Positions 1-64,000 of a stretch of 64,000 bases of DNA are shown here, one piece after another. Location: assembly GCA_026545225.1 (NCBI GenBank), contig CM048849.1:16065541-16129540 (forward strand). Reading direction: 5' to 3'. The notes beneath the pieces are model-generated. The model ran no database searches. It saw only the letters and a program-made list of their open reading frames with translations, and was not told the origin of the DNA. The number at the start of each line of letters is the position of its first letter. The stretch's first letter is position 1. This stretch comes from Cornus controversa. Its lineage: Eukaryota; Streptophyta; Magnoliopsida; Cornales; Cornaceae. Position numbers and translations under genes: made by a program.

Positions 1-272
1 AAAGTAAGTCTCTGAGCATTAAGCATGGACATATTTGTTTTGTTTGAATATATTAGCTTGTTGTGGTTAATTTAGATTAATTTAATGAGTTTGTTGTCAT
101 TAGAAACAAATCTCTTTAGGTCTCATATATACAAATTCATTAATATAGCAAGCATTTGAAACATCATCTCAGAATGATCTATCCTGAATCTCTTTTATGC
201 ATTATTTTGCTGTCAAAATGCTTTATGTGATCCAACCTGAATTGAAGGATTTCTGGGAAGCATAATAAGCCT

Positions 273-1448
273 TGGACAGGTGTAGTTTGGTATATTAAGA
301 CTATCTTTGTGGAGAGGAATGTGTATTAGAGTATGCTATGAAAACTAATAACTTGAAACCCCTAATTTCAGCATTAACAGTAACTGTCATAACATAACCT
401 GCTGTCTAATGCTAAATTGATTATGAGGTTAACTTTGTTTTTATTTGTGCTTAGCAAGTGTATCTCACTATACTAAGAATATTTTAACTGATTTAAGGTC
501 AAAATAGAGGGTGCAATTCATTTCAATACCCTAAAACCACAAATAAATAAAAAAATTAAGGGGGTTGAGTGAACAATGTCAGCCAATTTAGACTTGTTGT
601 TGTCATGGCTTTAAATGATCTTTAATTTATGTCATTGATTCTCTTGGCCTATAGATGATGTGAGCACGCTTAGTTACACATATCAAGTACTATTTTGAGT
701 TCAAATCATAAAGGTAAGATGTATTCCAAAATCTGATATTGGTCTTCAAAGTTGATCTTGATAATGATTAAGAACCTTGATCTTCTTTGGCAGATAATGG
801 CTCTAGAACTCTTACAGTGATAGGCTTCATTTTCAGTTTGAATTATCCTCAATGTAGCTACCAAGGTTTTGAAGAAGACTTTTCTTTCTGTGAATCCCTT
901 CTCAACTACTCAGACTTTCGTTCAACTTGGCATATTCTCTTTAAAAGCTTGTTCTGATATTTTAGGCCTCGTACGCCTTGGACAAATGTAATTTGGTATA
1001 TTAAGACTGTATTTGCTAAGAGGAAGGTGTATTAGAGTATGCTATGAAAACTAATAACTTGATACCCCCTAATTTCAGCATGAACAATAACTGTCATAAC
1101 ATAACCTGCTGCTGTCTAATACTAAATTGATTATGAGGTTAACTTTATTTTTATTTGTGCTTAGCAAGTATATCTCACTATAATGAGACTATTTGAACTG
1201 ACTTGAGGTCAAAATAGAGGGTGCAATTCATTTCAATACCCTAAAACCATAAACAAACAAAAAAATAAAGGGGGTTGAGTGAACAGCGTCGGCCAATTTA
1301 GACTTCTTGTTGTCATGGTTTTAAATGATCTTTAATTTATGTCATTGATTCTCTTGGCCTGTAGATGTTGTGAGCACACTTAGTTACACATATCAAGTAC
1401 TGTTTTGAGTTCAAATCATAAAGGTAAGTTGTATTCCAAAATCTGATT
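273..1448. repeat. Direct duplication of an AT-rich ~465-bp segment
   Basis: Two copies, about 273-737 and 979-1,448, lie in the same orientation about 706 bp apart. They share long stretches with only scattered substitutions, for example the segments beginning GTGTATTAGAGTATGC at 321 and 1,027. The 240 bp between them is not repeated. I see no coding potential in either copy. The divergence suggests an old segmental duplication, not an LTR pair: there are no TG...CA ends and no primer-binding site. Confidence 0.8.
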
Positions 1449-1734
1449 TTTTAAAACGTCAAATGGGCACTATTCATTGTTAAAACATACATATACTCTG
1501 TTGGATTGCATTAGCTTGACTCAAGACCTAAAGAAATCATTCTTGCATATGTGTTTTTGTTATTTTGATGTATTTCTATTGAAATGAAGTTGTTGCTATG
1601 TATGTATAAGAATTTGACCCACTGACACCAGTATATGCACTCTTTTATTGTCAAAGCTTAGTATGCACTGTTATAATCATTTTGAAAAGCATATGATAGC
1701 TTCACCTGATCCTAGTATGTGTATTTAGACAAAC

Positions 1735-1985
1735 TCAAATCATATTGCTGAAAACTGAATTCTAAATTCCTCATTGTTGAAAATTGAATTCCAAATTCTG
1801 AATTCCATATTACTGAAATCTGAATTCTGAATTCCACATTGCTGAAAACTAAATTCCAGATTTCAAATTCCACATTGCTGAAAACTGAATTCCAGATTTC
1901 AAATTCCATATTGCTGGAAACTGAATTCTGAATTCCTCATTGTTGAAAACTGGATTCCAAATTCTGAATTCCATATTACTGGCAA
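1735..1985. repeat. Minisatellite of ~36-40 bp units rich in GAATTC
   Basis: About six imperfect units repeat the theme CATTGCTGAAAACTG followed by AATTC-rich sequence. Most units contain GAATTC or AAATTC. The 65-codon open frame on the minus strand here is a translation of the repeat and not a gene. Confidence 0.85.
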
Positions 1986-3479
1986 TAATTTGAACCCTTG
2001 TGACAACTACTTTAAGAGCCTTGATTCACAATCATACCCAGTGAAAATGTTGCAGAAGCTTTGAGGGAACAAGTTTCTTGTCTTGAAGATTTCATGGGCG
2101 CCCCATAATCAGATGGTGTGGTTTCCTTGTCAACGTGAACAAAACAGAACTTTATCGAGTTGTATAACCTGATGAGCAAGTTTGTTAAGTTCATGATAGA
2201 ATAAAGCTCAAAATTATATATTAATGAATGCCCTTAAAAGGATGAAAAATAAGAACACAATATGTTATATATGTTACAAGTGAAAACACCTTTTAAAAAG
2301 ATAAAACAATCTATCAGGTTAAAATGGTGGAAATAATAAAAGTTTCAGATTTGGTAGGGTTACATTTTTAGAGCATTTGTCAATGTGATACTACCAAAGT
2401 GTAAGTTAAAATTGTAGTGTCACATATTTTATTAATGTTGTCCAAATGGAAGAGGTTAGTGTAATTTTTGAAAAGACCAAAAAGATGGATGTATTTTTGA
2501 TAAATCTGAGCAAGTTAAGCCTAATTATCCCAAATGAAAATATATCAAGTAAAGGGCAATTGCAAATGATTGCAATATAATTGCGACATTGCAAGTTTTG
2601 GTAAAGATTGTTGATATTTACGTTCCACAAAAGTTCTTCCTATTATTCTAAAATTAAATTACGAAAAAGTCCCTAAACCACAAAAAAACATTTTCTAATG
2701 TTATATTTGCCCTTCTATGTTAGCATGTGATTCATTTTATCTTATTCCTTACCCTTTCTCTTAACAGAGCAACACGACATCCCTCGAATCACCGACAAAA
2801 AGACCAAACACCTGTCACCCATAGCTTTTTTTTTTTATTTTATATATTTAAAAATTAAATCCAACTATACAATCGTCTAGTTGAGAATTATGGGAGAGAC
2901 TCTTTTTTGCAATTGATACAAAGAGGATAACATTATTAAATATTTTTCAATTGAATTTCAGATTAAACCTTGTTGCTTATATTTTGGAACATGACAATGG
3001 TAACATTATTAAATATATAAATTAACCAAAAAGAAATATGACTTTTCTTTTAGATAGCCCATACAAGTGATTTTTAGTCACCGCGTTTAAGTTATTTTAA
3101 ATAAAATGATCACAAGTTTTACTTTGTGGTGTCCGTGCTTGTTTTTTTAAAGGAAGAAAGTACTAAGTACTTCCACAATTCTCTACAAATCTATGCATCT
3201 ATCTCCAAGTCCTATTTAAAAATAATTATAAATCTTCGAAAAGAAGATTTGATTATACAAAAAATGTAAAAGAGTGTTGATTCAAAAAATATGGTGTTGT
3301 CTTGTAAATAAAGTGAGAGAGAATGATAAATATGATATTAGAATAATATTTTGTGGATTTTGAAATTTTTTTTTCTTAAGAAGAATAAGAGAGTGAAGCC
3401 GCGCTTGAAGGTATCTAAAAGGTGAAATATATATATAATATATATTTTAAAGTATCTTCAAATATACACTTAATTTTAC
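1986..3479. other. AT-rich intergenic DNA, no gene seen
   Basis: I see no supported gene. A short plus-strand stretch at 2,040-2,110 reads like a coding remnant (ALREQVSCLEDFMG, then a stop) but I cannot assign it. The rest is AT-rich with short homopolymers and could include distal promoter sequence for the gene starting at 3,972. Confidence 0.5.
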
Positions 3480-3618
3480 TAAAAAAAAAAAAAAAAAACA
3501 GCTGTGAACAATTGTGACCGGCCTACTAAATCCCAGATTAAATCACAGCCATTAAACCACCACTCAAATTAAAACTACAGTTTGAATACTCTCTGCAATC
3601 CCTTGCTAAAAAAATTCC

Positions 3619-3653
<35 letters not shown>

Positions 3654-3971
3654 CCTCCGTTCTCTCCCTTCGCAAGCCGAGTCTTCGTCTTCTCCACGAG
3701 CCGTCGCTCTCGCCCTGCAATCAAACTAAGCGATCTTCATCAGCCTTCTCCTTCTATTTGATCTTTCCTGAAGGATACCTACTTCTTGGATATTGGATGT
3801 GGGATACGCACAATTGGGTTTGGGTTTGCGTTTGGCTTGAAACTACCAGCGCATTGTTGTTAACTTTAGTGTTACCGAGCCTTGTTCCGCTTCGGATGAC
3901 TCTCTATCTATATCATCTTCTTCAGGGCCCAACACCTCTTCTACTTCTGAATCTCCAATGGGGAGAAAGTG
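3480..3971 (+). promoter_or_regulatory. Probable promoter and 5' UTR of the RRM gene, with a CT microsatellite
   Basis: An A-tract at 3,481-3,498 is followed by a sharp rise in GC. An uninterrupted CT run at about 3,620-3,649 follows, of a kind common just downstream of plant transcription starts. The leader to the ATG at 3,972 contains upstream start codons. No clear TATA box is visible, so the start of transcription is an inference from the CT tract and the change in composition. Confidence 0.45.
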
Positions 3972-4199
3972 ATGGATTCAGATCAGGGTAAGCTGTTTAT
4001 CGGAGGAATTTCTTGGGAGACGTCAGAGGATGTGTTGAAGGACTATTTCGGGAACTACGGTGAGGTTCTACAGACCGTGGTGATGAGGGACAATCTCACC
4101 GGTAAGCCCAGAGGGTTCGGGTTCGGGTTCGTTGTCTTTTCAGATCCTTCGATTCTTGATAGAGTTCTCGAGGACAGACACATTAATGACGGACGAACG
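3972..4199 (+). CDS. Exon 1 of an hnRNP-like protein: N-terminal RRM
   Basis: The exon encodes about 76 residues starting MDSDQGKLFIGGISWETSED. Both RNA-binding motifs are visible: RNP2 (LFIGGI, residues 8-13) and RNP1 as RGFGFGFVVF, near residues 44-53. Plant RNA-binding protein 1 / hnRNP-A/B-like proteins begin in almost the same way and carry two RRMs plus a Gly-rich tail; they bind nuclear pre-mRNA. The ATG at 3,972 is chosen because it matches that N-terminus; the codon before it is GTG. The exon should end at 4,199, because ACG|GTGAGA is a good donor after DGRT, where I would expect the family to have an intron. RNP1 carries an extra Gly-Phe pair compared with the usual RGFGFVVF. The second RRM and tail were not found, so this is either a truncated copy or a gene with a very long TE-filled intron. 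Confidence 0.75.
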
Positions 4200-4366
4200 G
4201 TGAGATTAAACCCCGATTCTCACACTAGGTGGATTCTTTCTTGATCTTCATTTGCCAGTTTTTTCTGTTTATGAATGTGATCTGTGTTAAATTTTTTATA
4301 GTTCAGTTCACACTAACATAAACATGTATATAATATAAATAACTATTACTATATATGCTCGTGTGA

Positions 4367-4398
<32 letters not shown>

Positions 4399-4834
4399 TC
4401 ACATGTTCTTGTGCTTTTGTGTCATGGGTTTCAGTTGTGATCTTGTTTATGTTGGGTATTGAATTGTGAGTTCATTTTATCATTCGTGCCTTAAAGTTTG
4501 GGAGTTCATTTTATTTTTTTGATGTTGTATTACATGGCAAATTGTTCAGCTCATTTGTATGACGTAATTTTTGTTGGGAATTAATAGGTCAGTGGAACTT
4601 GTTTTCCCTAGCTTTTTTTCCCAATCATGCTTATGGGTTTTTGAGGTATTCGATTGTTTTGATGTTATATTTTTTCTGTGTGGAATTCATCATTTTTTTG
4701 GTTTATTAAGTATTGTTTTGGTTTCAGGGGTTCTAGATTTTTTCCCAGTCTTTCTTTTATTGGGTATTCAAAGGTTTAATTTATATGTTTACTTTTCAGC
4801 TCTTGTCATTCTTTTGATTTTTGTGGTTTTGATG
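4200..4834 (+). other. Intron-like sequence with TA microsatellite; first copy of a triplicated flank
   Basis: T-rich non-coding sequence follows the donor at 4,200. A TA run lies at about 4,371-4,398. From 4,511 the sequence is repeated at 9,076, and from 4,667 also at 7,601. Open frames here are accidental and recur in the copies. This is probably intron 1 of the RRM gene, into which the LTR element inserted at 4,835. Confidence 0.55.
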
Positions 4835-5076
4835 TGTTGGGAAATTACTTCCCCCTTCCATTCGGCACAGCAGAATCAACACAAATGGATATGTCTCGCC
4901 ACATATCTCTCTTCTCTTTACACTTCTCTTCTCTCACACCTTCTTTTACAGGCAAAGCCTCAAACAACTCATGCTTACTCACATGCACAGCCCCAAACAA
5001 CACAACCTCTCATGGGCACAGCCCCAAACAACACAACACCCTCTCTTCTCTGCATACAACACCTATTAAAAAATAG
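4835..5076 (-). mobile_element. Truncated copia-type LTR (copy 1)
   Basis: This matches the first part of the complete LTR at 7,769-8,330, beginning TGTTGGGAAATTACTT on the plus strand and stopping in its TATA region. It contains the same doubled ~28-bp CCCCAAACAACACAAC motif. It is joined directly to LINE sequence at 5,077. The identical join recurs at 9,640/9,641, so the chimera is older than the duplication. Confidence 0.75.
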
Positions 5077-7493
5077 AATCAGGGAGCATCCATTCCTGCT
5101 GCTACCACATATTAACTTAGATCTCTTATAACTCTCCAGTAAGAAGAGTTTAAATCTGACTGTTTGGATGACCACTTTAGTAATGCTTTCACAATCTCTA
5201 TATTCTTCACAAAAAAACTCTTTTCTTCCTTTCCTTCCAGATTTCATACACAACAGCAGCAAGAGACATCCTATGAACAATGGATACTAAGGATTTGCCT
5301 TTAAGGGTCAAGCTAGCCCATTAATAATAGTATCCCAATCCTGATTACTCCACTGCATAGCACATTTCACCACCACAGACCCCCATATTCTTCTTGTAAA
5401 GCTACAATCAAAGAATAAATGATCTCTGTCCTCGGTTCTACTTCTGCAGAATACACAGCAACCTGATTGCACTAAACCATAATGATGTTAACATCCCATC
5501 TCCAACTTCTATATGGATAGCCTTCCTAAAAGAGTCCCTCAGCTTCAAGATTCTTCTCCAAGTCCAAGTACACTCATAGGGTCCCCCTGTCTGAGGCCTC
5601 TGCCACTTGCAAAATAGGCCTCCAAGCTACCATTAATGTTTATAGAAAACTTAGTAGTAGACACACAATTCATTATCCACTTAACCATCAGCTCAGGAAT
5701 CTGAAATGCCCTCAATGTTGCCTCCAAAAACCCCCAGGACACTGTATCATATGCCTTCCTCAAATCTACCTTCAATGCTATTTTTCCAGGTCTAGTATGT
5801 TTGTGATAATTCGTCAGCAATTCTTGAGCAAGTAAGATGTTATCAGTTATACTCCTACCAGGCCCAAAGGCACCTGATTAGGATTGATGCACTCAGGTAG
5901 CACTGGTTTTAATCTATTAGCTATTATTTTGGCTATGCACTTATAAACCACATTACAAACTGAGATGGGTCTAAAGTCACCCACAAAAGAAGGATTCTGC
6001 ACTTTAGGAACTAAAGTAATTACACTTGAGTTTACCTCCCTTAACAATTTCCCAGTCAAGAAGAAGGAATGGATAGCCTTCATAACATCTTTCTTAATAA
6101 TATGCCAAGTCTTCTTAAAGAACAGAGCATTGAACCTATCACTACCTGGGGACTTGTCTTCTTTGAGAAACCACATGGTATCCTGAATTTCTTCGTCAGT
6201 AACAGCCCTCTGCATATGAACAATCTGATCTGAATTTAGAGGTTTAGCAACAAACTGCTCCAAATTAGGCACAGCTCTCCCCTCATCAGCACTGCTCAAC
6301 TACTTCTTGTAGAAACTGACAATTTCTTCCACATACAACTCTTTTTGATCCAATTTCCGACCCTCCTTAGTAGTAATACACCAGATAGCATTGTGAGCCC
6401 TTCTTTGATTCATCTGCTTGTGGAAATAAGATGTATTTTTATCCCCCAGTTTAAGCCACTGGACCCTAGATTATTGTCTATAGAAAACCTCTTCAGCCTT
6501 TGCCAGATGATGGTACTTCTGCACACAATCCCTCTCCTCCTATAGTAGCATGGGATTCAAAGGATCACAATCCACTTCCTTTTGAATTTTATCTAGGTCA
6601 GTTCTTGTAGAGAGAGATCATCATAATACAGCAAATTTAAAGCTTTCAGTTCAGCCTTCACCAATTTCAACTTCTGAGTAACTACACACATAGGAGTGCC
6701 ATTGATTCTGCCACTCCAAACTCTACTCACAATGTTATAAAACTCAGGATGATCAATAAGAAAATTATTGAATCTAAAAGGCTTCTTCTTGTTTACCCTC
6801 ATAGCAACATTCACTTTCAACAGAAACAACATACTGTCCCAACCATTTATCATTTACCAAAACTCTATCCAGTTTCCGAAAAAAGTCCCATTCTATCATG
6901 TGAATTTTAACCTAGTGTGCCTTAGATCCGTTAACTCGGCACCTTCCACACACACCAAATTCCTTCATACTTTCTGTCCACCCTACTGAGCCTCCAACTT
7001 TCTCATCCTTATATCTAATGGCATTAAAATCCCCTGCCAAAAACCAAGAGTCATCCTTATGAGCAATAGACAACACCCTTATATCTTCCCACAGCGTCCT
7101 CCTTTCAATAATATCATTGGACCCATATACAAAGGTAGCAAAGCACTTGAAACAACCATCCTTAGCATGAACTAGACAATGCACAAATTGATCAGAAACT
7201 CTGATGCAAACCACTTCCAATACATCTTTATTCCAACACACCCAAATCCTACCACTTTGAGCTGCACTATAATTATGATAAACCCCCCATCCAGGGATAA
7301 CACAATTGGATATTCTCTCCATATTAGACTCTTTAACTTTTGTTTCAACAACACACATTAAGGGCATATTATAAAACTTAATAACCCTACTTAACTCTTT
7401 CTGTTTTAAGGGGTCATTCAAACCCCTAATATTCCAAGTTCCTAGAATCATAAGGAAACAAGGAATAATAGTGTAAGCAATTTCAAGTACCAT
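5077..7493 (-). pseudogene. LINE-A ORF2 (endonuclease / reverse transcriptase) pseudogene
   Basis: ORF2 of L1-type elements nicks the target DNA and copies the element RNA into it. Here the endonuclease begins with the typical GTWNIRGLNDP and keeps AGDFNAIRYK, but it is frameshifted near 6,912. The reverse transcriptase shows KSPGSDRFNALFF, FRPISVCNVVYK and KVDLRKAYDTVSW, then GRGLRQGDPMS at the deletion join. The FADD catalytic box falls within the deleted segment. The C-terminal 101-codon frame (5,280-4,975) runs on into the LTR fragment and is identical in translation to that of copy 2. It cannot be active. Confidence 0.85.
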
Positions 7494-7600
7494 CAGCCCC
7501 CACCTTAGGGGCCTGAATAAAACTACCTCGCTTGGGCTTTAACATAGTAAAACTCTTAGGCTTATCCTTATTAAATCCCATCTTCAAACTAGCCAAAACT
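5077..7600 (-). mobile_element. LINE family A, copy 1, internally deleted and 5'-truncated
   Basis: A minus-strand L1-type LINE. Reading 5' to 3' it holds the end of ORF1 (7,600-7,494), ORF2 endonuclease (from 7,493), part of the reverse transcriptase (6,299-5,545) and the C-terminal region (5,545-5,077). Compared with copy 2 it lacks about 0.79 kb of reverse transcriptase (joined near 5,569) and about 47 bp in the endonuclease near 6,825. At 7,600/7,601 ORF1 is cut and joined to another copy of the intron-like flank, marking a duplication junction. Confidence 0.85.
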
Positions 7601-7768
7601 ATATTTTTTCGGTGTTGAATGGGTCATTTTCTTGGTTTATTAAGTATGTTTTTTGGTTTCAGGGGTTCTAGATTTTTGCTCAGTCTTTCTTTTATTGGTA
7701 TTCAAAGGTTTAATTTATATGTTTACTTTTCAGCTCTTGTCATTCTTTTGATTATTGTTGTTTTAGTG
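7601..7768 (+). repeat. Partial third copy of the intron-like flank
   Basis: This matches 4,667-4,834 and 9,232-9,400, starting in the shared ATATTTTTTC. It abuts broken LINE ORF1 on the left and the complete LTR on the right, so 7,600/7,601 is a recombination junction between tandem units. Confidence 0.75.
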
Positions 7769-8330
7769 TGTTGGGAAATTACTTCCCTTCCATTCGGCAC
7801 AGCGGAAGCAACACAAACGGTTATGTCTCACCACATATCTCTCAGCTCTTTTCACTTCTCTTCTCTTGCATCTTCTTTTATAGGCCAAGCCTCAAACAAC
7901 TCATACTTACTCACAGACACAGCCCCAAACAACACAACCTCTCATGGGCACACCCCAAACAACACAACACCCTCTCTTCTCTACATACAACACCTATATA
8001 AATATAGGCTTCACCACTTGCACATTATGGCACCACACAAGCATCCACTCTCTTGCAGCCGACACAAGCACACATCCACTGTTTTGGATTTTTCTTCACT
8101 TTGCAGACACACTCTGCACACACTTCACACTTTCTTATTTCCTTTTGCCTTTAGTCACATGGGTGGAGCTCACGTCCTTGTTTTTCTGTTTTCCATTACA
8201 CTGCATATCTTATGCTATACACACATACATACATAACAGCCACTCATATTCTTGATGTGTGCGCTAACTCTCACACAATGGAAATTCTTTTGTTTTCTTT
8301 TTCTTTCAATTGTGGGTGGATATCCCAACA
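7769..8330 (-). mobile_element. Complete copia-type LTR (562 bp)
   Basis: The ends are a perfect TGTTGGG...CCCAACA inverted pair. Orientation is minus: next to its right end (8,331-8,345) is a purine-rich tract reading GGTGGAGGGGGAGAT on the minus strand, the usual polypurine primer just before a copia 3' LTR. A TATA-like palindrome CTATATAAATATAG lies near 7,995-8,008, giving about 320 bp of U3. The R/U5 part contains a doubled ~28-bp motif. No second LTR, primer-binding site or gag-pol is present, so this is a 3' LTR with a stub of internal sequence. Confidence 0.7.
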
Positions 8331-8445
8331 ATCTCCCCCTCCACCCACAATGGCGAGTGGCGACACATCACCATACACGTACAGGTTCTTGCCATCTTGT
8401 CAAACTTTTGACAAATCCTTGGCTCTCCCTTGATCAAAACCTAGA
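8331..8445 (-). mobile_element. Stub of internal retrotransposon sequence with polypurine tract
   Basis: The polypurine tract lies against the LTR (8,331-8,345), followed by about 100 bp of non-coding sequence up to the start of a different repeat. It is the remaining 3' end of the copia internal region; no integrase or reverse transcriptase coding is left. Confidence 0.55.
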
Positions 8446-9075
8446 AAGCACGGACACTTCATATAGGGGTGCTGTGTCCGTGTCGGACACTCGGACACTC
8501 CTCGGACACTCGGACACTCCTCGGACATGTGTCGGACACTCCGTAGAAGCGTCCTGGAATTTTTTTTTTTAGGACACGGCTGGGACACGGCAAGGACACG
8601 CGGGGGACACGGCGGGGTACATTTTGTAATTTTTAAAAGTGCAAAAAAACCCTTGAACTTTTGCAAAGTTACAAAAAGACCCCTTTGAACTATTTTTTTT
8701 AGCATTTCAGCCCCTCATCTTCTAAAAATTGACATATTGACCCCTTGAAATAACTATAATGACATATATCATTTAATATGACTATTATGCCCTTTTCTAT
8801 ATAAATATAGTACTTTCTAAAATAAAAAATTTTAAAAATAAAAAATAGTTAGATAAAATTCCTAAATAATAAATTTAGAAACAAAAAAAATAAAAAAGCC
8901 AATATAATGAACATCCTTTTTGAAAATACATTAATTACTTGATAATAAATTGAAGTATTTGTGTGATTTATTATTATTTTATTGTTAAATTTATGGTATT
9001 GTGGATATTGGTTAACTTGTTGAATATATATTAATATATTATTTCATAGCCGTATCCCCGTCGTGTCGTGTCCTG
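8446..9075. mobile_element. Unclassified ~630-bp repeat with CGGACACTC / GGACACGGC arrays
   Basis: The left end has two ~19-bp tandem units of CGGACACTCGGACACTCC (8,483-8,540), and a second set of GGACACGGC units lies at 8,571-8,612. The middle is very AT-rich. The right end reads CCCGTCGTGTCGTGTCCTG, whose complement again gives GGACACGACACG, so the ends look like weak inverted repeats. I do not recognise a transposase. A non-autonomous DNA element is the best guess, but the class is open. Confidence 0.4.
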
Positions 9076-9400
9076 TTATTTTTTGATGTTGTATTACATG
9101 GTAAATTGTTCAGCTCATTTGTATGACGTAATTTTTGTTGGGAATTAATACGTCAGTGGAACTTGTTTTTCCCTAGCTTTTTTTCCCAATCATGCTTATG
9201 GGTTTTTGAGGTATTCGATTGTTTTGATGTTATATTTTTTCGGTGTTGAATGCATCATTTTTTTTGGTTTATTAAGTATTGTTTTGGTTTCAGGGGTTCT
9301 AGATTTTTTCCCAGTCTTTCTTTTATTGGGTATTCAAAGGTTTAATTTATATGTTTACTTTTCAGCTCTTGTCATTCTTTTGATTTTTGTGGTTTTGATG
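9076..9400 (+). repeat. Intron-like flank, copy 3
   Basis: Nearly identical to 4,511-4,834, with a few substitutions and one-base length changes in T-runs. The LTR fragment follows at 9,401, exactly as in copy 1. Confidence 0.8.
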
Positions 9401-9640
9401 TGTTGGGAAATTACTTCCCTTCCATTCGGCACAGCAGAAGCAACACAAATGGATATGTCTCACCACATATCTCTCTTCTCTTTACACTTCTCTTCTCTCG
9501 CACCTTCTTTTACAGGCAAAGCCTCAAACAACTCATGCTTACTCACAGGCACAGCCCCAAACAACACAACCTCTCATGGGCACAGCCCCAAACAACACAA
9601 CACCCTCTCTTCTCTGCATACAACACCTATTAAAAAATAG
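9401..9640 (-). mobile_element. Truncated copia-type LTR (copy 2)
   Basis: The same fragment as 4,835-5,076, with the same break point at the TATA region and the same join to LINE sequence at 9,641. A few base differences separate the two. Confidence 0.75.
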
Positions 9641-12600
9641 AATCAGGGAGCATCCATTCCTGCTGCTACCACATATTAACTTAGATCTCTTATAACTCTC
9701 CAGTAAGAAGAGTTTAAATCTGACTGTTTGGATGACCACTTTAGTAATGCTTTCACAATCCCTATATTCTTCACAAAAAAACTCTTTTCTTCCTTTCCTT
9801 CCAGATTTCATACACAACAGCAGCAAGAGACATCCTATGAACAATGGATACTAAGGATTTGCCTTTAAGGGTCAAGCTAGCCCATTAATAATAGTATCCC
9901 AATCCTGATTACTCCACTGCATAGCACATTTCACCACCACAGACCCCCATATTCTTCTTGTAAAGCTACAATCAAAGAATAAATGATCTCTGTCCTCGGT
10001 TCTACTTCTGCAGAATACACAGCAACCTGATTGCACTAAACCATAATGATGTTAACATCCCATCTCCAACTTCTATATGGATAGCCTTCCTAAAAGAGTC
10101 CCTCAGCTTCAAGATTCTTCTCGAAGTCCAAGTACACTCAGATGGCACTTTCAGATTCCACAAACACCTCTGTTTAATCAAATGCTTTTTAACCCAATCA
10201 ACCCATATTGAATCAGTATGAAATTGAACAACCTTCCATAAGTTCTTAGACATAGCAGCAACATTCCAGACTGCCAAGTCTTTCACCCCAAGCCCCCTTC
10301 AGAGGTAGGCAAACAGATATTCTCCCAGGAGACTTTGTTTCCTCCCTCACTAAGAGCAGACCCCTTCCGTAAAAATTTCCTTAAAATAGCTGAAATCTCT
10401 TTCATGATAGCCTTAGGTAATATAAAGGTGGATGCCCAATACACTTGAACTGAGAACAACACTGTTTTGATCAATTGCATCCTACTGCATATGATAGATA
10501 CCAACTAGTCCAAGACTTAATTCTGGCTGTGGTTTTACCCACCAATTCATTACAATATTCACCCTTCAGCTTAGATGAAAGCAAAGGAACTCCTATGTAT
10601 CTCACTGGAAGTTCTCGCACTTTAAAGTTCAGGGTAGCTTGCAGCTCCTCCATTAAACCAACACTCACCCCAGAATGAAACATGACACTCTTTACATTAT
10701 TAGCCACCAAACCTGAAATTGCCCCAAACTCAGCTAATGTATCCTTTATAATTCCAGTAGAGGACAAATCAGTTGCTGCAAATACCATAAGATCATCTGC
10801 AAAGATGAGATTTGACAATTTCTGTGCTGAACACTTCCAATGATAGGTAAATTGACCCTGTTCAATTTTATGTCTTAACATACCAGTCATAATCTCCATA
10901 CCCATGACAAAGAGATACGGAGACATAGGGTCCCCCTGTCTGAGGCCTCTGCCACTTGCAAACTAGCCCTCCAAGCTACCATTAATGTTTATAGAAAACT
11001 TAGCAGTAGACACAATTCATTATCCACTTAACCATCAGCTCTGGAATCTGAAATGCCCTCAATGTTGCCTCCAAAAACCACCAGGACACTGTATCATATG
11101 CCTTCCTCAAATCTACTTCAATGCTATTTTTCCAGGTCTAGTATGTTTGTGATAATTCCTCAGCAATTCTTGAGCAAGTAAGATGTTATCAATTATACTC
11201 CTACCAAGCACAAAGGCACCCTGATTAGGACTGATGCACTCAGGTAGCACTGGTTTTAATCTATTACCTATTATTTTTGTTATGCACTTATAAACCACAT
11301 TACAAACTGAGATGGGTCTAAAGTCACCCACAAAAGAAGGATTCTGCACTTTAGGAACTAAAATAATTACAGTTGAGTTTACCTCCCTTAACAATTTCCC
11401 AGTCAAGAAGAAAGCCTTCATAACATCTTTTTTAATAATATGCCAAGGCTTCTTATAGAACAGAGTATTGAACCTATCACTACCTGGGGACTTGTCTTCT
11501 TTGAGAGACCACATGGTATCCTGAATTTCTTCATCGGTAACAGCCCTCTGCTTATGAACAATCTGATCTGAATTTAGAGGTTTAACAACAAACTACTCCA
11601 AATTAGGCACAGCTCTCCCCTCATCATCACTGCTCAACTACATCTTGTAGAAACTGACAATTTCTTCCACATACAACTCTTTTTGATCCAATTTCTGACC
11701 CTCCTCAGTAGTAATAGACCGGATAGCATTGTGAGCCCTTCTTTGATTCACCTGCTTGTGGAAATAAGATGTATTTTTATCCCCCAGTTTAAGCCACTGG
11801 ACCCTAGATTGTTGTCTATAGAAAACCTATTCAGCTTTTGCCAGATGATGGTACTTCTGCACACCATCCCCCTCCTTCTATAGTAGCATGGGATTCAAAG
11901 GATCACAATCCACTTCCTTTTGAATTTTATCTAGATCAGTTCTGGCCACTTTAACTTGTAGAGAGAGATCATCATAATACAGCAAATTTAAAGCTTTCAG
12001 TTCAGCCTTCACCAATTTCAACTTCTGAGTAACTACATACATAGGAGTGCCATTGATTCTGCTACTCCAAACTCTACTCACATTGTTATAAAACTCAGGA
12101 TGATCAATAAGAAAATTATTGAATCTAAAAGGCTTCTTCTTGTTTACCCTCATAGCAACATTCACTTTCAACAGAGTTAGAGAGTGATTTGAGATGCCTG
12201 GAGTTTCAAACATAGCTTCAGAAACAACATACTGTCCCAACCATTTATCAGTTACCAAAACTCTATCCAGTTTCCGGAAAAAAGTCCCATTCGACCATGT
12301 AAATTTTAACCCAGTGCGCCTTAGATCCGTTAACTCGGCACCTTCCACACACACACCAAATTCCTTCATACTTTCTGTCCACCCTACTGAGCCTCCAACT
12401 TTCTCATGCTTATATCTAATGGCATTAAAATCCCCTGCCAAAAACCAAGAGTCATCCTTATGAGCAATAGACAACACCCTTATATCTTCCCACAGCCTCC
12501 TCCTTTCAATAATATCATTGGACTCATATACAAAGGTAGCAAAGCACTTGAAACAACCATCCTTAGCATGAACTAGACAATGCACAAATTGATCAGAAAC

Positions 12601-12894
12601 TCTGATGCAAACCACTTCCAATACATCTTTATTCCAACACTCCCAAATCCTACCACTTTGAGCTGCACTATAATTATGATAAACCCCCCATCCAGGGATA
12701 ACACAATTGGATATTCTCTCCATATTAGACTCTTTAACTTTTGTTTCAACAACACACATTAAGGGCATATTATAAAACTTAATAACCCTACTTAACTCTT
12801 TATGTTTTAAGGGGTCATTCAAACCCCTAATATTCCAAGTTCCCAGAATCATAAGGAAACAAGGAATAATAGTGTAAGCAATTTCAAGTACCAT
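9641..12894 (-). pseudogene. LINE-A ORF2 pseudogene with a complete endonuclease frame
   Basis: The first 338 codons (12,894-11,878) are open and cover the whole endonuclease: GTWNIRGLNDP, VETKV, AGDFNAIRYK and RKLDRVLV are visible. The terminal motif reads SNHSLTLL where L1-type endonucleases have S-D-H, so the catalytic aspartate is Asn. The reverse transcriptase is split by shifts: KSPGSDRFN and FRPISVCNVVYK (11,514-11,113), then IFADD (near 10,789-10,805) and YIGVPL in 10,926-10,471. Pieces down to 9,641 include W...LKVPSECTWTSRRI and the C-terminal end. It cannot make an active enzyme as it stands. Confidence 0.85.
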
Positions 12895-14325
12895 CAGCCC
12901 CCACCTTAGGGGCCTGAATAAAACTACCTCTCTTGGGCTTTAACATAGTAAAACTCTTAGGCTTATCCTTATTAAATCCCATCTTCAAACTAGCCAGAAC
13001 TAGATTAGGCTCAGAAGACATACATGGTACACTAACCTCAACAACTTGGACCTCCTTTAGACAGGCAGCATTCCCCACTTGCTCTATCTTACTGCCATTC
13101 CCTTTGTCATCCAAGGCACTTAAAGCCTAAAAAGAATTGGAAGACGTCCCCCCAGGCTCCTGTATCACACCAATATCAGGATTTAACTGATAGGCAATGT
13201 GTTCCTCAATAGTTCCAGACCCACCAGCCTCCACACACCCATCCATCTGCTTTGTAGGCACAGCTCTCCACACTTTTCATCCCTCATTTGACTTAGTAGA
13301 AGCAGGATTACCACCCTTTGAGTTCCACCCTATATAGCTCAGCCCCTTCGGAGTCCAAAATTCCATAGGAACATTAAAAAGCTTCATCCACACAGGAATT
13401 TTATCAAGCTGATCCTTATGGAGTTCCATACCTTCATGCCACTTCTTCAAAACTATATGCCTTCCCAAAAAGTGCCACGGTCCTTGCTCATGGACTTGAT
13501 CCCGACAACTTTCATCTTCAAATTTGAAAAAGACGAACCCCTTATCTGTGCCCAACACTTCCCTGAGCCCTGTTTCCTCCAAATTTTTTGAGCTATTGAA
13601 TTTACTGGAAAGTAATGTAGCTTTTTATCCACAAAATACCCAACCAGAGTGTTATTCCACTCACCTATACCAGCTTCAGCAACCTCAAACGGTGGTGCTA
13701 CAACTACCTCTTCATCCTCTGTTCCTGGTGGAAAGAATTCAAACTCAGCATTACTCGATTATGTTGGACCTGTCACAATAGATGCCCAAGTTTTGCCTTC
13801 TGGGTTCAATCCCAACGTCCCTTCAACCTGAGGCTTATGAGTCTCAACACCCACCTCTTGGTCTTTCATAGCCAACAATTTAGGGGACCCCTCAAAAACA
13901 TTAGACCCAGGCGTAGTTAAGTTTGCCGAATCAACATGTCTACATCTGCGTATCATCAGATTCTCACTACGCGCATCAGATCTACGCTCCCCACTTCGTT
14001 CACGCGCCTCCTTGCTCAGCTCCATTGAAGCTCTTTGCCGATCAGATCTACCAAATCCACCATTATTGAAACTTGTTCGTCCTCGACTACCCCCGAATTG
14101 ACCTCGATTACCACCTCGCCGACCACCAAAATGCCCCACACTAGAACGAGAACCTCCATGTACTCCTTCATGAGTGAATTCAGAAATTGAAATGTTCCTC
14201 AATTCCATGTTCTCTTGCTGTAACACAGCCATAGCATCCTGTAAAGCAATCGTTTCACGATAGATATTATGAATAGTTTCCTGATTATGTACTTCCATAT
14301 CTATTTCCTCTGGTACATCATTCAT
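12884..14325 (-). pseudogene. LINE-A ORF1 (nucleic-acid-binding protein) pseudogene
   Basis: The N-terminal 188 codons (14,325-13,759) hold a short coiled-coil-like stretch (IALQDAMAVLQQENMELR), an Arg-Gly-rich segment (GGRRGGNRGQFGG) and KTWASIVTG, the lead-in to the DUF4283 domain of plant LINE ORF1 proteins. The domain continues in other frames at 13,758-13,583 (e.g. VGYFVDKKLHYFPVNSIAQK) and 13,582-13,277 (GPWHFLGRHIVLKKWHEGM, IPVWMKLFNVP). The C-terminus is at 13,114-12,884. At least three frameshifts or stops interrupt it. ORF1 proteins bind element RNA; this copy is dead. Confidence 0.8.
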
Positions 14326-14564
14326 TCATTCACCAACATAACATCATCATCTTCATCCCCCAATCCTCCTACCACCACACTGCTTTCCATTTATAACGTT
14401 CCAAATTTGCCAGACGCAACTCAATTACTACCCCACAGATATTGCAAACACGTTCCACACGACCAGAAATCAAAATCAGTAAAGAAACCGCAAGAAAATG
14501 AAAGAAAATCGAGCCAAACAGCCACCGTTTTATTTTTAGAGAGAGAAGCTCTCAAAACCCTAAG

Positions 14565-15335
14565 TTCATGCATAGTTATGTTGCTTCTTGGTTTTGGTTT
14601 TCCAATATTGATTTTTTTTAGTACTGAAATGTCAAGTCTTTTGGTCCATTACATTTATGTTTTCTCAGGCTTTTTGTCCCCCCTCCCCAATCCCCCTTTT
14701 TCTTCTACAGTCTCCGGGCATATGATGTTTTGATACTATTATTTCTAATCATGTGTGGTTCAAATAATAGGTTCAGTTATAGTTTTGTTTTTTCATGTTG
14801 ACGTTCATTGGATTTTGTTTTATTGTTGATTAACTAGATGTATCTAAATTATCGGTAGTGGGTTCATATGCTAGTTTAATCATCTCTTTACCTTTTGTTG
14901 ATTTCATGGCTTGAGTTCACTTTTTACTAGTCCGTGGTTCTATCATATAATATTTTGTTTGAGGAGTTTGTTAATGTAAATCAAGTCCATCTAGAGGGTT
15001 ATTTTTGAATGCTAACTGCTTCACTTCAACAATTAGGCACATCAAAAGGCACCGTCTTACCCCCAAAATTAAATTGTACATCGTTCTCTATGTACATAGA
15101 ACTGAAGCAAATTTGTAGTGGGAAAGGAAGAATAGCGTTCTCCAAACTTGGATGCAAAAACCTGTGAAGTTCATCTCTAAACCAACCAAGTGAATGGAAT
15201 GGGAAATAAGAGAATAAGTAATGCAACACATCACATTTACATGCAATACTGCCAACAGAAAAGACAAAAGCGAAGTAGATGACATAGCATTATTTGTTCA
15301 TCATTTTTTTAAAATTTCAAGAATTTTCTAAGTGT
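14565..15335. other. T-rich non-coding sequence, no gene seen
   Basis: T-rich and intron-like, resembling the flank left of the LTR in texture but not repeated here. A minus-strand stretch near 15,026-15,229 ends with FNFGGKTVPFDV, which I could not assign. No splice-supported exon of the RRM gene was found. Confidence 0.4.
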
Positions 15336-15615
15336 CAAAGTCTCGAATGATCGAGTTAAGGCTCGATAAATTGTGAGTTTTTTTTTTTTTAAAAACAAAA
15401 GACTTCAATCGATCGAGTGAAGCCTTGATCGATCGAGTCGAGAGGGTGCATTTTGGGAAGTTTGAGGCTCGATTAATCTAGCTGATAGGGTGAAATGGAG
15501 AGATTTTGAGAAAATTCTAAGTATAGTAGTCTATCAATCGATTAACTGAGCAGAAAGAGGATTTTTCAGAAAATGAAAAAAATTCTAAGTGTGGAACCTT
15601 CGATCGATCGAGTAG
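15336..15615. repeat. Cluster of TCGATCGATCGAG-type palindromic motifs
   Basis: Five or six copies of the theme (A)TCGATCGA(G), some degraded to TCGATTAATC, lie about 40-75 bp apart at 15,343-15,615. They sit just 3' of a gypsy gag relic on the minus strand, so they are most likely part of that element's non-coding region. Confidence 0.6.
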
Positions 15616-15779
15616 AGTAAAGTTCAAAATGAAAATTCCTAAACAAATGACTAAGTATGCAATCACTCTTCCTACAAACTAAACGAGAAGTCTAATGCTT
15701 GAAACATAAAAATTTTATCTAATGAATTCAAATCTTAAACTAATGGACTAAAAATTATAAAAATGCACACTCTGCACTA

Positions 15780-16490
15780 ATTAATGCAAAATAGTAAACG
15801 TAAAACAAAAATAAAAGCAAAAACGAAAGAAAAACGTGCTTCTAACTATGATTCTCAATTCAAGGTTCACCCTATGCCGTATCTCTTGAGGAGATTTAAC
15901 ATCATCCCCCCCTTGATGGTCCTCACTTTCCTTTGCTTCACTCCAAACAATTTTGAGGCAAGAAATATCAAGATTCATATTAGGCCTTGAATAAAATGAA
16001 TCTATTGAATGCAATTTAAAAGATTCAAGAAGAAATGACCCCTTAACTTGCTCTTGATTAAACGTCTCACTCATATTTACTCAATTGTTGTTTAATTTAG
16101 AGGCAATTATAAGAGGTGGACTCTCGTTAGAACTTAAGTAATCACACTTAAGTGTTTCATGTAAAGTTTTCGAGTATTGGTTAAGTAATGGTTCCACAAA
16201 GGGGGCATGGTCCAACTCAATTGGTCGAAGGAGTTCGATATTGGTCACGTGCTAACTTGGAAATTTCTCTTGGTCTTCACAATTCAAAGCATTAGCTATT
16301 TGCTCAATTTGAACTTCTAGCTTAGCTATGGATTGTGAATGTGAATTCATCAGTTTAGTGTGTTCCTTAAGGTTGCCAAGTGTCGCCAAAAATTTAGTCG
16401 GATCGGTCATAGATTCATAAAATAGGAATTCGTAGTTCACGGACGGGATAAGGAATTTGGGTCTCAAAAATCCGATATGATCCAATCCGA
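15780..16490 (-). pseudogene. Ty3/gypsy gag-region relic
   Basis: Two minus-strand frames (16,485-16,252 and 16,074-15,781) read through one gag-pol segment. The stretch SQSIAKLEVQIEQIANAL resembles the linker after the gag domain of plant Ty3/gypsy polyproteins. Downstream comes an acidic, non-conserved spacer. Both frames end in stops and no zinc knuckle, protease or reverse transcriptase follows, so only a fragment remains. The call rests on that linker motif. Confidence 0.55.
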
Positions 16491-16948
16491 TAGTTCACGA
16501 ATTGGATTAAGTCTTTTCTTAGATCGGATCAGATAGAACTTTTACCAATTTGTAGACCACAAATTGAATTAGAATTAATGCCTAATCTGACCCGATTCAT
16601 GGTCACCCCTAATTAAAGACATAGGATTGCATTTAACTCTAAAGCCAAGTCATATGCCGTTTACCTCCCAACACTCCAACCGTATTTAGCATGCATGACC
16701 ATGTTAAATAATTTATTTTATAAGTAGTGTGTGTGTGTGTATATATTTTGATTGCTTTCCTATCCATATAGATACATTATTGGATTGGATGATTCTAAAA
16801 TCGTGGCTCAATCGAATTTCTCTCAAATTTGGTTTATGGGAATGCAATATCCTACCCCGTTCTAGAAAATGCCCCTTTCATAAATATATATTTCTATGTA
16901 TACGCGATTTTTGTAGATTATATTGATTTGATTGTATTCTATAATTAG
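16491..16948. other. Non-coding sequence with a possible hAT-like end
   Basis: A stretch ending CACCCCTAATT near 16,612 reads, on the minus strand, TAGGGGTGACCATGAATCGG, like the terminus of a plant hAT-type MITE; I could not find the partner end. A short GT run lies at 16,727-16,740. No gene is seen apart from the ANTH relic that follows. Confidence 0.35.
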
Positions 16949-17203
16949 GATGTTGATGTTGCGATTCTTAAAGCTACGTGTCCACCCAAAGATAGACATC
17001 TTAGAAGTGAGTTTTCTTATTCGTAGATCCAAAATTCTCTTTTGTGGGTTCTCTATTTTCGGCCAAAATATTTGAATATTTTATTTTATGGTCTATTTTT
17101 TTGCAGAAATTTTGGTCACCACGTCTGCGATTCATCCTCAAGCCGATGTTGCATACTGTATACACGCTCTTGCAAGATGATTGTCGAAGACGCATAATTA
17201 GAC
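16949..17203 (+). pseudogene. ANTH-domain (AP180/CALM clathrin assembly protein) pseudogene, two exons
   Basis: Exon A (16,949 to about 17,009, after TTAG) encodes DVDVAILKAT then CPPKDRHL. Exon B (17,107-17,203, after TTGCAG) encodes ILVTTSAIHPQADVAYCIHA followed by LAR, stop, LSKTHN, stop, T. This is the start of the ANTH domain of plant putative clathrin assembly proteins, which bind phosphoinositides and clathrin at the plasma membrane. Four residues normally between KAT and the Cys-Pro-Pro are missing, which fits a 12-bp deletion. Arg and Trp codons have become TGA and TAG. A donor-like GTATGG follows exon B, so this is a genomic copy and not a processed one. Later exons were not found. 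Confidence 0.75.
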
Positions 17204-17690
17204 GGTATGGATATTACTGTTTTCAGATTCATGCTAGTTTGTATTTTGCGCCTATTATTTAGATTTGATTTGTGTTTTACTTGAACTTTTTGTGGTTCTT
17301 GTTTGTGGAGATGAATTGGGGTTTACTCATCAAATGTTGTTTACTGAACATAATGGAATTTCTTCCTTCTAAAATACTATGGTCATGTGGATCAATTTTA
17401 AATATGATGTGGGTTGCTAGGGAAAAATCTTTTTCTCTTTCTTTTCTAACTAACGAATTTATCACTCTGTGCATCTGCATATGAATAATATGTTTCATAA
17501 TATTTTTAAGTTGAGAGTTTCAAATGTGAAAATCTGTTTAGTATGCCCGAATCTTCATCACTACATTTATTTAAATTGTTTGATTAGTATAAAGAACTGA
17601 ACCACTGTTTAGCATATATTTGTTATATGTAGTCTTTGAACTTGGAAAGTGGCATTTGAGCTTTTCTTGATCATTTAAAACAAATGGCCA
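17204..17690. other. Non-coding sequence, no gene seen
   Basis: T-rich DNA after the ANTH exon donor, probably relic intron. It ends at the poly(T) that marks the 3' end of the next LINE. Confidence 0.45.
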
Positions 17691-17949
17691 TTTTTTTTTT
17701 GTTTGAAAGGTAAGGGATTTGGCTTATATTATTTAAACAAAAGTCAAATATACAATTTGACAAGGGGCATACCCCAAGGGGAGCCAAATGGAAACCCCAA
17801 ATCAAATGTGGATAAGAACCAAAACAAACCAATACTAACAAACCAACAAAATAATTCCAACAAAACTCTACGAAGGAAAACTATTTGGCACCATACACTT
17901 TGATTCATATATCTAACAAGCTGGTCCATATAGGGAAGCAAAGGCTGGT

Positions 17950-18495
17950 AGATGCCCACACAACAGCTCCTCCTCCAATCTTCTAGCACCCAGAAAATCA
18001 GGAGATCCACACAACAGCTCCTCCTCCGAAGCCACAAAACCAGCAACTGCTCCCCCCACCCTCCCTCACCCGAAAAATCAGAGCATGACTCTGCTGGCAA
18101 TGATTTACAAGCCGAACCCCCCAGCAAAATTGCTCAGCCACCCTCCACACATTACAACTGCAAAGCCACAATACAAAAAACTGTTGAAGGTGCTTCACGC
18201 AGCAACTGCTCCTCCAACCCTCCATCACCCGAAAAAACAGAGCATGACTCTGCTGTCAATGATCTACAAGCTGAACCCCAGCAAAATTGCTCAACCAACC
18301 TCCACACATTGCACCTGCAAAGCCATAATACAAACAGAGAAAGCTCCAAGCAGCAGCTCCTCCTCCAACCCTCCACCCCCCAGGAAATCAGGACATGATT
18401 CTTCTGCCAAGGATCTAATTGCCGAGCCACCCAGCACATTTCCACAAATAGCCTCCAACCAGTGCACCTGCAAAACCACAGAACTATCACATTGT
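17950..18495 (-). repeat. 3' minisatellite of LINE-A copy 3, ~155-bp units
   Basis: Three imperfect tandem units. Equivalent points are GAGCATGACTCTGCTG at 18,081 and 18,240 and its variant at 18,391, spacings of 159 and 151 bp. Each unit carries CAGCTCCTCCTCCAAC-like sequence. Open frames on both strands are a by-product of the repeat. Confidence 0.85.
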
Positions 18496-18518
18496 TCCCT
18501 ATAAGCCCAAGAGCACTC

Positions 18519-19170
18519 TCATGGGACATGATTCTTATACAAAATGTTGCCGACTGAAATAGGCCTAAAATCTGTCACATATGATGGGTTATTCACCTTA
18601 GGAACCAGGGTGATAATAGTTGAATTGATCTCCTTTAAGAGCTTCCCAGAACCAAAGAAAGCTTTGATAGCTCTAACATCATTCCCCACCACATGCCACA
18701 TCCTCTTAAAAAATAGGGCATTAAATCCATCACTCCCTGGTGATTTATCATCTTTTAAGGAAAACACTACTTTTTTAATCTCCTCTACAGTCACAGGTAG
18801 TTGTATCTTTTGACTTTGCTCCATAGTTATAGAATTCTGCACATATTGTTACAAACTTGGCACATTTCCCCCCTCCTCATGGCTACTTATTTTTAAGATT
18901 CTTGTAAAAAGTAACAATTTCATTTACCTCTTGTTCCTTCTGATTGCCAAATGCTGAATATCATTCCATAAAGCCCTTATTCCAATAGGGCAATTAACCC
19001 CATAAATAAAGGTCATTTGACAGTCGCATCCAACAATTCCACCTTACAGTGAATTAATTGGTTAGAAGATTGACAGACAGCCACCTTGTTGGCATTCCAA
19101 GCAACTCAGATTCTCCCACTCTCAGAGTCCCCATAATTGTGAAACAGACTCCATCCTCCTTAGTGGAATG
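18519..19170 (-). pseudogene. LINE-A ORF2 fragment (endonuclease remnant and RT fingers)
   Basis: The endonuclease remnant at 19,170-18,990 reads LFHNYGDSESGRI and NQLIHCKVELLD. It passes through a stop and a deletion into the reverse transcriptase, with KDDKSPGSDGFNALFFKR, ITLVPKVNNPSYVTDFRP and NILYK. The frame ends at 18,519, where coding stops against the tandem repeats. It cannot be functional. Confidence 0.7.
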
Positions 19171-19187
19171 GTTCTGATTAGAGCAAC

Positions 19188-19460
19188 CTAGACCTGCTCC
19201 TGTTTAGCATTACCCACCCCATCCATATTACCTAGCATGACCTGGAACCTATTCGGTGATGTTATCTGCTGCTGGCTAAGACCACCGTGACTCTGGTCAT
19301 CCTCACTTGCCTTCCTAGTTATTGTGGTCCACCCCTGTTCTTGCTCCACATCCTTTACTACATCTAGGATAATTATTGCTGCCTTCTTAGCTGTGCGCCT
19401 CCCCTGTTCCTGCTCCACATCCTTCGCAGCCTCTAGAGTAGATACTACTGCCACCTCCAC
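19188..19460 (-). pseudogene. LINE-A ORF1 C-terminal fragment
   Basis: A 90-codon frame with an internal repeat (two versions of AAKDVEQEQG / VVKDVEQEQG) just upstream of the endonuclease remnant, where ORF1 should end. Position is the main evidence; the sequence itself is low in conserved motifs. It breaks off near 19,465 into unrelated DNA. Confidence 0.45.
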
Positions 19461-19465
19461 TTCCT

Positions 19466-20158
19466 GCTTTCTATGACAATTTTCACCACTTTGCCCAAAA
19501 CTGCGATATTCTGTGCTCTGAAAATGTGTGAGGGTGTACTGCCTTCCGGCTCTGCGTATGTGATTTTCTTTCTAATTGCATTTTTGTTGCGTTTTTTCTC
19601 AAATTTGTGTCTAATTGGTTTTGCTTTGAATTAAACTTCCCTTTTGGGAGTAAATAGTATAAATTTATGTGTTTTTCCTTTTTATACTTGCCTATTATTT
19701 TTTTCTTACTGATTTGTGGTTTTTTTCTTTTTCTTTTTTGTTTTAGAAGAAGATGATCCCATTGCCACTCTTGGCTATATCAATTGATCAGACTTCTATT
19801 CCAATTCACAAGACAAAGCAAGTGGGAATTTGTCCCCCCGGCTCAAATCAAGTTTTGGTAGAAGGAGGGAGTCCTGAACTTTCTCCTAAGCATTTACTTT
19901 CTCATATTTTTTAATATTAGTGCTTCAAGTTTCATGTTTGTTTAATAAAATAACTTGGATAATATTTCTTTACGTGTTTGAAATATTCCTGCTACTTTTG
20001 CTTGATAAAATAATGTGGATATATGTCCATTGGATAGCATTTCCATGCATGCTCACAAATATATTTTTCAGATGTCATATTGGGAAAGTTGTGGTCTTTA
20101 GGATGTCTCCCAATCCACCTCTCCAAGCATTAGAAAGATAGAATAATAACCTAGGTCA
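19466..20158. other. Mostly non-coding; possible relic exon near 19,747-19,890
   Basis: After a pyrimidine-rich tract and TTTTAG at about 19,741-19,746, a plus-strand frame reads EDDPIATLGYIN, stop, SDFYSNSQDKASGNLSPRL. It looks like a decayed exon (good acceptor context, codon-like sequence), but I cannot name the gene. The rest is T-rich. Confidence 0.3.
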
Positions 20159-22870
20159 GCACAACCCCCAACCTGGGCAAGTTCCCAAACCCTTTTAGGC
20201 GTTCAAAATAACCATTTTCATGGTTTTTCGATCTTGATCTTCGATTTTTCACAAAAAAAAATCTCAAACTCAAAATTCACCATTCTAAACTCTTTCTTCA
20301 TGATTTTCATAGGAATCACCATTTTAAACTCCTTTTCCATGACTTTCTAAAATTCATCTCTTCAAACTTTCTAAAAAATGCCACTTTCATTAATTTTTAT
20401 AAAAATCACATTTTTTAAAGTCAAAATAAACTTTTTATAAAAAAGCCATCCCTTGTGTTTTTAACTCGCCTTCTTAAATATCACTATGCCTCATCCAAAA
20501 TACATTTTCTCAAAAGCCATTTTTCCAAAATTCAAAATTTAAGATATCCCTAGCTTGTCATATTGTAGGGGCAAATTTATGGGTATCGTTTCATTCCCAA
20601 GTGTTCAAACTAACAAGTGAATTGCATTGTTTACAACTCAAGCACAATATGGATTGAGTGTAGCTAAAATTACACGACCTGATTTCAACACTTGAGCTCG
20701 GTCATCATAGGTGAAAAATTTTAAAGTACATGTTCAATTCATCCGGTAGATATCTCTATGTCAAATGAGTTTTTGAGATTAACAAGTCAAAAATGAAGGG
20801 ATGAGAGGCCATCATATTCTCTATCCCAAGTTAATACAAATAGTATCATTGATAACCCTTTTGAGCCGGTTTTATTCCTTTCATTAACCCAAGCTAGGGA
20901 TTACGATGACGAAGACAGTGAGATGATAGTAGGCAAGTGCTTTAATACCTAAGTGATTATAGCTAAAAGGACAAGAGGCTCTCGTTTCTACTATCCTATA
21001 GTGATATATATCAATTGCTAACCCCTTGTGCCACGATGAATGTTCCTTTCATTATACCCACTGATGATCACACCCCACACTGGGGCAGATTTTATTGAGG
21101 CATTGCATTAGACTAGTAAAAGTTTTGATGACTATGCAATCCAAATTAAAATGAAGACTGGCCATCATTTCTATTATTCACCATACACTATTATTCCCAT
21201 TGATGAACCCTTAGAGCCTGGTTACATTTCTTCTTCTAAACCTACCAAGGATCATTACAAGTTCGTTGTTCATTTGTAACTCAAGCTGGGGCAGCTTTGG
21301 ATTGAAGAAGAGACAAATTGCAAGAAAGCCGAAAGCGAAGAAGGCCTAGTGAATAAAGAATCTACCGGGGCGAGCCGTAAACCCGGACGTCTTGAGTTCG
21401 ATTCTTTAATCAACGCCTTGGGTTCGATTCTCGCATGACATCATAAAAGAAAGGTGGAAGCAAAAAAAAAAAAGAAAGAAAAAAGATGACCCAGTGATTA
21501 AAGAATCTACCGGGGCGAGCCGTAAACCCGGACGTCTTGGGTTCGATTCTCACTGGGCATCATAAAAGTAATGTAAAGTAAAGGTTCTCAAAGAACAAAT
21601 CAACATAGACTTCAAATTCAGTTGATGCCCTAGCTGCATGTTACCAAAGTATAAGAATATTGAAGATGATCCTTGGTCTTTTACCCCATTTCACATTAAT
21701 TTTGAGCCTTTCATACCTTTTTCTTCATCCCCTATAAGTCCATAGACCACATTACAACCCATGTAAAGTCCTCTCCGATTAAGGAGGATTGCATAGTTAA
21801 AAAACTTTTTTCTAGACTAACATAGAAAACTTGTCCCAAGCTTTGGGGCAGTTTTCCTTTTATGGTGATCACGGTTTATGAACCCTGTATTAAAGTAATA
21901 TCTTTGAGCCTTAATATCCTTTCCTTGATTACCCTACACCTAGCCCACATTACAGTCCAAATCAAAGACCTCTTCGATTGGTGAATATCATTTAGGATTG
22001 AAAGCTCTCGCATATTAGAGTCTCACAAGACGAGCAACATTTTTCGTCATGCCCCAAACTGGGCAGTTTTTGAGTGATCCTTAGTTTATCACCCGATTAT
22101 GCATCATATTTCGAGCCTAATATAACCTTTCTTTCTCAAACCACTTTACCCAAGGCCTCATTACAACCCCAAGTAAAGTCCTCTTTGATCGATGATGATT
22201 TGTTAACCAAGAAAACTCAACAACATGTGGTTTGATACCGAAGGAACAGTACATGTCGACAAAAAATTTTCCTCAAATGTTTTTAAAAAAAAGGTTCATA
22301 GGTGCTTGAGAATATAGACAGTCAATCAAATGTCGGTTTGAACATAGTTGAAGGAATGCTAATCTTTAATTGACCACATTTTTCAAGGATATCCTTTTTC
22401 AAATAAAAACATATTTTTCGAAGTAAATTTTTAAAAACTCTAAACAAATGTTTAAAAACTCTTCGGCAATTCCTTGCAAAATATCTTTTTCAAAAATTCT
22501 TCTCAAAATTTAAGTCCAGTTTTTCAAGAATCATTTACAATTTTCAAAACATCTTTGGCAACACTCTTCTCAAATAGCTTTTAAAAGCTCTTTTCAAATC
22601 ACTCATAGGTTTCCTTCAAAGTTATTTATGAACAACACATATTCTCGTATTTGACCCTTGGGATGAACTACGTTCGACCTGAGTCCCACCACGCCACTCA
22701 TGGCTGGGATACGTAGGCAGCCCATATTTCAATTGGGTTCGGTCGTACTATTATTTACTTCCCTATTTTCTCCACAGTTCATATAACCATTTACTTCACT
22801 ATTTATTTTTTAAACTAGTCATACCTTTATTTTGGTTCTGTTATATAATACGAGGATACTCTCTCTCCGT
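20159..22870 (+). mobile_element. Ty3/gypsy-like LTR / non-coding retroelement remnant
   Basis: There is no coding sequence. At 22,660-22,750 it carries a signature seen in many plant LTRs: GGGATGAACTACGTTCGACC followed by GGGATACGTAGGCAGCCC and GGGTTCGGTCG. At 20,900-22,200 a loose ~200-300-bp theme recurs (CTGGGGCAG, then CCTTTC, then CACATTACA and TCCTCTTCGATTG). A plausible LTR start is TGTAGGGGCAAATTTATGGG near 20,563. I found no matching second LTR, so this may be a solo LTR or a large non-autonomous derivative. Confidence 0.5.
21343..21565 (+). repeat. Two tandem tRNA-like (SINE-like) units
   Basis: Two copies (about 21,343-21,450 and 21,487-21,571) share AAAGAATCTACCGGGGCGAG and the following CCGTAAACCCGGACGTCTTG, then a B-box-like GGGTTCGATTCT, and end CATCATAAAAG. 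The second copy also has a pairing end, CCCAGTG with CACTGGG. The first has an extra internal GGTTCGATTC and an A-rich tail. This looks like a tRNA-derived SINE head duplicated inside the gypsy-like sequence. It is not a normal tRNA: the anticodon arm and acceptor stem are not convincing. Confidence 0.5.
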
Positions 22871-23365
22871 GAAAATTAAACTACTTGTGTTCAAGTGCAT
22901 GTTTTCTTAGTTCTGGTTAATTGTGAATGTGCTCATCACATAAAATAGGATTCTTACAACTGATATCATCTCACTAGTTTTGGTGGTTTCTTTCAGTTTC
23001 TTTATTGGAACCATTTTGGATTATGAATTTTTTCTTTCAAATTTTTTGTTGAATCTAATGCATCCAATCAGTTTCCGCATGCTGACATCTTAGTCTAGTA
23101 GCATTTTTTTTTGTTTGCATTTTTTTTGGTTAGGTAAATACTGTTACTCGCACACCCTGACAATACTCACTATGGGCTCGAGGAGGAGAAGTTATACCAA
23201 TTGGCATTGGCTTGATGAATGAAGTAGTGGCATTTCTTGTATTCTTCTTGTTAACTGTTCTTTTGGAAATAATTTTTTTACTTGAGCAATTGACTTCTAT
23301 GTTTCTTTTATCTTCTTGAACAAATTTATAATCATTTAGGTCATAGCTACTTTGATGGGATTTCT
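22871..23365. other. Non-coding sequence, no gene seen
   Basis: T-rich intron-like DNA between the gypsy-like LTR and the DnaJ relic. No supported exon. Confidence 0.4.
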
Positions 23366-24462
23366 TGTTTGCTTCGCCATTGCAATATTTTGATTGTCAT
23401 TTCTAAAATTGTATTCCAGTGGTTTTATGGAAGCTTTTGGACAACGGCACGTAGCATCTTCTTTGGAGGTGTTCTTCTTGACCTTTCTTTTAATGTGGGA
23501 AGTATCATCTCTCTTTGTCTCTATGTTAATTTTTCTTCCAACCGCATTGAGATTGGAGTTCTTTGGAATGCAGGGTGGCATTCACATTGAGCCATGAATG
23601 TCTTGCATTGTTCATCTTATATTCTTCTTGAAAAATAATGTGAACAAGCATGGAAGGCCCAACCATAACCCCCTTGAAACAGTTGGTGTGCAAGGTTGTC
23701 CCGTCTTTTTCTATGGTGAACCAGCTTAACCCTCTGAAATGAGGTCTATTCAATCACTTGATCGTAGTTCAGGAGTGCCTTCGACTAGTGGGATTGATTC
23801 TGAAATACATTTGAAGATGAAGTTGTTCGCTTATTAAACCCTCCATATCATTATTCGGCATTGGGTTTATTCTGATATTATAATGTAGATGTTTCTGTAC
23901 TCAAGCGTGAATATTGGAAAAAGGTTGGTGACTTATAGTTATTTAATTATTTATTTTTTGCCAGAGAGCATCACTTACTGTTTTTCTTTATGCTAGTCCC
24001 ACAGATTATGGTGTGCTTTATAGGGGTGATAGTAGATTATTCTTTTATGAAATTTAGTGGTGTTTCTTGTAGCTTACCAATGGATTACTTTTTTTTGGAT
24101 ATGTGGCATTTCTTGGTGTAACTCCATGTTATATTGAAAAGAAGTGGTAAAGATTTTTAAACAAGCTTTTGGTTTGGTTATCAGGCAATGCTGGTCAATC
24201 CTGAGAAAATATGGGTAATGAAAAGGTTGTTGAAGCTTTTAAGAAGCTTCAAAATGCATATGAGGTAAGCTTTTTGACTTTCATTTTTATCCTTTTTAAA
24301 ATTCATTTCTTTGTATTATCTCGTTTGCCATGTATCACTATGAGCTAGGTTACCTTTTTCTAGGTTCTACTTTATTCTTTTAAGGGAAAAGCATATGATG
24401 ATGGATTGAGGGGGGAGGAGCTGCTGAATTGTTTTCGTTGGTTTCAAACTGCTTCTCAAAAG
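23366..24462 (+). pseudogene. DnaJ (J-domain, DNAJC14-like) pseudogene
   Basis: Two exons are clear. Exon A (24,185-24,264, after ATCAG, before GTAAGC) covers the J-domain: AMLVNPEK then, one base out of frame, GNEKVVEAFKKLQNAYE. Exon B (24,364-24,462, after CTAG) continues KGKAYDDGLRGEELLNCFRW to SQK. J-domain proteins stimulate Hsp70 through a His-Pro-Asp motif; here it reads Asn-Pro-Glu, and a 1-bp deletion follows, so the copy is dead. An upstream segment (23,366-23,590, WFYGSFWTTARSIFFGGVLL) may be the membrane region that precedes the J-domain in this plant subfamily; that part is less certain. Confidence 0.65.
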
Positions 24463-25984
24463 GTTTGCATATCTATCTTGTTCCCATCTTCTTATAGTTT
24501 ATCGAAGCATGAGTATGCATTCTTTGGCTATCCTAGATAGATAACATCAATCTCAAGCATTTTCTATCTTGGCCACAACCCCACATACATGTGTATTGAA
24601 TAAAAATGTGCTAGTTGATTCTGTTTGATATATAATTTAATGCAACGAAGTTGGGGATGTTGACTTGGAAGCCATGCAAACATACAGGATATCTGTTTCG
24701 CATTTGACTTATTCACTCGACTTTGGTTGTTGCATTTGTACTCTGTTATTGACTTAAATTGTTATGGTATCTAGCGCTTTTTAGTAGGTTCAGTCATATA
24801 TTTTTCACTTTATGTGAATTAGCATGCCCACCGTAACTTCTTTTTTGGCCTTGCATGATTATGTTCGAATCGAAAAAATGGTAGTTTGCATAACAACTTT
24901 AAAATTTGAGGTCTGTAAATCGGATTTTCTTTGTGGTATGTTAGAAATTATAAGATATGAAAGTCATATATAACCTTCTGGGTAAAATATGTTGCAAGCG
25001 AAAGTGAGTTTCTGGAGGAGTTTAGCGATCTCTGCAAAACTATTTTTTTTGTTTTTTTTTGCGAGGTGATGAAGTCAAACGATATTTCTTTTTTTTCTTT
25101 ATGTTTTGGTAACTAAGTTGAGCAATATTTCTATTGGTTATAAACTTCTACGTTGTTTATTTTTGTTTTTTGCCTTTTTTTATCTTTGTCTAGTTATGAG
25201 TCTAAACAATTTTTTTATCATTAATGACCTTCTGCATTATATTTCTGGCTAGTCCAAAACAATGCCTCCATTAGTTCCAAAGTTTATACATCCTTCCAGT
25301 TTTTCCCACACCAAATGCGAACCATACTTTATGGCCACCCTTCCTCCTGCTCATACAAAGTTCCTACGAGCAGTATGTTCTTTCAAAAGGTCCAGAAACT
25401 CAGAATTTTATCACTTTAGCCTTAAGGGCCTGGTTGAGTGTCTAGTTAAGTATAGCAAATTTTATATGACAAGTTTGCTTTGTTTACTGTCACCAGATTC
25501 TTGCTATTAAAAAGTTTGCTTTGAAGTTCAAAATCATTATAATGATACATCTCCTTGTCAGATTTTCAATTTATTTGATTCCAACCAAACCTTGTAAGTT
25601 GCAAATTAGGGTAAAGTATTAAGATAATAACATGTATCTTTATGTGAGATTTGTTAGAATAACCTTTGCTCAATCACAGTTCAGTGCAACTTAACAACGC
25701 TCCAAGTCTTTTTATTATATGAATTTTGTTTTATAAAATAGTTTTAAATCGTGAATGCGTTTTCCTTTTGGCTTTTCTCTCGTCTTTATGTCACTTTTAG
25801 TTTCAACCATGTCTCTAGTACATCCATTGATCTTCATTGCAATCACCACTCCATCTTACTGGTTTAGATCATCTTGTCTGGTTGTCCAAAATAAGCTTGG
25901 CATGGAAGCATTAATTTTTTTCTTTTTTAACTTGATTGCTACTTATACATCTCATTTTGTTTAATTTAATTTTTTATACATGTC
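24463..25984. other. Non-coding sequence, no gene seen
   Basis: AT-rich DNA following the DnaJ exon. Short open frames at 25,262-25,510 and 25,755-25,964 lack recognisable motifs. The LINE begins at about 25,985. Confidence 0.4.
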
Positions 25985-28900
25985 TCATTCTTTCTTTGGG
26001 CTTAAGCCTAAATGTGGGACCTTGATTGGTACTCCTAAAACTGGGGTGGGAGACTGTAGTTGATTGTTCCTCCTATTTGCTGGTTGCCATGATCTTTGGA
26101 ATATGGAATATCAGGGTCCTGTAAGCATATTGAAGTTACGAGGGTGATTAAGCAATTTGATTTTCCTCTTATTTGCTTAGTTGAGACTAAAGGGAGTAGG
26201 ATGAATGATGTTCTGCAATCCATTGCTAAGGGTTGGAGTTTGGTTCACAATTATAGGAGTTCTGATGGGGGGAGAATCTGGGTTGCTTGGGATGACAGGA
26301 AGGTGGAAGGGAATGTTTGTCAATTCTAACCAGTTAATTCATTGTAAGTTGGAATTGGTGGATGGGTCTGTGAAATGTTTTGCCACATTCATTTATGGGG
26401 TCAATTCTCCTATTGGTAGATGGGTTTTGTGTAGTGATATCCAGAGTTTGGCTCCCCAAGTTAGAGATGATCCATGGTTTTTAGCTGGGGATTTCAATGC
26501 AGTTAGATATAAACACGAGAGAATTGGAGGTACCAATGAGTGGTCAGAAACCATGAAGGAATTTGGCAATTGTATTCAGGAAGATGAGCTCTCAGACTTA
26601 AGGTACTCTGGGCTGAAGTACACTTGGACTAATAAAACTTTTTTCAGGAAATTGGATCGAGTTTTGGTGAATGATTGCTGGCTCAATCAATTTGTAGGTT
26701 CAGAGACTGTGTTTGAGGCCCCCCGTATTTCTGAACATGCTCTGATTGTTCTAAGGGTGCCTGTTGTCCAGCAGAAATCTAAGAAACCCTTCAGACTAAA
26801 TAATTTTTTGATGGAACATCTTGAATTTGGTTCTATTGTTTGTGAGGTATGGCATAGAATTGTTCGTGGGACACCTATGTTTCATATTACACAAAAGCTT
26901 AAAATGCTCAAGTCTGAGCTGAAGAGATTGAATAAAGCCCATTTTTCTGATCTATCCAAAAGAGTTAAGGAGGCTAGGGAAGAGCTGCATATTAATCAGA
27001 GAAATTTGGACGAATGGCCTCTTAATTCTGAGTGTTAGGAGAAGGAAGTGAGAAGCTTGCATAGGAAGTGTTCTATAGGCAGCAATCAAGAGTAGAGTGG
27101 CTCCAACTTGGGGATAAGAATACTTCCTACTTTCACAAGATTGTCACTCAAAGAAGGAGCAGAAATAGCATATTGTCTATCACTGCTGCTGATGGTACTA
27201 GAGTAGATCGAAAAGATCAAATTGCTAAGGAAATTGTTAATTTCTACAAGGACCTCTTGAGCTGCCATGAGGAGGTTAGTAATGTGCAAAATTTGGAACA
27301 ATATGTGCAGAATCCCATAACTCTAGAGCAGAATCATAAGATGCAGCTGCCTGTGACTACCGAGGAGATTCAAACAACAATGTTTTCTTTAAAGGATGAT
27401 AAATCTCCAGGGAGTGATGGATTTAATGCGCTATTTTAAAAAAAGATGTGGCCTATAGTGGGAAATCATATAATCAGAGCAGTGAAGGTTTTCTTTGGTT
27501 AAGGAGATCAACTCAACTGTTATAACCCCTGTTCCTAAGGTGCAGAACCCCACACATGTGGCAGATTTCAGGCCTTTCTCAGTTTGCAATATCCTGTATA
27601 AGTGTATTGCCAAGATCATTGCTAATAGATTGAAACCCGTGTTACCAATAGCTATCAGCTCAAATCAAGGAGCCTTCATTCCAGGGAGGACTATTACTGA
27701 TAATATTCTGCTGGCTCAGGAACTGATAAGAAACTATCATAAAAGTTTGAAGCCTACTAGAGTCTCTCTGAAGGTGGACCTTAGGAAGGCCTATGATACA
27801 GATTCTTGGTCCTTTATGGAGGCTACTCTGATGGCTTTCAATATTCCTGATGTGATGGTTAAGTGGATTATGACCTGTATGACTACTCCCAAATTTTTTG
27901 TGAATATCAATGGCTGTTTGGAGGGGTACTTTGCTAGTGGAAGGTGCTTGAGACAAGGGGATCCGATGTCGCCCTATCTATATGTTATGGGCATGGAAAT
28001 ACTTACAAGAATGCTGCGAAATAGTATATCCCAAAATGGATTTAGATATCATTGGCAGTGTGTTCCACAGGCTATTTCCAGCCTAATCTTTGCTGATGAC
28101 CTGTTGATGTTCTCTGAAGGAATGCCCAGTTCTGTTAATCTCTTAATGAAGGTGCTTCAGGAGTTTGGAGCTATCTCAGGGTTGTTGCTGAACACTGCGA
28201 AAAGCTTGATGTTTTGTTCTGGATTATCTAAGGAAACTAAGCAGCAATTTCTAAATACTTTGAGCTTCCAACAGGGGGAGCTTCCTGTGCAATACTTGGG
28301 AGTCCCTCTTCTTTCTACTAAGCTTAAGGCTGATTATTCTAACTCCCTGGTTAATAAGATTACAGGTAGAGTTCGATCATGGACTAGTAAGCATCTCTCT
28401 TTTGTGGGCAAGTTGCAATTAATAAAAGTAGTTTTGTTTTCGGCTCAAGTATACTTGGCGTCAATTTTTGTGCTCCCTAAAGCTATTATGAAGGAGATTA
28501 GTGCCATAATGAGGAATTTTTTGTGGAAGGGGATCTGATTTAAGGGTGGGGGGTGAAAAGGTTGCTTGGCTGGATGTTTGTCATCCTAAGGAGGGGGTCT
28601 GGGTATTAAAGATGTTACTGTCTTGAACACTGCAGCTATGGCTGAGCATGTTTGGAGAGTGGTACAGCCAAACTCTAATTCCATTTGGGTTGCTTGGGTT
28701 CATCAACATCTCCTAAAAGGTAGAAATTTCTGGAGTGTGAAGGTTCCTTCAGACTCTACATGGACATGGAGAAAGATCTTGCATCTAAGGAGCAAGATTA
28801 GAAGTGCTATCAAGTACCAGATTGGGGATGGGCAATCTACTTCCTTATGGTATGACTACTGGTTACCAGGTGGTCCTTTAAATACTCAATTCCATAGAAG

Positions 28901-29345
28901 AAGTTGACTTAGGCTTGGGGGAAGATGCCAAGGTAGCTGCTGTTATTTAGAACAGTTGCTGGCACTGGCCTTCTACTAATACCATGGAATGGATGACCCA
29001 TCGTAGTAGTATACCAGAAGACTGTAAACCCTATGCCAGCATTCCTGATAAACTTATATGGCTGCCTAGTAAGGGAGACTTCTCCATTAAATCTGCATGG
29101 GAAGAGTTTAGGCACAAAGTGAGCCCAGTATGCTGGGCAGATATTATCTGGTTTCCTGCTTATATACCTCGGCATGCCTTCATTCTATGGCTTATCACTC
29201 AGAATAGGGTGTTGACCCATTATAGATTGCTGCAATGGGGGACTGTCTCTACTGCTAATTGTATTTTTTGTAGGAGCAGAATAGAGGACAGGGACCACCT
29301 TTTCTTCGAGAGCAGCTTCACTAAGAGGTTATGGGGGGCTCTGTT
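25985..29345 (+). mobile_element. LINE family A, copy 4, cut by the inverted-repeat edge
   Basis: A plus-strand LINE with a short ORF1 tail (25,985-26,080) and then ORF2 from the endonuclease to the zf-RVT domain. It stops abruptly at about 29,345, just after LTKRLWGAL-type sequence; the matching copy at 61.4-64 kb continues past this point (break equivalent near 62,606). The break coincides with the outer edge of the giant inverted repeat, so the 3' part was lost or displaced in that rearrangement. Confidence 0.85.
26090..29345 (+). pseudogene. LINE-A ORF2 pseudogene (endonuclease, RT, zf-RVT)
   Basis: The endonuclease starts at 26,090 (GIWNIR, then a shift) and holds AGDFNAVRYKHERIGG near 26,481-26,530; the terminal motif reads SEHALIVL, with Glu instead of the usual catalytic Asp. 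The reverse transcriptase (27,495-28,538) is open for 347 codons, with FRPFSVCNILYK, KVDLRKAYDTDSW, GRCLRQGDPMS and the catalytic box LIFADD (28,083-28,100). The zf-RVT domain (28,984-29,340) shows FCRSRIEDRDHLFFE. Stops or shifts at about 26,330, 27,038, 27,439, 28,538 and 28,907 inactivate it. Confidence 0.85.
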
Positions 29346-29346
29346 C

Positions 29347-29480
29347 ATACTTGGGAACTACTATCTCTAAGTTCGGAATAGTGGCCTTGGTTCAACTCCT
29401 AGTTGGAAAGGCTGCCAACTCCTTACTTAGATTTCAGGGGGTGGAGGAGGTACACTTGCTGGCTGATAGTGGCCTTGGTT
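29347..29480 (+). other. Left-arm piece of the mitochondrial-like insert
   Basis: The complement of about 50,813-50,946. It contains two copies of AGTGGCCTTGGTTCAACTCC (29,379 and 29,467) about 90 bp apart. Its right end runs into the SMC2 exon at CTGAATGG, as in the right arm; its left end is the LINE break. Confidence 0.55.
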
Positions 29481-29703
29481 CAACTCCTAGCTGAATGGTT
29501 TGGAAAATTGAACATTCTTGATTCAATTTGCTTCGTTTTGGGCATCACTAATTTACAGCAAATTCGAGCCTTAAATCTTTAGGAGCTCTTGTACGAGAAA
29601 GGGCAAGATGGGATTATGAAGGCTACGGTTTCGATTGTGTTTGATAATTCAGATAGGAGTAGGAGTCCTCTTGGTTACGAAGATTGTCCGCAGATTATGA
29701 AAA
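29481..29703 (+). pseudogene. SMC2: SMC2 exon relic, left arm
   Basis: The plus strand reads [24 protein letters not shown], a TAG stop, ELLYEKGQDGIMKATVSIVF and [19 protein letters not shown]. This is the segment just after the Walker A motif of SMC2, the ATPase core subunit of condensin. The GKSN of Walker A is damaged (a base lost before GGA, Ser to Leu here). The TAG that replaces a Gln codon is present in the right arm too. After CAGATTATG the sequence jumps straight into the hAT element, so the rest of the gene is deleted in this arm. Confidence 0.8.
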
Positions 29704-31029
29704 GTTTCATCAGGAAGAGCCCTAGTCCCAAAGGTTGGAGTTCATGCAGACGATCACAGATTCACAGCACAGGTCAGTTCTCTCTCTCCTCCTTCTCCTT
29801 CTTCTTCTTCTTCTTCTTCTTTTTCTCTCTCTTCGTTTTTTTTGTTGGGTGCTCTGTTTTTTTGTTGTTACAGAGTTGCAGTGTTCTTTTCGATGATTTC
29901 TTCTTGCAGAGCCAAAAACCAAAAGGCCTACGCCAAGCCCTGAAGACCTAGTTGCAGAGGAGTTGAAGACACACAGGTCAGTTCTATTTTCTTCTTCTTC
30001 TCTCTCTTCTCTGTTCTTCTTCTTCTTCTCTCTTCTTCTTCTTCTCGGTTCTTCTTCTCTCTCTTCTCTGTTCTTCCCTGTTATTTTTCTTCTTCTTCTT
30101 CTCCTCTGTTCTTCTCTGTCCTTCTCTCTCTTCTCTGTTCTTCCCTGTTATTTTGCTTCTTTTCTCTGTTCTTCTTCTCTCTCCTCTGTTTGTCTACTTC
30201 TTCTCTGTTCTCTGTTCTTCTCTATTCTTCTTCTCTCTCCTCTGTTCGTCCACTTCTTCTTCTCTTTTCTTCTTCTTCTCTGTCCTCTGTTCGTACACTT
30301 CTCTTTTTTTCTCTTTTTTTTTTTGTGCTCTGTTTTTGGCTTTTTCTTCTCTTCTCTCTTCTTATCGTCTCTCTTCCCATAAAAAGATATAACAGTCTTC
30401 TATATTCTTTTTCTCTGTTCTTCTACTGCTGTCTTGTGCTTTCTTTTTTTAAACAGTTTTTCTTTTTCTTTTTTTGGTGCTGTCTTGTGCTTTTTCTTTT
30501 TATAACACACACATATGTATATATATATTTTATTCAATTTTGCCTCTTGGGTTTGCAGTTTGCTTAACTGAGTAGTTCAATTTTTTTTTCCCCTAAATTG
30601 AATGATGTCCTAAATGGCAATTAGTTGTTGCCTCTTGGATTTGTTGAATTAAGTAGTTCAGATTTTTATTCCTCCTAAATTAAATGATGTCCTAAATGAC
30701 AATTAGTTGTTCACTTTTCTCTGTTGGTTTTGCTGTTTTGCCGTGTGCTGTTTGTTTTGCTGTTTTGGTTTCATGCACTATTAGTTTTTGGAGTTGGATG
30801 ATGAATTTATTTTTATGGTTATTAAATTCTTGAATGATATGGTTGGTGGATTTATCTTTTCATGTTTGGTATTAATTTTTAGAATATTAATTATGAGATG
30901 TGAATTCATTTATACTAATTTAATATTTCAATTTTGTGCCTCGCTTCACTTAGGCTCACGCCTCACCTTGCGCCTAGGCTCCAAAGGACCTTGAGTGCCT
31001 TAGTGCGCCTAGGGCCTTTAATAACACTG
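29704..31029 (-). mobile_element. hAT-type non-autonomous element, left arm (one end deleted)
   Basis: The inverted copy of the element at 46,071-47,404. The inner end is intact: AATAACACTG at 31,020-31,029, followed by ATTGCATA (31,030-31,037), the complement of the TATGCAAT target duplication. The outer end is lost in the deletion that joins it to SMC2 at about 29,700. It is filled mainly by a pyrimidine-rich tract and carries no transposase. Confidence 0.7.
29768..30530 (+). repeat. Polypyrimidine tract (CTT/CTCTGTTCTTC repeats)
   Basis: Over 500 bp are almost purely C/T on the plus strand, built from CTT runs and a recurrent CTCTGTTCTTCTTCTCT-type unit. It is interrupted by ~100 bp of normal sequence at 29,870-29,960. 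Long Ser/Phe/Leu-rich open frames here are artefacts of composition. The purine-rich mirror copy is at 46,570-47,300. Confidence 0.9.
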
Positions 31030-33690
31030 ATTGCATACATTTGGGTTACTGTTCTATTCGTGTCAAATTATTAGATATTTAAAATTTTAATATACATCTA
31101 CTAATAAATCACAAAAAAAAAAAAATCGACAATTGAAATGTCGAGTTCTGATTGGGATAGTAACATTCTCTATTACTAGTTTTCTTTTTTGTTAGGTTTT
31201 TGGGAGAAATTGTAAATTCATGAGGGAGATAGTTGATTTTTTGGACATACTGAGAGTTGGGGCCCTATTTTGTCCTTGTGTAGTTTTTGTGGGATGCGTT
31301 TCCCCTTTGAACACTTTCTAATGATACTTTATCAAAAAAAATTGTTGAGTTTTGTTACTTTAGCCATCTTCTTTGTATCCATTTCTTACTGAAGTATTAA
31401 ATGATTTTAATATCAAACTTTAAGAATAATATATTCCATGCAACAAAGGAAGTTCAATTTTCAAATTCCGTTTTAAGACGAACCTTATTTAACATTTTTG
31501 CATTGTCATATTGAAAATTTTGTGTGCTGGTTATGTTTTGAGGGGTCAGCCAAGCTCATCCTAAGGCATAAAACCCTCAATCTAAAGCGCAAGGCCAACC
31601 TAACCTCTAGTTTGACAGGCTTAACCCAAGCTTATATTTTTACACTTGAGTTAGGCTTTGGTTGGTTGGGATATCAATATTTTATTAATAATATAGGTAA
31701 ATGCCGACTTCGTTGGGTTCGGCTTAGGCAAGAGCCTTTTGACAGTTTTCTGTGGTTTCACGTTGGCCAGCCTAATTTGCAATCCTAACTTGGTAAAATA
31801 AAATTTATAAAATCTATAAGAAGGGAAACACAGAGAGTTAGATCAAGCTAGAGAATAATTTAAAACACCCACAACTCGATTCCAAAAGAAATGGTGAGGT
31901 AGAAAACTGTTGTAGTAGGCTGAATATATTGATAATATATATAAAAAAAATTGATGAATACAACTTGGAACAATCCTTTTATAAGCCACAAGGGCTGTCC
32001 TAACAAAGATTCAATCTTAACCCTTTGAGAGGCATACATAGTTTTCTTGCATGGTGTGAAATGAACAAACAATTTATTTGAAGTACATGTTAGTGGTGGC
32101 ATACATCTCATTGAATTTGTTATTGTCTTGTTACTATGTCATGCAGGGCTTTTAGTTAGATTTATTTTCTTTTTGGTTTAATAAAGTGAAGTAATGTGTT
32201 CTTAATCGTGTTATGTGCTTAATTATGTTCTTACTATAAAGTTTTATTTTTTCAGGTTTCTTTGGAGATAGAGGGTGAGAAAAGATCGACAAGGAAATAG
32301 AAAAAGTGGGGATGTTAACACGTGGGTAAAAAAAACGTGAGTTTTGAGTTGAGATGCAAAAAACATAAGAGAAAAGAAAAGGTTGAGAAGAAATATGAAA
32401 TAGTGGAGATGTGATGGAAAAAATTGGAAGAAGGGTTAAAACATCAATTAGGAAAAATATGGAAGAGAGAAAGGAAAAGAAGTGTGATGCTATTGCTGAA
32501 AATCTAAAATTCAACGATCTTAGACTTGCTCATTGTTATCCTATCAGGTATGATGTCATGGTATCTTATTCTCACCAACAATCCAGTTCTTTAATATAAT
32601 ATGTTATATTATTTATGAAAATTTATTTTATATATTAACTAATTATACATGTTTAATTAGATTTATTATCATAATCATTATTCTTTTTGTTTCTTCATTT
32701 GAATTGAATCTGAAATATAAACTATGTTGTTTTGAATCAATTGATTACGTTAAAATCATGGATGATAATTTTTTTTCCTAGTTGGTATACACCTCCCAAA
32801 GAATTGTTTGCCCAAGAGGATTTGATCCATGGACCTAATGATTACTAGGCATTAGGGCCAAGTTCTTTATCCACTTGAGCCAATCTCTTGGGGTCATGGT
32901 TCATAATTTTAATGATGATAGCATTTTTTTTATATATGTATGATTATGTTTATGATTGTGGAAGAATGGTTTTATATGGTTTGTAATGTTTATACATGGA
33001 TGAAGCTTTAGGGTTTATGTTTTTATTGTAGTTTTATGGCAATTGTAAAGGACAAAATAATTGTTGTCCTAGGCCAATTTATGTTTATTGCAATTTATTA
33101 TGTATCTTTTACAAAGTCATGTAATAGTTTGTAAAGAATTCATCTCCAAGGAGATTTCTCAAGTCTCTAACCATGGAGCATGTGCCAAAGGTTTCTTGTG
33201 CATGAAAAAGTTTGAGATTTCTGAAGTCCAAGCAGAGGAGAATTGCTCGTAAAGAACTACGTGGAGATTAAGTTTTTTAGTTGGTTAGAGATATAGGTTA
33301 AATGGGCTTCATCTATTGTTTTATCTTTTCTCTCTTATATTTCATGCATATATAGAAGTATAACCATTATTTTATATTGATGCATATAACATGTTTTAAG
33401 TTGATAATTATTAAATTATGAGAGAGTAACTTGATAAGTTGACTTAATATTTAAATTGGACTTGATTTATTTATAGTAGTTTTCAAAAAGTATTTTATTT
33501 TCAAAATTAATTAAATATTTCTTTTGAAATTATGAAAACAATAGAAATAGAAAGTAGATCTTTTTGAAGATTTTCTTATTTAAAGGTCTCTAATTTAAAT
33601 ATGAAAATTGATATGGATCTAGCTCTCTAAATTTAATAATTATTAAATTAAAATATGGGCAAACATATATGCGTAATTTATTGTGTAGTA
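31030..33690. other. Left-arm non-coding segment with LINE tail and TATA-like site
   Basis: This matches the complement of about 43,400-46,070. At about 31,200-31,342 it holds a LINE 3' tail (GTGGGATGCGTTTCCCC ... TATCAAAAAAAA) related to the family-B end at 59,800-59,860. At about 31,972-31,985, minus strand, is a TATAAAAGG box in sequence that looks like an LTR promoter/leader, but no LTR ends were found. No supported coding sequence. Confidence 0.6.
32771..32893 (-). mobile_element. SINE-like tRNA-derived element, left arm
   Basis: The minus strand carries an A-box-like TGGCTCAAGTGG and a B-box-like GGATCAAATCC about 55 bp apart, and ends in an A-rich tail. Flanking near-duplicates TCATGGATGATAATT (32,756-32,770) and TCATGGTTCATAATT (32,894-32,908) fit a 15-bp target-site duplication. 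The element is short (~123 bp) and its family is not recognised. Confidence 0.6.
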
Positions 33691-36600
33691 TATTGTATTA
33701 ATATGGTTTAATAGTTAGTTAAATAGAATTTTATTTATGTTACATTGTTTATAATTTATAATAAATTATTATTTGTGTTACAAAGTTTATTAGTAATTAT
33801 AGATAGTTCATTATTAGTTACATAGTTAAATAAATTATTATTTAAGTTACAAAGTTCATTATTAGCTAGATAATTAGTTAAATAATTTATTATTTATGTT
33901 TCATAGTTTATTATTAGTTATACAGTTTGATAAATAAAATTATTGCTTATGCTACATAATTTATTATATATTTATTAAATACACTATTATTTATGTTATA
34001 GAATTTGTTATTAATTATATATTTATTAAATAAATGTTTAATAATGCTACAGAATATTAATTACATAATTGGTTAAATAAGTTATTATTTTATTATTTAT
34101 GAATTTGGGTTTTTATTTATGTTCATTAGTTTTAAAAATTCATAATAAATTATTATTTATGTTACATAATTTGTATTTAATAATATATTATTATTTATAG
34201 TGCATAGGGTTTAAAGATTGGGGTTTGGGATTTACGATTTATTATTAGTTACTCATTCTTTTAATTACATAGTTGGTTATGGGTTTTGGGATTTAGGTTT
34301 TTGTGTTTGGAGTTTTAGGTTTGGGGTTTCCGATTCGAGGTTCTGGTTCGATTTTAGTTTAGTTTATTATTTATGTTAAATAGTTTATAATTTATAATAA
34401 ATTTTTATTTATGGTAAACAGTTTATTGTTAATTATATAGTTTGTTAAATAAATTATTATTTAAGCTAAGGTAGTTCATTATTAGTTAGATGGTTAAGTA
34501 ATTTATTATTTATGCTTCATAGATCATTATTAGTATATACTCTGTTAAATAATTTATTATTAGTTACATAGTCTTTTAATTACATAGTTTGTTAAATAAT
34601 TCATTATTTATGTTACATGGTTATATAGTCTTTAATTACATAGTTTGGGGTTTGGGAATTTAGGCTTTTGTGTTTCGAATTCTAGGTTTGAAGGATTCGG
34701 GATTCTGGTTCGACTTTATTAATTATATAGTTTGTGAAATAAATTATTATTTAAGCTATATAGTTTATTATTAGTTAGAACGTTAGTTAAATAATTTGTT
34801 ATTTATACTTCATAGTTCATAATTAGTTATATAGTCAACTAATTAAATTATTATTTATGATACATAGTTTATGTAGAGATATTTATTAAAAAAATTAATA
34901 TTTATGTTACATGGTTTATTATTACTTACATAGTTTGTTAATTAAATTGTTATTAATCTTACATACTTAATTATTAATAGATGTTTGTTAAATAAATTAT
35001 TATTTATGTTACATAGTTTATTATTAGTGACCTAGTTTGTTAAATAAATTATTAGTTACATAGTCTTTTAATTACATAGATTGTTTGGGTTTAGGATTCT
35101 GGTTTTCGTGTTTTGTGTTTTAGTTTTGGTTTTGGGTTTCGGTTCGGTTTTAGTTTGATTTATTATTTATGTTAATTAATTTTAATTCATAAAAAATTAT
35201 TATTTATGCTACATAATTTGTATTTAATAATATTTTATTAATTATGGTTCATAGGATTTAGGGATTGGGGTTTCGGGGTATGGCGTTTGTGGATTTGGGG
35301 TTTAGGAGTTAAGATTATTTATTAGTTAAATAGTCTTTTAATTATAAAATTTGCTCGGAGTTTGGTAATTTGAATTTTCGTGATTCGGATTTTAGGTTTG
35401 GGGTTTCAAATTTGTGGTTTTGTTCGGCTTTAGTTTAGTATATTATTTATGTTGAAAAAAATTTAGTTAATAATAAATTTTTATTTATACTACATAATTT
35501 ATTATTAATTATATAGTTTGATAAATAAATTATTATTTAAGCTACGCAGTCAATTATTAGTTAGATAATTAGTTAAGTAATTTATTATTTATACTATTAT
35601 TAGTGATATAGGCTGCTAAGTAAATTATTATTTATACCACATAGTTTATCAAATATTTATTTAATATATTATTATTTATATTGCATAAGGTAACGATGGT
35701 GTGTCGGGGTTTTGAGTTTGGAGATTTGGTGTTTAGAATTTAGGCTTTATTATTAGTTACATAGTCTGTTAATTACATAGTTTGGTTGGGATTAGAGTTT
35801 TCGTGTTTTGAGTTCTAGGTTTGAGGTTTAGGATTCGGAGTTACGGTTTGGATTTAGTTTAGTTTATTATTTATGTTAAATATTTTTAATTTATAATAAA
35901 ATACTATTTATGATACATATTTATTATTAATTATATATAGTTTGTTAAATAAATTATTATTTAAGCCACATTGTTCCTTATTAGTTAGATAGATAGTTTA
36001 ATAATTTATTATTTATGCTTCATAGTTCATAATTAGTTATTTAGTCTGTTAAATAAATTATTATTTATGGTATGTAATTTATTATTAGTTACATAGTTTG
36101 GGTTTAGGGTTTTGAGTTTATAGATTCAGGGTTTGAGGTTTAGGACTTAAGAATTTATTATTAGTTAAATAGTCTTTTAATTATATAGTTTGTTTGGAGT
36201 CTGGGGATTCGAATTTTTGTGTTTTGGGCTTTAGGTTTGGGGTTTTCGGTTCAAGGTTTTGGCTCGGCTTTACTTTATTTGTTATTTATTTTAAAACGAT
36301 TTTAGTTAATAATGAATTATTATTTATGCACATAGTTTATTATTAATTATATAGTTTGTTAAAAAAATTATTATTTAAGCTACATAGTTAATTATTAGTT
36401 ATATAGTTTGTTAAGTAATTTATTATTTATGCTATTATTACTTATATAGTTTGTTAAATGAATTATTATTCATGCTAAATCGTTTATCAAATATTTATAA
36501 ATATATTATTATTTATTCTGCATAAGGGTTAGAATTTAGGCTTTATTATTAGTTACATAGTCTGTTAATTACATAATTTGTTTGGGGTTTGGGAATTTGG

Positions 36601-37118
36601 GTTTTCGTGTTTCAAGTTATAGGTTTGAGGTTTAGGATTGAGAATTTTGGTTTGGCGTTAGTTTAGTTTATTTTTTATGATACATATTTATTATTAATTA
36701 TAAAGTTTGTTAAATAAATTATTATTTAAGTTTAATGGTTCTTTATTAATTAGAAAGTTAGTTTAATAATTTATTATGTAGTCTGTTAGTTACATAGTTT
36801 GTTTTCGGTTTGAGGATTTAGGTTTTCGTGTTTCTGGTTCTAGGTTTGAGGTTTAAGATTCGAAATTTCGGTTCAGTTCGGCTTCAGTTTACTTTATTAT
36901 TTATGTTAAATATTTTTTAATTTATAATAAACTACTATTTATAATATATATTTATTATTAATTATATAGTTCGTTAAATAAAATATTATTTAAGCCACAT
37001 GATTCCTTATTAGTTATATAGTTAGTTTAATATTTATGTTAAAAAGTTTTTAGTTAATAATAAATTATTATTTATGGTACATAGTTTATTATTAATTATA
37101 TAGTTTGTTAAATAAATT
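33691..37118. repeat. Left-arm AT-rich satellite with telomere-like G blocks
   Basis: Two components alternate. One is an AT-rich part of ~40-60-bp repeats on the theme ACATAGTTTATTATTAG ... TTTGTTAAATAAATTATT. The other is about eight G/T blocks on the plus strand (e.g. 34,200-34,350, 35,250-35,430, 36,110-36,265) full of GTTTGGGG, GTTTAGG and GATTCGG words, most ending in CGGTTTTAGTTTAGTTTATT-like sequence. Block spacing is about 220-440 bp. No coding potential. Confidence 0.85.
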
Positions 37119-37165
37119 ATTATTTAATTATTAGTTATATAGTTAATAATAAATTATTAATAATA
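37119..37165. other. 47-bp spacer at the palindrome axis
   Basis: AT-only sequence apart from two G residues, between the exactly paired 37,103-37,118 and 37,166-37,181. It is itself partly self-complementary (TTAATAATAAATTATTAA), so the true loop may be shorter. Confidence 0.7.
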
Positions 37166-40100
37166 AATTTATTTAACAAACTATATAATTAATAATAAAT
37201 TATGTATCATAAATAATAATTTATTATTAACTAAAAACTTTTTAACATAAATAATAAACTAAAATAAAACCAAACCAGAACCCCGAATCCGAAACCCCAA
37301 ACCAAAAACCCGAAACACGAAAACTCTAATCCCAAACCCAAACAAACTATATAATAAAAAGACTATTTAACTAATAATAAGTCCTAACTAATAAACCCCA
37401 AACTTCGAATCCACAAACTCCAAATCCCGAAACTCCAATTCCTAAACCCTATGAACCATAAATAATAATATAATATTAAATACAAATTATGTTGCATAAA
37501 TAATAAGTTATAATGAATTAAAAACTAATTTACATAAATTATAAACTAAACTAAAGCTGAACCGGAACCCCGAATCCAAAAGCCCAAAACTAAAACCTAA
37601 AATACAAAAACTCGAATCCCCAAACCCAAACAAACTATTTAATTAAAGACAATTTAACTAATAATAAATAATAATTTATTTAACCAATTATGTAACAAAT
37701 AATAAACTATGTAGCATTAAATAATAACTTATTTAACATACTAAATAACTAATTATAAACTATGAAGCATAAATAATAAATTCTTAAATTAACTATGTAA
37801 CTTAAATAATAATTTATTTAACAAATTATATAATTAATAATAATTATGCATCATAAATAGTAATTTATTATGAATTAAAAAATATTTAACATAAATAATA
37901 AACTAAACTTAAACCGAACCGGAACTCCGAATCCAAAACCTCAAACAAATTATGTAATTAACAGACTATGTAACTAATAATAAAACTTAAATTCTAAACT
38001 CCAAACCTGAATCCCCAAACTCAAAACCCCCAAATCCCTAACCCTTAAGCAGTATAAATAATAATTTATTTAATAAATATCTAATAAACTATATAGCATA
38101 TATAATAATTTATTTAACCGATCTATATAACTAATGAACTATAAAGAATAAATAATAAATTAATTAATTAACTACCTAACTAATAATTTACCACGTAGCT
38201 TAAATAATAATTTATTAAACAAAATATATAATTAATAATAAATTATGTATCATAAATAATAATTTATTATTAAATAATTTTTTTTAACATAAATAAAAAA
38301 CTAAACTAAAGCCGAACGGCCAGAACCAGAACCATGAATTCGAAACCCCAAACCTAAAACACGAAACACAAAAACTTGAATAGCCAAACTCCAAACGAAC
38401 TATATAATTAGAAGAGTATTTAACTAATAATAAATCCTAAATCCTAAACCTCAAATCCCGAATCCACAAACTCCAAAACCCAAACTATGTAACTAATAAT
38501 AAACTATGTAACAAAAACAATAACTTATTTAACATACTAAATAACTAATTATGAACTATGAAGCATAAATAATAAATTATTAAACTAACTATCTAACGAC
38601 TAAGTAACGATGTAGCTTAAATAATATTTTATTTAACAAATTATATAATTAATAATAAATATGAATTATAAATAGTAACTTATTATGAATTAAAAAATAT
38701 TTAACATAAATAATAAACTAAACTAAAGCCAAATCGAAACTCCAAATTCTAAACCACAAACCAAGAACCCGAAACACGAAAACCCAAATCCCAAACCCCA
38801 AAAAAACTATGTAATTAACAAACTATAAGGAATAATAAAGCCTAAATAATAATTTATTTAACAGACTATATAAATAATAATGAACTATGAAACATAAATA
38901 ATATATTACCTAATATCTAACTAACATTTAAACTGCGTAGCTTAAATAATAATTTATTTAACAATCTATATAATTAATAACAAACTATGTAGCATAAATA
39001 ATAATTTATTATTAAATAAAAACTTTTTAACATAAATAATAAACTATTTAATTAAAAGACTATTTAACCAATAATAAATAATAATTTATTTAACAAACTA
39101 TGTAAATAAAAATAAATTATGTAGCATAAATAATACCTTATTTAATATACTAAATAACTAATTATGAACTATGAATGAAGCATAAATAATAAATTATTAA
39201 ACTAACTATTTAACTAATAAGGAACCATGTAACTTCAAACATAATTTATTTAAAAACTATATAATTAATAATAAATATGTATCAATGTATCATAAATAGT
39301 AATTTATTATGAATTAAAAAAATATTTAACACATAAATAATAACTAAACTTAAGCCGAACCAGAACTCCAAATTCTAAACCTCAAACCTTGAACCTGAAA
39401 CACGAAAATTCAAATCCCCAAACCCCAAACAAACTATGCAATTAACAGACTATGTAACTAATAATAAAACTTAAATTCTAAAGTCCAAACCCAGAATTCC
39501 CAAACTCAAAACCCCGAAACCCCAATCCCTAACCGTTATGCGATATAATACTAATACATTGAATAAATATTTGAGAAACTATGAAGCATAAATAATAATT
39601 TATTTAACAGACTATATTACTAATAATGAACGATGAAACATAAATAATAAATTACTTAACTAACTATCTAACTAATAATTGCCTACGTAGTTAAATAATA
39701 ATTTATTTAACAAATTATATAATTAATAATAAACTATATAGCATAAATAATAATTTATTTAGCAGACTATATAACTAATAATGAACTATGAACCATAAAT
39801 AATAAATTACTTAACTAACTATATAACTAATAATTGACTAGGTAGCTTAAATAATAATTTATTTAACAAATTATATAATTAATAATAAACTATGTAGTAT
39901 AAATAATAATTTATTATTTACTAATTTTTTTTAATATAAATAATAAACTAAATTAAAGCTGAACCAAAACTATGAATCCGAAACCCCAATCCTAAAGGGA
40001 TTTTTTGCACCTAATACAAACTATAAGGGTGGAAAGTGAACATGAGAGGTGTTTTTTGCACATTTTTCATACTATGAGGGGGTTTAATGCACTTTACCCT

Positions 40101-43100
40101 AATTAAAAGACTACTTAACTAATAATAAATCCTAACTCCTAAACCCCAAACCCCAAATCCACAAACTCCAAATTCCGAAATCCCAAACTATGTAACAAAT
40201 AATAAACTATGTAGCAGAATAATAACATATTTAACAAACTAAATAACTAATTATGAAATATGAAGCATAAATAATAAATTATTAAACTAACTATCTAACT
40301 AATAAGGAACCATGTAGTGTAAATAATAATTTATTTAACAAATTATATAATTAATAATAAATATGTATCATAAATAAATTTATTAAATAATAAACTAAAC
40401 TAAAGTTGAATCGAAATTCTGAATCCTAAACCACAAACATAGAACCTGAAACTAAATAATAAATTATTAAACTAACTTTCTAATTAATAAAGAACCATGT
40501 AACTTAAATAATAATTTATTTAACAAACTTTATAATTAATAATAAATATGTATCATAAATAGTAATTATTTATGATCTAAAAAATATTTAACATAAAAAA
40601 TAAACTAAACTAACGCCAAACCAAAACTCTCAATCCTAAGCCTCAAACCTAGAACCCGAAACACAAAAACCCAAATCCCCAAACCCCAAACAAATTATGT
40701 AACTAATAATAAAGCCTAAATTCTAACCCTTATGCAGAATAAATAATAATATATTTATAAATATTTGTTAAACAATTTAGCATAACTAATAATAGCATAA
40801 ATAATAAATATAACAAACTATATAACTAATAATTAACTATGTAGCTTAAATAATAATTTTTTTAACAAACTATATAATTAATAATAAACTATGTACATAA
40901 ATAATAATTCATTATTAACTAAAATCTTTTTAAAATAAATAATAAATAAAGTAAAGCCGAGCAAGAACCTTGAACCCGAAACACAAAAATTCGAATTCCC
41001 AGACTCCAAATAAACTATATAATTAAAAGATTATTTAATTAATAATAAATTCTTAACTCCTAAACCCCAAACCCCGAATCTACAAACTCAAAACACTGAA
41101 CCCCAAACTATGTAACTAATAATAAATTACATACCATAAATAATAACTTATTTAACAGACTAAATAACTAATTATAAACTATGAAGCATAAATAATAAAT
41201 TATTAAACTATCTATCTAACTAATAAGGAACAATGTGGCTTAAATAATAATTTATTTAACAAACTATATAATTAATAATAAATATGTATCATAAATAGTA
41301 ATTTACTATGAATTGAAAATATTTAACATAAATAATAAAGTAAACTAAATCCAAACCTAAAACCCAAAACACGAAAACTCAAATCCCAAACAAACTGTGT
41401 AATTAAAAGACTATGTAACTAATAATAAAGCCTAAATTCTAAACCCCAAACCCCGAATCTCCAAACTCAAAACCCCGACACACCATCTCCTAACTCTTAT
41501 GCAATATAAATAATAATATATTAAATAATATTTGATAAACTATGTAGTATAAATAATAATTTACTTGACAGATTATATCACTAATAATAGTATAAATAAT
41601 AAATTACTTAACTAATTATCTAACTAATAATTGACTGCGTAGCTTAAATAATAATTTATTTATCAAATTATATAATTAATAATAAACTATGTAGTATAAA
41701 TAATAATTTATTATTAAATAATTTTTTTTAACATAAATAATATACTAAACTAAAGCTGAACCAGAACCAAAAATCTGAAACACAAAACCTAAAATCCGAA
41801 TCACGAAAATTCAAATCACCAAATTGCAAAAAAAATTTATAATTAAAAGACTTTAACTAATAAATAATCTTAACTCCTAAACCCCAAACCCCAAACCCCA
41901 AATCCACAAACTCCATACCCCGAAACCCAATCCCTAAACCCTATGAATTAATAATATAATATTAAATACAAATTATATAGCATAAATAATAATTTATTGT
42001 GAATTAAAATTAATTAACATAAATAATAAATCAAACTAAAACTGAACCGAAACCCGAATCGAAAACTAAAACACGAAACCAGAATCCTAAACCCAAACAA
42101 TCTATGTAACTAATAATTAACAAACTATGTAACTAATAATAAACTATGTAACATAAATATTATTTTTTTTAATAAATATCTCTACATAAACTATGTATCA
42201 TAAATAATAATTTAATTAGATAACTATATAACTAATTATGAACTATGAAGCATAAATAACAAATTATTTAACTAACTATCTAACTAATAATAAACTATGT
42301 AACTTAAATAATAATTTATTTTACAAACTATATAATTAATAAAGTCAAACCAGAACCCCGAATCCTTCAAACCTAGAATTCAAAACACAAAAGCCTAAAT
42401 TTTCAAACCCCAAACTATGTAATTAAAGACTATATAACCATGTAACATAAATAATGACTTCTAATAATAAAGTATGTAACATATATAATAATTTATTGAA
42501 TAAATATCTGATAATCTATGTAGCATAAATAAAAATTATTTAACAGAGTATATACTAATAATGATCTATAAAGAATAAATAATAAATTACTTAACCATCT
42601 AACTAATAATGAACTACCTTAGCTTAAATAATAATTTATTTAACAAACTATATAATTAACAATAAACTATGTAGCATAAATAAAAATTTATTATAAATTA
42701 TAAAATATTTAACATAAATAATAAACTAAACTAAAACCGAACTAGAACCTCGAATTGGAAACCCTAAACCTAAAACTCCAAACACAAAACCCGAATCCCA
42801 AAACCCATAACCAACTATTTAATTAAAAAAATAAGTAACTAATAATAAATCCTAAATCCAAAACCCCAATCTTTAAACCCTATGCACCATAAATAATAAT
42901 ATATTATTAAATACAAATTATGTAACATGAATAATAATTTATTATGAAATTTTAAAACTAATGAACATAAATAATAAAATTAGCTAAAGCCGAACCGAAA
43001 CCCAAATTCATAAATAATAAAATAATAACTTATTTAACCAATTATGTAATTAATATTCTATTGCATTATTAAACATTTATTTAACAAATATATAATTAAT

Positions 43101-43395
43101 AACAAATTTTATAACATAAATAATAATTTATTTAACACATGTAACATAAGTAATAGTTTATTTAATAAATATATAATAAATTATGTAACATAAGCAATAA
43201 TTTATTTATCAAACTATATAACTAATAATGAACTATGTAACTTAAATAATAATTTATTTAAACAACTATATAACTAATAATGAACTATCTATAATTACTA
43301 ATAAACTTTGTAGCACAAATAATAATTTATTAAAATTATAAACAATGTAACATAAATAAAATTTTATTTAAGTAACTATTAAACCATATTAATAT
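37166..43395. repeat. Right-arm AT-rich satellite with telomere-like C blocks
   Basis: The same repeat as the left arm in reverse orientation: AT-rich units with TTATTTAACAAACTATATAA and about sixteen C/A blocks (e.g. 37,270-37,460, 37,915-38,045, 39,360-39,530, 41,755-41,940, 42,735-42,890). Most are introduced by AACTAAACTAAAGCCGAACC or a variant. By eye this is about twice as many blocks as the left arm. Confidence 0.85.
39995..40098. mobile_element. Short insertion unique to the right arm
   Basis: A 100-bp stretch unlike the surrounding satellite, from AAAGGGATTTTTTGCACC to GCACTTTACCCT. It contains two GTGTTTTTTGCAC / GGATTTTTTGCAC words and resembles the AGGGTAAAGTGCA-type short repeats common in plant genomes. 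It has no counterpart in the left arm, so it arrived after the inverted duplication. Confidence 0.45.
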
Positions 43396-46070
43396 AATAT
43401 ACTACACAATAAATTACTCATATATGTTCGGCCATATTTTAATTTAATAATTATTAAATTTAGAGAGAGCTAGATCCATATGACTTTTCATATTTAAATT
43501 GGAGACCTTTAAACAAAAAAAATTTCAAAAAGATCTACTTTCTATTTCTATTGTTTTCATAATTTCATAAGAAATATTTAATTAATTTTGAAAATAAAAT
43601 ATTTTTTGAAAACTACTATAGATAAATCAAGTCCAATTTAAATATTAAGTCAACTTATCAAACAAGTTACTCTCTCATAATTTAATAATTACCAACTTAA
43701 AACATTCTATATGCATCAACATAACATAATGGTTATACTTCTATATATGCATAAAATATAAGAGAGAAAAGATAAAACAATAGATGAAGCCCATCTAACC
43801 TATATCTCTAACCAACTAAAAAACTTAATCTCCACGTAGTTCTTTACGAGCAATTCTCCTCTGCTTGGACTTCAAAAAATCTCAAACTTTTTCATGCATA
43901 AGAAACCTTTGGCACATGCTCCATGGCTAGAGACTTGAGAAATCTCCTTGGAGATGAATTCTTTACAAACTATTACATGACTTTGTAAAAGATACATAAT
44001 AAATTGCAATAAACATAAATTGGCCTAGGACAAGAATTATTTTGTCCTTTACAATTGCCATAAAACTACAATAAAAACATAAACCCTAGAGCTTCATCCA
44101 TGTATAAACATCACAAACCATATAAAACCATTCATCCACAATCATAAACATAATCATACATATATCAAAAAAATGCTATCATCATTAAAATTATGAACCA
44201 TGACCCCAAGAGATTGGCTCAAGTGGATAAAGAACTTGGCCCTAATGCCTAGTAATCATTAGGTCCATGGATCAAATCCTCTTGGGCAAACAATTCTTTG
44301 GGAGGTGTATACCAACTAGGAAAAAAAATTATGATCCAAGAATATGATTTTAACGTAATCAATTGATTCAAAACATCGTTTATATTTCATATTCAATTCA
44401 AATAAGGAAACAAAAAGAATAATGATTATGATAATAAATCTAATTAAACATGTATAATTAGTTAATATATAAAATAAAATATCATAAATAATATAACATA
44501 TTATATTAAATAACTGGATTGTTGGTGTGCAATGAGAGAATAAGATATCATGACATCATACCTGATAGGATAACAATGAGCAAGTCATAGATCATTGCAT
44601 TGTAGATTTTCACCAATAGCATCACTTCTTTTCCTCTCTCTCTTCCACATTTTTCCTAATTGATGTTTTAACCCTACTTCCAATTTTTTTCATCTCATCT
44701 CCACTATTTAATATTTCTTCTCAACCTTTTTTTTCTCTTATGTTTTTTGCATCTCAACTCAAAACTCACGTTTTTTTCACCCACGTGTTAACATCCTCAC
44801 TTTTTCTATTTCCTTTTCAATCTTTTCTCACCTTCTATCCCCAAAAGAAACCTGAAAAAATAAAACTTCATAGTAAGAACATAATTAAGCATATAACACG
44901 ATTAAGAACACATTACTTCACTTCATTAAACCAAAAAGAAAATAAATCTAACTAAAAGCCCTGCATGACATAGTAACAAGACAATAACAATTTCAATGAG
45001 ATGTATGCCACCGCTAACATGTACTTTAAATAAATTGTTTGTTCATTTCATACCATGCAGGAAAACTATGTATGCCTCTCAAAGGGTTAGGATTGAATCT
45101 TTCCTAGGACAACCCTTGTGGCTTATAAAAGGGTTGTTCCAAGTTGTATTCATCAATTTTTTTATATGTATTATCAATATATTCAGCCTACTACAACAGT
45201 TTTCTACCTCACCATTTCTTTTGGGATCGAGTTGTGGGTGTTTTAAGTTATTCTCTAGCTTGATCTAGCTCTCTGTGTTTCTCTTCTTATAGATTTTATA
45301 AAATTTATTTTACCAAGCTAGGATTGCAAATTAGGCTGGCCAACGTGAAACCACAGAAAACTGTCAATCATGACTAAGCCGAACCCAACGAAGTCGGCAT
45401 TTACCTATATTATTAATAAAATATTGATATCCCAACCAACCAAAGCCTAACTCAAGTGTAAAAATATAAGCTTGGGTTAAGCTCGTCAAACTAGAGGTTA
45501 GGTTGGCCTTGCGCTTTAGATTGAGGGTTTTATGCCTTACGATGAGCTTGGCTGACCCCTCAAAACATAACCAGCACACAAAATTTTCAATATGACAATG
45601 CAAAAATGTTAAATAACGTTCGTCTTAAAACGGAATTTGAAAATTGAACTTCCTTTGTTGCATGGAATATATTATTCTTAAAGTTTGACATTAAAATCAT
45701 TTAATACTTCAGCAAGAAATGGATACAAAGATGGCTGAAGTAACAGAACTCAACAATTTTTTTTTGATAAAGTATCATTAGAAAGTGTTCAAAGGGGGAA
45801 CGCATCCCACAAAAACTACACAAGGACAAAATAGGGTCCCAACTCTCAGTATGTCCAAAAAATCAACTATCTCCCTCATGAATTTACAGTTTCTCCCAAC
45901 AACCTAACAAAAAAGAAAACTAGTAATAGAGAATGTTACGATCCCAATCAGAACTTGACATTTCAATTGTCGATTTTTTATTTTTTTGTGATTTATTAGT
46001 AGATGTATATTAAAATTTTAAATATCTAATAATTTGACACGAATAGAACAGTAACCCAAATGTATGCAAT
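43396..46070. other. Right-arm non-coding segment with LINE tail and TATA-like site
   Basis: The complement of the left-arm segment 31,030-33,690. A TATAAAAGGG box at 45,123-45,132 (plus strand) lies in sequence resembling an LTR promoter/leader (TTCAGCCTACTACAACAG, TTTTCTACCTCACC). The complement of the LINE-B-like tail lies at about 45,755-45,900. No supported coding sequence. Confidence 0.6.
44204..44326 (+). mobile_element. SINE-like tRNA-derived element, right arm
   Basis: Plus strand: A-box-like TGGCTCAAGTGG at 44,215-44,226, B-box-like GGATCAAATCC at 44,269-44,279, and an A-rich tail. The flanks AATTATGAACCATGA (44,189-44,203) and AATTATGATCCAAGA (44,327-44,341) are the same target duplication as in the left arm, so the insertion predates the inverted duplication. 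Confidence 0.6.
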
Positions 46071-46534
46071 TAGTGTTATTAAAGGCCCTAGGTGCACTAA
46101 GGCGCTCAAGGTCCTTTGGAGCCTAGGCGCTAGGCGAGGCGTGAGCCTGAGTGAAGCGAGGCACAAAATTGAAATATTAAATTAGTATAAATGAATTCAC
46201 ATCTCATAATTAATATTCTAAAAATTAATATCAAACATAAAAAGATAAATCCACCAACCATATCATTCAGGAATTTAATAACCATAAAAATAAATTCATC
46301 ATCCAACTCCAAAAACTAATAGTGCATGAAACCAAAACAAATAGAGAAAAGTGAACAACTAATTGTCATTTAGGACATCATTCAATTTAGGGGGAATAAA
46401 AATCTGAACTACTTAATTCAACAAATCCAAGAGGCAACAACTAATTGCCATTTAGGACATCATTCAATTTAGTGAAAAAAAAAATTGAACTACTCAGTTA
46501 AGCAAACTGCAAACCCAAGAGGCAAAATTGAATA

Positions 46535-46568
<34 letters not shown>

Positions 46569-47404
46569 TATAAAAAGAAAAAGCACAAGACAGCACCGAA
46601 AAAAGAAAAAAAAAACTGTTTTAAGAAAAGAAAGCACAAGACAGCAGTAGAAGAACAGAGAAAAAGAATATAGAAGACTGTTATATCGAGAGAAGGGGAA
46701 GAGAGACAATAAGAAGAGAGAAGAGAAGAAAAAGCAAAAAACAGAGCACAAAAAAAAAAAAAGAGAAGAAAGAGAAGAAGTGTACGAACAGAGGACAGAG
46801 AAGAAGAAGAACAGAGAAGAAGAAGTGGATGAACAGAGGAGAGAGAAGAAGAAGAAGAATAGAGAAGAACAGAGAACAGAGAAGAAGTAGACAAACAGAG
46901 GAGAGAGAAGAAGAACAGAGAAAAAGAAGCAAAATAATAGGGAAGAACAGAGAAGAGAGAGAAGAACAGAGAAGAACAGAGGAGAAGAAGAAGAAGAAAA
47001 GAGAAGAAGAAGAAGAAGAAGAAGAAAAATAACAGAGAAGAGAGAGAAGAAGAACCGAGAAGAAGAAGAAGAGAGAAGAAGAACAGAGAAGAGAGAGAAG
47101 AAGAAGAAAATAGAACTGACCTGTGTGTCTTCAACTCCTCTGCAACTAGGTCTTCAGGGCTTGGCGTAGGCCTTTTGGTTTTTGGCTCTGCAAGAAGAAA
47201 TCATCGAAAAGAACACTGCAAGTCTGTAACAACAAAAAAACAGAGCACCCAACAAAAAAAACGAAGAGAGAGAAAAAGAAGAAGGAGGAGAGAGAGAACT
47301 GACCTGTGCTGTGAATCTGTGATCGTCTGCATGAACTCCAACCTTTGGGAGATGAAACTTTTCATTTTTGCTGAGGCCTCTTCTTCGCGCCTTTAACAAC
47401 ACTG
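46071..47404 (+). mobile_element. hAT-type non-autonomous element with 8-bp TSD, right arm
   Basis: The 1,334-bp element begins TAGTGTTATTAAAGGC and ends GCGCCTTTAACAACACTG, giving terminal inverted repeats of about 16 bp whose first bases (TAGTG / CAGTG) fit the hAT end consensus. It is flanked by perfect 8-bp duplications TATGCAAT (46,063-46,070 and 47,405-47,412), the size hAT transposases make. The interior is a purine-rich tract plus TG/GT repeats, with no transposase, so it would need an enzyme from elsewhere. It lies in an SMC2 intron. Confidence 0.8.
46570..47300 (-). repeat. Polypurine tract in the right-arm hAT element
   Basis: Almost pure A/G on the plus strand for about 500 bp (GAAGAAGAAG, AACAGAGAAGAAG units), the mirror of 29,768-30,530. 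A GT run (46,548-46,569) beside it replaces the AT/AC run of the left copy. The Glu/Arg-rich open frames are compositional artefacts. Confidence 0.9.
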
Positions 47405-47454
47405 TATGCAATATATCATCCCTAAAAAGCATTGTCGAAAAAGACTTACCTCCG

Positions 47455-50400
47455 TTGTAGAATCAATAGTTTTGCAAACAAAGGTTGAACCAAACACGTA
47501 TTCCATTGCACTCTGCATATACATCAAGTTTTTGAAAATTTCATAATGAATAAAGTTCAATTCCATTAACCCAAACAAGAGAGAGAGGAATCATGAAAAG
47601 CTAGTTACTCTTCCACTCATTCACTGCTGTGATTATTCACCTAAAGAAAGGGTAAAAAAAAAGTGTGGTACGCAGTTTTACAAGAATAAGAAAAATATTC
47701 ACTGCATCATTTTAATAACTGTCTTATGCACAAAACAGTAATTAAAAACTTGTCGTTGATCTCCAAAGCATCTGATAACATTACATATGCATCCAAAATT
47801 CAATAAGCAACAAAAGCGAGTAATAACATCAATAATGCACTCGGAATCTTACATTCAGTTCCTTATCATATCCAACTAAAGAAAGTGCCACTTCTACATT
47901 CCCATCACCAACCAAGTATTGTAAAATAACAACCTTCTAGCAAATACACACACTAGCAAGAGATATCAGAAATGAAGAAAACCAAGTGTGGAGACAAACC
48001 AATCTAGCGGCAGCATTTTGAACTCTATGTGGAACAGGATGGGATTGAATTTTGTTTAGAGGAATAATTGTCACTCTTCTTTGAAGATCACCATTTTGCA
48101 ATTGCTGCTTTCCAGTATTTTTTGTGCCCACAATATTAAACACATTTCCACCAGCAGCAACCTGAACGTAAACTCAGTGTGAGAGTCTAGCTATAAGTGT
48201 ACTTAGAGCACGTTATAATTTGGAAATAAATTATACCACTTTTAAAATAAACGAATTATAAAATATCATCCAAAGCTAACCTCTAAGGCTGTCATTGTGG
48301 AGCTATCCCTCACTTTAAAGAGTTTAGCAACCACACCTTTCACCTTCAACCTATCAAAATTCTTCATAGGGTCACGATATGTGAACTCAACATTTGCCAA
48401 TTGTGCAGAAAGAATCCAAATTTTATCTTTCAACCTTTACACTATCTCCAACTCAGCTACACGGTCCTGAAGAAAAATTTACAATATAGAAAAGAAAGAA
48501 AAAAAAAAGTAAAATGACCAAATTGAGATTCATTTACCATTTAAGGTGCAAGTTATTGCAGAATTGCCAATTGAAGAGCATACCTTTTATAAAGCTTCCA
48601 TCTGTCCCTCTCTTCATATGAAAGAGATTCCAAGGCCATTTTAACGTCTTCTACATCTTTTCTTCTAACATTGAGCTCATTATCTACAACAACAGCTTCT
48701 TCAGGCTTTGATAATAGCTGATGCTTTGTGTCTTTCAGCTCTTTCTCAGAATGGTTTATTTTTGTTTTCATCTCTTTCAGTTCTGTTTCTGTACTTCCGA
48801 CGGCTACTTTTGCATCACCTAGTTGATTTTCAAGGCACTTCTCATTTCCACTACTCTTACCAGCTATTACTGTCCATAGTAATCACAGCAACATTTTCAA
48901 GAAAAACATTCTGTAAGGATATGAATGCAATAAACAACAATCTATACGCAGTTCAATGCACAAAACAGGCGTGTCTAGGCAATCTTACCTGGTATTCCTT
49001 TTCATACTCTTCCAAACTCTTAAGATCAGCTGCCCCATCTTCAGCGCCTTTACAGCAGAGGCCCTCTCTTCTAAAGACTGTTTGGATTCTTCAATACTTC
49101 TCACTATCTGGCAACATTAAAGCATGAAGTCTAGATGGTATGTTAAACAGAGAGAGACACTTCACAAAACAAATAATTAATGGCATAAATACAATAACTT
49201 GTGATTTTAAGATAATAAAAATTCGATATCAGGTCATCCCCTCTTACCTTTTCAGCATTCTATTTTTCATTCATAAGAATTTCTTCTTGATTTTTCAGTA
49301 CAGACGCTTCCCTCACAAGATCACGAGAAAGAGCATCTACTTTCTGTCGCAAACTTTTTACTTCCCCCGCCCTTGCTTCTTTTTCAGCAGTCAACTTTTC
49401 TACTTCCCGTTTCCATCTCCTGTAACTCCAAGCGCATCCTTTCCGCATTATCATCAATCTCAGATATTTTTGCCTTTTTTCTTCCACCCCTTGAACTGCA
49501 GTGTCTCTAATCTTCTCAGGCAATGCAAAACCTTTTGAGTCAATCTCTGCATTGCCATTAGACCATTGCATGTATTGCATCCGCTCTTTCCTCAACTTCT
49601 CCAAAGCAGGAAGTTTTTCCTGGTCAAGAAGCTTGCCAATCTCATCAACCTTACTTTGTTTTTTCTCAAGCGTCTTCAGAGCAGCCTCTTTCTTTGCTGC
49701 CTCTTCAGGCATGGGGGATTCATATTTAGGACCTTAGTAATGCGCCCTTGCATGATGAGAAAATGTGGATTATTAACATTAAGCTGCACTGAATGGAAAA
49801 GATTTTGTACTCGACTAGGCTGTGCCAGGTGCCCATTGATTGAGTATTTATTCCTTCCACCAACCACGATCTGCAACATAAGCAACAATCTCTAAGACTA
49901 TCTAATTGAAATTTTCTTAAAGCAACTGAATAAATTAGACCTGAATAAGTATGATGACAATCCCTGAAATACTAACCGAATGTTTGATAAGCATATGAAA
50001 CTATTTTGCATTTTTTTTTCTCAGACAATGAACTAAATGGTACAATATTGATTACCATACACACCAGCATCATTCACAAGTACAATAGAAAAACCTGCAA
50101 AAGCTACTATTTACTGAAATCCAAAAATTAAGTAGCTAAAATTAAGGTTGTATAACACTTCGAAGTCCCCAGAAAATGTGCTAATTTCGAATCAATTATG
50201 GTATAGAAAAATAGGCCATTTATAATCTTATATTTTTTGACATGATAGAAAGAGAAGATACATTCCTAGTACTAAGGAGCTCATCCTACGAAATTTGAAA
50301 TGTTTTCGGAAAACCTCTAAAATCTCCACTTAATAGAAGACTACCACAAACTAGATGGTTTCATAACTTCCTTTTGGCCTTCCATTTTTGTAAATTACCA

Positions 50401-50812
50401 TAGAAAAAGGAAGTGGCTTCACTTGTAATTTTTTTTCTTTTTTTTGGCAAATTGACAATATGTTAACGAACCCATTGATAAAATTTATTAATTAAGACCT
50501 ATCAGTTGGAAAATTGAAGCATATAATCACATGGATATCAATAAAAGTTACCTTAAAAATTAAAAATCAAACTCCCACATACCTAACGGGTGACCATAAT
50601 CTGCGGACAATCTTCCTAACCAAGAGGACTCCTACTCCTGTCTGAATTATCAAACACAATCAAAACCGTAGCCTTCACAATCCCAGCTTGCCCTTTCTTG
50701 TACAAGAGCTCCTAAAGATTTGAGGCTCGAATTTGCTGTAAATTGGTGATGCCCAAAACGAAGCAAATTGAATCAAGAATGTTCGATTTTCCAAACCATT
50801 CAGCTAGGAGTT
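47455..50812 (-). pseudogene. SMC2: SMC2 (condensin ATPase subunit) pseudogene, right arm
   Basis: Minus-strand exons in correct order with usable splice sites: 50,812-50,583 (after Walker [21 protein letters not shown]), 49,870-49,247 ([38 protein letters not shown]; coiled coil), about 49,107-48,992, 48,910-48,560, 48,470-48,280, 48,165-47,990 (hinge: RRVTIIPLNKIQSHPVP) and 47,560-47,455 (AMEYVFGSTFVCKTIDSTTE). SMC2 pairs with SMC4 in condensin to compact chromosomes. Defects: N-terminus and Walker A missing or shifted, TAG stops in exon 1, loss of the GTRMYE-type segment in exon 2, and many later shifts. The C-terminal half with the signature motif and Walker B is absent. Introns are kept, so it arose by DNA duplication. 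Confidence 0.9.
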
Positions 50813-52780
50813 GAACCAAGGCCACTATCAGCCAGCAAGTATACCCCCTCCACCCCCTGAAATCTAAGTAAGGAGTTGGCAGCCTTTCCAGCTAGGAGTT
50901 GAACCAACGCCACTATTCCGAACTTAGAGATAGTAGTTCCCAAGTATGATATGAAATAGGAAGGAATCGAGTAAAGGCCTTGTCCTACTCTAATACAAGT
51001 AGGTAGTGTTAGCTACCTTAATCCCCTGAAGTAAGGATTTGGAAGCTCAGGACCAAGAGTCACTGTAGTTGCTATAGCCAGGGGAGCTAGTCCCGTAACT
51101 GTGAGCAGTTCGAGTTCTAATTCTTTACAAGACAGATGGGAACTGTAGCTAACAAGTGTGCCCTAGGTGTAATCCTACTTATAATCTTTCTACTATATTA
51201 GCATGACGGGTGCCAAGTTATTAGTAGCTAGGAAGCTAAGCAAGTAGTAGTTCACTTCAGGTCAGGGCATAAAGCTACAAGTGCTATTTGCGATCGTGAG
51301 ACAGAGGGCAGAGTGAACTTGTTATATAGGTAGTCGTGCGTCTTAATAGATCTTCTATACTTGTAGTAGCAGTAGTGGGTGAATTGGTTTCTTAGGTAAG
51401 GTTTACTTTCTTTATTAGAAGGATAAGCACAGTTATTGCTCTTTGTCCCAACATTCAGCCGAGGTAGGCTACTAACTTGTTTGTTAGAAGTAGTTAACGA
51501 ACGGAAATAAGGCCATTTGTTGTCTATAAGTGAAAATTGGATGGATGCCCGCTCCTTGGATATGCTTTCAAAAGGGTTATTTTCATGCGTGCTAGTGTTC
51601 GTAGTCTATTGGTTTTTCTGTTCTCGTGGGGGAAGGCAAGATTGGAGCATCTACAAGTTGAGAGTGTGCTCGGGCAAGTGGGCTAACTAGAAAGACTAGT
51701 AACGGGATTTGCCTAAGGGGAATGGAACTCTTGTTTGAGAACTTTAGCTTCGGACTTAGGTTAGCTAGCTCAGCTTCTCCTATGGCTATTTGGATTAAGG
51801 AAGTACGGTAATGCGCAGACAAAGAAGGCCTAATAATGGTGAGTCGAATCAGGCGCGACAGCCGTTCCAATGGCTTTTATGCCACCGTTCAGGCCTTATT
51901 TAAGATAGGAGAATGAGGTTCAAGCAAGAGACCCTGGGTTTTGCCTAAAACGAGTAGCAAACTCTGGTTTCCGTGCACGCGTGGAAGGCAACTCTGCTTA
52001 TCAAGCAAGCATAGCAAAGGAATCCCCCCTATTCCACCCCCGCCCCCCCCCCCCCCCCCCAATCCATTAGTTGTAGCTCGAAGTTTGCCCTTAGTTGTCT
52101 AGAAGTTAGCTGTTTGGCATGCGTAGCTTGGGTAGTCTTAGTAAGCAATTTGGATTGCTCATGCGGGGCTTTGGAAATTAAGTAACCAGGGAATTCATAG
52201 TCTAATCTTCTAATCCAGCTCGAGAAGTTTTTTTGTTTAAAAGTAGATTGGGAGTTCAAGCAGATGTTAAATTAGGGTGAGGTTGACTATTCTAGTCTAC
52301 AGGCCACTTAGCTAAACGAAATCCTTAGTTTCAACTTTTCAGTGAGTCTCGTTATCTCCCAGTCGTAACTGTACCTTGTGAACTCTAACAAGCTCTCTTT
52401 GCTTCTCCCCTGGCTTAAAAAAGCCATTAGTTAAACCCCTGACCTATTGGTCAGTAGCTGAACCCCCTCTAATGAGCTGGTGAATCACCTGGTGTTGTTA
52501 GTTCGCTCTCATGAACCAATTGTGCTACTTTCAACCATGAGTAGCGGGTATTAGGTGAGGGGATACCTGTAGAACCGTTTAATTATGGAACAAGCTACGC
52601 ACATTACATGTCCTTGAAAGCTATCGTTAAGGAAGTCTCAAAGATAGGAGAACAAGATCCTGGCACTAGCGTGTTAAAGGAAAGAGGGGTACTTATTAAT
52701 GTGGGAAAAAGACGTATAAAAATCGTATGAATCAATAAGACCTGATACCATGAGTTGATGTGTAGATATCACGGGTTCTT
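50813..52780. other. Possible nuclear insert of mitochondrial DNA
   Basis: Base composition changes sharply to near-balanced GC, with none of the AT-rich or TE texture on either side. The style (GCTAGTCCCGTAACTG, GAATCAGGCGCGACAGCC, GAACCCCCTCTAATGAG) is that of angiosperm mitochondrial intergenic DNA. It starts inside the SMC2 P-loop exon. I recognise no mitochondrial gene, so the call rests on composition and feel. It contains an 18-base C run (52,043-52,060). Frames at 51,592-51,870 and 52,029-52,259 have no recognisable motif. Confidence 0.4.
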
Positions 52781-53224
52781 CTCTACTTTTTTTTGCTCTC
52801 AAACAGAGTAATCACAAAGATCTCCAATTAATGAAATGAGGTATTAATTGAAATCCTAACATTAGAAAACATAAATTTCATGACAAATGAGCTAAACTTC
52901 TTCTAGTGAGGTATTATATGAACCAAAAACATGGGATCAGTCAACCTACTTTTCCGAAGCACTACAAGACAAATCATTCTAAATGATGGAATCACCACAA
53001 GAAAATAAATTTTTTTTACATAATATCAACATACATCCAACAAATCCGCTCTAATCCCATATCCTCACTTGTCTTACACTCATACATTGTTAAGTGGCAT
53101 CCTTCTCAACAACTTTATTTTAAAGGAAAATTAGATTTTGGTAACCAAATTGAATTTTTCTTTAGAATGACCTTAAACTCAAGAAAAGACATACAATCAC
53201 CAAGCTTAAAAAATAATTACCAAT
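52781..53224. other. AT-rich intergenic DNA, no gene seen
   Basis: AT-rich sequence up to the LINE-B target-site duplication. With the LINE removed it continues smoothly into 59,877 onwards. Confidence 0.5.
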
Positions 53225-53449
53225 AAGTAACCATTTAAAGCAGCAACAAGCCTCTCTCATCCCTTCACATCCCCTCATTCCCCCGTTACTATACTTCCAG
53301 GCAACTGGTGCCACTAACTCCATTACTTATCCCTTAAATTTATCCTCGACAACCGCAAGAATCATAAACCCAATTCCATCATCATCATCATACCAACTAT
53401 TCGCCGCATCTTCAAGACCTTCTCACTTCAAATTTAGATCCTCTAATCT

Positions 53450-56190
53450 AGAGGAGTCTTGCACTTCATTCGATGATGACGACGCTGATGATGCCGGCTC
53501 CGACACCGACACCTTTGGAAATTCTCTGTCCAACTATATAGAAGGTCATGGCATTGAGATTGAGATAAAAAAGATTGGAAAAAATTCCTACAGAATTCGA
53601 TCCAAGATTGCTAAAGAGGCGAGTCTCGAGACCGTCTCAAACATCTTGAAACATCTTGACGGATTACGAGACATTTGAAAGAAGGAAAGAGAAATTGGAG
53701 TGATGCAAGGCTTCTGATTGACATGTGGTACTATAGAGTGGGTTGTGCCAATCTGATGAAGAAGAGAAAGGAAAGACGACTGCTTCTGTATGGCCTGCCA
53801 CTCCATCTCTGGTGCCGTAACCCATTTGTTGCCATTGGGGACTTATGTGCGGGTTTTCTGAAGCTTGACTCTGAGGAAGATTGAGAGACTGTAGTGATGG
53901 TCGTCTCTGATGGCGGGGAGATTCCGTCCTTTGTTCTGGTCGAAGACGATTCAGTGGCCTATAAAGTTACTCTCATGGAATCAATTCCACCTCAACTTGT
54001 GCCGAAACATGATTCCCTCGTTGGATGAGATGTGAGCAAGCTCATTACGGAGGACGAGTGGTGGAGACGTCAAGATCATCACGCCGAAAAAGCCATGGCG
54101 AACTCCGATCCTCACCGTAATTTTCAGAAGAAAGATAATTTAAGAGGTCAGGGACGAGTGGGTAGACACGCAAGTCATGCGTGTGAGAGGAGGCCATCTT
54201 CAAAGTCACGTGACGGGTTGGTGGCTAATGGACAGGTCACAGACTGCAGCTGACACGAACTAGGTCAGCGAAGAGATTCACGTCACCAAAATAGAGATTT
54301 TTTGAATACTGATGGGTTGAACTCTCAATTGCGAAAAATGGTTGGGCCTCCTGTAACAGGCCGAAACTCAGGCGAAGAAATTTGGGCTGGTGTCCCAAGC
54401 TCCTTCTCGGTGGGTCTAAAGCAAGGGAAAAATAAATGGGCTCAATCGAAGTCTCAAGACAGCAAAATGATTTGATCAAAGGAAATTTATCCCCTAGCCC
54501 AAACCAAAACATATAGTCATAAAAAGGAGGAATGGTGGAGATTGAGGGATGAGGGTGATTGTTGGACCAGTCATGGTGGAGATGAAAGGGTTACTCAGAG
54601 GAGGGGACGTCGGAAGATGAAAATGATGCAAGGATAGGGACGAGTGGACTTTTTCGCGCTAAAGACGAGTGGAGAAGAAGGTAGGAATCAGTGGTCACGT
54701 GGGGTGAGGGAGAAAGCTGCTGGGACACGTGGAGCAGAAAGGCTGGCTGAGGATAAAAGGTCACGTGACCACAAAAGATTTTTTTCAAATTCAAATTTAG
54801 GTGGGCCTTATGTTAAAAACTCGAATCGATTTGGGCCACTTACAAGCCCAGGAAACAAAGAGGAAGGACAGGGCTTTGTTAGCCAGCTGGAATTGGGCCA
54901 CAAATGTTTGCACCATCCAATTGAGTACCAAAGCCAGTTACATCGAACCAGGAAAGGGGATTTTAATATCTCGTCTGGACCTCTCACGACTGGGCAGAGG
55001 AAAACTGGGTCTATTTTGATGGTAAAAATTCTGAGGAGCTTGAATTGAAAAGGAGTAAACCATTCAGGGAACAAAAAAAAGAAAGTCACGTTCGTTCAGC
55101 GCATAGAACAGCATTTTAATGGCGGCAAATCAGCTAACGATGTTGCAGTAATGGAGAGGATATATAAGGAGGCCGATAAGAGCAAGGTGGTCTGGAGAAG
55201 ATCGGGGGTGAAGTCCTTTAAAGATGGAGCTGGTAGAATTTTGATGTTCAAGGTAACTATTGTGCTGCAAAAAAGTCTCAATCCCTCAGTAATTGTTCGT
55301 CCACATGTAAGAGATGGTCAAGAAAAGATAAGCAAAAGTGGGTGATGAAGCCTAGGTCGGAACATGGGGTTAGGAGCGGTGATGCAGCTCCCTCTTCTAT
55401 TCCTTTTACTTTTTCATCTTTTGCTGGTAATGGGAATTCGGGTAAGGAGTTTTCTGGTGATTGTTCAGTTAATGGAGAAAGGAGTGGGAGGAGTGTGGCT
55501 GTCGAGTCTGTATTGGGGAAATGCTTGTCAACAGAGAAGATGGGAGGGAAGCTTAGTCTGAGGGATAATGATCATCAAACAGTCTCCATTAAGCCGGATA
55601 AAATATATGGTGGAATTATTCTGTGTTGGGAAAGGAATTCAGCTGAGTCTTCAACAAGAAGCACCAACAGCCTTAATGAAGGAGATGAAGATGCACAATG
55701 GGGTGGAATTTGGGAACAACTTCAACTCAACAGAGGATGCTGAACTTTTTTCAAGCGCAGGGGATCATACTAAGTGGGGGCTGGGGGGGGGGGGGGGGGG
55801 GGAATGAATCTGAAGGAGAATTCTCTTCTGCTCCTTTTGACATGTAAGGTTGGGGATTGACTCACCCGTTGGCAGTATTAGGCCCTGAAGAAGAAGGGGA
55901 ATATAAGGGAAACCAATCTGTTAATGAGGAGGTGGAAAATTGGTTGAGGAATAACGTGGAGGAGATGGGAAAGAATCTTGGGTTGACATATGCAGGGGAA
56001 GAAAAGAGGAATATAGGAATCTTCGGTGTCCTAGAAGGGAAACAGAAATTAGCGGGGAGGAAGAAATGCTCATCTTGGATGGGAGAGAGAGAGAGCTTCG
56101 TAATTTTATCTCCTATGTTAATTATGAAGGGAGGAGTGGGTCGGAGAGAGGAAGGAGTCAAGGGGGTAGGAGGGAGGAGAAGAAAGTCAT
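53450..56190 (+). pseudogene. LINE-B ORF1 pseudogene
   Basis: The N-terminal part reads SLSNYIEGHGIEIEIKKIGK and KHLDGLRDI before a stop near 53,680. In other frames follow ARLLIDMWYYRVGC and GLPLHLWCRNPFVAIGDLCA (53,675-53,884), typical of the DUF4283-containing ORF1 of plant LINEs, which packages element RNA. A long, poorly conserved Ser/Gly/Lys-rich C-terminal region extends to about 56,190. It contains a run of 20 G (55,783-55,802). Several stops and shifts break it. Confidence 0.7.
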
Positions 56191-56193
56191 CAT

Positions 56194-59100
56194 TTGTCTA
56201 TGAAGATGCGTCTGGTGACTTGGACTGTTCGGGGCCTTAATGACCCGAGCAAGAGGAAGGTGATGAAGTTGGGGTTGCGCAAATGGGGGGCTCAAATGAT
56301 TTGCCTTCAAGAAACTAAGTTGAGAAATGTGTCAAAGGAGCTAGTGAAAAGTGTTTGTGGAGGGAGATTTATGGAATGAGAGTCACTGGATGTTGTAGGG
56401 ATGGCAGGAGGTATTTTGGTGATTTGAGATAAGAGATGGATGTCAAAAAAGGAAGTGATGAAAGGGAGATTTTCCATTTCTTGCCTATTCAAGCTTGAAG
56501 AGGATGGAACTGAGTGGATGTTTTCGGGAGTTTATGGTCCGGTGGAGGACGGGGAAAGGGGTGCTTTGTGGGAGGAGTTAGCTGTCACCTGCAGTCATTG
56601 GGGGGTCCCATGGTGTGTGGGGGGAGACTTTAATGTTATTCGATCTCCGGAGGAGAGGTCTTCGGGAGGGAGATGGACGGCGGCCATGACGCTTTTTTCA
56701 TATTTTACTGATTGTGAGGGTCTGATTGATTTACCTCTAGAAGGCACTCGATTTACATGGTCTAGTGGTAGAGTCGACCCGACTTTCTCTAGGCTGGATC
56801 GATTTCTGATTTCGGGAGATTGGGAGGAGAGATTTCCAGATGTGGCTTAGGTGGCTATGGCAAGGGTTACGTCTGATCATACTCCGTTGCTATTGGACTG
56901 TGGCGGCTTGAGAAGGGGCAAGACGCCATTTAAGTTCGAGAATATGTGGCTTCGGGTGGAAGGAGTTAAGGAGATGGTGCAACGATGGTGGGTCGGAAAT
57001 GAGGTTCGGGGCAGTCCCAGCTTGGTTTTTGTGGGGAAGATGCGAAGGTTGAAGGAGGATTTGAAGAAGTGGAATAAGGAGACATTCGGGAATCTTAAAT
57101 GGAGGAAAAATAGGATGATGGCAGAATTAATAGAGCTGGATAGGAGGGAGAGTGAGGAGGCGTTGGGGGAGGAGGAAAGATCAAAAAGGGAGGAGTGTAA
57201 GGCGGAACTTGAGGAGATTGCTGTAATGGAAGAGATCTCGTGGAGACAAATATCCCAGGCTTTGTGGTTGATGGAGGGGGACAGGAATACGAGATTCTTT
57301 CATAGGATGGCTAATGCTCATAGGAGGAGAAATCATATTGGGAGAATTAAAGTTAATGGAACGGTGCTGAAGAAAGAAGAAAAGGTGGCGAGAGGTGTGA
57401 CGTCTTTTTATCAGCAGCTATATAAGGAGACTTCGGATTGGAGACCCCTTCTAGGGGGTTTGGAGTTTGATAGGATTTTCTCAGAGGATAGGGTCCGATT
57501 GGAGAGACCTTTTGAGGAGGAGGAGGTGACATTTGCTCTTCAGAGTTGCCAAGGGATAAAGCTCCGGGTCCAAACGGGTTTTCTTTAGCTTTCTTTCCTC
57601 AGAATTGGGAGGTGGTGAAAAGGGATGTGTTGGCAACTATTTATGATTTTCATCAACATGGGAAGTTTGAAAAATCCATGAATGCTACATTTATTGCTCT
57701 AATTCCGGAAAAGGGAAGGGCTGATGATGTTAAGGATTTTAGACCTATCAGTTTATTAGGAAATATATACAAAATCATTGCCAAAATTTTAGCGCTAAGG
57801 TTGAAGGAAGTGATGAATGGAATCATTTCGGAATCTCAAAATGCTTTTGTGGGGGGCCGTCAGATTTTGGACTCTGTTTTGGTGGCTAGTTAATGTGTGG
57901 ATGCTCGGTCTAGCACTGGAGAACCGGGGGTGGTGTGCAAGCTGGATGTGGCGAAAGCATATGACCATGTATGTTAGGATTTTCTAATTTATCTCCTTAA
58001 GAGGATGGGGTTTGGGGAGAAATGGAGAGGCTGGATTAAATTTTGTATCTCCACTATGAAATTTTCGGTTCTGGTTAATGGCGTTCGTTCTGGTTTCTTT
58101 GGGAGCTCAAGAGGATTGAGGCAGGGGAATCCATTATCCCCTTCTCTTTTCATCACTGTGATGGAGGCCTATAGCAGATTGATGAAAAGAGCTTGTGAAT
58201 TGGGCTTTTTCAAAGGCTTCAAAGTGGGGAGGAACCTTGATAGTCAATTGGAAGTGTTTCATTTGCTTTTTGCGGATGATACCATTGTCTTTTGCGACGC
58301 TGAGAGGACTCAGTTGAGATATCTGAGAGGGACATTGCTCTGCTTCCAAGCAGTCTCAGGGCTTAAGGTGAATTTTGGGAAAAGTGAGATTGTTCCTATG
58401 GGGGATGTAGAGTGGGCTCTTTTCCATTGTCTTACTGGGTCTTCCGTTGGGCGTAAAGGTGCGAAGAACTTCCGTTTGGGATCCTGTGGTGCATCGGTTT
58501 GAGAGATGGCTTGCCGGGTGGAAGAAATAGTATCTCTCGAAAGGGGGGAGAGTGACATTGACTAAGAGTACGCTTTCGAGTCTTCCTACTTATTTCATGT
58601 CTCTCTTCCCTCTGCCGGCTTCTGTGAGGAAAAGATTGGATAGACTTCAAGGAAACTTTCTATGGGGTGGCATGGAGGAGGAGTCTAAATATCATTTGGT
58701 TAATTGGGAGCAAATTTGTCGCCCTATTCAGAAAGGAGGGCTAGGGGTGCAAAAATTGGATATGTTCAATAAAGCTCTTCTGGGGAAGTGGTTGTGGCGC
58801 TTTAGGATGGAAAGGGATAGGTTTTGGAGGAGGGTTGTTTGTCTTAAATATGGGGAGGATAGAGGGGGATGGTGCTCTCTTATATTGAGAACATCGGTTG
58901 GGTTTGGTTTATGGAGGTATATTGCGAAGGGTTGGAACGAATTTTCCAAACACATTCTATATAGGGTGAGGGATGGTTGGTTTGTAAGCTTTTGGAATGA
59001 CCATTGGTGTGGTGATAGATCCCTTGGGACTCGTTATCCGAGACTTGCCAAAATTACTTTGGATAGACAAATCAGGGTAGCGTAGTGCTATCATCTTGAT

Positions 59101-59790
59101 GGCGGGCGATATTCGAGATCTTCTCATGATTGGGAGATGGAGGAGATGACAGAGCTTTTGGCCTTTATTACAGACAGGCTCATTCGGGGAGTGGGTGTGA
59201 TGAGTTGGTTTGGACCGGATCGACCCATGGGAGATTTGAGGTTCGGTCGTTTTATCGGATTTTGGTAAAGTCTCACAGACCGTCCTTTCCCTGGAAGGGA
59301 ATCTGGCGCTCCAGAGCTCCTTCGAAGGTGGCTTTCTTTGTGTGGACTACATCCATGGGAAAAATTCTAACCATGGATAATCTAAGGAAGAGAGGACACA
59401 TCTTAGCAAATAGGTGTTGTATGTGTAAGGGAGCAGAGGAAACGGTTAATCATCTTCTCCTTCATTGCCCGGGAGTGAGGGAGGGATGGGATTTAATTTG
59501 CAATATTTTTGGTGTTTAGTGGGTCATGCTTGAGTCAGTGGCGAGAAGCATTACTGCTCGGAATGGCGTTCGGGTGCGCCGTGACATTAGGTGTTCTTGG
59601 AAGGTTGCTCCTCGCTGTCTTTGGTGGGCCCTTTGGAAGGAGTGGAACAAGAGAGCATTTGAAGATGTTGAACAGCCTTGGGCGGTTTTTAGATGTTCTG
59701 TTCTCAATCTTCTCTTCCTTTGGTTGGAGGGTTTCTGTTGCTTTTCATCGGAGACCCTTTTGACTTTTGTAAATAGTTTAAGAATTTGAT
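56194..59790 (+). pseudogene. LINE-B ORF2 pseudogene (endonuclease, RT, zf-RVT)
   Basis: The endonuclease (56,194-57,000) shows LVTWTVRGLNDPSKRK, CLQETKL, GGDFNVIRSPEE (near 56,620-56,655) and an intact SDHTPLLLDC, so its catalytic residues are kept. The reverse transcriptase (57,546-58,502) shows [45 protein letters not shown] and LFADDTIVF (catalytic box at 58,266-58,280). The zf-RVT domain (59,130-59,519) shows APSKVAFFVWTTSM and CCMCKGAEETVNHLLLHCPG. Stops or shifts at about 56,379, 56,850, 57,588, 57,893, 58,502, 59,085 and 59,519 break it; several are Trp or Gln codons turned to stops. Confidence 0.85.
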
Positions 59791-59876
59791 CTTGCTTGTT
59801 GTGTTTGGGACGCGTCCCCCTCTTGGGCGCCTTTTATGAAATTTTACTTATCAAAAAAAAAAGTAACCATTTAAAG

Positions 59877-60019
59877 TTTAATGTCCTAAATGCACTTCTC
59901 CTAATTTTCACTTCTTCACTATGTCATTTTTGCAATCAACCTAAGCAATAATGAAGATCCTCCAATAAAACGGACTTTAACACCCAATAAAACATTGTGA
60001 TCGATCTTCATGACACTGT

Positions 60020-60057
<38 letters not shown>

Positions 60058-60475
60058 TCATATTACAAAAGGAAAAGACCTCTCTCTCAAGCCCATATCT
60101 TCATTTTCATTACCTCTCCATTGTTTGCCAACAATGCCGCTAAATCTCACCAAAGTTTCTCTTTGGTTTTGTGTCCAACCATTGAAGATAATCTACGATC
60201 ACATTCATGTTATCATTTGCTTTGATTTATTGTTCTTCTAAGGAATTAAAAGTATTACACATGGATTTGGGTCTTTCTCTAGGGTTTGTATTGGGAGCGG
60301 CTCCCCTTTTTTAGCGCCTTTTATTGAAATTCTTACTAAGATTCATGCAATTATAATCCACAAGGTCCATAGAGATTATTTGCCTAGTTCCCTTATAAAG
60401 TTGGTTAGCTAAACATAATTATATGAACTATTCAACTATGCATCTGCAAATAGTAAGCAAACACACAAATCGAGA
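59877..60475. other. Intergenic DNA with TA microsatellite and a LINE 3' tail remnant
   Basis: A TA run lies at about 60,021-60,054. At about 60,275-60,340 the sequence GGGAGCGGCTCCCC ... TTAGCGCCTTTTATTG copies the 3' end of LINE-B (compare 59,808-59,850) without a poly(A). No gene is seen. Confidence 0.55.
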
Positions 60476-60915
60476 AGAAAATTTACCTCTGGTGCTCTTT
60501 GGAACGATGGATGGACTCTGTAGCACTATCAAGCCCTTGATAAGAGGATAGTACAAGACTAATATCAGCTAGCCTATGCCACGAAACATCTGCAGCAAAT
60601 CAGACAGCTGATTAAACCTGACATCTAACATAAGCCTAGGCAGTAAATTCAATCATCAAGAACACAAGAAGAGTGCCTTGTATAAACATAGTCTAGTAAT
60701 AACAGGATGCTTACATTCAAGAAACAAGATAAAATCTTGCAGTGTTGTATCATATTCTTCAAGCTTCCACAACAAATATACATGTAGGTCAAATATGAGC
60801 AATTTAACCCCAAAGTAATTGGCAAGTGCCTTCCCAACATCACCTTATATATCTCAAACCCTTCAAAAAGTTCAAAAACTAAAATTAGACTTTGCAAACT
60901 CTGCAATCATCCATT
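60476..60915 (-). pseudogene. AAA-ATPase exon relic fused to other exon-like sequence
   Basis: The minus strand reads EIYKVMLG and then, one base out of frame, ALANYFGVKLLIFD. This matches the region after the P-loop of plant MSP1-like/spastin-related AAA-ATPases, which I know as a SEIYQEML...ALANYFGAKLLIFDS pattern. The frame continues into LLWKLEEYDTTLQDFILFLE, which is not what follows in that family, and ends at a donor-like GTAAGC (about 60,711). A second exon-like piece (60,585-60,487) reads WHRLADISLVLSSYQGLDSA up to a GTAAAT donor. The combination looks chimeric and inactive. Confidence 0.45.
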
Positions 60916-61398
60916 TCCTGCAATGCAAAAAATACAATCTCCAAAATAAATATTACTTGTTAAGAAAATCATGAGAACCAACTGAGTTAGATTAAATATA
61001 TGACATGAGATGAAAGGATTGAAGTGCTTACAGTATCACCTTGAAGACTCCATAATGTTATACGAACACCAAGCATGGAAAGCACTAAACTGATCGAAGA
61101 ATTTGACAAGACTTAACTGAGTTGGATTGACCAGCCTTGCTTTGAACCAAAAAGAAATAGAAATGATAATCTTCATAAGAAAAAAAAATAAACAAATAAT
61201 AATAGCATCACATGAAGGAATTAATTCTAACAGCTACACAACATTAACGACATGGTAGAACCAAAGAGAATAACAAGGGTTAGTCTAGGTCTGTCTATAT
61301 GGTGTGTTGAGAACATAAGAGATGGAAAAGTTAATAAATGGACCAGCACAAGGTTCACTTAATGAAGCATTAACAAATTTTATACATATATATATATA
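60916..61398. other. AT-rich non-coding sequence, no gene seen
   Basis: AT-rich DNA with no supported exon. It ends in a TA-rich run against the LINE 3' end. Confidence 0.45.
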
Positions 61399-61754
61399 TT
61401 TTTGAAAGGTAAGGGTGTTGGTTTATATAATTTCACCAAAAGTCATCATACAAAATGACAAGGGGGCATACCCCCGGGGGGAGGGGGTGTTGGAGAACAA
61501 GCTGAAAACCCCAAATCCACCATGTGGATAAAAAACAAAAAAAAAGCAAAACAGACCAGCCACCAAACTGATCCCAGCACAGCACAATAGAAGCAATGTA
61601 AAACTTTCCACACACCCGGACTCACACTTCCCCAACGCTGATGATGATACCCCCAGCATCCTCTCCTCCTGCAACCTTCGAACTGATCCACAAAACAACA
61701 ACCAACCTCCCCACAGAACAAGACAACCCCCTAACCCAGAGAGCAATCCCACAA

Positions 61755-62395
61755 ACCAAAAGCCAATTAGAGTAAAACCAGAACATGTTCAGATTATCAC
61801 CCATCCCATAATCCACCAACAGATTGCAACAGGCCCAGCAGAATAAATTCAGCGTGTCAACCATTACCAACCAGCATAGACTACAGGTCTCCCCCTCACA
61901 CCAGCAAACTTCCTCCAGTCATACTCCAGGTCATGACAAAGATAAACAAACCAAGCAGCTTCTGTACCCATTTTCCAAAGAGCCTAAAACTGCTGCATTT
62001 GACAGTCCAAACAACTTCCCCACAGCGCAACAACCATGCCCCTCTATAACCAAAACATTCCTACAAACCAACGGCCAATTATAGCAAAAAACAGAAAAAC
62101 AAACTCCAATTGTCACCCATCCCACAATCCCTTAACCAATTGTAGCAAACCATAAAGCTCAGAAGGTCAACTATCCCACAAGCCATCATTTTCAACCAGT
62201 AGAATCTGCATGTCTCCCCCTTCTGCGAGCAACAATCCCTCCAGTCATCACCCAGGTCATGACAGAGGAAATCAAGCCAAGCAGCTTTGTTACCCATTTT
62301 CAAACATAGAGTCTGGAAGTCTCCATTCATCCTTAAGCCAATTGTTTGCATGGGATCTAGGGAATTCTTCATGGATAACAACCTATGCCTGACCA
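61755..62395 (-). repeat. Tandem duplication (~320 bp) at the 3' end of LINE-A copy 5
   Basis: Two imperfect units: AGGTCATGACA occurs at 61,929 and 62,254, and CACCCATCCCA at 61,798 and 62,114 (offsets 325 and 316). The right-hand unit includes the last ORF2 codons, so the 3' coding end and UTR were duplicated together. It differs from the ~155-bp array in copy 3. Confidence 0.75.
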
Positions 62396-64000
62396 CTTGA
62401 ATTATACCAGCCTTGAGAGTCTCAAAATCTCTATATTCATTAGACAGGATCCTCTTATTCTTTTTTTGCCACACTATATAAACAGAAGCCGCCAACACAA
62501 GTTTATTTAGAATGGAGATCAAAGTCTTACCCTTTAGGGCTAGCACAGCCCAATGAATGAGCCCCTCCCAGCATGAAACAGGCCATTGCAAAGCACACTT
62601 ACTGGACAGAGCCCCCCATAACCTCTTAGTGAAGCTGCACTCGAAGAAAAGGTGGTCCCTGTCCTCTATTCTGCTCCTACAAAATATAGAATTAGCAGTA
62701 GAGACAGTCCCCCATTGCAGCAATCTATAATGGGTCAACACCCTATTCATAGAATGAAGGCATGCCGAGGTATATAAGAAGGAAACCAGATAATATCTGC
62801 TCAGCTTTCTGGGCTCACCTTGTGCCTTAACTCTTCCCATGTAGATTTAATGGAGAAGTCTCCCTTACTAGGCAGCCATATAAGTTTATCAGGAATGCTA
62901 GCACAGGGTTTACAGTCTTCTGGTATACTACTTCGAAGGGTCATCCATTCCCTGGTATTAGTAGAAGGCCAGCGCCAGCAATTGTTCTGAATAACAGCAG
63001 CTACCTTGGTATCTTCCCCTAAGCCTGAGTCAACTTCTTCTATGGAATTGAGTATTTAAAGGACCACTAGGTAACCAGTAGTCATACCATAAGGAAGTAG
63101 ATTGCCCATCCCCAATCTGGTACTTGATAGCACTTCTAATATTGCTCCTTAGATGCAAGATCTTTCTCCATGTCCATGTAGAGTCTGAAGGAACCTTCAC
63201 ACTCCAGAAATTTCTACCTCTCAGGAGATGTTGATGAACCCAAGCAACCCAAATGGAATTAGAGTTTGGCTGTACCACACTCCAAACATGCTCGGCCATA
63301 GCTGCAGAGTTCTAGACAGTAACATCTTTAATACCCAGACCCCCCTCCTTCTCAGGATGACAAACATCCAGCCAAGCAACCGTTTCACCTCCACCCTTAA
63401 ATCAGATCCCTTCCACAAAAATTTCCTCATTATGGCACTAATCTCCTTCATAATAGCTTTAGGGAGCACAAAAATTGACGCCCAGTATACTTGAGCAGAA
63501 AACAAAACTGCTTTTATTAATTGCAACTTGCCCACAAAAGAGAGATGCTTACTAGTCCATGATCGAACTCTACCTGTAATCTTATTAAACAGGGAGTTAG
63601 AATAATCAGCCTTAAGCTTAGTAGAAAGAAGAGGGACTCCCAAGTATTGCACAGGAAGTTCCCCCTGTTGGAAGCTCAAACAATTTAGAAATTGCTGCTT
63701 AGTTTCCTCAGATAATCCAGAACAAAACATCAAGCTCTTCGCAGTGCTCAGCAACAACCCTGAAGCACCTTCATTAAGAGATTAACAGAACTGGGCATTC
63801 CTTCAGAGAACATCAACAGGTCATCTGCAAAGATTAGGCTGGAAATAGCCTATGGAGCACACTTCCAATGATATCTAAATCCATTTTGGGATATTCTATT
63901 TCGTAGCATTCCTGTAAGTATTTCCATTTCCATAACACATAGATAGGGCGACATCGGATCCCCTTGTCTTAAGCCCCTTCCACAAGCAAAGTACCCCTCC
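62079..64000 (-). pseudogene. LINE-A ORF2 C-terminal half (RT to zf-RVT), partial
   Basis: From the window end inwards: GRGLRQGDPMSPYLCVME-type sequence, LIFADDLLMFSEGMPSS (catalytic box near 63,821-63,834), then GELPVQYLGVPLLSTKLKAD in the 63,757-63,221 frame, SVKVPSDSTWTWRKILHLRS (63,299-63,030), and the zf-RVT region with FCRSRIEDRDHLFFECSFTK (62,840-62,079). Frame changes near 63,780, 63,390, 63,030 and 62,840 make it inactive. The N-terminal half lies outside the window. Confidence 0.85.

Follow-up and report, generated by a model that had tools for sequence, protein, structure and literature searches.

The palindrome described here lies on contig C5 of the Cornus controversa genome (772 Mb) and was studied from a 64-kb window (C5 16,065,541-16,129,540), the whole stretch of DNA analysed, in whose coordinates all positions are given, values below 1 or above 64,000 lying outside it. 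Mirror pairing, with gaps, runs from -4,105 to 105,447, i.e., over 109.6 kb, extending 4.1 kb to the left and 41.4 kb to the right of the window, with the outer ends at C5:16,061,435 and C5:16,170,987, respectively. Inside the window, the mirror chain comprises the left arm at 1-36,785 (plus strand), which is interrupted by loss junctions at 29,345/29,346 and about 29,700 and continues to -4,105, and the right arm at 40,448-64,000 (minus strand), which continues to 105,447. The arms are inverted and collinear over tens of kb, as in large palindromes with arm exchange, and the match is far above chance (30,761-34,944 against 46,339-42,114, 93.2% over 4,266 columns). The first-pass annotation had claimed a large palindrome, and the inverted repeat is present, with the blocks in mirror order in both arms, but its limits, spacer and age had been misjudged. 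The arms, taken for exact reverse complements, show a substitution identity of 96% in three blocks and 93% at the satellite edge; arm-arm substitutions amount to 3-5% in most blocks, 1.7% in one block and zero over 6.8 kb, so that the palindrome is mostly 95-97% identical between its arms and not >99% identical throughout. Four blocks together contain 298 substitutions versus 38 gap events. The window taken by itself had read as just an inverted duplication with left-arm deletions, and the genome-wide search changed the scale.

The position 29,345/50,948, at which pairing had been supposed to end, is an 11.65-kb loss from the left arm, beyond which pairing resumes at 27,920-29,347 / 64,000-62,603 and continues to the outer ends. 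The block concerned (50,950-62,602) is retained in the right arm, and the junction carries about 1 bp of microhomology. The loss truncated a LINE reverse-transcriptase segment (27,920-29,345, plus strand) within its zf-RVT domain, the reading frame of which extends to 62,079 in the mirror copy (62,603-64,000, minus strand). Two independent LINE insertions were rejected, because both copies share a frameshift (by eye) and the mirror chain continues beyond the element. Inward of the junction lies a 355-bp block, paired by the mirror chain (29,346-29,699, plus strand; 50,595-50,949, minus strand), the left copy of which carries the start of an SMC2-like sequence. The SMC2-like gene fragment itself, intron-bearing and with stops, occupies about 47,450-50,790 on the minus strand (limits by eye); phmmer matched it to 6qj1_A (E 2.3e-21) and to the SMC2 chain 9f5w_A (5e-21), and its Pfam matches to SMC_N and SMC_hinge fell under their cut-offs. 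Its placement in both arms was correct for the right one; in the left arm only the 355-bp block with the SMC2-like start remains, 47,351-50,594 having been lost (3.25 kb, with a 3-bp ATG microhomology).

A hAT-like element of 1.3 kb (46,071-47,404, minus strand), including a TTC/GAA-rich array of about 0.4 kb, has short terminal inverted repeats with termini C/TAGTGTTRTTAAAGG, judged against the hAT family consensus, and in the right arm is bordered at both ends by the 8-bp target duplication ATTGCATA. Assigned previously to both arms, it is represented in the left one by its 3' part only (target copy at 31,030). A SINE-like unit, with an A box and, 54 nt on, a B box, was rightly placed in both arms (44,215-44,290, plus strand; mirror copy at 32,882, minus strand). 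Among the frames scanned, none was recognised as an intact gene; they gave mobile-element domains, weak matches to SMC and hits below threshold, and the window yielded neither an Rfam match at gathering score nor a tRNA.

The centre is formed by two facing arrays of an AT satellite, the presence of which was confirmed: the left array (33,790-37,142, minus strand) consists of 52-bp AT units and G-rich islands with a 7-bp periodicity, and the right one (37,143-43,310, plus strand) of the same 52-bp units reversed, with C-rich islands. An exact 16-bp pair (37,103-37,118 / 37,166-37,181) was found as previously given; the 47 bp between its members, formerly regarded as the spacer of the palindrome, separate two satellite units in a local hairpin (37,103-37,181) at which the satellite orientation switches (about 37,142). 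The arms themselves part 3.7 kb from each other, their collinear pairing ending at about 36,785/40,448. Inward of 36,785, the mirror position was the best match in one of six tiles, and a collinear partner was looked for and found absent for 37,143-40,447; by tile matching, the central satellite without a partner (36,786-40,447) comprises 0.36 kb on the left and 3.3 kb on the right. A looser gapped BLAST match extends to 37,037/40,274, at 82.7% overall. Copies of the satellite flank (43,500-45,000), too, are dispersed as a repeat (81-87%).

The C-rich islands have a strong 7-bp periodicity (lag-7 z 18), with AAACCCC as the commonest heptamer class (185) and the CCCTAAA class found 63 times versus 28 expected (maximum 51 in 300 simulations). 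Telomere-similar satellites near potato centromeres were reportedly described by Tek and Jiang in 2004; the Cornus satellite resembles these in its heptamer motifs, one base off the plant telomere repeat, and perhaps in a location near centromeres, and differs in that the commonest class is AAACCCC, not AAACCCT, and alternates with 52-bp AT units. The facing orientation of the arrays is that of fused chromosome ends, but a telomere-fusion origin is kept only as a lead, since the CCCTAAA class is in the minority. The original junction is not legible because satellite turnover blurs the centre, and where short homology in inverted orientation was sought at the junction of the spacer, the AT satellite units matched themselves on both strands. 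Facing tandem arrays occur at several loci. Strand skew flips within the arrays of three of the eight loci profiled (L023, L025, L007), changes sign only at the array edges in L027 and L028, and does not change inside L024, L026 and L006. Overlapping plus and minus matches of the axis query were dropped as an indication of recurrent axes, as the query is self-complementary and one satellite unit matches both strands; the skew flips are the sounder sign.

A second, inverted copy of the palindrome, present with flanks, lies 1.49 Mb off on C5. Its outer ends are the same: 60 printed bases agree fully at one of them, and the other shows a single difference, the flanks being exchanged. The window and second copies are designated W and C, and their left and right arms _L and _R. 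The 11.65-kb junction is common to W and C and identical in both left arms, and the 3.25-kb loss is private to W, the SMC2 block being still present in the left arm of C. The centre (36,786-40,447) is collinear but inverted in C relative to W (p 0.022), with the 3.3 kb of unpaired satellite found in both, as would suit the single-copy spacer of a fold-back inverted duplication; a later central loss would mimic such a spacer, and the C1 axis discussed below has almost none.

The four arms record exchange. Informative sites group W_L with C_L and W_R with C_R in the LINE block (40/40) and the 355-bp block (8/8), whereas W_L groups with C_R and W_R with C_L in the inner (19/22) and outer (25/31) blocks. 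The arm ancestry is accordingly swapped at two points, within 32,589-32,621 and between -3,143 and -2,588, the outer switch being supported on its inside by three sites (-2,588, -2,306, -2,201), because the sequence that follows, as far as 27,838, is missing from C_L or C_R, and some single sites contradicting the switch pattern. A crossover between palindrome arms inverts the sequence in between, as in primate sex-chromosome palindromes. The two swap points match what arm-arm crossovers would cause, one inversion affecting the core and another the entire unit, and conversion could imitate this pattern. In addition, one tract of 6.8 kb (left partner 1,707-8,500, plus strand; right partner beyond the window) is free of substitutions between the arms of W, apart from which it contains two small indels, and W_L and W_R are each at 0.0081 from C_R over 5,476-8,441; the identity of this tract could be an assembly effect. 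The site pattern of two swap points and one tract is that of conversion or crossover between arms. General arm-to-arm homogenisation was unsupported in three window blocks, where the P values for the longest identical run were 0.74, 0.88 and 0.08 and the dispersion was 1.44 (p 0.012).

The palindrome is not a one-off. Inverted pairs of the inner arm block were found at six loci on four contigs (C5, C1, C7, C10), five of which also carry inverted pairs of the SMC2 block; beyond C5, the related pairs lie on C1, C7 (two, C7a and C7b) and C10. The segment 53,000-53,240 forms an inverted pair at C7b, whereas at C7a and C10 it was observed in a single arm. The centres of C7b and C1 are satellite, that of C1 with an orientation switch, and the centre of C10 was not satellite at the place probed. 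The loci are perhaps pericentromeric, as judged from their clustering.

Such a distribution might arise if the satellite edge were a recurrent breakage site, at which each chromosome independently duplicated an already dispersed segment. The arm phylogeny (910 columns) is star-like, with distances within loci (0.023-0.043) about those between loci (0.028-0.046), and the C5 arms group within their locus against C7a, C7b and C1 at 5, 9 and 8 sites, versus 3, 2 and 0 for both other groupings together, as do the arms of C7a versus C1 (4 sites within locus, 2 other), a grouping that fits separate origins. Independent formation would also suit the axis of C1, which falls within a C-rich island some 120 bp from the midpoint and differs in local sequence from that of the window, the one-strand-only copies at C5:14.46 Mb and on C6, and another inverted satellite on C8 with short shared flanks and its own arms 90-92% identical. 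However, a marker at 45,052-45,466 (plus strand) is unequal between the arms, being present in one arm only at C7a, C7b and C1 (at C10 it is absent in one arm and the other is uninformative), and the arms group by marker type rather than within locus at 8 versus 7 sites for C7b and C1 and at 6 versus 4 for C7a and C7b. These arm-specific markers on C7 and C1 suggest that the palindromes were perhaps copied whole, and repeated independent origin is considered rather unlikely, with some weight left to it.

An assembly artefact, through a chimeric or hairpin read or through haplotypes joined tail to tail, would find some favour in the position of the join within a satellite and in the 3-5% arm divergence, which could be that of haplotypes of a very heterozygous plant, the evidence being the assembly alone. 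Nevertheless, mis-assembly, rightly raised in the first-pass annotation, is very unlikely, because the second C5 copy ends at the same outer points and has one of the deletions but not the other, each copy having private deletions and inversions; besides, further inverted pairs lie on other contigs, there are zero N in the window or in the loci L001-L028, and the arm differences are dominated by substitutions with a CG/CHG bias. A foldback-type transposon with the satellite arrays as its inverted repeats is equally improbable and already disfavoured, since, in spite of the facing tandem arrays at several loci, the dispersed satellite flank and inverted repeats of tandem units in the core only, the pairing passes through the LINE, SMC2 and hAT sequences and tens of kb more, with no target duplication and with differing letters (by eye) flanking the two outer ends.

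Thus, an old palindromic segmental duplication with exchanging arms, neither a transposon nor an artefact, is the likely reading, and its age, for which a recent date had been one of the earlier suggestions, is probably millions of years. It would have begun when a satellite, AT-rich and strand-asymmetric, broke and was repaired by fold-back synthesis or sister-chromatid fusion, which left a pair of inverted arms tens of kb in length; fold-back or breakage-fusion repair is a live option for the origin. Judging from what the copies share, the 11.65-kb loss and the 3.3-kb unpaired centre would predate the copy split, and the 3.25-kb loss would be later. The palindrome would then have been copied, giving the second C5 copy and the relatives on C1, C7 and C10, and after the C5 copies parted, two arm-arm crossovers and one tract made identical would account for the site patterns. 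That the palindrome spread as a palindrome, i.e., born in a satellite, copied whole from one pericentromere to another on four or more chromosomes and reshaped in each copy by arm-arm crossover and conversion, is put forward tentatively, as somewhat short of an even chance. Its persistence would be explained by the asymmetric centre, the arms mostly 3-5% diverged and a putatively silent, low-recombination setting. In three pooled blocks (satellite edge excluded), the C-to-T type arm differences are in excess at CG+CHG (47/388) versus CHH (84/1,632; Fisher p=3e-6), which agrees with methylated DNA.

Among the known systems, the palindromes W.P1 and W.P2 on the W chromosome of Salix purpurea are, according to the account drawn on here (PMC7023750), gene-bearing, with 20 kb of arm sequence >99% identical on average. 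The Cornus palindrome resembles them in its arms of tens of kb, few-kb spacer (2.6 kb in W.P1), one-arm deletion and arm exchange, and is unlike them in that its arms are mostly 95-97% identical and made of repeats and broken genes where examined, around a satellite centre and with relatives over four contigs. Human fold-back inverted duplications, as summarised in PMC3907307, likewise have inverted copies separated by a single-copy spacer, typically a few kb long (766-70,466 bp, median 3,428); they are patient rearrangements, many beside a terminal deletion, whereas the Cornus one is interstitial, old and multi-copy, and its spacer may stem from a later central loss. In mouse transgene palindromes stabilised by central deletion (reviewed in PMC8701086), central asymmetry accompanies stability as well, but those junctions are experimental and the asymmetry here is deduced from the satellite register. 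Arm-arm gene conversion is shared with primate sex-chromosome palindromes, as portrayed in PMC7023750 and PMC5704215; the Cornus exchange differs in being patchy, with no intact gene recognised in the scanned frames. In the portions of the literature on plant palindromes that were covered, the willow case was found and none dispersed over plant chromosomes, which is not proof of absence.

Large palindromes have mostly been discussed for sex chromosomes, and gene repair is thought to maintain them. The present case, with repeat-rich, perhaps pericentromeric palindromes on four contigs, losses that can be ordered and arm exchange mapped to two points, offers one plant genome in which two questions may be approached: how a long inverted repeat survives over millions of years, and whether such repeats move as units or re-form at a fragile satellite.

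Self-comparison of the window showed the satellite core to be flanked by long inverted matches. In the first-pass annotation these were reverse complements, but the K2P substitution distance between them is 0.037-0.072 by block: 0.044 in the LINE block (27,920-29,347 / 62,603-64,000), 0.041 in the 355-bp block (29,346-29,699 / 50,595-50,949), 0.037 in the 4-kb inner block, and 0.072 at the satellite edge. Likewise, 29,345/50,948 is not the end of the palindrome, as the pairing goes on, with gaps, from -4,105 to 105,447 in window coordinates on the contig C5, 109.6 kb in total (window position 1 is C5:16,065,541, and numbers below 1 or above 64,000 denote C5 sequence beyond the window). From -1,990 to 2,237, the nearer part of the outer region, the arms differ by 1.7%; three blocks have small gaps shared evenly between the arms, with 17 events absent in the left arm and 13 in the right. 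The satellite consists of 52-bp AT units and C-rich islands of strong 7-bp periodicity, with a single switch of strand orientation near 37,142; the 16-bp pairs with a 47-bp spacer, earlier taken as separating the arms, are two satellite units facing each other. Collinear pairing in mirror register persists inward as far as 36,785/40,448 (outside these limits 40 of 48 tiles match best at their mirror position, and inside them 1 of 6), and a looser BLAST match, 82.7% over its full length, extends to 37,037/40,274, so that about 3.2-3.7 kb of satellite keeps the arms apart. The heptamer periodicity of the islands at 33,790-43,310 differs by one base from the plant telomere repeat, and the arrays there face each other as in telomere fusion; the satellite flank at 43,500-45,000 is itself a dispersed repeat, with 81-87% copies at many places on several contigs.

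The left arm contains the LINE truncated within the zf-RVT domain and followed directly by the 355-bp block, while the LINE of the right arm has a reading frame that extends to 62,079, and 11.65 kb separate the two blocks there. Also absent from the left arm is 47,351-50,594. This block takes in the greater part of an SMC2-like gene fragment with introns (phmmer E 2.3e-21) as well as the 5' end of a hAT-like element, and the right arm still has that element's complete 8-bp target duplication. Since the LINE is cut inside its domain on the left and continues in frame on the right, where the hAT target duplication is intact as well, both gaps are best seen as sequence that the left arm has lost; microhomology at their junctions is about 1 bp (11.65-kb block) and 3 bp (47,351-50,594).

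The assembly searched comprised 772 Mb in 61 contigs, and further C5 sequence was compared, 20 kb to the left of the window and 60 kb to its right (80 kb in all), together with 120 kb around C, a second, inverted copy of the window's palindrome (W), near 14.61 Mb; no N occurs in the loci L001-L028. The suffixes L and R mark left and right arms. The outer ends of C are the same as those of W, with the flanks exchanged (over 60 bases, one end matches throughout and the other has 1 difference). C shares with W the 11.65-kb junction. The left arm of C still carries the SMC2 block; this arm has, for its part, lost most of the segment corresponding to 2,237-27,838. The right-arm segment 76,350-79,684, part of which has a 99.25% match in the C10 core, is not at this place in C, where the join shows a 5-bp overlap (C5:14,652,113-14,652,117), as after an insertion with a 5-bp target duplication. 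The left arms have apparently evolved faster than the right since the C5 duplication, both in the LINE (W_L-C_L 0.022 against W_R-C_R 0.0093) and in the 355-bp block (0.0254 against 0.0085).

Arm ancestry was read per informative site in the four C5 arms, as direct (W_L+C_L against W_R+C_R) or swapped (W_L+C_R, W_R+C_L). The grouping is direct in the LINE block (40/40 sites) and the 355-bp block (8/8), and swapped in the inner block (19/22) and the outer block (25/31). The stretch 29,726-31,035 holds 7 direct sites and 1 swapped; in 32,142-33,690, a single direct site (32,589) precedes 19 swapped sites and 2 that separate W from C. Of the outer sites, 25 are swapped, 3 separate W from C, and the 3 innermost are direct. 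These patterns place the ancestry switches at 32,589-32,621 and at -3,143 to -2,588, the outer one on the strength of 3 sites, because C_L or C_R lacks the adjoining sequence up to 27,838. Arm-arm crossovers that invert the intervening DNA would produce such a pattern. Conversion at the edges might look alike, but the exchanged flanks of C need an inversion somewhere. Recent conversion is what the tract 1,707-8,500 looks like, although an assembly effect could also give it, with 0 substitutions and two small indels between W_L and W_R, against about 255 substitutions expected at the neighbouring block's 3.75%; over 5,476-8,441, each is 0.81% from C_R. The stretches 4,511-8,007 and 9,076-13,006 form a direct duplication of about 4.5 kb, at 94-98% identity, which includes LINE pieces and three copies of a 0.4-kb unit; 4,568-5,131 has a weak Pfam match, below cut-off, to NADH dehydrogenase subunit 6, and a PDB search found no match.

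Among 29 genome matches, the SMC2 block forms inverted pairs at C and at four loci named by contig, C7a, C7b, C1 and C10 (C10 with one minus and two plus copies), and occurs on one strand at C5:14.467 Mb and three places on C6, with the 355-bp remnant in W_L. For the inner block, with at least 52 matches (40 of 1,658 candidates scored), some of those listed pair up in inverted orientation at W, C, C7a, C7b, C1 and C10, and others lie on one strand only, at C5:14.464 Mb and at C6 14.058 and 14.307 Mb. At C7a, C7b and C1 the arms have satellite between them; the C10 centre, at the place probed, holds a different repeat. The marker 45,052-45,466 is on one arm and absent from the other at C7a, C7b and C1, absent in one C10 arm (the other being uninformative), and present in W_L, W_R and C_R; two C6 copies stop short of it. 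The segment 53,000-53,240 is on both arms at C7b and, among the matches listed (40 of 1,138 candidates scored), on one arm only at C7a and C10; its presence on both C7b arms fits a derived absence from the C5 left arms. Beside the SMC2 block, query positions 3305 and 3327 are separated by about 1.6 kb in one C10 copy and in C7a and C7b (both arms of each), and by 5 kb at C1_L. They adjoin in every C5 copy listed, so that both C5 arms have one common difference. Another inverted satellite, with gapped arms of 90-92%, lies at C8:13,858,000-13,873,999 (L023 and L035), its short flanks matching window 32.2-34.1 kb and 43.62-43.86 kb at 81-90%. A repeat of about 575 bp (L014:7057-7631) has many 94-99% copies genome-wide and hence is probably young.

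In an alignment of nine arms with 910 columns in common, about 1 kb for each arm, distances between arms are 0.023 (C), 0.028 (C1), 0.037 (C7b) and 0.043 (C7a) within loci and 0.028-0.046 between loci. C7b_L groups with C1_L (0.98), and the C5 arms group together. Sites grouping arms by marker type versus within locus number 8 vs 7 for C7b-C1, 6 vs 4 for C7a-C7b and 1 vs 4 for C7a-C1; for C5 against C7a, C7b and C1, 5, 9 and 8 sites group within locus. With this mixed support, we read the palindromes as copied whole, at least between C7 and C1, about when their arms started diverging; those of C5 would be either later homogenised or separately formed. At rates of 2.5e-9, 7e-9 or 1.3e-8 substitutions per site and year, the arm divergence of 0.039 corresponds to about 7.8, 2.8 or 1.5 million years, a minimum because of conversion, and the C5 duplication to about 2.2, 0.8 or 0.4 million years. 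The slowest rate is that of the willow palindrome paper (PMC7023750).

The satellite matches listed fall within 0.1-3.5 Mb per contig on C4, C6, C7, C8 and C9, and not so on C1, C2, C5 and C10; from this clustering, on some contigs only, we infer a pericentromeric position, and the CG/CHG excess fits methylation. The spacer is of the size published for human fold-back inverted duplications, whose median is stated in PMC3907307 as 3,428 bp, and a fold-back origin is favoured by such a spacer, in place before the C5 copies parted. Alternatively, the C5 asymmetry may be a later loss across the centre, like that described for palindromic transgenes in PMC8701086; the nearly central axis of C1, whose probe switches orientation about 120 bp off the midpoint, argues for this. 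Taken jointly, fold-back or sister fusion carries most weight as the likely origin of the palindrome.
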